DNA from: Acidobacteriota bacterium
Lineage (GTDB): Bacteria; Acidobacteriota; Terriglobia; UBA7540
Direction: 5' to 3'
Length of the DNA: 38,778 nt
Assembly: GCA_902812415.1 (NCBI GenBank)
Contig: CADDZJ010000030.1
Span: 1-38,778 of the forward strand
A program made the position numbers and the translations under genes. Under the pieces are notes generated by a model. That model was not told the origin of the DNA. It searched no databases and worked only from the letters and a program-made list of their open reading frames with translations. Shown piece after piece: positions 1-38,778 of this stretch (positions within the stretch are counted from its first letter, which is position 1; every line of letters begins with the position of its first letter).

Positions 1-1
1 G

Positions 2-1444
2 CCCTCGAACCGCCTCTTCCACAACAACAGAAACGGCACTTTTACAGACGTGACGGTGAAGGCAGGCTTGATCCATTCGGGCTGGGGCCAGGGCGTCTGT
101 GTCGGCGACTATGACAACGACGGATGGGACGATATTTTCGTCACCTGTTATGGAAAGAATCTGCTCTATCACAATAATGGAGATGGCACTTTTACTGAGG
201 TCGCTGAACGGGCCGGGGTTGCGGGCGATCCCTGGAGGTGGAACACGGGATGCGTCTTCTTCGACTACGACCGCGACGGAAGGCTGGATTTGTTTGTCGC
301 CAACTATGTGGATCAGGGGAAGGATTTCAAATTGCTTCCTCAACCCGGTTCCGGACAATTCTGCCAATACAAAGGCATCCCGATGGCGTGCGGGCCGCGC
401 GGCCTTCAGACAGGAAGGAATTTTCTTTATCACAACAACGGCGACGGGACCTTTACGGACGTCAGCGAAAAAGCGGGAATCATTCTTCTTCCCGATAAGC
501 ACTACGCTCTGGGCGCGATCAGCCTGGACTACGACAACGACGGCTGGCCTGATCTTTATGTCGCCTGTGATTCCACCGCGAGCATCCTTTATCACAACCA
601 TCACGGCGGAACATTCACCGATCAGGCTTTCGTGGCGGGCGTGGCTTATAGTGGAGATGGCGAGGCTCAGGCGGGCATGGGCGTTGCAGCGGGAGACTAT
701 GACCGCGATGGATATCTCGACCTCGCCAAGACCAATTTTTCCGACGATACGCCCAATCTCTACCATAATAATGGCGACGGCGCGTTCAGCGACGTCACTT
801 TTGCGGCCGGGCTCGGCTCTCATCCGAATTATATGGGATGGGGAATTGGATTCGTCGATTACGATAACGACGGTTGGCCCGATCTCTTCATGGCGAATGG
901 GCATCTTGACGCCATCATCGATGATTACCACATTGATTCCACCTATGCCGAGCCTAAGCTGCTCTATCACAATGTCGAAGGCCCGCCCGGCACGCGAAGA
1001 TTTGAGGATGTCTCCGGGTCTTCCGGGCCGGGGATTCAGCTTCTTAGTTCAGGCCGCGGCGTAGCTTTCGCCGACTACGACAACGATGGCGATACCGATA
1101 TCGTCATCAATAACATGAACGGGCCGGCCTATCTGCTGCGGAATGACGGCGGCAACCGCAATCATTGGATCAGAATTAAAACGGTCGGCATTAAATCCAA
1201 TCGCAATGGCATTGGCGCTCGGATTGAAGTGCGAACTGGCGCCGAGCGCCAGATCGATGAAGTCCGCAGCGGCAGCAGCTACATTTCCCAGAACGATCTG
1301 CGCGTCCACTTCGGACTGGGAGACCATGCGACAGTTGATGAGATCATCCTGCGCTGGCCCAGCGGCCAGGTTGACCGGATTCGTCGCGTCCGCGCCGATC
1401 AGACCATCACCGTTCAAGAGGGAAAGGGAATTGTAGACGGCTGA
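2..1444 (+). CDS. CRTAC1-like FG-GAP / ASPIC-UnbV repeat protein (5' truncated)
   Basis: The frame is open from base 2, and the first codons already encode an FG-GAP-type repeat (LFHNN..GTFTDVT), so the gene starts outside the window; the GTG at position 50 is only an internal codon. The visible ~480 residues carry repeated blocks of the form DYDNDGW-D-LFV followed by LYHNNGDGTFTDV, typical of the calcium-binding FG-GAP/VCBS beta-propeller blades. The last ~100 residues (N-HWIRIK, NRNGIGARIEV, LRVHFGLGDH, LRWPSGQVD) match the ASPIC/UnbV domain that closes CRTAC1-family proteins. Such proteins are normally exported or surface-attached and often sit beside TPR and TonB-receptor genes in Acidobacteriota. 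Their molecular role is not established; binding or adhesion is an inference. No terminator is obvious; a repeat begins 10 bases after the stop. Confidence 0.9.
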   Translation, partial: PSNRLFHNNRNGTFTDVTVKAGLIHSGWGQGVCVGDYDNDGWDDIFVTCYGKNLLYHNNGDGTFTEVAERAGVAGDPWRWNTGCVFFDYDRDGRLDLFVANYVDQGKDFKLLPQPGSGQFCQYKGIPMACGPRGLQTGRNFLYHNNGDGTFTDVSEKAGIILLPDKHYALGAISLDYDNDGWPDLYVACDSTASILYHNHHGGTFTDQAFVAGVAYSGDGEAQAGMGVAAGDYDRDGYLDLAKTNFSDDTPNLYHNNGDGAFSDVTFAAGLGSHPNYMGWGIGFVDYDNDGWPDLFMANGHLDAIIDDYHIDSTYAEPKLLYHNVEGPPGTRRFEDVSGSSGPGIQLLSSGRGVAFADYDNDGDTDIVINNMNGPAYLLRNDGGNRNHWIRIKTVGIKSNRNGIGARIEVRTGAERQIDEVRSGSSYISQNDLRVHFGLGDHATVDEIILRWPSGQVDRIRRVRADQTITVQEGKGIVDG

Positions 1445-1454
1445 TGCCTTCGCC

Positions 1455-1665
1455 TGTCATGCTGAATTCTCCCTCTATCATTCTGAACGGAGCGAAGCGA
1501 AAAATCCCGGTATTGAGCGATCAGCCGTCAGCGTTCAGTTTCTCACTCTGGGGATTTTCTGCTGATAGCTGAGCGCTGTTTGCTGAAGGCTGAATAATAG
1601 AGGGATTCTTCTGCCTCGCGGAGTTTACCTGAGAGCGAAGCCGAAGAGCTCGGCGTCAGAATGAC
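1455..1665. repeat. Dispersed palindromic repeat, GGAGCGAAG...CAGAATGAC type (copy 1)
   Basis: The stretch opens with TCATTCTGAACGGAGCGAAG and ends with GAGCGAAGCCGAAGAGCTC then GTCAGAATGAC, so its ends are inverted copies of each other. The same end sequences recur at 6966-7074 and 9068-9408. The middle holds short GCTGATAGCTGAG / GCTGAAGGCTGA units typical of junk repeats. No coding capacity is credible. Confidence 0.7.
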
Positions 1666-1722
1666 AGATTTAAAATCATTTCTCATTATCTGTATCACTG
1701 GATTCGCGACTTGCGCCTCGAA

Positions 1723-1830
1723 CGGCCCAATTTAACCTGATTACACGTCATAAAATAAACGAACAATTTTCCTATTTCCATTCCAAGCCCAATCTTTTCT
1801 GTTTATTAGAACAAAACAAACAAATTAAAT
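1723..1830. repeat. AT-rich ~100-bp dispersed repeat, copy A
   Basis: This stretch shares, in the same order and spacing, the blocks CGGCCCAATT, TTACACG(T/C)CAT, CGAACAATTT, CCAATCTTTTCTGT and AACAAATTAAAT with the last 97 bases of the window (38682-38778). Identity is roughly 70 percent by eye. It is far more AT-rich than its surroundings. It could be a degenerate insertion-element end, a small RNA gene or a shared regulatory region; the sequence does not decide. Confidence 0.65.
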
Positions 1831-2265
1831 TAATAACTGTTTTAAATTCTGTAACATACATGAAATTCTGGAAATTGTTGGTAAAGGGTGACCGGAAAAT
1901 AAGCCAATAACTTACCTGCTTTCAATCGGGTAGATTTTTATATGCGCTCGCCAAACCTAAACATTCTTTTTCCGACGTTTCCCCAACGGAATATCCATCA
2001 CTAAAATTCAAAATGTGATTTATATTACCGTATAATGAACAGACGCCGCGATTGATCGTAGCGCCTGTTATTATTTTGCCTTCCATTTTCGATTCCATTC
2101 CGGTCTCTCACCACTGTCTTCCCAAGGTCATAGCCCCTGGGGCCTTAAGAAAGCGAGCGCCAGAGAAATACCCTTATTAATTAGGCTATAACATTAGCCT
2201 ATCAAAGGTCAAGCCCCTGGCCGCAAGAGGTTCGCCGATTGCCCGATGGGGCCGGGAAAAGCAGG
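1831..2265. other. Gene-free AT-rich intergenic stretch with hairpins
   Basis: No credible coding frame is visible. It contains a TATAAT at 2031-2036 without a good -35, a hairpin with a T-rich tail at 2039-2077, a 7-bp perfect hairpin TAGGCTA/TAGCCTA at 2182-2201, and the 16-17-bp direct repeat AAGGTCA(T)AGCCCCTGG at 2124-2140 and 2205-2220. A small RNA or decayed mobile element would fit but is not shown. Confidence 0.5.
2039..2077 (+). terminator. Possible intrinsic terminator or small-RNA 3' end
   Basis: ACAGACGC (2039-2046) pairs with GCGCCTGT (2061-2068) with one mismatch, and is followed at once by TATTATTTT. This has the shape of a factor-independent terminator on the plus strand, but the loop is 14 nt and no gene ends just upstream, so the assignment is weak. 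Confidence 0.3.
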
Positions 2266-2358
2266 GTAGCGCGAACCGCTGCTTTCGCGGTCCGCGTCTT
2301 CTCTCTTGCAACGTGTCTCGGAAAGGCCGCAGACCGCAAAGGTGGCGGTCTGCGCTAC
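2266..2358. repeat. REPIN, subfamily A (copy 1)
   Basis: Two GC-rich hairpins stand in opposite orientation between GTAGC and its inverse GCTAC: an imperfect one (GCGAACCGC ... GCGGTCCGC, 2271-2294) and a perfect 10-bp one (CGCAGACCGC 2329-2338 with GCGGTCTGCG 2345-2354). The linker GTCTTCTCTC...GCAAC...TCGGA is shared with the copy at 6831-6923, which shows that this is a mobile family rather than a local structure. Confidence 0.8.
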
Positions 2359-2474
2359 GGGCTACTTGTCACGGTTCAAAGGAGAGAACAGCCCGTGGTC
2401 AACCCAAAAAACCGGTTGACCGCGGCTACCGGCTTTTGTACTTTTTAGTTATAAATTTTTTATTGAATTGCATA

Positions 2475-2504
2475 TTGACACTTATTGAAGATGGGTGATA
2501 TCGT
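2475..2504 (+). promoter_or_regulatory. Candidate sigma70-type promoter for the Cys-rich protein gene at 2581
   Basis: A perfect TTGACA (2475-2480) is followed after 18 bases by TATCGT (4 of 6 consensus positions). Transcription would start near 2511 and give a leader of about 70 nt ahead of the ribosome binding site. Confidence 0.4.
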
Positions 2505-2580
2505 TCGCCTATTCCAGCCGGGGAGGTAAATGTGTGTTTTCTTTAGTCCATTCACATCCAAACGAAAGGGGAGAAGAACT

Positions 2581-3573
2581 ATGAGACATGTCATCAGCCA
2601 GGCACTGTTGGTGTTGTTGGCTTGTTCGCTCGCCACCGCACTTTACGGGGATTGCAGTGCACCGCAAAATTGCGGTGAGTGTAATTCTGGTAATTTCATC
2701 GCATCTTGCCAATGTCACGATGTTCCAAACTCTTTTCGTTGTACTAATTGCATTGTTCCGCCAGCATGCACTGGTGTTGGTTGCTGCTGTGGAGTCAACT
2801 CTCAGGGTAAAACTTTTTGTAGTTCATTTTCCTGTGGTACAAGCGGGGAATGCATGACACAGGTTTTTCGGCATCAAGGCCTGTTCGCGAGCACGTCCAA
2901 TCTAGAGATCGCCGCAGCGCTCTTCCAAAGCGGCGAAATAACCAATTTAGACGCTCCCATTGAGATAAACACAGCTAATTCAGGTATCGCTATTTCCGAT
3001 TTCAACCTGAACATAGATCATCAAAAAATCTCAGGTGCGACTTTTACTATTCGCAACGAGAGCGGTAAACCTTTGATTGCCTATGTGATCGGCATCGATT
3101 TCTACTGGGACATTTCTCCCAAGCCATGCCATGCGAGCGTATCCGAGGATTCTTGGTTTCTAAATGCAGATCCATTAGGGCCCGGAGAGCAAGAGCAGGG
3201 TCATTTCATGAGCACAGTGATTCCACGGGCGACGGTGCATTTCCTTCGGGTGGTGGTCAACCTAGAGTATGCCGAATTCTCAGACGGCTCTATTGTGGGT
3301 TTGAACGCTGGTACCCTTAAAACTAAGTTTGATGAAACTCGTCGCGCGAAACTTGCTGTTCAGCATTATTACGCAGACATGCTGCAAAGGGGTACGTCTC
3401 CCGAGGACGTTGCCCAGCAGATAAAAGCGGATTTGAGAAACATGAAGTATAAAGGTAACCAGTACACGGCCTTAATACAAATATACATGGAACTCAGTAA
3501 GTCAGGGCCGGATGATCTAGCCAATAAGTTGCTTGAGGAACCAGCCGTTCCAATCTCTGGGGCGACGCCTTAA
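2581..3573 (+). CDS. Secreted protein with cysteine-rich N-terminal domain, unknown function
   Basis: 330 residues from the ATG at 2581, which follows AAAGGGGAGAAG; a longer reading from 2530 has no ribosome binding site and would bury the signal peptide. The first ~21 residues (MRH.. then LLVLLACSLATALYG) form a signal peptide. Residues ~22-90 hold 14 cysteines, including a CCC triplet, and look like a disulfide-stabilised domain; the rest (~95-330) is cysteine-poor (one Cys) and appears mixed alpha/beta with a C-terminal helical part. I do not recognise the family. It is followed 60-280 bases later by a hairpin and another Cys-rich exported gene in the same direction. Its base composition looks more AT-rich than the glycosidase genes, which may mean separate ancestry. 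Export to the periplasm or cell surface is likely; the function is unknown. Confidence 0.75.
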   Translation: MRHVISQALLVLLACSLATALYGDCSAPQNCGECNSGNFIASCQCHDVPNSFRCTNCIVPPACTGVGCCCGVNSQGKTFCSSFSCGTSGECMTQVFRHQGLFASTSNLEIAAALFQSGEITNLDAPIEINTANSGIAISDFNLNIDHQKISGATFTIRNESGKPLIAYVIGIDFYWDISPKPCHASVSEDSWFLNADPLGPGEQEQGHFMSTVIPRATVHFLRVVVNLEYAEFSDGSIVGLNAGTLKTKFDETRRAKLAVQHYYADMLQRGTSPEDVAQQIKADLRNMKYKGNQYTALIQIYMELSKSGPDDLANKLLEEPAVPISGATP

Positions 3574-3591
3574 GCAAGTAGCAAGCAAGAA

Positions 3592-3620
3592 CCGCAGACC
3601 GCCTTGGTTGCGGTCTGCGG
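3592..3620. repeat. Single REP hairpin, subfamily A (may also act as terminator)
   Basis: CCGCAGACCGC (3592-3602) and GCGGTCTGCGG (3610-3620) form a perfect 11-bp stem with a 7-nt loop, 18 bases after the stop codon of the preceding gene. The stem is the same as in the REPINs at 2266 and 5160. There is no U-tract after it, so termination would be inefficient; attenuation or mRNA 3'-end protection is more plausible. Confidence 0.75.
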
Positions 3621-3755
3621 CCCTTCCCTTGGCATAAGTTGCGATGCGATATGTTGCCCTATCCGCCGCTGAATCCATTATCAAAAACTGCTGCCGCTTT
3701 CCTGATCGTGGCTACCCGCTCGACGTCGATTAAGCGCATACAACTCACAAAAGTG

Positions 3756-3782
3756 TTGACACGCGGATTTACTTAATATGAG
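3756..3782 (+). promoter_or_regulatory. Candidate promoter for the 96-residue Cys-rich protein
   Basis: A perfect TTGACA (3756-3761) is followed after 15 bases by TATGAG (4 of 6). The spacing is short, so this is weak support, but it is the only such pair in the gap before the gene at 3852. Confidence 0.3.
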
Positions 3783-3851
3783 CGATTAAGGCAGAGTTAG
3801 TTCTGGAGTTACATTCATCATTGAGAATTCTTCCTTTGCAGAAGGCAGAAA

Positions 3852-4142
3852 ATGAAAGTGACGGCGTTTGTGTTGTGGTTTCTGTTTATCGCTACTCTCG
3901 GTGCCGCCCTAGGGCTGAAAAGCGCCCAGGCACAAACCTGCGATCTCTACTACAACAACCAGGGAATGTTTGATGCGAGCGAATGTAGATGCTATTCCGC
4001 ATCGGGATGCACATTCGGCACAGAATGCGAGCAAGATATTTGTCAGAGCTCGGGGTGCGGCCAAGGTTATGCGCTATTCTGCATTTCGCCCTCCTATTGC
4101 TGTAACCCAGCAACAACGGGATGTTATAACAGGTGCCCTTAA
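3852..4142 (+). CDS. Small secreted 12-cysteine protein, unknown function
   Basis: 96 residues with GAAGG six bases before the ATG. Residues 1-27 are a signal peptide (FVLWFLFIATLGAALGL, cleavage likely after AQA). The mature ~69 residues contain 12 cysteines, spaced through the whole chain and ending CYNRCP, an even number that suggests six disulfides. No known family motif (defensin, knottin, metallothionein) can be assigned by eye. The gene lies between two other exported proteins of unknown function. A compact disulfide-rich periplasmic or extracellular protein is a safe description; toxin, inhibitor or structural roles are all speculation. Confidence 0.75.
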   Translation: MKVTAFVLWFLFIATLGAALGLKSAQAQTCDLYYNNQGMFDASECRCYSASGCTFGTECEQDICQSSGCGQGYALFCISPSYCCNPATTGCYNRCP

Positions 4143-4298
4143 CGATTAAGTATGTACGGACCGTGACTTATACTTCGCTTTCAATTCACGCTTTACTTTC
4201 CGATGCAATCAGGAGCATCGTTGCAGCCCATTTTCAGGTTGCGGCCGCACATTGAACCAGGCGGATAGTGCGGACTTCCGACAAGAAAGGAGAATGAG

Positions 4299-5054
4299 AT
4301 GAGGCGCCTCGTACTATTAGCAGTTTTCAGTGCTTTGGTAGGGGTGCTGATGTTCTTCGCTGGAAGGCTTGGTGGCTTGAGGGCGCAGCAAGGTACTAGG
4401 AAAGCCTTTACTGCGATATTGATTCGATCTGTTTACACCCCTGATTGGCAGCTTGTAAGGAGTCAGTACAGGATCTATGCGGTCCGTAAGGATGGTTCGC
4501 GTGTTGATGCAGCGATGGTCGAACTCCCCGACCATCAGTGGGTGATGGATCGCAGCGTGATAGATCTAGTAGCTCGGACAAGGACAGCAATAATGCCAGA
4601 AAGCGAGTCGATCAGCACTTATAGCCTCTCAGATGGCACGGTCGAGCATTACCGGAGCTATTCAACACAATGTAGCGCCGATCCGAACGCACAGCATGCC
4701 TCAATCCTGGGATATGATACCGTGCGAGTGCAGTCTGACATCACGTTTGTGCCTGGACATATTACCCACACCGAGGAGTGGGTCGCCCCCGCCCTCGACT
4801 GTTTCCCGCTCCGCATGCGCTCGCTGTTCGGCGAGACGGGTAAACCGTTAACTCCGAATACGTCGGACGTTCAGCTCGTTATAGAAGGTGATCCTGCGCC
4901 ATCTCTTTTCGCAGTGCCGACCAGCTACGTGGAACGATCCCCGTCAGAAGAGCAGGCTGAGTACATGAGAAGGTTCCCAGGGCACAGCAAGTTTTCGGAC
5001 GCTACCGCTCGTCAGTTCGATGAGATCTATCACAGTGAGCATTTAGACCACTGA
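4299..5054 (+). CDS. Exported protein of unknown function
   Basis: 251 residues, with AAAGGAGA just before the ATG at 4299. Residues ~1-29 form a signal peptide or N-terminal anchor (MRRLVLLAV... to LRAQ). The mature part has two cysteines, a run of beta-strand-like segments (YRIYAVRKDGSRVD, STYSLSDGTVEHYRS) and a charged C-terminal tail ending EIYHSEHLDH. I do not recognise a family. It follows two Cys-rich exported genes in the same direction after a 156-base gap, and may have its own promoter. Nothing in the sequence suggests an enzyme. Confidence 0.75.
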   Translation: MRRLVLLAVFSALVGVLMFFAGRLGGLRAQQGTRKAFTAILIRSVYTPDWQLVRSQYRIYAVRKDGSRVDAAMVELPDHQWVMDRSVIDLVARTRTAIMPESESISTYSLSDGTVEHYRSYSTQCSADPNAQHASILGYDTVRVQSDITFVPGHITHTEEWVAPALDCFPLRMRSLFGETGKPLTPNTSDVQLVIEGDPAPSLFAVPTSYVERSPSEEQAEYMRRFPGHSKFSDATARQFDEIYHSEHLDH

Positions 5055-5159
5055 TGCCGATGTGCATTGCGCCTGTTGCATGATCCCAGCGGGCAGGCAC
5101 GCTTGGGAGAGCGCTGACCTTGGCTGCCCGCTCCCGGCGTCTTCGTTCAGGGCAGCAGG

Positions 5160-5260
5160 ATAGCGCGGGCCGCCGATTTTGTGATTCTGCATTTTTGCTG
5201 AATCAGGCGGCGACACCACGCGGAAGAACCGCAGACCGCAAAGGCGGCGGTCTGCGCGAC
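5160..5260. repeat. REPIN, subfamily A (copy 2, diverged left half)
   Basis: ATAGCGCGGGCCGCC begins the element, and CGCAGACCGC (5230-5239) with GCGGTCTGCG (5247-5256) makes a perfect 10-bp hairpin at its right end. The left hairpin is degraded relative to copies at 2266 and 6831. It ends a few bases before the stop codon of the minus-strand TPR gene. Confidence 0.7.
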
Positions 5261-5267
5261 GGGCGCG

Positions 5268-7004
5268 CTATTGAAGCGACTGCAAAAGCTGATTTTCAAC
5301 CTGCCATTCCTGTTCCTTCTCTTCCCGCTCATTGTTTAATGCGCTGAATTTCCGCCGGGCCTCGTTGGCTGCCTGTTTTTTCCCAAGTTTGTAATCAACC
5401 TGCGCGATGAGGTAATACGGCTGCGCATAATGAGGGTCTGTTTTAGTGGCCCGTTCGAGATCGGCCAGAGCCTTTTCCGGTTTGTTCTGACCCATCCAGA
5501 TTCTCGCTCTTTCAAAGTAGGCGGGGGCAAATTGAGGATTCCTGCGCAGGGTTTCATCAAGCCAGTGAAGGGCATCCGAATGGTCGCTTGCCGGATGAAG
5601 CCGCAGAAGCACCAGCGCGTCCAGATAGTCGATATAGTAGTCCGCATCTTGAGCGCCTGCCCGCGCTTCAAGGATCGCTCTGGCTTCCTTCAAGCTGCCT
5701 TCGATATAAAGCAGAAAGCCCAGCGCTTCGCGCGCGGCGTCCGCATCCGGCTTGACCGCCAGGACTTTCTGGAAGGTCCTCACTGCCTCGTGATATTTCC
5801 CCAAGCGAAAATACGTCAGCCCGAGGCCGGTTTGAATCTCCGCTGAATCCGGCAAGCGCGCGGCGCAAGCCTGATAAACCGCCAGCGCTTTCCAGAAATT
5901 CTCAAAGCGGAAAAACAGAAGGCCCGCGTCGGAGCACAGGCTTTCATTGCCCGGCTGCAACTGGAGAGCCTTCGTCATTTCCGCCGCCGCGCCCCGATTC
6001 TGATGCAGGGCCAGATCGATTTTTCCGCGAAGATAGTGGTAATCCCATTGCCCCTGGGCTCTGTGAGGATCAATCTGGTTGAGCGTAGCCAGGGCCTGCT
6101 CCGGGTTTCCCTGGCGGTAGTAGACAAACGCCAGATTGAACCGCGCGTCGTAAGCGTTCGGCTGCGCCTGAAGCGCCAGCTTGAAAGCCTGTTTTGCGGC
6201 GGCAAACTGGCCGGCGTCGCCAAACCTCGCTCCAGCCTGAACCAGATCGTCATAGGAGGCGTGCTTGAAGAAATCCGCCAACAGATTTTGGGCTGGTTTT
6301 TCGCGCCCGGCGCCGAGATCCGCAATGATCAATCCCGTCGTGATAGCCGGATTTTCCGGAGCCAGCATGTGAGCCTTTTCAAGCTCACGGATGGCTTCAA
6401 CAGGCCTGCCGTTCGCAACCAGCAACTGGCCGAGCGAATAGTGCGCGATGGGATCGGTTTCCGCTAACTCAGAAATCTGATTCGCAAGCCGTAGAGCTTC
6501 ACTCTGCTTCTTGAGCGCAAATTCGGTCTGACAGAGGATGAACAGGAGTTGAGGGTCTGTTTTTGGGGAAAGCGTCACGGCCTTTCGCAAGGCTCTCTCC
6601 GACTCCGTGAACTTCGATTCGCGCTGATAGACAATGCCCAGAAGCCTGTAAATTGCGGCGTCGTCGGGGCTTTCGGTTTCCGCCTGTTTCAACCTTGTTT
6701 CGGCCGCTTTCAGGTTTCCTTGCTTGATGAGCGCTACAACTTGCTGGAGATCATTTGCACCGGCGCTGGAAGAAAGACCCTTTAGCGGGAGAGACACGGC
6801 GAAGCAGCAAAGAAGATAAACGATAAGCCCGTAACGCGGACCGCTGCTTTTGCGGTCCGCGTCTTCTCTCGCGCAACCCGTATCGGAGAGGCCGCAGACC
6901 GCGGAGGCGGGGGTCTGCGTTGCCAGGTCGTAGTTTCGTGTTCTTTTAACCAACACTTGGGTCTTGTCATTCCGAGCGGAGCGAAGAATCCCCGTATTTC
7001 GCAT
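5268..7004 (-). CDS. TPR-repeat protein, exported, with repeat-derived N-terminus
   Basis: The open frame is 578 codons. From about residue 85 onward it is built of tandem tetratricopeptide repeats (patterns such as AIYRLLGIVYQRESKFTESE, YFRLGKYHEAVRTFQKVL, YLIAQVDYKLGKKQAANE), so it is a helical protein-interaction scaffold. A hydrophobic segment (GLIVYLLCCFAVSLPLKG, about residues 59-76) followed by SSSAGA looks like a signal peptide, so the mature protein is probably periplasmic or secreted. The first ~57 codons are not protein-like: they read through a dispersed repeat (RNDKT) and a REPIN. No good ribosome binding site precedes the ATG at 7004, and no start codon lies close to the signal peptide; GTG 6956 and TTG 6953 are alternatives, also inside repeat DNA. 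The true start is therefore unsettled. Confidence 0.75.
   Translation of the reverse strand: MRNTGILRSARNDKTQVLVKRTRNYDLATQTPASAVCGLSDTGCAREDADRKSSGPRYGLIVYLLCCFAVSLPLKGLSSSAGANDLQQVVALIKQGNLKAAETRLKQAETESPDDAAIYRLLGIVYQRESKFTESERALRKAVTLSPKTDPQLLFILCQTEFALKKQSEALRLANQISELAETDPIAHYSLGQLLVANGRPVEAIRELEKAHMLAPENPAITTGLIIADLGAGREKPAQNLLADFFKHASYDDLVQAGARFGDAGQFAAAKQAFKLALQAQPNAYDARFNLAFVYYRQGNPEQALATLNQIDPHRAQGQWDYHYLRGKIDLALHQNRGAAAEMTKALQLQPGNESLCSDAGLLFFRFENFWKALAVYQACAARLPDSAEIQTGLGLTYFRLGKYHEAVRTFQKVLAVKPDADAAREALGFLLYIEGSLKEARAILEARAGAQDADYYIDYLDALVLLRLHPASDHSDALHWLDETLRRNPQFAPAYFERARIWMGQNKPEKALADLERATKTDPHYAQPYYLIAQVDYKLGKKQAANEARRKFSALNNEREEKEQEWQVENQLLQSLQ
6831..6923. repeat. REPIN, subfamily A (copy 3), inside the 5' end of the TPR frame
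   Basis: ACGCGGACCGC (6834-6844) and GCGGTCCGCGT (6852-6862) make a perfect 11-bp stem; a second inverted hairpin (GCAGACCGC ... GGGTCTGCG) follows. Order, linker and flanking GTARCGC match the copy at 2266-2358. The element is read through in frame by the TPR gene. Confidence 0.8.
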
Positions 7005-7074
7005 GATCCATGCCGGGATTCTTCGCTCCGCGGAGTTTACCCTGAGCGAAGCCGAAGGGCTCGCTCAGAATGAC
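6966..7074. repeat. Dispersed palindromic repeat, GGAGCGAAGAATCCC type (copy 2)
   Basis: GGAGCGAAGAATCCC (6979-6993) and its exact inverse (7015-7029) form a 15-bp perfect stem; the outer ends GTCATTCCGAGC and GCTCAGAATGAC are also inverted copies. The ATG of the long TPR frame (7004) lies in the loop. Confidence 0.8.
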
Positions 7075-7102
7075 AGTTCTTTTGGCTGCGGCCTCCAGGC
7101 GG

Positions 7103-7220
7103 CGCTGCGAATGAATTAATCCGCGGCGTTGTCGCGGCGAACGATGTTCGCCGAAGGTTGGGAAAACAAAACGCCGGCGATCACAGATCGCCGCTACAGC
7201 GAGATTTTTTCACAACTTCT
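7103..7220. repeat. REPIN, subfamily B, left arm of a long inverted pair
   Basis: The inverse complement of this ~118-bp stretch aligns without gaps of note to 9181-9298; the outer 47 bases (7174-7220) differ at only one or two positions. Each copy holds two inverted REP hairpins of the form GTAGCGGCG-ATC-TGT-GAT-CGCCG and GTAGCGGCGAACGACGTTCGCCG-like. The stop codon of the glycosidase gene (7181-7183) lies inside it. Confidence 0.85.
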
Positions 7221-8995
7221 GACGAATTGTTCCTGACGTCCACCCAGGCGGGATTGGACCACGCTGACGCCCCCTGATTATTGTAGGCCCGCAGCCTGTA
7301 AGTAACGTGACCTTTTACGACGTGGGTGTCTTGAAACGTCGTCTGCCCGCCTGCCATTTCACCCACAATCTTCCAAGGCCCGTAATTGATAGAGCGTTCA
7401 ATCTCCAGGCGGTTTGCATGGGTATACGTTTTCCAGCGGAGCGTGACCGCATTGCCGGTGTGCAGCGCCTGAAGCTCGCCGGGTGTTTCCGGCACCAGAG
7501 GCCAATTCAAATACGAAGCATCTGCAACGGCCATGACGCTGTCCTTCAAAGGCACACGGAGTTCCTTTCGAGCCTGCCACTCAAGCGGCGTCACGGCGCT
7601 TGTACGAACGTCGATCAGGACAGGCTTGCGAAGGTTAGGATCGGAGACCTTCAGGTTCACGTCAATGGGAGTGAAATTATCCGCAGGTTCCGCAATGACG
7701 GCCAGCCAGAAAGCATAAATGCGCTGGCCGGAGACCTTATCCCGAAACGCATAGCTCTGGAGTTGGCCATGCGTGTATTGCGCGGGAACCCCTGCGATGC
7801 TGAATTCCGCCGTCGGATCAATCGCGGTTTCGCCAAAAAGGGCGGAAGTGACCTCAAACGCGCGATAGGCTTCACGAGGCTTGAAAGCGTCCGGACCGGG
7901 AGTCCTTCCGTTGATGATCCCATAAAGATTGTCTTCATTTCCGTCCGTGCCTGGGACAAGCTCCCACATGAACGCTTTCACGCCTTGGGCCAGATTATAC
8001 AGATAAAATCGCGGAACGTAGCGCGCCTGCACGGATTCATTCGAGTTTTTCCAGAGCGGAGACACATCCCATTCGTTATCCCAAAATTGAACTTCGTTCC
8101 GCATTCCCGGCACGTGCATGATCGCGGCGCGAAATGCAGATGCATGCTCCAGCGTGTCGGCCTCTTCGGGCATGTGGTTGGAGCCAAAGCCGGGATAGGT
8201 GTGATAGGCGACAATATCTACTTTCCGAGCGCACTCCGCAAGCGCCGCCCGCGCGAAGACCAGGTTTGGGCTGGACGTTCCGGCTGAAATCACCTTAGCC
8301 TGCGGGTCAGTCTGGTGCACCACATCGGCAAAGCTTGACAACAGCCGGCCATAGGCTTTGGCCTTTGCAACAAGCTCTTGTTTGGTTTTTGTTTGTGGTT
8401 GCCAATATCCGATATCAGGTTCGTTCCAAAGCTCCCAGTATTTCACTTCTCCCTGGTAGCGTCGAACCATGAAGCGCGCGTACCTGAGGAAGGCATCGAT
8501 CTGCTCGGGGCTGGTTGGAGGATTGAAGATCGGGTTCGGAGGGTGATCATCCGGTCCGATCCCCGGGGGCGGAAGAATCACGCGCCGAATCCGGATTGCA
8601 GGGTTGCCCTGGTAAAGTGGGTTTGAATACTGAAGCTCCATCTCAATATGGACTCCGTTTTCAGCCAGCGACCGGATCGCTTCATCCAAATCTGGCGTGG
8701 TGGCGTAGTGGCCCGGAGTCTGTTCGATCCAGTCCCAACTTGTCCGCTCCGAAGAATTCTCATACTGGCCCACGCGCACCCACTTGATGCCCGAATCGAA
8801 AATGCGAGTCCACCAGCGCTCGGTCCAGGGCAGGCGGGGCTCACGGGGCAGATCAACGTTCATGCCGAATCCATCCGCAAGCTGGTACGAGCGGCGAGGG
8901 GGGACCTGATGCGGAATTTGCTGGCCAAAGCTTTCTGTTGCGAGCAGCATGAGGATCATGCACAGCAGCACCGATAAAAACCGATGACTGAACAT
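7181..8995 (-). CDS. Secreted clan GH-A glycoside hydrolase with C-terminal fibronectin type III domain
   Basis: 604 residues from the ATG at 8995; the longer frame to 9175 begins in repeat DNA (LLLITHHSSLVT) and is rejected. Residues 1-24 are a signal peptide (LSVLLCMILMLLATESFG). Residues ~40-470 form a TIM barrel of clan GH-A: WELWNEPD places the general acid/base at Glu192, and WDNEWD at 305-310 places the likely nucleophile at Glu308, the spacing expected for GH39/GH5-like retaining enzymes. Residues ~500-590 (ETPGELQALHTGNAVTLRW ... YRLRAYNNQGASAWSNP) are a fibronectin type III module. The substrate cannot be read from the sequence; a plant or microbial polysaccharide is likely given the neighbouring TonB receptor. 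The last ~13 codons and the stop come from a REPIN, so the original C-terminus has probably been altered. Confidence 0.85.
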   Translation of the reverse strand: MFSHRFLSVLLCMILMLLATESFGQQIPHQVPPRRSYQLADGFGMNVDLPREPRLPWTERWWTRIFDSGIKWVRVGQYENSSERTSWDWIEQTPGHYATTPDLDEAIRSLAENGVHIEMELQYSNPLYQGNPAIRIRRVILPPPGIGPDDHPPNPIFNPPTSPEQIDAFLRYARFMVRRYQGEVKYWELWNEPDIGYWQPQTKTKQELVAKAKAYGRLLSSFADVVHQTDPQAKVISAGTSSPNLVFARAALAECARKVDIVAYHTYPGFGSNHMPEEADTLEHASAFRAAIMHVPGMRNEVQFWDNEWDVSPLWKNSNESVQARYVPRFYLYNLAQGVKAFMWELVPGTDGNEDNLYGIINGRTPGPDAFKPREAYRAFEVTSALFGETAIDPTAEFSIAGVPAQYTHGQLQSYAFRDKVSGQRIYAFWLAVIAEPADNFTPIDVNLKVSDPNLRKPVLIDVRTSAVTPLEWQARKELRVPLKDSVMAVADASYLNWPLVPETPGELQALHTGNAVTLRWKTYTHANRLEIERSINYGPWKIVGEMAGGQTTFQDTHVVKGHVTYRLRAYNNQGASAWSNPAWVDVRNNSSEVVKKSRCSGDL

Positions 8996-9038
8996 AGGAG
9001 TTTTTCTATGGAAGCAGTAGTGATAGCTGAAGGCTACT

Positions 9039-9479
9039 TTGGCAGGCTGCGAAAAAGGTTTCCAACCGTCATTCTGAGAAGTCGAAAAAACAGTGACGAG
9101 TGAAGAGTGATGAGTGATGAGTAATAAGTGATGAGCAAAAATGAATCTGAAGTTCTGGTTGCTTTTGCTCGTCACTCATCAGAAGGTGTGAAAAAATCTC
9201 GCTGTAGCGGCGATCTGTGATCGCCGGGTTTTTGGTTTTCAAAAACTTCGGCGAACGTCGTTCGCCGCTACAACTGCGAGGATTGATTTATTCACACCTT
9301 CTCACTCGTCACTCTTCATTCATCACTGCCATTGAGACTTCCCGCGAAGTTTATCCTGGAGCGGAAATACGGGGATTCTTCGCTTGGCTGCGCGACGCTC
9401 AGAATGACAGCCTGGTAGGGCTTCGGCTCCATCGAACAGCCTTATCACAGACGGCGACATTTTTTCCGCAGCCTGCCAA
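9039..9479. repeat. Nested ~440-bp imperfect palindrome
   Basis: Three inverted pairs are nested. Outermost: TTGGCAGGCTGCGAAAAAG (9039-9057) against TTTTTCCGCAGCCTGCCAA (9461-9479). Middle: GTCATTCTGAG (9068-9078) against CTCAGAATGAC (9398-9408), plus GTGACGAGTGAAGAGTGATGAG-like tandem units against CGTCACTCTTC units. Innermost: a REPIN at 9181-9302. Each layer is a repeat type also seen alone elsewhere in the window, except the outermost. Confidence 0.75.
9181..9302. repeat. REPIN, subfamily B, right arm, with perfect 12-bp terminal inverted repeats
   Basis: AGAAGGTGTGAA (9181-9192) and TTCACACCTTCT (9291-9302) are exact inverses and bound a 122-bp unit with two inverted REP hairpins (GTAGCGGCGATCTGTGATCG and the GTTCGCCGCTAC side). 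It has the structure of a MITE or REPIN and lies in the centre of the nested palindrome. Confidence 0.85.
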
Positions 9480-9491
9480 GCCTTCGGCATG

Positions 9492-12400
9492 TTACCAGTA
9501 AAACTTCAGCCCAAACTCCATGTTGCGCGGGTCGGTCTGAACATTCGTGATCTTTCCGAACTGGCAACCGAACTGATGCACCGCATCGATCTCCCCGTTA
9601 GGTCCCGGCGGCAAGCACCAGTGATTGTTGGGTAGGCCCAGGTTCTGGTGATTCAGGGCGTTGAAGACCTGCCACTGAATCTCGAAGTATTTGCTTTCGG
9701 AGAAGTGGAAGTCCTTGGTTAGCGCGGCGTCCAGATTCCAGAAGCCCGGAGCGCGGCAGTGGGGGCAATTCGTTCCCTCGTTGCCATACTGCCACCAGGA
9801 ATCCAGGCTGTTGTAATTAAATGGCGTGCCGTCAGGATTGAGTCCTGTAGACACTTCCTGGATCACTGTTGGATCGTTGCCGAAGTTCGCCTCAAAGGCG
9901 TTCGGATTCCACCACTGGTTTTCACGTTGCGCCAGATTGCCGCTTCGCCCGGCCGCGGGATTGCCAATGATGTTGGGCCTGCAACTTCCGATTCCATTGC
10001 AGGGCCCCGTGATCATAATGGGCACGCCGCTCTGGAAATTCCAGTTCTGCGTCAGGAGCCATCCTCCCAGAATTTTGCTCAGAGGGCCGCGCGTGAAATA
10101 GCGCCTTCCAGGGCCTGCCGGGAGCTGATAGGTGACGGCGAAGTTCAGGATCTGAGGGGTATCGTCAGGAGCAAGACCAATATAACAATTGAGACAATCC
10201 GGGTTTTCCGCCGCGGCGCTGCCGGCAAAATTTCCCGAGCCGCCCGAGATGGCGCCGGGAATCAGTGATGACCGGCCCACCGCGCGCGCCAATGTCGTGG
10301 GCGTCGCCGTGTTGCCGATGATGCTTCCGTAGTTCGCGGCTTCGATATTCTTCTGAATCGTGTAGGCGACGATGAAGTTTAGCCCGTGGCTGTATCGCTC
10401 TTCCCACCGAAGCTGAAACGAATTGTAATCGTTGAAGCCATTGGGTGAAACGTTTGCGAAAAATCCTCCGTATTGCGGATAAGGCCGGAAGGCGATGTCG
10501 CCCGGGCAGTCCACCTTATTGGGGATTGTCGGGTCTGCGGGGCAACCGTAAAGCGGCCCCAGGGATGCGTCTACCGGAACGGGGTTTGTGATGTTAGTGC
10601 GCAGCTTTTGCCGGACAGCCGTTGGAATGTAGTTGTAGCCACGGAATTCATCACCATAAAGGTGCATCCCGTGGGTTCCAACGTATCCCACGCTGAGACT
10701 CATATTGGTCGAAAGCTGCTGCTGAATGTTGAAGCTCCATTGTTCCACGTAAGGATCTTCAGGCGCTTTCAGGAAAAGATTGAAGCCGGTCGTCAGGAAC
10801 TGATCGTTATCCCTTTTGGCGAAATCTGCGGGAGGCAGATTGAGCGGCGGAGCGCCCTTGCTGAGCTGGAACGCCGGGCGTTGCCCTGTGAAGTCCCCGT
10901 TATAGGCCACGAAATTAGCGAAGGCGGGCGCGCTGATGGCGCCGTTCTGGTCGCCAAATGCCGAGCTGATGCCATTGCTGAAGATGACGCCATAGCCTCC
11001 ACGAATAACTGTCTTGCGGCTCTTGAATGGCGACCAGGCAAAGCCAAAACGCGGCCCAAAATCAGGTCCGTTGGCCGGAAATACCGTCCGGGAGGGGTGC
11101 TGGGGCGTCCCGAAATAGACGATGGCTCCCTTGAAGGGCACATCCGGGTTCTGAGCGTTGAAGTCAAAGTTAGCGAGGTCGTTATACCGTTCGTAGAACC
11201 AGCCGAAGTAGTCGTAGCGCAAGCCGAGATTTAACGTCAGGTTGGGTTTGACGTAATAATCGTCCTGAATGTAAGCGCCCCAGTAATTGTTGGTCTGCCA
11301 GGGAGCGTGGTAAGTGCCGGTGCCTGATCCCTGGTCCACGGCTCCCATCAGAAATTGAGCAAGCCCGGCGCCACCCTGGCCTGTTACAGGATCCGCCGTG
11401 AGCCCTCCGCCGAAATTGAGGCCGTAACCCCATCCCGCGATATTCCAGTTGTTATCGCGCCGGAACATCATGCCTGTTTTGAGCGTGTGCTTGCCCAGGA
11501 TTTTGGTCACATTATCGGTAAACGTGTAAGCCTGAACGCCTTGAATTCCGTTCTGCCACTGTTGCTGGCCGACGCTTGCGAGGCCGCCAATGCCGATGGT
11601 CGGGACCACTTGAGTGGGGGGAAAGAGAATGAAATTGAGATTTTTGACCTCATTCTCCACAGCCGCCGTGTCGGCGACGCTGTCTGGATTTGGCGAGGCG
11701 ATCTGGTTTTGCCGGCTGAACTCCATCCGTGCTTCGTTGAGGAGTGTCGGCGTCAAAGCGGAAGTGAAGCCGACGGTCGCAATCTGGTTGATGGTGCGAT
11801 AGGGTTGCGCGCCTGCGATACCGGTGCTGGTGGGTGCGGTTGCGCCATTCCAAGGATAGCGATAGTTGGTGTAGTAACTGGGGTTGAAGAGCCATTCTAC
11901 AAAGAGTTTGTGCTTCGATGACACGTTCTGGTCAACTTTGATCGAGATGTTGTGCGTGGTCTGGCTGCTGCCCACCGGCCCGATGAAGTTGTTGCACGTT
12001 ACGCCGCAGCCGCCCGGCCCTTGTTGCAAGGGATCGATGAAATTTGGAGCGGGATAGCTTTTGACGTAAAACGCGGCTACGGGATCGATCATGCTCTGGG
12101 GAATCACCGGGGTGGTGAAAGGCGTTCGGTGGAAAAGGCCGTTTGCGTCAGGCCCCACTGTGGAGTAGGGGTTATAAAGACAGTTGGTGGCTCCATTCAC
12201 GCCGCAAACCGGCGCCAAAGCAGGGTCTTGCGTGAAATCGCCGTTGACTTCTCCCGGCAAGGGAACGGTCAGCAGCATCGGCTTGTTTTCGTGGAGCATT
12301 GAAATGTCCCACGAGGCGAAGAAGAAGGTTTTATCCTTGCCGTTATAGATATGCGGCAGGTCAATTGGGCCGCCGATGGTTCCCCCGAAGTCGTTATAGT

Positions 12401-13298
12401 TTTCGGCAGGCTCCAGGAATTCAACTCCCTGCGAGTTCCGGCGGTCGAAGGGGTTTGTGGCGTTGAAGAAGGAGTTGCGGTTGAACTCGTAGATGTCGCC
12501 GTGAACCTGATTCGTGCCTGATTTCAGGACGACGTTCACCGCCGCGCCGCTGGTGCGTCCATATTCCGCCGCCAGCCCGTTATCGACAACGTTAAATTCG
12601 GCCACCGCGTCCGGAGAGGGATTGACCACCACGTTTTCCGCGCCCAGCGCGGCGTTGAGACTGCCATCCAGATACCAGGCGTTGGCGCCTCCCTGGCTGC
12701 CATTGGCGCTGATTCCTGAACCCACCAGATGCTGAGGATCGGGAAACCCTCCGAACTGGCTGTCGAAACCAAAAACGGCGCCCGATGGTCCGGTGGATTG
12801 AGTTACGCCTGGAATCAATTGAACCAGCGTCTGAATATCACGACCCGGCAGGGGAACGTTTTGAATGTATCTTCCCGCCAGGTTGGTTGAGAAATTGGAA
12901 GGCGCGCTTTGAACCAATGACGGAGCGGCTTTGACCTGAACCACCTGCGTTGTGCCGCCGACTTTAAGCTGAGTATCCTCCTCGGTTGTGGTATTGGCGC
13001 TGACCACCACATTCGTAATGTCCACCGATGCGAAGCCCGGAGCTTCAATGTGAATGGAATATCTTCCCGGCACAAGCTCGGGAGCCAAATAAAGACCATC
13101 AGAATTTGTGGTCAAGACGGCTGAGACCCCGGTATCGACGTTTTTGACAATGATCTTCGCCCCCGGGACGGTCGCCCCTTGCTGATCTGTGATTCGCCCC
13201 TGAATGTTTCCGTGATTGAGCGATGCGTACAACAGTCCGATCCCGGCAAATATCATCAGGACGAAAATCAAACTTACGTCCTTAATCTTCCGCGTCAT
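9492..13298 (-). CDS. Oar-type TonB-dependent receptor (receptor A)
   Basis: 1268 residues; AAGGAGG lies four bases before the ATG at 13298. Residues ~8-27 are a signal segment. Residues ~30-110 (GRITDQQGATVPGAKI ... PGRYSIHIEAPGF) are a carboxypeptidase-regulatory-like (beta-sandwich) domain, ~120-280 a TonB plug region (VPLPGRDIQTLVQLIPGVT, NAWYLDGSLNA, KSGTNQVHGDIYEFNRN), and the rest a large outer-membrane beta-barrel with repeated aromatic strand patterns, ending EFGLKFYW with the terminal aromatic residue needed for barrel assembly. This domain order and size are those of the Oar-like receptors expanded in Acidobacteriota. It probably imports a large ligand such as an oligosaccharide. 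It lies between two glycosidase genes on the same strand. A promoter candidate lies ~235 bases upstream. Confidence 0.92.
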   Translation of the reverse strand: MTRKIKDVSLIFVLMIFAGIGLLYASLNHGNIQGRITDQQGATVPGAKIIVKNVDTGVSAVLTTNSDGLYLAPELVPGRYSIHIEAPGFASVDITNVVVSANTTTEEDTQLKVGGTTQVVQVKAAPSLVQSAPSNFSTNLAGRYIQNVPLPGRDIQTLVQLIPGVTQSTGPSGAVFGFDSQFGGFPDPQHLVGSGISANGSQGGANAWYLDGSLNAALGAENVVVNPSPDAVAEFNVVDNGLAAEYGRTSGAAVNVVLKSGTNQVHGDIYEFNRNSFFNATNPFDRRNSQGVEFLEPAENYNDFGGTIGGPIDLPHIYNGKDKTFFFASWDISMLHENKPMLLTVPLPGEVNGDFTQDPALAPVCGVNGATNCLYNPYSTVGPDANGLFHRTPFTTPVIPQSMIDPVAAFYVKSYPAPNFIDPLQQGPGGCGVTCNNFIGPVGSSQTTHNISIKVDQNVSSKHKLFVEWLFNPSYYTNYRYPWNGATAPTSTGIAGAQPYRTINQIATVGFTSALTPTLLNEARMEFSRQNQIASPNPDSVADTAAVENEVKNLNFILFPPTQVVPTIGIGGLASVGQQQWQNGIQGVQAYTFTDNVTKILGKHTLKTGMMFRRDNNWNIAGWGYGLNFGGGLTADPVTGQGGAGLAQFLMGAVDQGSGTGTYHAPWQTNNYWGAYIQDDYYVKPNLTLNLGLRYDYFGWFYERYNDLANFDFNAQNPDVPFKGAIVYFGTPQHPSRTVFPANGPDFGPRFGFAWSPFKSRKTVIRGGYGVIFSNGISSAFGDQNGAISAPAFANFVAYNGDFTGQRPAFQLSKGAPPLNLPPADFAKRDNDQFLTTGFNLFLKAPEDPYVEQWSFNIQQQLSTNMSLSVGYVGTHGMHLYGDEFRGYNYIPTAVRQKLRTNITNPVPVDASLGPLYGCPADPTIPNKVDCPGDIAFRPYPQYGGFFANVSPNGFNDYNSFQLRWEERYSHGLNFIVAYTIQKNIEAANYGSIIGNTATPTTLARAVGRSSLIPGAISGGSGNFAGSAAAENPDCLNCYIGLAPDDTPQILNFAVTYQLPAGPGRRYFTRGPLSKILGGWLLTQNWNFQSGVPIMITGPCNGIGSCRPNIIGNPAAGRSGNLAQRENQWWNPNAFEANFGNDPTVIQEVSTGLNPDGTPFNYNSLDSWWQYGNEGTNCPHCRAPGFWNLDAALTKDFHFSESKYFEIQWQVFNALNHQNLGLPNNHWCLPPGPNGEIDAVHQFGCQFGKITNVQTDPRNMEFGLKFYW

Positions 13299-13713
13299 AC
13301 GCCCTCCTTAGCGCCGCCTCGCTTCCTGTTAGAATAACCACACCCAAGGCGAGGCAGCGTTCTTTGAAAGCCCTCAGCCAGCGCAGTCAAACCACAAGCA
13401 GCGTTGATTGTCTGATGCAACCTTACTTCGGCATGCCAATCTATTAAGGGAACCATTCCGCCTTCCAAGTCACCGGTCGACTGAGGATTCGTTCATACAA
13501 TAACTCACCGTTTAACTGATAATCGATTACAATCAATCTAATGGCATTCACCCTCGCTGTCAACTTAATTTTAGACATTCCCGTTCAGAGAACGAGTTAA
13601 TGGTTCACTCAGCTGGACCCTGGGTTCCTGCTGCTCTCTATCTCGGGCTGGGCCAAGACCATGATTCAGGACGGAGGTTGCGGGAGAGCATAACCCCGGG
13701 TTGCGGTGGGCGA
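13299..13713. other. Intergenic region between GH42-like gene and receptor A
   Basis: No gene is visible. Besides the minus-strand promoter candidate at 13535-13563, it holds an AT-rich core (13500-13580) and the ribosome binding site of receptor A. No repeat of the REPIN families is seen here. Confidence 0.5.
13535..13563 (-). promoter_or_regulatory. Candidate promoter for receptor A
   Basis: On the minus strand TTGACA (13563-13558) is followed after exactly 17 bases by TAGATT (13540-13535, 4 of 6). Transcription would begin near 13528, leaving a leader of roughly 230 nt before the ATG at 13298. Confidence 0.4.
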
Positions 13714-16700
13714 TCAAACCAATTTGAAGGGTACGTCTTGCGCATGCCCGGTAATCACATCATGGATACGCACTCGCCAGCGGCCTTTCAGATCGTTGTA
13801 GGCGAAAAAGAAGCGTTCCGTGTGAGGCGTGGACCTTACAAGCACATTTCTGGAATAAAGTTCGTAGGCGCGACCGTCTGGCGTGAAGAACTCCAGCCGC
13901 ACAACCCTGAAGGTTGCCTCCGGCAGAGGGCTTTCGTCTGTCAGTGCAATGGTTAATGAATTGCCGGCCTGAAGCTGCTCAGTCGCCTCAACGCGAAGCT
14001 GAGGAACGGGCGCAGGAGTGCGGCTGAAAACCACAGGAGACCACGGCTCAAGAACCGTTTGGCATTTGGCCGTAAGGCCGATTTCCTGACGAGCGCGAAC
14101 GTCATAGGTATGCATCGAGCCAGACCAATTGATGGTGATTGGAGCCGGCGTCTCGAGGAACGCGTTATCAATCTCTCCGGCCCATCCTGGAGCTTTGCTG
14201 GTCGGGTAGTTTCCCCACCCACCGTCGTCGAACTGTGGATTGCGAAAGATGGCCACATGTTCGTAGGCGCCGTTCGCAAAGCGAACAACTTCTGTTCCTG
14301 GCAATCGCTTGCCGTCAGGACCCAGCACACGAACACGCGGCTCAATCTGCGCAAGTCCCAAAACGCCCTCGACAATTTCCGGCAAACTCGTGAGCGAATC
14401 GGGTTGCAGGCGGTCGTAAGCGTAACCGGAAACTTCGAGATTCAAAAAAACAGCCTTGCCGCGACCGAAATTGTTTACAACGACCAACGGCACACCGCCG
14501 CTCTGCGCAAGCGCCCGGCCAGTCGTCACGCCGGTGGTCTCATCACCTGGAATCACATGAAGTTGTTTTCCCTGGAGGCGAAGCGACTGCTCGTCAGAGC
14601 GCCCTACAGCATTTTGCGCCTTTGTCTGCGCCTTGACGCGATGGATGCCTAAGACGTCATCCAACTGACCTTGCCCCCGGTCGCGGCCATGCTCGTCCAT
14701 GGACGCCGCACGGTAGTCTACAATCAGCAGTCCGCCTTCATGGACAAATCGCCGAATCTCGCCCGCCTCGAGAGCGCTGATGGCCACCGACTGCGGCATG
14801 ACGAAAGCGCGGTATTGCCCCGCATTCAGTTTTCCGCCCTCAATCTGGCCGCGACCGACAAATTCGTACTGCAAGCCAAGGTCTTCAATGAGTTTGGTCC
14901 AACTATTCCGCAGCCCTGTAAAATGACTGTAGCGATCTTCCCCGCTATGCAGCATCCATTCGCGCGCGTTCTGGACGTTATCGAGCAGCCAATGAACCTG
15001 CATGGAAGCCTGCGAATAGTGGATGGCGATGCCATCGTGCAACCGCCGGGTGTTGATGAAAAGCATACCGAGGCCATCATGAAGCTCCTTAAAAACGCCG
15101 GCAAACGTCATCGCTGAAGGCGTAAGTTGCCGGGTCTGCGGGTCAACAAACCGATACTCAGGAATCAGATCATCCCAGATCAGAGAGCCTCGATGTCCGT
15201 GAAACAGTCCCCACCAGATTGGTCTCACCGCCCGCTTCTGGAAAAGACGATCCTGCGCAGTCAGAGGCGTTCCAGGCCGATGCTCGAATCCGTGCGTGGA
15301 AACCATAATAACTTCCGGATTGAGCGAGCGGATCACTTCCACATTGTTGCCGATGTTATACGGCTCGATGACATCAATGGCTTTGACGACGTTTTCATAG
15401 TTGTACCAGCCGAAGGCAAAGGGCGACTGGCCTCCTTCGGTCGAACAACGGGCGTGCGGGTCTTCGGCTTTGCAGACAGCGCGGGCGCGCGCCACCGCCG
15501 CAGCGAATGTCGAGTCCATGAAGTTGCGAAAGTCGCACCACGGAGAAACGTTCCACCTTTCCGTTGAGCGAACTTGCGCGAGCTCATGATAGAAACGTTT
15601 GAGAAAGGCGGCCACTTGTGCCCAGGAGGCGAAGCCGGTAGGTTGCTCCGGAGAACTCCAGGTGGTTTGGCTTCCCCAGCGGGTGTTTGCCTGCTCAAGC
15701 GATCCCAGCTTTTTTCCCAAGGCTACGTCTGTCAACTCCGGGATAGACCGCGTCTCCCTCACGACCGCGAGCACCGGCTCCCAGGTGTCGCGAGATCCCG
15801 AATCTTCCCTGGGAACGGGGAAGCGCGTGCCCCAGGCTTCGTTCAATCCGGCAACCGAGCCGTACTTGGTTTGCAGGGCTGCGATGGCCACCGCTTCAAA
15901 AGCCCGGTCGGTTGTCGTATAGCTGGCCATCAAGCCGTTCTGCAACCCGTGCGCGCCATTGCGTAGGCTTTCGTCATCCCATCGAGTCAGTTCACCCACA
16001 GACCATTGACTGCCCACTGCCGCAATGGAACCGTACAGATTGCGGAGGTATTCGGCGAATTTGATCGTGCAGTGTGGCGCGTGGCAGAAGTCATTCGGGC
16101 GGATCTGATCGCCTTGCCCCAGTTCGTCCGCGATGTTATAAAAGAGCGGCCGAAAGGCGCGGTGCATGCGCGCGTAACGTGTCACACGCTCCCGAACATA
16201 CTCGTCGGTTTTGGGATCGTTGACGCAGGGCTTCCGAACCCAGAGCGCCAGATCGTTCCGGTCGAACTCCACTTGCGTCAGCAAGCCCCTCCAGAGAGGT
16301 TGATTTTTGTGATAAATCGAGAAAACCTCCCAGGCCATCTGTTCGACGTAAAAATTGAAATTGTTATCGAGCGCTTCCTCCCAATCTTCATCGCGGTAAG
16401 CGATGGTTCCATCCACTCCCGCTTTGCGGAGCATGTCGTAAAACCCATCCGGGTAATGCGCCCACATGATCACGTGAAAGTCATCCCAAGGCTTGGCCGC
16501 CGGCGAGACCAAAAACCGGGCTCCTTCGGTTTGCTCAACGCCATCCACCCAGACTCGAATCCAGTTCCGGTAAGTCAGACCGCGAGACATCTCAAAAGAA
16601 AAATGCTGCGGCGCGACGCCTGAGGTTGAAAAAGGCAGTTGCGCTTCTCCGACGATGCGCCCAAAGCTATCGATCCATCGAACCACCGACACTCCTGAAG

Positions 16701-16914
16701 CCGGGACCCGAAAGAAAACCTCGCCGCTCAGGATTTCATCCGCGTCGAAGATCTCGCGGTTCAGCCTGACCCTGGAAACTTTTGAGCTCTCAGCGCCTGC
16801 AGAAACGGCCTGAGCGTCAGCGCGCGGATAAGTCCCGGTAACAGCACCGGCAATCGGCGCGGCTATGGCGGCGCGGAGAAAGGCTCGACGTGAGCTGAAA
16901 TGACTGAAGTCCAT
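13714..16914 (-). CDS. Tat-exported GH42-like glycoside hydrolase
   Basis: 1066 residues from ATG 16914, with GAGG nine bases upstream; a TTG directly before it is the other possible start. The N-terminus has a twin-arginine signal (SSRRAFLRAAIAAPIAGAVTG), so it is folded before export. After a beta-sandwich region (~45-135), residues ~145-590 form a large TIM barrel: YNIADELG puts a likely acid/base at Glu264, and a later STHGFEHRP is a candidate nucleophile region. Residues ~690-850 resemble the glutamine-amidotransferase-like trimerisation domain of GH42 beta-galactosidases (FVMPQSVAISALEAGEIRRF, EGGLLIVDYRA). A C-terminal beta domain follows. GH42-like is the best fit, but similarity is distant and the substrate may not be a beta-galactoside. 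It is transcribed 40 bases after the M28 peptidase gene, probably as one operon. Confidence 0.75.
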   Translation of the reverse strand: MDFSHFSSRRAFLRAAIAAPIAGAVTGTYPRADAQAVSAGAESSKVSRVRLNREIFDADEILSGEVFFRVPASGVSVVRWIDSFGRIVGEAQLPFSTSGVAPQHFSFEMSRGLTYRNWIRVWVDGVEQTEGARFLVSPAAKPWDDFHVIMWAHYPDGFYDMLRKAGVDGTIAYRDEDWEEALDNNFNFYVEQMAWEVFSIYHKNQPLWRGLLTQVEFDRNDLALWVRKPCVNDPKTDEYVRERVTRYARMHRAFRPLFYNIADELGQGDQIRPNDFCHAPHCTIKFAEYLRNLYGSIAAVGSQWSVGELTRWDDESLRNGAHGLQNGLMASYTTTDRAFEAVAIAALQTKYGSVAGLNEAWGTRFPVPREDSGSRDTWEPVLAVVRETRSIPELTDVALGKKLGSLEQANTRWGSQTTWSSPEQPTGFASWAQVAAFLKRFYHELAQVRSTERWNVSPWCDFRNFMDSTFAAAVARARAVCKAEDPHARCSTEGGQSPFAFGWYNYENVVKAIDVIEPYNIGNNVEVIRSLNPEVIMVSTHGFEHRPGTPLTAQDRLFQKRAVRPIWWGLFHGHRGSLIWDDLIPEYRFVDPQTRQLTPSAMTFAGVFKELHDGLGMLFINTRRLHDGIAIHYSQASMQVHWLLDNVQNAREWMLHSGEDRYSHFTGLRNSWTKLIEDLGLQYEFVGRGQIEGGKLNAGQYRAFVMPQSVAISALEAGEIRRFVHEGGLLIVDYRAASMDEHGRDRGQGQLDDVLGIHRVKAQTKAQNAVGRSDEQSLRLQGKQLHVIPGDETTGVTTGRALAQSGGVPLVVVNNFGRGKAVFLNLEVSGYAYDRLQPDSLTSLPEIVEGVLGLAQIEPRVRVLGPDGKRLPGTEVVRFANGAYEHVAIFRNPQFDDGGWGNYPTSKAPGWAGEIDNAFLETPAPITINWSGSMHTYDVRARQEIGLTAKCQTVLEPWSPVVFSRTPAPVPQLRVEATEQLQAGNSLTIALTDESPLPEATFRVVRLEFFTPDGRAYELYSRNVLVRSTPHTERFFFAYNDLKGRWRVRIHDVITGHAQDVPFKLV

Positions 16915-16954
16915 CAATATGCACCTCGCTGTGCGGACGCAACAAGCAGCGCCC

Positions 16955-19033
16955 CTACTGTCCTTTCACAAACTGCACGAAACCGTGAGCGCGGAGAAAG
17001 CGAAAATAACCCACAAAATCGAACTTTGACGGACCCAGCTCCATCTGCGTCAGATGGATGACATCGGCCAGATTCCTGTGTCCGTCGCACCAATAAAGCG
17101 CAATGATCGGCGTCAGATCCCAAGCCCCTGAGGGATAACCCTGGCGCTGGTCTGGGGCAATCCGATCGAGAGGAATAGTTCCAAAGCGCATGCGCTTCAC
17201 AACAATCGTCGAGGCGACGGCTTGCTGCGGCGCGGGCAGGGCGATCGGCTCGACGGGAGAGGAGAAACCCAAGGATCTTCCCCGCTCCGCAGCCAGGGTC
17301 CTTAGCCTTTCAGCCTGCCCCCGGGCAAACTCTTCCAGTTCTTCCGTAAGGGGGGCGATGGATTTTCTCAACGTTTCCCGCTGTTCGCTGGAAACCAATT
17401 GCAGCGTTGAGAGCACAGCCTGGGACTGCCTCCCGGCGGCATACTGAATTTTTTCCAAGCCCTCCTCCAGGACAAGGCCCAACTCGCGAGCGCTAGCAGC
17501 GCGATCGATACGATCCACGAACGGCCTTGCAGCCTCCAGAATCTGATCGTAACCGCGATCCTGCGCCATTTCAGCCAGCCACATCGCCTCAGGCTCTCCG
17601 GCGTTAGCGAGATAATACAGGTAGGCTGCGCTCACCGTTGAAAGGTCGCGCAGTGACTTCGGATCCACACGGTCTGGCGTGTCTGCGCTGCTGTGGTGAG
17701 GCGTATTCACGTCGTTTCCGCTGTAAGCCCAAACCGTTGGAACTCCGATGGTCGGATCTCCCAGGTAGCTGTCCGTTCCTGTCGCGAAAGGATGCCAGCG
17801 CCAGGGGCGTTTGATCTTTGAAAAGTACTCGTCTGCGACCTTCAAGATGAACGCGTCGGTGTATGAACTGGCCACCCCCGGATTGAGATAGAAGGTGTAA
17901 ATTGACCCGGCCAGATCGTATTTTCCGGCCGGCGTGTCCAGGCACAAGGCGGCTATCGTGTGATGGATTTGTTCCGGATGCGTCTTAATGTAGTACATCG
18001 AGCCGTACATTTCCGGCATGGCTAAAATGCGAATGGTTCGCTTAGGTTTCGGTATTTTGCCGGCCATGATCAGGCGGTTGAGTGTAGCCATCGCCTCCAT
18101 GAGCGCCGCCACACCGGAGGCATTGTCACCAGCGCCCTCTTCGGAGGTATGCCCCAACGCCAGGACCTCTTCAGAGCCGCTTCCTGGAATAACGCCCGTC
18201 GTATAAGGGTAGACCCCGGAATAATACCGTGAGTGAACGGTCGCTCGGACTCGAACGACGCCGCGCTGAGCCAGAAGCGTTCTGACCCGCTGCGCTTCAC
18301 GGGGCGTAATTGAGAAACACAGAAGAGGCGCGCTCCCTTTGATGAATGCCCACCCGTAGTCTCCCCAGGCGTTCATCCATTGGCGCGCGTCCCGCAGGCT
18401 GGGATTTTCCGTGGACGCATTGATGGCTCCCAGCGCCCCTGCTTTCACCAACGCCCACTTGATCTCCGCAGGATTCTCATCGGCAAGCGCCAGCTTTCCG
18501 CGCAAATCCATGGTGGCAATCTTATCGGGAGGCCATTGCCTCAGTTCCACCACTTCCGCCGTAATGCCATCGGGCGGCGTTGGACCGCTCCACTCCCCAA
18601 GCGCAGTGGGAACCTTTTGGTAATCGCAAAGCACACGGGAGGAAGCAGGCAAAGGCGGATCGATAATTTCAAGGCGCGCTTCTTTCACATCCCATGCCAG
18701 GGGCATCGTCCAGAAGCCTGCCTGGGTTACGCCATCAGCAGGCGGGCGGCCAATTTCCACCCCGCCAAGGCCCATCTGCTGCATGGCTCCCTTCAGGTAT
18801 TCCGCCGTCTCTCCAAATTTCTCAAAGTTAAACCATCGGTCCGTGGAATACACCCGCCGCATAAAATCCATGGCTTGTTCGGGATTGAGCTCAGATTGGA
18901 TTTCTCCAATAAGCCGCTTGAGATTCGTATCAGGCGGGGCTGTTGCAGACGCTCGCAGGGCCGAAAAAATCAAAACTGCAATCACAAAGCAAGTTGCTGG
19001 AAGCAATACTCGAAGCTTGGAACGGGCTCGCAT
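16955..19033 (-). CDS. M28-family zinc metallopeptidase, exported
   Basis: 692 residues from ATG 19033; the longer frame to 19231 adds a basic, non-protein-like leader. Residues ~8-30 form a signal peptide or anchor (LLPATCFVIAVLIFSAL). Residues ~110-260 resemble a PA (protease-associated) insert. The M28 aminopeptidase core follows: GHTSEEGAGDNASG supplies His295 and Asp303, MPEMYGS supplies Glu341, CLDTPAG supplies Asp366, and NTPHHSSADTPDRVD supplies a terminal His (446 or 447), together the metal and catalytic set of the family. A coiled helical segment (~540-610) and a small C-terminal domain (ALYWCDGHRNLADVIHLTQ) are extra and resemble a winged helix. The core is typical of periplasmic aminopeptidases; the extensions are unusual. 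It is the first gene of a pair with the GH42-like gene. Confidence 0.85.
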   Translation of the reverse strand: MRARSKLRVLLPATCFVIAVLIFSALRASATAPPDTNLKRLIGEIQSELNPEQAMDFMRRVYSTDRWFNFEKFGETAEYLKGAMQQMGLGGVEIGRPPADGVTQAGFWTMPLAWDVKEARLEIIDPPLPASSRVLCDYQKVPTALGEWSGPTPPDGITAEVVELRQWPPDKIATMDLRGKLALADENPAEIKWALVKAGALGAINASTENPSLRDARQWMNAWGDYGWAFIKGSAPLLCFSITPREAQRVRTLLAQRGVVRVRATVHSRYYSGVYPYTTGVIPGSGSEEVLALGHTSEEGAGDNASGVAALMEAMATLNRLIMAGKIPKPKRTIRILAMPEMYGSMYYIKTHPEQIHHTIAALCLDTPAGKYDLAGSIYTFYLNPGVASSYTDAFILKVADEYFSKIKRPWRWHPFATGTDSYLGDPTIGVPTVWAYSGNDVNTPHHSSADTPDRVDPKSLRDLSTVSAAYLYYLANAGEPEAMWLAEMAQDRGYDQILEAARPFVDRIDRAASARELGLVLEEGLEKIQYAAGRQSQAVLSTLQLVSSEQRETLRKSIAPLTEELEEFARGQAERLRTLAAERGRSLGFSSPVEPIALPAPQQAVASTIVVKRMRFGTIPLDRIAPDQRQGYPSGAWDLTPIIALYWCDGHRNLADVIHLTQMELGPSKFDFVGYFRFLRAHGFVQFVKGQ

Positions 19034-19276
19034 CTGGCGATGTTCTTTCAAGGATAATTGCCTCGGCAACACGAATTTAAGGGAGCGGGATCTTCTCCAG
19101 GATTTTACCAGGCGGAACAAATGCTTTTTTCGGAGAAGCCACCCAGCGATGATGAGCGGAAATGATCGACACCATGGTGAGCTGCTATTCGATGCGCTCA
19201 CTGGGAGCGAAGCACAGGCCCGCCCCTCCAAAACACCTCACTCAGCATGAGAGCGCTGAGCGATGGCTCAAGCTCT

Positions 19277-20749
19277 TTACTTGCGGTCGCCTGGTTCCCC
19301 CTTTTCAATGACGGCCTTAAGGCCGGCGCGGTTGGGCGCGAATTCGGACACAGCCTGATATTCCCGAAGAGCCTGTTGCCTTTCGCCCAAGCGCATATAG
19401 ACGTCTCCCAGGAAGGCGTGCAGCTCTGAATTGCCGGGTCGGGCGGCGCGCACCTTTTCGGCATAAACCAAGGCCCGCTGGTAATCACTGCGCTTGAACC
19501 AGTACTTGGCAAAGAGGAAATTTCCGACGGCTGAGTAAGAATCGATCTGCTTCATCTTGAGCAAGTGCGGATAGGCCAGATCAAGCTTGCCTGCATTCAG
19601 GAACATTTCGGCGAGAAAAGCGTGGGGTTCCCAGCGGTTCGGGTTGAGCCTGGCAGCCTTCTCAAAAAGAGCGCGAGCTTCCGCAGTGCGCCCCTGGTCC
19701 AGTTCCCGTTCGGCTTGGGCAAGGGGGCGTTCTGCGGCCAAGGTTTGCGCTTTCCGGTCCCGTTCGGCCGCGGTCGCCTGTTGGAATTTCGCCATATACT
19801 CAGCTTTGCGCGCCTGGTCGCCCTTGCTGTGGTAGGCGGCCGCCAAGACATAATAAATGCTCGGGAATCGGTCGCCTTCCGATTCCACGCTCCGCAGGCG
19901 CTCGATTGCGGCGTCCGGATCGTTCATCGCCAGATAAACTAACGCGAGTTGGGAAAGATAGTCTGGATTATCCTTATCCTCACTCACGGCCTTTAACAGG
20001 GCTTGTTTCGCAGCGGGCAGTTGATTTCTGGCGTATAAGATCTTTCCCATTTCAAAGAAAGCCAGCGGGTTCAGGTCCGACTCGGAGACGCTTATCTCAA
20101 AAAACTTCAAGGCCGCGTTTGGGCGCCCCTCGAGCTCATACGCCTGCCCTCGGTAGAGAGCAATGCGGGAATCCTTCGGGTCAAGCTCTGCCCACCGGTT
20201 GAGAACGCTCAATGTTTCCGCCGCCATGCCCAGACGATAATAGTCATCGGCCAGGAGCCGCAGCCAAGCGGCGCTGAGCTGGCGAAGAGTTTGCTCATCC
20301 TGGAAAACCCGTAGTATTTTTACCGCGGCATGGGTCTGTTGGAGCTGTTCGAACACGTGGGCCTGAAAGATTCGATATTGAAGTTGGTCAGGCGCCAGGT
20401 GAACAGCCTCAGCCAGTTCGCCGGCGGCGTCCCGCATACGTCCTTCCTGAGCCAGGGCCATGCCGCAGTAAAAGTAAGGGCGCGGGTCTAGCGGGTTCGT
20501 TTGCTTGGCATCATTGAAGGCTTTCACCGACTCGGGCAATCGCCCCGCTCCGAGCAGTTGAATCCCTTTGAGTAGTTGACTCTCGGCCAGTGGCTGGGTG
20601 ACCTGGCTTGCCGCGCGTTGAACGATGAAGAGTGACGCCGCAGAGGTATAGAAGCACAGAGTTACCGCGAAAACAATGGGCCTGCGTCCCCTCAAAAAAG
20701 AAGCTCCGTTTGTTGCCATCGCGCCGAGCCTTATCCTCTCTTCAAGCAT
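19277..20749 (-). CDS. TPR-repeat protein, exported or inner-membrane anchored
   Basis: 490 residues from ATG 20749. ATG 20719 (giving 480 residues) has an AGAGGATAAGG upstream and is a good alternative start. Residues ~22-48 (RPIVFAVTLCFYTSAASLFIVQ) are a signal sequence or membrane anchor, followed by AASQ. The rest is helical, with about ten tetratricopeptide-like repeats (LLGAGRLPESVKAFNDAKQT, ALVYLAMNDPDAAIERL, FLGDVYMRLGERQQALREYQ). It lies between a TonB receptor upstream and an M28 peptidase downstream on the same strand, so a scaffold for the uptake or degradation complex at the envelope is plausible but inferred. Confidence 0.85.
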   Translation of the reverse strand: MLEERIRLGAMATNGASFLRGRRPIVFAVTLCFYTSAASLFIVQRAASQVTQPLAESQLLKGIQLLGAGRLPESVKAFNDAKQTNPLDPRPYFYCGMALAQEGRMRDAAGELAEAVHLAPDQLQYRIFQAHVFEQLQQTHAAVKILRVFQDEQTLRQLSAAWLRLLADDYYRLGMAAETLSVLNRWAELDPKDSRIALYRGQAYELEGRPNAALKFFEISVSESDLNPLAFFEMGKILYARNQLPAAKQALLKAVSEDKDNPDYLSQLALVYLAMNDPDAAIERLRSVESEGDRFPSIYYVLAAAYHSKGDQARKAEYMAKFQQATAAERDRKAQTLAAERPLAQAERELDQGRTAEARALFEKAARLNPNRWEPHAFLAEMFLNAGKLDLAYPHLLKMKQIDSYSAVGNFLFAKYWFKRSDYQRALVYAEKVRAARPGNSELHAFLGDVYMRLGERQQALREYQAVSEFAPNRAGLKAVIEKGEPGDRK

Positions 20750-20864
20750 TCCAGTGTGCCGATTTCATCAGGCCTCTCCGTATTGGCGTTGTACGATCGG
20801 AAGGGCAATTCAGGGCGGAGGCCAAGCCATTAGGCCTGGCCTCCGCCCGGTCGGGCATCCTGAA

Positions 20865-23800
20865 TTAGAATTGGAGGCGCAGGGACAATTGAATCACTCG
20901 TGGCGCGTTAAAAGTTGTATTTTGCAGGCTCAAGTCTTGCAATCCGGTGCTTGGGTCCGGAGGAACGTCGTTCGGGTGGTTGAACGCGTTGAAGAAGTCA
21001 GCGCCAAACCGCATATCCAGCCTCTCTCCAACCTTGAAGTGCTTGTAGAGGGAGAGGTCGTCGTTCCACATCCCTGGACCGATAATGCTGTCGCGAGGGT
21101 CGGGATTGTAGAATCCGCTGAAGGGGGCGTTGTAGCACGTCCCGTTTGCCAACGTTACAGCGAGTTGGCCAACATACTGGCCTTGGCAGTTCGGCCCGGC
21201 CTGTCGGACGACTGGTGGAACGATGGCGCCTTGGATGTTGGTCGCTGTGCCGGGGTCGAAATTCCCGGCAAACCACTCGCGGTACCGATCGCTGCTGCCG
21301 GGAATGTTGAAGGTAGCCCGTTTGGACGCGGGGATGCTGGGATCGCCTGTCTGCACAAGACCCGGATTGACGCCCATCCACAACCCGCTATTCCAGGTGA
21401 AGATGGTGGCTACCTGCCAGCCGCCGATTAGAGTGTCAAGAGGTTTCGAGACATTCGCAAAAAAGTGCTCGCCTCTGCCAAAGGGAAGATTGAAGATCCC
21501 ATCGAGAGTGAAGGTATGGGGTGGGACCGTGGTGCTATTAAAATAGGTCAGCCTGAGCCGCTGTTGATAGCTGAGGTTGGGCTCACCCAGGATTTCGTAA
21601 TTCTCAGGAACGACCCCTCCGCCGCTGCCGCCAAGATTACCGCTCCCAGCGCCGGCATTAATCCCAGTGACTCCAGGAGTGAAACCGGCAGGGTCCGTGG
21701 TGGTCAAGAAGCGCGCGTAGGTGTAAAAGGCATCGAAGGCAACTCCGTTTGCAAACTTCCGCTGGATTTCCGCCTGGACGGAATTATTGTGGGAGTAGCC
21801 GGTATGATTGATTCCGTAGAGCCCCCATTGTGGGACTGGCCGCAACAAATTGTTGTTGCCCGGCGGCTGCAGGCCCGTGCGAACGGCATAATTGTAATTC
21901 GGCTCGGGATCGTCTATGGCGAAGCCCTGCTGCAGGTTTCCGCCCCAAGTCCCGATATAGCTCAAGCGAGCGATGGTGTTCTTGGGGAGTTCGCGCTCAA
22001 CGGTGAAGTTCCAAATCTGCTGGCGCTCATTGTTCCAGTTGGCGCCATCCCAGTAAGACGATGTGTTGCCATAAGCCTGAACAGTGTCCTGGGGTTGGTT
22101 GATATCCACCGTGGCGGTCGGGAGGTAATCGCTCGCGGAGGGCGCTACCACATAGGGGTACAGGTACAGGCCGAAATACGGGCCATTCAACCCTCCCGGA
22201 ACGTTCGTGTTATTGAAGGGATTGTTTTGGAACCGGAGATCCAACGGAGGATTGTAATTGGAGGGTTGAAGGATCTGAGCCAGTGGCATCGGCGCATAGT
22301 AGATGCCGTACGATCCGCGGAGCACTGTTTTGGAGTTGAGTTGGTAGGCAAATCCCAGACGCGGGCCAAAGTCATGGTAAATCGGACGAAATAGATCTGG
22401 TGTGTAACCCACAGCGCTTGCCGTGGAGTACTTAAGCCCTACAGTCCCCCAGCTCGAAAGCACGGCAGGCGGCACACCCAGTGAGTTGATGTTGTGGTTG
22501 TCGGGCGTAATGACCTCGAATGTGCTTTCCGGATTATAAGGTTCAACAAGCCGGTTCCGAGCTTCAGTGTATGGCGTCATATCGTCCCAGCGAAGCCCCA
22601 AGCTGAGAGTCAAGCGAGGGGTCACCTTGAATTTGTCGTTGAAGTATAGTCCCAGAATGGTCTGGCGGAAGTAGAAATAACCGCGCAAGTACTGGTTTGA
22701 AAGGTAATCCGGCAAACCCAGCAGCAATTGCGCAAACCCACTGCCTGTGTCAGGAACAGCCGAGAGATTCGTCGGGTCAAAAAGGGAAGTCCAATCGGGG
22801 CCCCAATTATGGCTACCCTGTGCTTGCTGCAATTCAGCGACGTTGTTCTGCTCCATCCGCCCCTGGAATCCAAACTGGACGGTGTGCCTACCATGAATCC
22901 AGGTTACGTTGTCTTCAAGACTCTCGCTGGTAAGGTGTTGGAGGTGGTTGTTATCAGAGTCCCATCCGAAATAGAGAGGTGAGGCTTCTTCGGTGTACAG
23001 GGTGGGCCACCCGCTCACGCCGAAGGGGTTGGGTGTGCCCAGTTGAGCAGCCCAATCCGTAAAATCAGCCAGCGTGCCATAGTGGTTAGGGTCTCGGAGG
23101 ACGCCCGCCAGCAATTCATTGAGCCAATTCGGCGAGATCGACCGGGTGTACTCCACGCCGACATTGGTGTTGGCGAAGTTGCGCGCGCTGGAGCCCATGC
23201 CGGAGGAGGGATCGATGGGGTCGGCGTAGTAACCGCCCTCGATTGCGGCAAGACTCATACTTCGCGTATAGCGCACCGAAAGCCGGTCTTTATCAGAAAT
23301 ATTCTGGTCCCACTTGCCCGTGTAGTTGTTGAGGCGGTCGATCCGGGGATAGGTGCTCGTGAAGTTTGGCGCCACAAATGGATTGTTGTTATTCGTAGGA
23401 AGCGCGGTAAGGGACTTCAAAACCATCGCCGTCTTATTGAAGGGCCCCGGGATTTGATTGTTCGGGAACGGAGTGCGCTGAAATGTTGTGAGGTTCGTAG
23501 TCGTCGGATCGTAAATGGTAATCGGATGGTACTGGTACCCGGCCGGGCAACTCACGCCCGCGCCCGCGCACGGGGTATTGACATCGACCGCGTTGCTCAG
23601 GTCGCCGTTCCACATGGCCTCAGTGGGAACAGAAGTGAAGAAGGGAGAAAAACGCTCACGATCGCGCAAGCCCTCATAATCAAAGAACCAGAACGACTTG
23701 TTCTTCCCATTGTAGATGTGAGGTATCACCACCGGACCGCCTAGGTAACCTCCAAACTCATTGCGAATGAGTTCTGGCACATGGAAATTTGTAACCGGAT

Positions 23801-24587
23801 CAGTCCGCAGGCGGGTGGGGCCAAACACGGTATTGTCGCGGATGTATTCATAGGCTCCACCGTGTATTTGGTTGGTGCCGCTGCGCGTGGCCATCGTAAC
23901 CGTGGCCGGTTGAGCGTACTTCGCATCCGCGCCCACCGTATTGGCGCGGAACTCCTGGATCGTTTCTATCCCGGGCTGCACCCGCACGATCCCGCCTCCA
24001 AACCGGTCCACCAGGGAAACGCCATCCAGCGTGATAGCCAGGGAACCCGCTTTCATTCCGTTTACACGGGCGCCCCCAGCGCCGCTCTCCACACCGGGAA
24101 CCAGGTTGAAGAGTAGCCCGATTTGACGACCATTCAGCGGCATGTCGCGGATCTCATTAGAGTCCATTACATCGGACACAGAGCCGTCAGTCGTATCGAG
24201 CGGGGTGGTTGCTCCTTTGACCTCCACAACCTGGCGGGTGGCGCCGACGAGCAACACTGCATTGGCTACCGCCTCCTGCCCTACCGCCAGGTAGAACGTC
24301 CCTGCCCATTCCTGAAAGCCTGGCTTACGGATTACAAGTTTGTAAGTCCCGATGGGCAAAGCTCCAAAATAATAGATGCCGGCGGATGAGGTTGATCCCT
24401 TTCGTTCTACCCCGGCCGCGGCGTTTACGAGAGTAATCTGGGCATCAGGCACTGCAGCATGACTAATGTCCGTCACGGTTCCGGTTACGCTGCCGCGCCC
24501 GGTCTGGGCGCGCAAGACATTACTGCAAGCACCCAAAAAAACCGCGGCAATTATAAGTAAAAAACCCCGCTCAAAGACTCCTCGCAT
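20865..24587 (-). CDS. Oar-type TonB-dependent receptor (receptor B)
   Basis: 1240 residues from ATG 24587, which has GAGGAGGG six bases before it; the ATG at 24608 lacks one. The leader (FLLIIAAVFLGACSNVLRAQ) is a signal peptide; the Cys in GACSN could make it a lipobox, but the A-C-S context is not canonical. Residues ~35-120 are the carboxypeptidase-regulatory-like domain (GTVTDISHAAVPDAQITLV, IGTYKLVIRKPGF), then a plug (MPLNGRQIGLLFNLVPGVES, TRSGTNQIHGGAYEYIRDN) and an outer-membrane barrel ending VIQLSLRLQF. It heads the minus-strand series and is divergent from the regulator-like gene at 24897. Its ligand is unknown. It is not a close copy of receptor A or C. Confidence 0.92.
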   Translation of the reverse strand: MRGVFERGFLLIIAAVFLGACSNVLRAQTGRGSVTGTVTDISHAAVPDAQITLVNAAAGVERKGSTSSAGIYYFGALPIGTYKLVIRKPGFQEWAGTFYLAVGQEAVANAVLLVGATRQVVEVKGATTPLDTTDGSVSDVMDSNEIRDMPLNGRQIGLLFNLVPGVESGAGGARVNGMKAGSLAITLDGVSLVDRFGGGIVRVQPGIETIQEFRANTVGADAKYAQPATVTMATRSGTNQIHGGAYEYIRDNTVFGPTRLRTDPVTNFHVPELIRNEFGGYLGGPVVIPHIYNGKNKSFWFFDYEGLRDRERFSPFFTSVPTEAMWNGDLSNAVDVNTPCAGAGVSCPAGYQYHPITIYDPTTTNLTTFQRTPFPNNQIPGPFNKTAMVLKSLTALPTNNNNPFVAPNFTSTYPRIDRLNNYTGKWDQNISDKDRLSVRYTRSMSLAAIEGGYYADPIDPSSGMGSSARNFANTNVGVEYTRSISPNWLNELLAGVLRDPNHYGTLADFTDWAAQLGTPNPFGVSGWPTLYTEEASPLYFGWDSDNNHLQHLTSESLEDNVTWIHGRHTVQFGFQGRMEQNNVAELQQAQGSHNWGPDWTSLFDPTNLSAVPDTGSGFAQLLLGLPDYLSNQYLRGYFYFRQTILGLYFNDKFKVTPRLTLSLGLRWDDMTPYTEARNRLVEPYNPESTFEVITPDNHNINSLGVPPAVLSSWGTVGLKYSTASAVGYTPDLFRPIYHDFGPRLGFAYQLNSKTVLRGSYGIYYAPMPLAQILQPSNYNPPLDLRFQNNPFNNTNVPGGLNGPYFGLYLYPYVVAPSASDYLPTATVDINQPQDTVQAYGNTSSYWDGANWNNERQQIWNFTVERELPKNTIARLSYIGTWGGNLQQGFAIDDPEPNYNYAVRTGLQPPGNNNLLRPVPQWGLYGINHTGYSHNNSVQAEIQRKFANGVAFDAFYTYARFLTTTDPAGFTPGVTGINAGAGSGNLGGSGGGVVPENYEILGEPNLSYQQRLRLTYFNSTTVPPHTFTLDGIFNLPFGRGEHFFANVSKPLDTLIGGWQVATIFTWNSGLWMGVNPGLVQTGDPSIPASKRATFNIPGSSDRYREWFAGNFDPGTATNIQGAIVPPVVRQAGPNCQGQYVGQLAVTLANGTCYNAPFSGFYNPDPRDSIIGPGMWNDDLSLYKHFKVGERLDMRFGADFFNAFNHPNDVPPDPSTGLQDLSLQNTTFNAPRVIQLSLRLQF

Positions 24588-24896
24588 TTTACCCTCCTCG
24601 GCTGCCATAATGATCTCCCCGGTTCGTTCCCTCTACCAACCGGGCTGCCTGTATTGCCCGCTCCACAACTGCGATCCATCCAGAGGTCTGCTCGCATTTC
24701 AGCCCATTCAGAAGGTCAAATTCTGCTCGAACCGGGGGGAGCATCGGCCACGCAAAGTTCACTTCACCTTTCACCCTGCCGCAAGGTTCGTTACGGTACA
24801 GTTCCCCTGTTGTCCGCAAACGTGAGTGTTGACAATAAGATAAAAGACCAGTACAGTACCTTCCGCAGTACTCGACCCGCCCGGGAGGCGAAGATC
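24588..24896. promoter_or_regulatory. Divergent control region between receptor B and regulator-like gene
   Basis: About 310 bases lie between two divergent start codons. They contain the minus-strand ribosome binding site of receptor B, the plus-strand promoter candidate at 24829-24857, and a direct repeat GTACAGT at 24796-24802 and 24851-24857, the second copy overlapping the -10 box. This could be an operator, but a 7-bp repeat may be chance. Confidence 0.45.
24829..24857 (+). promoter_or_regulatory. Candidate promoter for the regulator-like gene
   Basis: TTGACA (24829-24834) is followed after exactly 17 bases by TACAGT (24852-24857, 4 of 6 positions). Transcription would start near 24864, giving a short leader before the GGGAGG site at 24883-24888. 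The longer open frame from 24654 would start upstream of this promoter, which supports the later start. Confidence 0.5.
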
Positions 24897-26177
24897 GTGA
24901 AGCCATCGACGAGTACCGACGCCCCGCCGTTTGCCGATGACCTTGCTCCACGTTATGCGGAAGTGCAGCAGGCACTGAGCGAAATCCTTGAAAGCGCGCC
25001 CTTTCGGGCAAGCAAGCAGAGCCAGGCTCTGCTTCGTTATATTGTCAGCCACACACTTGCCGGCAGGTGTGAACTGCTTCGAGAAAGGGTCATCGGCGTT
25101 GAGGTATTTGGCCGAAAGCCGGACTACGACACAGGCAATGACCCGATTGTTCGGGCCAGGGCTGCAGAGGTGAGAAAGCGGCTGGCTCAATATTACCTCT
25201 CCTCCGAACATCACTGCACATCAGTCCGGATCGATGTTCCTTCGGGTTCCTATAAAGCCTCTTTCGAATGGCGTTCAGACGGTTCAGGCGACTCCCGTGC
25301 GCCGTCGGAGGAAGCCGAACAGACAGTCAGCGCAGAAATGCGCCTTGAGCCGCATCAATCTCACCGCTTTGCCCTGAGGCGCGCCATCTTGGTTGCTAGC
25401 CTGGCGCTTGCTTCCCTCTCAGCCTTCCTGCTTCTGCGGCTTGTGTATACACCCCGACAGGCCGCGTTCGACCTTTTCTGGTCCCCGGTTTTCAATAGCC
25501 GTCAGCCGGTGCTGATTTACACAGGTACAAACATTGTCTACGGATTTCGCTCGGGATTTATTAACCGCTACGCGGAAGAGCACCATTTGCAAACGCATGG
25601 AGAGCAATTTCCCCTGAACCTGGAAGCTGGTCAGAAAATCGACGCCAGCGACCTCTCCGTCCTTCCCGATGGATTCATCACCACGCAAGACGCTATAGCC
25701 GGATACGCGCTGATTCTGCTCCTGGCCCGCCGCCACAGGCCGTATGAATTGCGCTATGGGCGCAACATTTCGTTTGGCGACTTCCTCTCCCGGCCAAGTA
25801 TCCTGATCGGAGCGTTCAACAACCGGTGGACGCTGGAATTGACGGATGGGCTGAGGTTTGTGTTTGACGGCGGAGATCGGATTCGGGACCGGTCTGACAA
25901 ACAGAGAGTGTGGGTTGCAGGCGGGCCGCGCGATTACGCGATTGTGTCGCGGTTACAGAATTCAGGGACCCGAGGGGTCTTGATCACGATTGCTGGCATT
26001 GGCGCCAATGGCACCCAGGCCGCTGCCGAATTCCTGACCGATCCGAAACAGATTTCATCTTTGGTGAGAAAAGCTCCACCCGGCTGGAGTCGAAAGAACA
26101 TGCAGGTCGTCTTGCACACCACCGTGGTTGAGAACAACCCCAGCGCGCCCGATATCGTGGCGACCTACTGCTGGTAG
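24897..26177 (+). CDS. Membrane-anchored regulator-like protein with N-terminal cytoplasmic domain
   Basis: 426 residues from GTG 24897, with GGGAGG eight bases upstream. Residues ~18-125 carry a pattern seen in many Acidobacteriota proteins: FRASKQSQALLRYIVSHTL, LLRERVIGVEVFGRKPDYD, NDPIVRARAAEVRKRLAQYY, VPSGSYKASF. In those proteins this domain is linked to TolB-like or TPR modules and is thought to be a winged-helix-like regulatory domain (recalled, not computed). Residues ~163-184 are a single membrane helix (ILVASLALASLSAFLLLRLV), and ~190-426 lie outside (periplasm), with a beta-rich domain (VLIYTGTNIVYGFRSG, VWVAGGPRDYAIVSRL). The arrangement suggests a periplasmic sensor linked to a cytoplasmic domain that controls the divergent receptor gene and the receptor downstream. 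The control role is inferred from position. Confidence 0.7.
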   Translation: MKPSTSTDAPPFADDLAPRYAEVQQALSEILESAPFRASKQSQALLRYIVSHTLAGRCELLRERVIGVEVFGRKPDYDTGNDPIVRARAAEVRKRLAQYYLSSEHHCTSVRIDVPSGSYKASFEWRSDGSGDSRAPSEEAEQTVSAEMRLEPHQSHRFALRRAILVASLALASLSAFLLLRLVYTPRQAAFDLFWSPVFNSRQPVLIYTGTNIVYGFRSGFINRYAEEHHLQTHGEQFPLNLEAGQKIDASDLSVLPDGFITTQDAIAGYALILLLARRHRPYELRYGRNISFGDFLSRPSILIGAFNNRWTLELTDGLRFVFDGGDRIRDRSDKQRVWVAGGPRDYAIVSRLQNSGTRGVLITIAGIGANGTQAAAEFLTDPKQISSLVRKAPPGWSRKNMQVVLHTTVVENNPSAPDIVATYCW

Positions 26178-26496
26178 CTGCCATGATGGCGTGTGTTTGA
26201 TCGCAAATTTTCCATTCATCCCTCACGGTTGCTGTCGCAGCAACGGATTTCCTCCGATTCGAATGCAGAAGCCTGGAGTTCTTCTTTCGGTGCGCGCTTC
26301 TTAAAACTGACTCCATTTGTTTGCTCCTCAAGGTTTTCGGAGGAGCTGATCCACCAGTCCTTTTTCTAACATATTTTGTAAATGAAAATAATTTTCTTCG
26401 ATAAAAGTCCCGGTTGACAGATTCATTTGCTTGTGGTAACTAATGCCCGATTAAGAGATTGCCCGGAAATTCTTTTCTGACAGGAGGTGTCGGAAC
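26178..26496. other. Intergenic region before receptor C
   Basis: No gene is seen. The right half is AT-rich (26360-26400) and leads into the promoter candidate at 26414-26442. A loose inverted pair around 26290-26340 is not convincing. Confidence 0.5.
26414..26442 (+). promoter_or_regulatory. Weak promoter candidate for receptor C
   Basis: A perfect TTGACA (26414-26419) is followed after 17 bases by TAACTA, which matches the -10 consensus poorly. The receptor may depend on an activator or another sigma factor. Confidence 0.3.
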
Positions 26497-29400
26497 ATGA
26501 ATATTCACCGCCCCTCGGTCTTTTTATTTTCCAAAAATTGGCAGGTCTATTTTCTCCTTGCGCTTGGGCTGTGCGTCGGGTTTTCAGCAACCGTTCACGC
26601 CCAGCTTGCTACCGCCACCATCAATGGCACCGTGAAGGATACAACCGGCGCGGTCATCCCTGAAGCGACGGTCGTTCTGCAGGATGTGGCCACGGGAGTG
26701 AAGCGCGTCGTCACGACCAACGGAGTGGGAGTGTATGTGATACCGGATATTCGTCCTGGACGGTATACGCTTCAGGTGAGCAAGCAAGGCTTTATGACGG
26801 CTCAGCAGGCGGAGTTCAATCTCTTTGTCAATCAAACCGCCACTTTTGACATTACCCTTTCAGTGGGGTCTGCAACGCAGACGGTCAGCGTTGTGGCAAC
26901 GGCTGCTCACCTGGAAGCTTCCACCTCCGAAATCGGCACCGCCATTAACACAACCGACGTCAACGATTTGCCACTGAACGGAAGAAATTTCACAGAACTG
27001 CTCTCCCTGACTCCCGGCGTAAGCCCGGTGAGTGTTTCCCAGAACAGCGGCGGCGGAGGGGGATGGGCGGGTCAGGCGATCGGCTCATTCACGTTCCCGT
27101 CTGTGAATGGCCAGACAAACCGCAGCAATTTGTTCTACATGGATGGAATTAACGATGAAGGCTCCTTCATCAGCAGTTACTCCACGCCACCGATTGTAGA
27201 CCAAATCCAGGAATTCAAGGTGCAGTCGCATAATGATTTGGCCGAATACGGTCAGACGCTGGGCGGGATCATCAACGTCGCAACGAAATCAGGCACCAAT
27301 CAGTTTCATGGAGATGCCTGGGAGTTTCTCCGCAACAACGCCTTTGACGCCCGAAATCCTTTTCTGGACACCGTGCCTCCCTTCAAACAGAACCAATTCG
27401 GCGGCACCGTCGGCGGTCCGATTGTTTTTCCCCATTACAATGGCAAGAACAAGACGTTTTTCTTTGCCGCTTACGAAGGCTTTCGCAATCACACGTCAGC
27501 GCAGAGCTTATATCGTGTCCCAACGCCGGCGGAACTCAACGGCGACCTGAGCGATATCGTCGACAACAACGGAAATTTGATTCAGATTTACAACCCCTTC
27601 ACCACCCGGCCCGACCCGGCTAATCCTGGAGAATTCATCCGCGATCCTTTTCCCAATAACCAGATTCCAGCTAGCCTGATCAATCAGTCGATGGTGGGTT
27701 ATGCCAAGGCTATCTTCCCAGCGCCGGTAACCACAAGCACTCGCGGAATCAATGGAATTGACACCACGCCGGTGATCACACGGCAGGACGTGGGCAGCTT
27801 GCGTCTCGACGAACAAATAAATGAGAAGAACCAGCTCTGGGCCAGATACTCGGGCTACACCCAGCCCGATAGCAGCTCCGGAGGCTTCGTGGGAGCTTTT
27901 GATGACACCTTCATCCACGGGTATAACGTGGGCGTTAACTACACTCACGTCTTCAGTGGAAATATGGTGATGGATGCAGAGTTTGGCCGGAACAGCGATC
28001 AAGCCAACATCAACAGAAACAATAAGGCGCCGGCAAATCTGTGGCAACAGCTTGGGTTTTCGCCTAATTTTGCAGGTAATTTCGTCGGCAATCGGGCATG
28101 GAATCCAGGGGTCAGCATTCCTGGATTTGTCGGCTGGCTGCCCGGAATTCAGTACACGACCCTCTCGAACATCTATGAGATAAAGGGGGACCTGTCAATT
28201 GTCCACGGGCATCACACGCTCAAGATGGGCGCCGACTTTAACAGCAATAATGTTGGATCGCCCATCGAATATCTTTGCGACAGCTTCTGCTCATTCAATA
28301 CTGCGAACCCGGAGGCCAAGAATATCGTAACAGGCAGCGCTTTGGCTTCGTTCCTCTTAGGCGTGCCCAACAGTGCTAACCGACGTAATGTCTTAGAGAG
28401 CGAGCACGGAGGATGGGTGGATGGCCTTTATTTCCAAGATCAGTGGAAGGCCACCAGCAAGCTGATGGTCAACATGGGTCTGCGTTACGACATGACGCTC
28501 ATTCCCCTTTACGGGCAGGGCACGAATGCGCTAGTCGGAGATCTTGACCTCAACAATGGAACTTACATCCTCCAAAAGATGGCGCCGCCCTGTTCCGCAA
28601 CTCAGGGCGCGCCTTGCATACCAGGCGGGCAACTTCCGGCGCACGTGGTGCTGACTCCCTTCAAAAACGGGGCCATTTATCACAACACTTACGACAACAT
28701 TCAGCCCCGGTTCGGGCTGGCCTACCGTCTGCGCCAGAATACCGTGATTCGCGCCACCTATGGCCGCTTCTTCGACAACTGGGCGGCTATTACCCAGACG
28801 GCTCAGAACTATGAGGGAACTTGGCCGAGCATCGGCCAACTGATCGCCTCAAGCTTGAATAATCCTACGCCCGCGAACCCAACACCGACTGTCTCTGCGC
28901 TCGATCCGTTCAACTTGGGCTCCACTCAACCGCTGCCAGCGCCTACGCCCTTCAACCAGGTGCAATGGTTTATGAACCCCAAATTCCAAAACCCGGAATC
29001 AGACCAATGGAATTTGGGCGTGCAGCAACAGTTGGGCCTGAACACGGTGCTGACGCTGAACTACGTAGGCTCCGTCAGTCGGCGCACGGATGTGGGCGGT
29101 TACAACAATGTGGCCGTGACGCCAGGACCCGGCAATCCACAATCGCGAGCGCCATATCCCTACATCACGCCCACATTCTATGACAACAGCTATGGAAGCG
29201 CGAATTACAATGCGTTCCAGTTCTCCCTTAACAAAGTCACCAGCAAAGGGCTCACTTACCTTGTTTCCTACACCTGGTCGAAGGCCATGGACTATGGCTC
29301 GGACGGCTGGTACGGCGCGGAAGGAACCCTGATTCAAAACCCCTACGACCGAAGAAATGCGTACAGTGTTGCAGGGTTTGACCTGACCCATATGTTTTCA

Positions 29401-29916
29401 GCCAGCGCTGTTTATCAGTTGCCGTTCGGCAGAGGGAAAAAATTCCAATCCGGAAGCCGCGTGCTGGACGCTGTGATCGGCGGCTGGCAGCTTAACGGCA
29501 TCGCAACCTTCGATTCTGGGCAGCCGTACTCAATTACGGCTCCTGCCGGTAGCGCCAACACGGGGAACATCTGGCTGATGGCAGACCTGGTCGGCAATCC
29601 CAATCTTTCGCATCGAACGCCAGCCGAGTGGTTTAACACTGCGGCCTTCGGGGTTCCGGCACCGTACACCTTCGGTACCGCAGGACGCAACATCTTGCGC
29701 GGAAACTGGTTCCACAATGTTGATCTGTCGCTGTTCCGTGCGTTTCCCATTTCCGAGTCGAAACGGTTTGAATTCCGCTTTGAGGCGTTCAATGCCTTTA
29801 ATAATCCAACATGGGGCATCCCCGACTCCTCGATCACGGATCCTACATTCGGGCAGGTGTTAGGGACAGCCAGCACGCCGCGGCAGCTTCAATTTGCTCT
29901 CAAGTTCTATTTTTGA
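26497..29916 (+). CDS. Oar-type TonB-dependent receptor (receptor C)
   Basis: 1139 residues; AGGAGGT lies eight bases before the ATG. The signal peptide spans ~16-36 (VYFLLALGLCVGFSATVHAQ). Residues ~40-125 are the carboxypeptidase-regulatory-like domain (GTVKDTTGAVIPEATVV, PGRYTLQVSKQGF), ~140-280 the plug (LPLNGRNFTELLSLTPGVS, KSGTNQFHGDAWEFLRNN), and the rest an outer-membrane barrel ending QLQFALKFYF. It follows the regulator-like gene in the same direction after ~320 bases and precedes two Tat-exported glycosidase-like genes, so uptake of their oligosaccharide products is the natural guess. No SusD-like partner is present. Confidence 0.93.
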   Translation: MNIHRPSVFLFSKNWQVYFLLALGLCVGFSATVHAQLATATINGTVKDTTGAVIPEATVVLQDVATGVKRVVTTNGVGVYVIPDIRPGRYTLQVSKQGFMTAQQAEFNLFVNQTATFDITLSVGSATQTVSVVATAAHLEASTSEIGTAINTTDVNDLPLNGRNFTELLSLTPGVSPVSVSQNSGGGGGWAGQAIGSFTFPSVNGQTNRSNLFYMDGINDEGSFISSYSTPPIVDQIQEFKVQSHNDLAEYGQTLGGIINVATKSGTNQFHGDAWEFLRNNAFDARNPFLDTVPPFKQNQFGGTVGGPIVFPHYNGKNKTFFFAAYEGFRNHTSAQSLYRVPTPAELNGDLSDIVDNNGNLIQIYNPFTTRPDPANPGEFIRDPFPNNQIPASLINQSMVGYAKAIFPAPVTTSTRGINGIDTTPVITRQDVGSLRLDEQINEKNQLWARYSGYTQPDSSSGGFVGAFDDTFIHGYNVGVNYTHVFSGNMVMDAEFGRNSDQANINRNNKAPANLWQQLGFSPNFAGNFVGNRAWNPGVSIPGFVGWLPGIQYTTLSNIYEIKGDLSIVHGHHTLKMGADFNSNNVGSPIEYLCDSFCSFNTANPEAKNIVTGSALASFLLGVPNSANRRNVLESEHGGWVDGLYFQDQWKATSKLMVNMGLRYDMTLIPLYGQGTNALVGDLDLNNGTYILQKMAPPCSATQGAPCIPGGQLPAHVVLTPFKNGAIYHNTYDNIQPRFGLAYRLRQNTVIRATYGRFFDNWAAITQTAQNYEGTWPSIGQLIASSLNNPTPANPTPTVSALDPFNLGSTQPLPAPTPFNQVQWFMNPKFQNPESDQWNLGVQQQLGLNTVLTLNYVGSVSRRTDVGGYNNVAVTPGPGNPQSRAPYPYITPTFYDNSYGSANYNAFQFSLNKVTSKGLTYLVSYTWSKAMDYGSDGWYGAEGTLIQNPYDRRNAYSVAGFDLTHMFSASAVYQLPFGRGKKFQSGSRVLDAVIGGWQLNGIATFDSGQPYSITAPAGSANTGNIWLMADLVGNPNLSHRTPAEWFNTAAFGVPAPYTFGTAGRNILRGNWFHNVDLSLFRAFPISESKRFEFRFEAFNAFNNPTWGIPDSSITDPTFGQVLGTASTPRQLQFALKFYF

Positions 29917-30275
29917 AGACGAGTTGTTATCTGCATCACGAAGTTCAGGCGGTAGAGTCTCCGGACGAATATTCTTCCGAATAAAGCTGCGTTTGCCATC
30001 CAAACCCCTTCGGCTGCGGGATACATACATTGCCGTGATGGACGTTGGTGGGGCGTAGTCCGAGATGCCGACCTCTCGATTTTCCGCGAAATCAGCTTTG
30101 TCGGGAGGAGATGCCGTGGACTCGGGAATTCATCCGTGCCTCCAGAAATAGCATCTGAGAAATTCCGCCCATAATACTTAGCGTGCCTGCTTCTGTGGGC
30201 AGCTAAAGTTATCAGCGGTTCCTGGCAGATACGCGTCGGCTTCAATCTTCACTTAAAGTTGAACTTCAGCGTCTA
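29917..30275. other. Intergenic region, no gene seen
   Basis: About 360 bases separate receptor C from the next gene. A minus-strand frame of 112 codons here has no family features and overlaps the receptor end, and is taken as noise. No terminator hairpin, REPIN or promoter of quality is visible. Confidence 0.5.
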
Positions 30276-31412
30276 ATGATCACACGAAGGGCTTTTTTAA
30301 AAAGCTTGTCGCTTGCGACAGGAATGCCGGAGGCCGCAACCTTTATCAGTTTATCTGCTGGAACAGCGAAATCGATTCTTGTTCCCAAGCAGATCAAAGC
30401 GTTCTGCATCGATTTTAATTGGGTCTATGCGAATGGAACAATGAAATTCGCGCCCCCAGGCCACTGGGCAGATGCGTCTCCCGAAGAGCATGTACGCTGG
30501 TATGAGGATCTGGGCGCCAACGTCATACAAACATTTGCTGTTTCATGTAACGGATATGCATGGTATCGACATGGTTTTGTGCCTCCCCAACCCGGGCTGA
30601 TGCATGATTTCCTTCCCGACATGGTTAAGCTCGGCCACAACAAGGGAATGCTTGTGATGGGCTATTTTTGCGTCGGCGCCAATTCAAAGTGGGGCAAAGA
30701 GCATCCTGATCTCAGTTATGGCGCGCCTTTCACTCCCCATATTCCCTTCACCGATAAATACCTGGATTATCTTTGCAAGTCCATGGAAGACGCCATCCAA
30801 AAAACGGGGATGGACGGTTACATGATTGACTGGGTCTGGAACCCCTCTGAGAAACTCCGAGAAAATGGCTGGTTGCCCGCGGAACAGAAGCTATTCACAC
30901 AACTTACTGGCAGACCCTTTCCGAAAAATCGCCGCCCGACAGGGGAGGAGAAGCTGGAGTATGAACGCAAAGCGATCAACCGTTGCTGGGCGCGCATCAA
31001 GGAGAGTCGCGACAGGACGAACGCCAAGTGCATTTTGTGGCTTTCCGTCAATAATCTGGCCAATCCGACCCTTCACAACTCACCCATGCTCAAGCAGGTC
31101 AACTGGGTGATGAATGAATCGCCAGATACGAACCTATATAGGCTTGGCAAGAAAATGATTGGCGCGCAGACACGCATGCTTCAGAATATTGTCGGATGGC
31201 CCGCGCACAATGCGGAGAAATTCCTCGCTGATCCCAAGAACCGCGCGCTTGACTTGTACGGTTTTGCCATGCCGAGAGCCAATTCACTGCCGCTTCCGAT
31301 TGAGGAATACCTGAGCAAGCCAGTAAATGATTTCACGAAGCAGGGAATCTTCAGTATCAATGATAGAAATATTGCTGCGCTGGCGAGGTTCTATCGAGGC
31401 CTGCCTCTGTAG
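30276..31412 (+). CDS. Tat-exported TIM-barrel glycosidase-like protein
   Basis: 378 residues. The N-terminus MITRRAFLKSLSLATG is a twin-arginine signal. The remaining ~340 residues read as one TIM-barrel domain: a conserved early strand (IKAFCIDFNWVYANG), a substrate-loop region (GANVIQTFAVSCNGYAWYRHG) and a strand-end acid at Asp185 (MDGYMIDWVWNP), in the position of the catalytic nucleophile of GH29 alpha-L-fucosidases and related barrels. Assignment to GH29 itself is uncertain; it may belong to an uncharacterised GH-like group (GHL). The ribosome binding site is weak. It lies between receptor C and a GH95-like gene, also usually an alpha-L-fucosidase, so fucosylated glycans are a reasonable guess for the substrate. 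Confidence 0.7.
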   Translation: MITRRAFLKSLSLATGMPEAATFISLSAGTAKSILVPKQIKAFCIDFNWVYANGTMKFAPPGHWADASPEEHVRWYEDLGANVIQTFAVSCNGYAWYRHGFVPPQPGLMHDFLPDMVKLGHNKGMLVMGYFCVGANSKWGKEHPDLSYGAPFTPHIPFTDKYLDYLCKSMEDAIQKTGMDGYMIDWVWNPSEKLRENGWLPAEQKLFTQLTGRPFPKNRRPTGEEKLEYERKAINRCWARIKESRDRTNAKCILWLSVNNLANPTLHNSPMLKQVNWVMNESPDTNLYRLGKKMIGAQTRMLQNIVGWPAHNAEKFLADPKNRALDLYGFAMPRANSLPLPIEEYLSKPVNDFTKQGIFSINDRNIAALARFYRGLPL

Positions 31413-31613
31413 AAGGCGTTTTCTCTCCAAAAGAGTATAAGTTTTTTCTCAAGGCCCGACGTCTGTAAGGCGCGCCGCTCCTTGCAGAGTTGCTTCTGTC
31501 TCAGATCAATAATTGGATTGCCAGTGTTCGAGCTAGGCGCGTATTTTAATGCAGCCGGATACCTGATTTGCTGTGGTATTGTCCCTTAATGTCGTAGACG
31601 AGCGGAGGTTGTG

Positions 31614-34313
31614 ATGAAAACGACTCGGCGAAAATTCTTACAGACTTCGGCGGCAGCCAGCGCAGCAGGCTTTGTGCCCACTCCGGCCCTTGAGACGACA
31701 AAAAGCACAGCCCTGCAACCAAGCCAGATCGCAAAAAGGCATTCGATTGTCCGCGCTATCCCCGGCCCCAATTTTTTTGAAGGGATGCTTTTAGGGAACG
31801 GTGATGTCGGGGTCTGCGTCGTCGTCCGGCCAGACGCCTTTGGCCTTCACCTGGGAAAGAATGATGTTTGGGATATCCGCGTGGACGAAGAGAGCGCGAA
31901 GCGCGTTCTTCCTTTCCCTGAACTCCTCAAGCTCTGGGAAGGCGCCAGCCAGGAAGCAAAGCAGCTGGGGAAACCTGACCTGTTGTATCTGGAGACCAGC
32001 ATCCCCTTTTTCCGCGAATACACCGAAAAAGTGAGCGAATCTTACGACCGCAGAATCTGGCCTCGCCCGTGGCCCTGCGGAACCGTTTGGATTCACTGGG
32101 ACCCGCGATGGGTTCACGCAGGCGCTCAGATCCTCGACATTTCGGACGGATTATTAAATGTTGAATTTCAGTTGAATCGGACGCGAAGCGATACTCGCAA
32201 GCTGAAACTTTCCTGCTTTGTCGATTGGGAAACGGGGCTTATTTCTGCCTCCACCGATGGGCCGGCGCCGTTCACTTCCGTCGATTATTATCCTGAACAG
32301 GACCGCCCTCAGAGTTCTCCGGTGGGTTCGCCTGCAAGTCAAGAGTCATGGGGACTGCTGCCGCCGCCGGAAATTGATGGCCGGTCAGCGCAAGGCTATG
32401 CGGAGTTTTCCTGTTTGCAGCGGCTCCCGGCGACCGGTCCCACCCTGGAAAACCCTCAGCCATCGTCTTCTGACAAAGATCGCAATTTTGCTCTGGCGGC
32501 GCGCCTGAACGGAAATTGGCAGTTGGAAGGCCTGAAGGAGAGCCAGGAAAGGCTCCGCCAGCGTGGCGTTACGTTTCCAAACACCTACACGCATTATTCT
32601 TGCGCTCCGGGCATTTACCTGCGGAGCAGCGCCGAGCAGCCGTTTCGCCTGGACCTGAAAATCGTGACACCCCGTGACATCTTGCTGGAGAGTCTGGAAC
32701 GGAAGGCGGCCGCTGCGGGTGAAGAGAACCCGTGGATTCTGATCCCTCAGGATCGCGGCTACGCCGCCGAATGCGCCGAAACTCTATCACACGCGCGGGA
32801 AGTGGTCGCTCAACTGGCGAGCCGTCCTGTGGCTGAAATTCGGAGCGCATCTGCGACGAACTGGAAGCGCTTCTGGTCGCGCTCCGCCGTAAAATTTGAA
32901 GATAAGGAACTCGAAAAGATTTGGTACCACAACCAGTACTTCCTTGCCTGCTGTTTGCGCGAGCGAAAGACCGCGCCGGGCCTGTTTGGCAACTGGATGA
33001 GCGGCCCGATCGGCACAGCCTGGCATAGCGATTACCATTTGGATTACAACGAGCAGCAAATCTATTGGGGAGTTTTCTCCAGCAATCATGTTGAGCAGCA
33101 CTTGCCTTACGTGGAGATCTGCCAGAATCTGCTCGGCATGTGCGAGGCTTTCGCGCGCGAGAAGATGGGATATCCGGGCGCCTTTTACCCGGTCTCCGCC
33201 TATCCCGCTCCAAGCCAGGCGATCCCTTATCCTGCGCCGCCCTGGGGTTATCAAGTCTGTATGACGCCGTGGACGGTTCAGAGCCTCTGGTGGCAGTACC
33301 TTTATACCCAGGATCTGGACTATCTCCGGCGCGCCTATCCCATCCTGCGCTCAGCAGCCCGCTTCTTGGCGGCCTACGTGAAGAAGGAGGGGGATGGAAA
33401 ATACCACATTGTTCCCACAGTCTCCTCCGAAAATTGGGGCTTCACGGTGGATTATCGACTGAACAAGGATTGCATTCTGGACCTCGCCTTGACGGAGTTC
33501 CTGCTCGATGCGGTCATCGAGGCCTCAGGCCTTTTGGGGACAGACGCCCAGGAGCGAATCAAGTGGAAAGAAGTCCGCAAAAACCTGGCGCCGTATCCAA
33601 AAGTTAAGGAACCCGAAGGCGAAGTCTGGGTGGATGTGGTCAATGCGCCGCCCGAGCACGTTTATAACGTTCCCCTGACGCTCGGCCCAGTCTTCCCAGC
33701 CGAACAGGTGGGCCTAGGGAAGCATGAAGAGCAGCTTCCGATAGCGCGACGCACGGCGCGCCTCGTGCGACTGGAAGGCGGCAATGACCTGGTCTTTCAA
33801 CCGCTCGTCCGCGCGCGGCTTGGCATGCTGGATCTGGTCTGGTTCAAGAAACAAGTGCAGTACTGTCTGCTGCCGAATGGCGCAGCTGGGGATCGGGTGC
33901 GCCAGGTGGGCGGCCGATACAACGATTCCACGTCTTTCGATTTCATGATGAGGATGGGCATCTGGACTGAGAATCTCGCTTTGCCGGCCGTGCTCAATGA
34001 ATGCCTGTTGCAGAGTTATACCGGCGTCCTTCGCCTGTTCCCGAACCGGCAGAATCTGGGGTCCGCGAGATTTGAGAATCTGCGCGCTGCCGGAGCGTTC
34101 CTGGTGAGCGCGTCTTATGATGGTCATTTTGTTTCTGAAGTTTCGTTGCTGAGCGAAAAGGGAAAGACCGCGCGGCTGCTGAATCCCTGGACTCCGCACC
34201 GCGCCCGCGTCAGCCGCATTCGCGATGGTCAACGTATCCCTGCCCGGCAGGAACAGGAAATTCTGGTTTTTGACACCCACGCGGGCGAGCGTTATCGCGT
34301 CGAGCCAGCCTGA
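31614..34313 (+). CDS. Tat-exported GH95-like glycoside hydrolase
   Basis: 899 residues from ATG 31614, with GGAGG five bases upstream; the GTG just before it is too close to that site. The N-terminus KTTRRKFLQTSAAASAAGF is a twin-arginine signal. Residues ~45-330 form the GH95-type N-terminal beta domain (GMLLGNGDVGVCVVV at ~58, LHLGKNDVWDI at ~79), and ~400-760 the (alpha/alpha)6 barrel (GTAWHSDYHLDYNEQQIYW at ~465, SSENWGF at ~605, CILDLALTEFLLDAVI at ~619), followed by a C-terminal beta domain. GH95 enzymes are mostly inverting alpha-1,2-L-fucosidases, some act on galactosides. The match is distant; other (alpha/alpha)6 glycosidases are possible. The gene ends eight bases from the convergent pyrD. 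Confidence 0.75.
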   Translation: MKTTRRKFLQTSAAASAAGFVPTPALETTKSTALQPSQIAKRHSIVRAIPGPNFFEGMLLGNGDVGVCVVVRPDAFGLHLGKNDVWDIRVDEESAKRVLPFPELLKLWEGASQEAKQLGKPDLLYLETSIPFFREYTEKVSESYDRRIWPRPWPCGTVWIHWDPRWVHAGAQILDISDGLLNVEFQLNRTRSDTRKLKLSCFVDWETGLISASTDGPAPFTSVDYYPEQDRPQSSPVGSPASQESWGLLPPPEIDGRSAQGYAEFSCLQRLPATGPTLENPQPSSSDKDRNFALAARLNGNWQLEGLKESQERLRQRGVTFPNTYTHYSCAPGIYLRSSAEQPFRLDLKIVTPRDILLESLERKAAAAGEENPWILIPQDRGYAAECAETLSHAREVVAQLASRPVAEIRSASATNWKRFWSRSAVKFEDKELEKIWYHNQYFLACCLRERKTAPGLFGNWMSGPIGTAWHSDYHLDYNEQQIYWGVFSSNHVEQHLPYVEICQNLLGMCEAFAREKMGYPGAFYPVSAYPAPSQAIPYPAPPWGYQVCMTPWTVQSLWWQYLYTQDLDYLRRAYPILRSAARFLAAYVKKEGDGKYHIVPTVSSENWGFTVDYRLNKDCILDLALTEFLLDAVIEASGLLGTDAQERIKWKEVRKNLAPYPKVKEPEGEVWVDVVNAPPEHVYNVPLTLGPVFPAEQVGLGKHEEQLPIARRTARLVRLEGGNDLVFQPLVRARLGMLDLVWFKKQVQYCLLPNGAAGDRVRQVGGRYNDSTSFDFMMRMGIWTENLALPAVLNECLLQSYTGVLRLFPNRQNLGSARFENLRAAGAFLVSASYDGHFVSEVSLLSEKGKTARLLNPWTPHRARVSRIRDGQRIPARQEQEILVFDTHAGERYRVEPA

Positions 34314-34321
34314 AGACTCTC

Positions 34322-35338
34322 TTACGTTGATGCGTACTCTGTCGCCGGGGCTGCCGGATGGTCCGGCAGGCGCAGCGCGCCAATGAGGTCCGCAAAATGG
34401 ACGCGATGGCGGCGGCAGTAGTCGCGGATGCCTTCCACGATGCGTAGGGAAGCGCCCGGATCATAAAAATTGGCCGTGCCAACCTGCACGGCTCGCGCCC
34501 CGGCGATCACATATTCCAGAGCGTCTTCAGCTTTTGCGATGCCGCCAATGCCGATGATCGGGATCTGGACAGCGCGATAAGTCTGGTAGACCATGCGAAC
34601 CGCGACGGGCTTGATGGCCGGTCCGGAAAGACCCGCGGTGACGTTGGAAACTCGCGGAGCGCGGGTTTCCACGTCAATGGCCATCCCGACAAAAGTATTG
34701 ACCAGCGTCAGGCCGTCGGCGCCGCCATTTTCAGCGGCGCGCGCAAGCAGAGTAATATCCGTCACGTTCGGCGAAAGTTTCACCAGCAAAGGGCGGCGCG
34801 CGACGCGCTTCGAGGCGGAAACAACTTCTTCCGTCAATCGGGGATCATTGCCGTAAACCATGCCGCCACAGCGCGTGTTGGGGCAGGAGATGTTCAATTC
34901 ATAGGCGTCGATCCCCTCGCCCTCATTCAGGATTTCAATGCAGCGGACGTAATCTTCGGTGGAGTAGCCGAACACGTTCACCAGACATCGCGTACGGAGC
35001 GCGCGAAGAAAGGGGAGCTTTTCTTCCAGGAATTTCCTTGCACCCACGTTCTGCAAACCGATGGCGTTCAGCATCCCCGATTCCGTTTCATAAATGCGGG
35101 GAGAGGGATTGCCCGGCATCGGCTCGGCTGAGATTCCCTTCACCACAATGCCGCCGAGTTGGTTCAGGTCAATCAGGTGGGCAAACTCCTGGCCGTAGCC
35201 AAACGTTCCGCTGGCGGTCAGGACAGGATTCTGGAAATGGATGCCGGCAACCGTAACATCCAACCGAGGGATGAATTCTTCCTCAGGGGATTGGGTTTCT
35301 GCGCCTGTGGCAGGCGTTTTTTTCTGGTTGCTTGTCAC
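34322..35338 (-). CDS. pyrD: Dihydroorotate dehydrogenase B (NAD+), catalytic subunit
   Basis: 338 residues from a GTG at 35338 with AGGTGAG just upstream. It oxidises dihydroorotate to orotate in pyrimidine synthesis, in the cytoplasm, as the FMN subunit paired with PyrK. The FMN barrel motifs are complete: [16 protein letters not shown] (Lys67), [16 protein letters not shown] with the class 1B catalytic Cys152, [32 protein letters not shown]. The first ~25 residues are an added hydrophilic tail. pyrK lies upstream on the same strand, separated by 161 bases that hold a REPIN. Confidence 0.97.
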
Positions 35339-35364
35339 CGCTCACCTGCACGATTGATGACTGC

Positions 35365-35489
35365 AAATTACAGTGACAACATTTCCTGTAGCGGCGCTGT
35401 CTCTTCACTTCGTTCAGGGCAGGCTCTCAGCGCCGAAAAAGCCGCCGGTGGGGACACCGGCGCTACAGCAGAGGCCACCGCTGTAATTT
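35365..35489. repeat. REPIN, subfamily B, between pyrK and pyrD
   Basis: The element runs from AAATTACAG (35365-35373) to CTGTAATTT (35481-35489), exact inverses. Inside are TGTAGCGGCGCTG ... CAGCGCCG and CCGCCGGTGGGGACACCGGC followed by GCTACAG. Length (125 bp) and design match the unit at 9181-9302. Confidence 0.8.
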
Positions 35490-35499
35490 ACAGACCTCG

Positions 35500-36420
35500 C
35501 TAAACCTTGGGAATGCTCTCCTTCTCCCAAATCACGTGATCGGCCCAGAAGACCGGCCCCTCCGTGCAGACGCGCTCGTAGCTTCCATGTCCCTCGCCCT
35601 TCACCCGAATCGAGCAACCCAGGCACACACCCAGGCCGCATCCCATGCGGTTCTCCATTGAGACCAGGCAGGGCTGTCCGTGAAGCTTGGCTAACTCCAC
35701 CGTTGCCTGGAGCATGGCCCAGGGGCCGCAAGCCATCAGCAAAAGCTTCTTGCCATAACCCGAATCAAGGGCCTTCTCAAGCGGTCGCGTGACATAGCCG
35801 CGATAACCGCGCGAACCATCTTCGCTGGCCAGCATGATCTCACCCATGAAGGGTTCGAAGTCTTCCACGCCGACCAAATCTTCTTTCGTGCGCCCGCCGA
35901 AGAAAAGTCTTTGTCGGATGCCTGCCTTGGCAAGCGATTTTGCGGGAAGCAGCAACGCGGCAATTCCTATGCCGCCGGCAACGTGCCAAATTTCGCCTGC
36001 CTGTTTCGCCTGTTCGAGATATTCCTCCTCAAAAAAACCGTGGCCGAGAGGCGCCAGAAGACCCACTTCGTCGCCGGGTCTTAATTCTGACATCAACTGC
36101 GTTCCGCGCCCCACTACTTTATAAAGAAGCTGAATAAGCTCCGAGCGATCGCCGTTGCCGCTCGCGGCTCCGGGCTTGATGCCCGTCATGCCATCCGCGG
36201 AAGATCGTGTGGCGCGCTCAGCGGCGCCATGGAGGGGCCTTACGTCATAGATGCTCATGGGTCGCCGGAGCAGCGCCGACGAATCTCCCAGCAGGCGCAC
36301 CATCGCAAACTGCCCCGGACGCGTCGAGCGCGCCTGGCGCGGAGCATGCAAACTCAGAAGGAAGTGACCGCCGGTGAGAGGCCGATTTTCCGTAACGATC
36401 ACAATTTCATCAGTCACCAT
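35500..36420 (-). CDS. pyrK: Dihydroorotate dehydrogenase B, electron-transfer subunit
   Basis: 306 residues from ATG 36420. It passes electrons from PyrD via FAD and a [2Fe-2S] cluster to NAD+. The FAD motif RPMSIYDV (~53-60), the nucleotide-binding GGIGIAALLLPAKSLA and the cluster cysteines C261, C266, C269 and C285 are all present. An insert of ~28 residues (about 64-92, rich in Ala/Ser/Gly) lies between RPMSIYDV and LLYKVVGRGT, where typical PyrK has a tight hairpin; it is absent from most homologues I can recall. No strong ribosome binding site is seen. Co-transcription with pyrD is likely despite the REPIN. Confidence 0.95.
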   Translation of the reverse strand: MVTDEIVIVTENRPLTGGHFLLSLHAPRQARSTRPGQFAMVRLLGDSSALLRRPMSIYDVRPLHGAAERATRSSADGMTGIKPGAASGNGDRSELIQLLYKVVGRGTQLMSELRPGDEVGLLAPLGHGFFEEEYLEQAKQAGEIWHVAGGIGIAALLLPAKSLAKAGIRQRLFFGGRTKEDLVGVEDFEPFMGEIMLASEDGSRGYRGYVTRPLEKALDSGYGKKLLLMACGPWAMLQATVELAKLHGQPCLVSMENRMGCGLGVCLGCSIRVKGEGHGSYERVCTEGPVFWADHVIWEKESIPKV

Positions 36421-36503
36421 TTTGCGTCAGTCGAAGCAACAAGGTGTGCCATCAGCAGCATAGGCTGGAGCAATCGCAAGCAGCTATGTCATGTCATGAA
36501 TGC

Positions 36504-36579
36504 TGCCATTCCCGCGCAGTCGGGAATCTACACCTCAGGCGCAGGCTACATCCAGAATTCTACTTTCGCGGGAATGGCA
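36504..36579. repeat. Inverted repeat TGCCATTCCCGCG between selenoprotein gene and pyrK
   Basis: TGCCATTCCCGCG (36504-36516) and its perfect inverse CGCGGGAATGGCA (36567-36579) enclose 50 bases. This resembles the common bacterial 'TCATTCCCGCG' intergenic repeat type. It could fold as a hairpin in mRNA downstream of the peroxiredoxin gene. Confidence 0.65.
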
Positions 36580-36636
36580 AGTTCTCTCATGGGAGCCGGT
36601 GATTCAACTTTCCCGCGTTTCAGCACAATTCCTGCC

Positions 36637-37095
36637 TTACGCCTTCAGCGCCGCCAGCACTTCGTGAATATGGCCATCCACCTTCACTTTCTGGAAAACG
36701 CTCCGGACTCTACCATCCTTGCCGATAATGTAAGTCGCCCGCGCCACTCCCATCGTCTTGCGGCCATACATATTCTTTTCCTGCCACACGCCGTACGCCT
36801 CAAGCGTCTGGTGATCAGTATCCGAGAGCAGGGGAAAATTCAGCTTATACTTGTCGCGGAATTTCTGAAGGTCCTCAACACTATCTCCGCTCATGCCCAC
36901 CACATGCGCTCCCGCTTTTTCCAGTTCTTTTTTGGCGTCACGGAACTGGTTCGCCTCGCTGGTTCAACCGGGAGTATCGGCCCGCGGAAAGAAGTAAAGC
37001 ACCAACGTCTTGCCGAGCAAATCCTTCAGGCTGACTTTTTCTCCGGAATCCGAAGGCAGCGAAAAGGGCGGCGCTTGATCGCCGACGTTCAGCAT
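36637..37095 (-). CDS. BCP/PrxQ-type peroxiredoxin with in-frame UGA at the catalytic position (probable selenoprotein)
   Basis: Reading from ATG 37095 (GGAGGA seven bases upstream) gives 153 codons with one in-frame TGA at codon 44 (36966-36964). Upstream the frame encodes VGDQAPPFSLPSDSG, KVSLKDLLGK and LVLYFFPRADTPG; downstream TSEANQFRDAKKEL, the GMSGDS strand, KFRDKYKLNFPLLSD, MYGRKTMGVARATYIIGKDG and a normal C-terminus. The TGA falls exactly on the peroxidatic cysteine of the universal motif PxxxTxxC (Pro37, Thr41, UGA44). The Arg that stabilises the peroxide (GVARAT) is kept. There is no cysteine anywhere in the protein, and the usual second Cys five residues on is Asn, so it would be a one-residue (1-Sec) enzyme that reduces hydroperoxides in the cytoplasm. 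Alternatives are a pseudogene or base error; the otherwise intact frame argues against decay. It follows gatB by 15 bases. A standard caller would report only the last ~88 residues. Confidence 0.85.
36921..36949 (-). promoter_or_regulatory. Candidate bacterial SECIS hairpin after the UGA codon
   Basis: On the minus strand CCAGTTC (36949-36943) pairs perfectly with GAACTGG (36927-36921) across 15 bases that start CGTGACG, beginning 14 nt after the UGA. Bacterial SECIS elements are stem-loops just 3' of the UGA with a G near the start of the apical loop, bound by SelB. The distance fits; the loop is slightly longer than usual, though CG/CG could pair inside it. A smaller alternative stem, GGCG/CGCC (36955-36934), overlaps it. 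Confidence 0.45.
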
Positions 37096-37110
37096 GATCG
37101 ACTCCTCCGA

Positions 37111-38571
37111 TTACGCAAGCTCTTTCTTCAAAACTTCCTGCACCCGCTGCGGGTTGGCCTGGCCGCGCGTGGCCTTCATCACCTGCCCTACAAACCAGCC
37201 GAAGGTGGCCGTCTTGCCGTTGCGATACTGCTCGACCTGCCTGGGATTGGCGGCGATGACCTCGCGCGCGGCGGCGGCAATCATTTCAACATCATCAATC
37301 TGTCGCAGCCCTTTTTCCGCCATCACCTCTTCCGCCCGCCTGGAAGAAGCAAACATTTCGGCCAGGATTTCCTTCCCCATTTTTCCGGAAGTCTTGCCCT
37401 GGGCGATCAGAGTCAGTAATTCGGCAAGATTCCGAGGCGTGACCGTGGACTCCGTAATATCCTTTTTCGCATCGTTCAAAAGATGCATCAATTCGCTCAG
37501 AATCCAGTTGGCCGCCAGCTTGGGGTCAGGTCCTTGTTTCACCACCTCTTCATAGTAGCTGGCAAGGGCCTTTGAATGGGTTAACTGGTCCGCATCGTAA
37601 TCCGTCAAAGCGTATTCGCGCATAAAGCGTTGTTTGCGGGCCGCGGGGAGTTCCGGCATCGATCGCCGCGCTTCCTCCTTCCATTCCTCGGTGATCGTCA
37701 GGGGGAGCAAATCCGGCTCCGGGAAATAACGATAATCATGCGCGAACTCCTTGGATCGCATGCCATGCGTGCGTTGCTCGCGGCTGTCCCACAGGCGGGT
37801 TTCCTGCGTGATTTCTCCGCCGCCCTCGAGAACCTTGATTTGGCGCTCGGCCTCGTAGGCCAGCGCTCTCTGAAGAAAGCGGAATGAGTTCAGATTCTTC
37901 ACTTCCGTTTTGGTGCCGAATTCGGAAACCCCCGCCCGGCGCACGCTGATGTTGGCGTCGCAACGCAGGCTGCCTTCCTCCATGTTGCAATCTGAGACTT
38001 CGAGGTAGAGCATCATCGTCTTGAGCCGCGTCAGAAACTCGTAGGCTTCCTCCGGCGAGCGCAAATCCGGCTCCGTCACAATCTCGATCAGCGGCACGCC
38101 GGAACGGTTGAGGTCAATGTAAGAGGCGCGATCCGAATCCGGGAATCCTTCATGGAGCGACTTCCCCGCATCCTCTTCAAGATGCACCCGCGTCACCCCA
38201 ATCTGCTTGGGCGCGCCGTTCAGTTCGATTTCGAGCCAGCCGTCTTCGGCGAGCGGCTCGTCATATTGGGAGATTTGGTAGCCTTTCGGAAGATCGGGAT
38301 AGAAGTAGTTCTTGCGGGCGAAGCGCGAGCGCGGATTAATGCCGCAGTTCAATGCCAGCGCGGCTTTCATCGCCATGGTCACCGCTTCGCGATTCAGCGC
38401 CGGTAGCGCGCCCGGAAGCCCCAGGCACACCGGACACGTATGAGTATTGGCGGGATCGCCGAAACGGGTGGAGCAGCCGCAGAAGATTTTGGATTGCGTC
38501 AAAAGCTGGACGTGCACTTCCAGCCCGATGACGACTTCGTATTGGGTTCTCACTTCAGCGGCTAAAGACAT
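37111..38571 (-). CDS. gatB: Aspartyl/glutamyl-tRNA amidotransferase subunit B
   Basis: 486 residues, the usual length. GatB is the kinase/amidation subunit of GatCAB, which converts Glu-tRNA(Gln) or Asp-tRNA(Asn) to the amide in the cytoplasm. Diagnostic segments are complete: [99 protein letters not shown] and [13 protein letters not shown], followed by the C-terminal Yqey-like helical tail ending [10 protein letters not shown]. gatA and gatC are not in the window. It is the first visible gene of the minus-strand run gatB, peroxiredoxin, pyrK, pyrD. The ribosome binding site is weak. Confidence 0.97.
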
Positions 38572-38635
38572 AGGTCATGCCTGCCCTACTTGTGCTCTCC
38601 GTTCCCACTGGCTTCAAAGAAAGATGCGATACTTC

Positions 38636-38641
38636 ATTATA
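38636..38641 (-). promoter_or_regulatory. Possible -10 box for gatB
   Basis: A perfect TATAAT lies on the minus strand 65 bases before the gatB start. No good -35 box is found 16-18 bases further up (CATGTG), so the call is tentative. If used, the leader would be ~58 nt. Confidence 0.3.
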
Positions 38642-38681
38642 CCGGAAGAGCAGGAAGGCACATGCCATGCGCCCTGCGATT

Positions 38682-38778
38682 CGGCCCAATTACACGCCAT
38701 CCAATGACGAACAATTTCCCGAATTTTCGGTTAAGTCCAATCTTTTCTGTAGGATTGTGTGCAACGAACAAATTAAAT
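38682..38778. repeat. AT-rich ~100-bp dispersed repeat, copy B (runs off the window)
   Basis: It matches copy A at 1723-1830 in block order: CGGCCCAATT, TTACACGCCAT, GACGAACAATTT, CCAATCTTTTCTGT, AACAAATTAAAT. The two copies have the same orientation and the match runs up to the last base, so the element may continue. It lies upstream of gatB. Confidence 0.65.

Follow-up and report, generated by a model that had tools for sequence, protein, structure and literature searches.

What is brought into the cell by the large Oar-type receptors of Acidobacteriota, bacteria that are among the commonest in soil and whose genomes, when like the one considered here, carry dozens of these receptors? The locus under study (positions 7181-34313, ~27 kb) is part of a 38,778-nt window, by which is meant the whole stretch of DNA analysed, from a Terriglobia-class soil acidobacterium. 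The answer favoured here, with a probability of roughly 60%, is that it is a SusD-free carbohydrate-utilisation locus resembling the CUT loci of other bacteria, in which one gene product, REG, would sense a saccharide and control the receptor OarB and perhaps also OarC. That answer draws on the gene content, the absence of SusD, the transmembrane segment of REG and its recurrent divergent pairing with receptors, and on folds that are predicted. The features are as follows.

5268-7004, minus strand: TPR1, a TPR protein by profile match, just beyond the span first annotated and possibly ending the minus-strand gene run
7181-8995, minus strand: clan GH-A-like glycosidase with a WNEP motif, a Sec-like leader and sub-threshold matches only (mechanical ORF from 9175)
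9492-13298, minus strand: OarA, an Oar-type TonB-dependent receptor (PF13620 and PF25183)
13714-16914, minus strand: GH42-like protein by profile match, with a twin-arginine-like leader read from sequence
16955-19033, minus strand: exported M28-type peptidase (PF04389), start likely near 19033 (mechanical ORF from 19231)
19277-20749, minus strand: TPR2, a TPR protein by profile match, downstream of OarB
20865-24608, minus strand: OarB, an Oar-type TonB-dependent receptor (CarboxypepD_reg and OMP_b-brl_4), divergent from REG
24829-24857, plus strand: candidate sigma-70-type promoter of REG (TTGACA-17-TACAGT)
24897-26177, plus strand: REG, a predicted transmembrane one-component regulator, GTG start with GGAGG upstream (mechanical ORF from 24654)
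26497-29916, plus strand: OarC, an Oar-type TonB-dependent receptor (PF13620 and PF25183)
30276-31412, plus strand: GHL6 (PF14871) putative glycosidase by profile match, with a twin-arginine-like leader
31614-34313, plus strand: GH95-like protein by profile match, with a twin-arginine leader (TIGR01409)

A first-pass annotation had proposed glycan foraging through three large CarboxypepD_reg-type receptors, without SusD and with TPR proteins alongside. All three receptors do have the N-terminal CarboxypepD_reg domain and OMP_b-brl_4 barrel that make a receptor Oar-type, with E-values for the latter (PF25183) of 7.5e-176, 2.1e-155 and 3.2e-222; TPR proteins were matched both within the span given for the locus and beyond it, and no SusD family was matched by any of the 18 window ORFs scanned, all of at least 150 aa and a selection from those of that length. 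Is the lack of SusD then the novelty? Neither PF07980 nor PF14322 has a match anywhere in the genome, and PF07980 (SusD_RagB) matched in 0 of 61 genomes, this one included, with a Bacteroides positive control that did match. This lineage ordinarily lacks SusD. Loci of TonB receptors and glycosidases without SusD were moreover named CUT loci in 2007, in Xanthomonas and Caulobacter, and 'partial' ones are also on record (extracts of PMC1790865). With an absence that is lineage-wide in the genomes searched and a precedent in CUT loci, novelty on this score was dropped.

The window has what defines a CUT locus, a TonB-dependent receptor beside carbohydrate-degrading enzymes, and shares with such loci an accompanying regulator, the many receptors per genome and the missing SusD. 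It differs in having receptors of the Oar type, which carry a CarboxypepD_reg domain, in that no inner-membrane sugar transporter family was matched among the 18 scanned ORFs, and in that REG is a predicted membrane protein, whereas for SuxR of the CUT loci an encounter with sucrose within the cell was proposed (extracts of PMC1790865). Like the SusC/SusD loci of Bacteroidota it clusters receptors and enzymes with a dedicated sensor-regulator, which there often spans the membrane; unlike them it belongs to a lineage without PF07980, REG has no two-component domains, and for OarA and OarC, the two receptors compared with NCBIfam (E<=0.1), no SusC/RagA model is listed, a model which we take that collection to include.

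Which substrate do the enzymes suggest? The peptidase matches PF04389 (E 3.4e-10), the GH42-like enzyme GH42M (E 1.4e-9) and GH42 (E 5.2e-5), and the GH95-like enzyme a GH95 catalytic domain (E 1.7e-36), all as first annotated. The assigned GH-A enzyme has sub-threshold matches only (PF00232, E 0.0026; NF051901, E 7.9e-6), so its clan placement rests on the reading of the WNEP motif. It had also been thought that two of the four glycosidases resembled alpha-L-fucosidases, pointing to fucosylated glycoproteins. One of the two, the supposed GH29-like barrel, matches GHL6 (E 8.5e-13) and, weakly, GHL10, and no GH29 model. In the other the GH95-like group retains the acid Glu, E607, and N480, both invariant in 9 of 9, but at the FQIDG region, where two solved GH95-type proteins in the alignments have PPFQIDG, the window protein and 7 close orthologues have MG[IV]WTEN, with an insertion in the alignment there; Asn, Glu and Asp are presumably the catalytic set of GH95 alpha-1,2-fucosidase. 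Given the GHL6 match of the barrel and the deviation of the GH95-like group at one catalytic region, the fucose part of the proposal is put aside as unsupported. The glycoconjugate part is retained as a rival reading, discussed below.

Is the stretch a unit at all? Conservation of gene neighbourhood, on which the first-pass annotation proposed to be judged, holds for modules and not for the 27 kb as a whole: the locus is composite and modular. The M28-GH42-OarB-TPR module recurs in relatives. In all 5 genomes that encode a GH42 orthologue (identity of 55% or more across 800 aa or more) the peptidase gene is no further than 4 kb from it, and 4 of these clusters include an OarB homologue, the contig of the fifth ending inside GH42. 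The order OarB-TPR2 is retained in G026, G013, G007 and one G023 fragment. No REG was found in the 36-37 kb examined around each of the OarB homologues of G026 and G013. GHL6-GH95 recurs as a separate module, at two loci (L177 and L182) with no adjoining receptor.

REG relatives are found beside an Oar-type receptor in many Acidobacteriota. Among the best 80 of 382 relatives (79 of the 80 with acidobacterial titles), the upstream neighbour was on the contig for 76, and for 38 of these it was a divergent Oar-type receptor (35 whole, 3 fragments) at a median gap of 171.5 bp, compared with 4 of 236 control ORFs of 350-600 aa from the same loci. The other 38 have no divergent receptor, and the less similar half has one in only 14 of 37. 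Within the genome itself all four evaluable REG paralogues (C30, C40, C170, C20) are divergent to a receptor; a fifth (C179), at a contig end, is left out of this count. Over 36 pairs the distances of REG and receptor correlate (Pearson 0.69, reached in 0 of 5000 permutations), though Spearman is only 0.22 and the nearest neighbour agrees in 16 of the 36. What follows the receptor in such loci? Across 24 REG-paired loci there are 43 such proteins, with GH31 matched by 16 of them and TPR by 11. At nine REG-free receptor loci of this genome (15 receptors, 38 neighbours scanned, one more removed by a length filter) TPR occurs in 5 and GH39 in 2, and GH31 is absent among the 25 families listed for the neighbours, a listing of a length that may hide single hits.

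These observations bear on two competing readings. Could the receptors import peptides or glycopeptides, with M28 as the key enzyme and the glycosidases serving to deglycosylate the substrate? No other partner accompanies GH42 and OarB as constantly as the peptidase does; its residues H361, D369, E407, D432 and H513 (mechanical-ORF numbering), which we take to be metal ligands, are invariant in 5 of 5; and GH42-orthologue fragments in two relatives, G011 and G023, adjoin a GH20 gene and another that is GH123-like with a match below cut-off, families presumed to be of N-acetylhexosamine type. However, no fucosidase signature stands up, and the commonest enzyme of other REG-paired receptor operons is GH31, no peptidase, so that scavenging of this kind is judged somewhat unlikely. 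A less probable reading still is chance assembly, in which receptors are so numerous that three near glycosidases make no functional unit and the operons serve separate purposes. In the genome (4.84 Mb) at least 66 PF25183 matches are spread over 65 sites, a minimum drawn from the 65 of 108 candidates that were scored, a set that leaves out the window's own OarB; three receptors in 27 kb are a cluster, yet such receptors are common here. The lack of a conserved whole and the receptor-less GHL6-GH95 pairs also fit chance, but the steady proximity of M28 to GH42, mostly with OarB, and a REG-receptor pairing far above control speak against it. Glycan uptake remains the best reading of the Oar-based, SusD-free foraging first proposed, shorn of its fucose and conserved in parts only.

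What kind of protein is REG? The regulator-like gene noted at first is present as an ORF and has no Pfam match at E<=10. An N-domain predicted to be winged-helix-like (residues 17-125) is followed by a single transmembrane helix (157-183, by hydropathy and model only) and a predicted periplasmic alpha/beta domain (186-426); a hydrophobic 19-mer is found in 74 of 74 family members. Modelled alone, the N-domain reaches pLDDT 90.1, and the 15 PDB rows that align best with it, which represent 8 proteins, consist entirely of OmpR/PhoB-type DNA-binding domains at Z 5.9-7.4 (PrrA Z 7.4, 3.5 A, 89 aligned; SaeR Z 7.0; PhoB-DNA Z 6.5). Z values near 7 are within the range of common arrangements. Foldseek with two REG models, its hits taken as they came and not re-aligned, returned nothing significant (best E 0.028 and 1.1), and profile comparison (hhalign) with the nine PF00486 domains of the same genome gave a probability of 1%, in a plausible register and not significant; kinship to Trans_reg_C (PF00486) at the sequence level is thus unsupported by Pfam and hhalign. 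The C-domain resembles BcsB (Z 11.3, 3.2 A, 161 aligned), specifically its C-terminal region, and the N-terminal domains of GH67 (Z 10.6), GH115 (Z 10.3) and GH84 (Z 9.7), at 9-16% identity and, unlike these, joined by a single transmembrane helix to a cytoplasmic domain. The rows above Z 8 further include 9fsa (Z 11.1), an anchoring domain of an archaeal S-layer, so the fold is no proof of sugar binding. That REG is instead, for instance, an inner-membrane scaffold tying receptor and TPR proteins to the envelope would suit the missing Pfam DNA-binding model, N-domain Z values only near 7 and a likeness to the envelope protein BcsB, but is quite improbable given that OmpR/PhoB-type DNA-binding domains make up 18 of the N-domain's top 22 rows, given invariant basic R86 and R93 on the presumed recognition helix (84-101), the joining of the N-domain to diverse extracytoplasmic modules, a pattern shared with other transmembrane regulators, and a divergent orientation that is frequent among local regulators.

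Most likely, then, going by the models, REG is a ToxR/CadC-like sugar-sensing regulator of SusD-free uptake loci. With ToxR/CadC-like TTRs (PMC10269533) it shares the predicted winged helix, single transmembrane helix and periplasmic domain, and has paralogues in which the N-domain is joined to TPR or PD40 repeats, or else to two malectin domains; a PF00486-TPR protein of the same genome has the plan of the TPR type. It differs from those TTRs in an N-domain without Pfam match and in a periplasmic domain that is BcsB/glycosidase-accessory-like or malectin. As the TTR survey relied on Pfam DNA-binding models (PMC10269533), the REG family would probably have been missed by it. The N-domain occurs in 13 of 119 genomes sampled evenly across the phylum, this one included, and the family is therefore concentrated in some lineages. 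We would give even odds that it is an undescribed acidobacterial family of membrane-embedded transcription regulators, in which one transmembrane helix connects a cryptic OmpR/PhoB-like winged helix to exchangeable saccharide-sensing domains (BcsB/glycosidase-accessory-like or tandem malectins), many members being devoted to the divergently transcribed operon of an Oar-type receptor. Among the titles and abstract openings listed from the open PMC literature, none concerned a regulator of REG type or SusD-free loci in Acidobacteriota, and the TonB-related passages of PMC7074687, PMC11542873, PMC3174227, PMC7661733 and PMC4850484 describe neither.

How might the parts work together? The exported glycosidases and peptidase would cut a glycan or glycoconjugate, fragments of which the Oar-type receptors would bring in across the outer membrane. 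REG, in the inner membrane, would bind or respond to a saccharide with its periplasmic domain, and its cytoplasmic winged-helix domain would then control the divergent OarB promoter and perhaps OarC. What we infer here is that REG binds DNA and senses sugar, which way the control runs, and what the substrate is. As to the regulatory DNA, 2 sites of the REG promoter type were found against 1.3 in shuffles, so the candidate is near chance; the best common operator among the OarA, OarB-REG and OarC upstream regions had 14-15 of 20 matches, equal to six shuffles each, and the repeats in two intergenic stretches resemble short pairs arising by chance.

If the reading is right, REG would play in Acidobacteriota the part that SusR/HTCS control plays in Bacteroidota, and its family would add a class of transmembrane regulator probably missed by surveys with Pfam DNA-binding models. 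Whatever the REG-type sensor domains bind would then indicate what the receptors paired with them carry. One such pairing is in a cultured organism, Granulicella mallensis X5P3 (L057), where GH31, GH3 and a receptor are divergent from REG.

The locus would work much as CUT loci do, under a ToxR/CadC-like switch for which the candidate is REG, a predicted transmembrane regulator encoded divergently from OarB, one of three Oar-type receptors here. Bacteroidota PULs are a different kind of locus, and by sequence REG does not belong to the Trans_reg_C family. Gene content of the contig (C30, one of 261 in a 4.84 Mb genome which, from its relatives, we would place in class Terriglobia, Acidobacteriota) was taken from Pfam matches, with start codons inside mechanical open reading frames (ORFs) chosen by reading the sequence:

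5268-7004, minus: TPR protein (Pfam)
7181-8995, minus: clan-GH-A-like protein (no model above its cut-off)
9492-13298, minus: OarA, Oar-type receptor (Pfam)
13714-16914, minus: GH42-like protein (Pfam)
16955-19033, minus: M28 peptidase (Pfam)
19277-20749, minus: TPR protein, TPR2 (Pfam)
20865-24608, minus: OarB (Pfam)
24897-26177, plus: REG (no Pfam match)
26497-29916, plus: OarC (Pfam)
30276-31412, plus: GHL6 protein (Pfam)
31614-34313, plus: GH95-like protein (Pfam)
right of the GH95-like gene: dihydroorotate-dehydrogenase genes, then gatB (Pfam)

Left of the locus, 2530-3573 and 4299-5054 encode proteins that look exported but gave no usable match in Pfam, one of them cysteine-rich, and at the window's left edge, some 23 kb from REG, an ASPIC protein (2-1444).

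The first-pass annotation saw no SusD beside these receptors, and this extends well beyond them: neither PF07980 nor PF14322 has a match in the source genome, and PF07980 has none in any of 61 genomes (the source and relatives from genus to class level), the Bacteroides control being positive throughout, so lack of SusD is a feature of this lineage. The domain make-up of the window's receptors, PF13620 plus PF25183, is found in at least 65 proteins of the genome, a lower bound as the 66 matches at 65 places come from scoring 65 of 108 candidates, the window's OarB not included. One of these many Oar-type matches (C7:38890-41586) has an in-frame TAA. The CUT loci of Xanthomonas are SusD-free receptor/enzyme loci in which, according to PMC1790865, no SusD-similar protein was detected, and putative CUT loci are reported from Verrucomicrobia (PMC5615132).

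How closely is REG tied to receptors? A protein search with REG matched 28 of the 61 genomes, and a contig scan using 12 aligned members found 382 relatives, the best 80 of which were kept; 79 of their record titles are acidobacterial and one reads Nevskia soli (L122). An upstream neighbour lies on the contig for 76 of these best 80 of 382, and for 38 of the 76 that neighbour is a divergent receptor (a fragment in three cases), with 24/39 in the closer half and 14/37 in the remainder. ORFs of 350-600 aa other than REG from these loci give 4/236, a control biased low because REG itself often occupies the receptor's divergent side; judging by how densely receptors occur in the genome, a few per cent would be expected by chance. 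Of the five copies that the N-domain profile finds in the source genome, all four that can be judged are divergent to a receptor. Over 36 pairs, REG and receptor distances correlate (Pearson 0.69, reached by 0 of 5000 permutations; 0.39 for pairs below 60% REG identity; Spearman 0.22), as if the two had been inherited together. Among proteins encoded one or two positions beyond the receptor in 24 REG-paired loci, 43 of the 46 listed were considered, and 16 of these 43 match GH31 and 11 TPR; the 38 neighbours of 15 source-genome receptors without REG include five TPR and two GH39 proteins among 25 families listed. The cultured Granulicella mallensis X5P3 (L057) has the order GH31-GH3-receptor, with REG divergent. 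Directly after REG, on the same strand, there is an ASPIC/UnbV-FG-GAP protein in L062, L068, L070, L075, L079, L082 and L116.

REG has no match in Pfam (E<=10), NCBIfam (E<=0.1) or PDB sequences (E<=1), and among the papers listed by searches of open PMC literature we found none describing it; since a survey of transmembrane regulators (PMC10269533) relied on Pfam models for DNA-binding domains, REG is probably missing from it. An AlphaFold2 model from 74 aligned members (mean pLDDT 87.7) has helices within 17-101 and a hairpin at 110-125, a helix at 157-183, and an alpha/beta domain at 186-426; a hydrophobic 19-mer (mean KD >=1.6) is in 74/74 members. On re-alignment of Foldseek's hits, residues 21-123 match the DNA-binding domains of SaeR, GlnR and ArlR (Z 7.1, 6.5 and 6.3). 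With the N-terminal domain folded alone (pLDDT 90.1), the first 15 of 119 re-aligned chains, from eight different proteins, are all of OmpR/PhoB type (Z 7.4 to 5.9), and thereafter ScpB-like proteins are mixed with three more such domains. As none of Foldseek's own E-values is significant, for model or lone domain, the predicted OmpR/PhoB-type winged helix is put only as likely. Domain swaps support it: N-domain paralogues carry two malectin domains (PF11721, E down to 7.8e-41; L200 on C179 and L201 on C20 in the source genome, and L202), TPR (L203, L206) or PD40 (L205). The plan of the TPR form recurs in a PF00486-TPR protein of the source genome. Of the three malectin forms, two are encoded divergently to an Oar-type receptor and one lies at a contig end. 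Among 119 genomes sampled from the phylum, 13 have the N-domain, the source included, and nine of these belong to the source's class. Residues 190-426 match BcsB (Z 11.3, 3.2 A, 161 aligned), in what we take to be its second flavodoxin-like domain, an archaeal S-layer anchoring domain (11.1), GH67 (10.6), GH115 (10.3) and GH84 (9.7). BcsB is described as consisting of repeats of a carbohydrate-binding-like plus a flavodoxin-like domain (PMC11379886).

The 27-kb stretch is not conserved as a whole, REG not being found in the 36-37 kb fetched around the M28-GH42-OarB clusters of relatives G026 and G013; what recurs of the neighbourhood is M28-GH42-OarB, OarB-TPR2 and GHL6-GH95. Orthologues of the GH42-like protein are present in relatives, and M28 is within 4 kb of GH42 in 5/5 genomes with an orthologue of >=55% identity over >=800 aa (G018, G026, G013, G001 and G007, the last with three ORFs between). 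An OarB homologue (>1100 bits) is in the cluster in four, G018, G026, G013 and G007; in G001 the contig stops inside GH42. TPR2 adjoins OarB in G026, G013, G007 and a G023 fragment. Several members of the family have an orthologue of the GH95-like protein (61-70% identity): in L177 GHL6 comes directly before it, in L182 GHL6 is ~7 kb away, and in L176 a receptor precedes it by two genes.

What would the substrate be? The GH42, GHL6 and GH95-like enzymes are probably exported, as they have twin-arginine-like leaders (with a TIGR01409 match for the GH95-like protein). Fucosylated or glycoprotein-type substrates had been proposed from two fucosidase-like enzymes. One, the supposed GH29-like barrel at 30276-31412, was rejected, as it matches GHL6 and not GH29. 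For the GH95-like protein a fucose reading is doubtful: E607 and N480, which stand at presumed catalytic positions of GH95, are invariant in 9/9 aligned proteins, but where two solved proteins in the alignment (8zbv, 2rdy) read PPFQIDG, the window protein and seven close orthologues read MG[IV]WTEN. The other half of the proposal, a glycoprotein or similar glycoconjugate as substrate, is a less probable reading that gains somewhat from the neighbours of GH42 in two relatives that have it as fragments only, on contigs <6 kb. These neighbours, a GH123-like gene below its cut-off in G023 (L148) and a GH20 gene in G011 (L150), are of families whose activities we take to be of N-acetylhexosamine type, and hint at a glycoconjugate containing such sugars. 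No M28 gene was seen beside the fragments on these short contigs. Five presumed metal ligands of the M28 protein, assigned by what we take to be the family's metal-ligand motif, are kept in 5/5 aligned. The last ~60 residues of the M28 protein (window 16955-19231), outside its peptidase domain, are strongly conserved (ALYWCDGHRNL...FDFVGYFRFLR.HGF).
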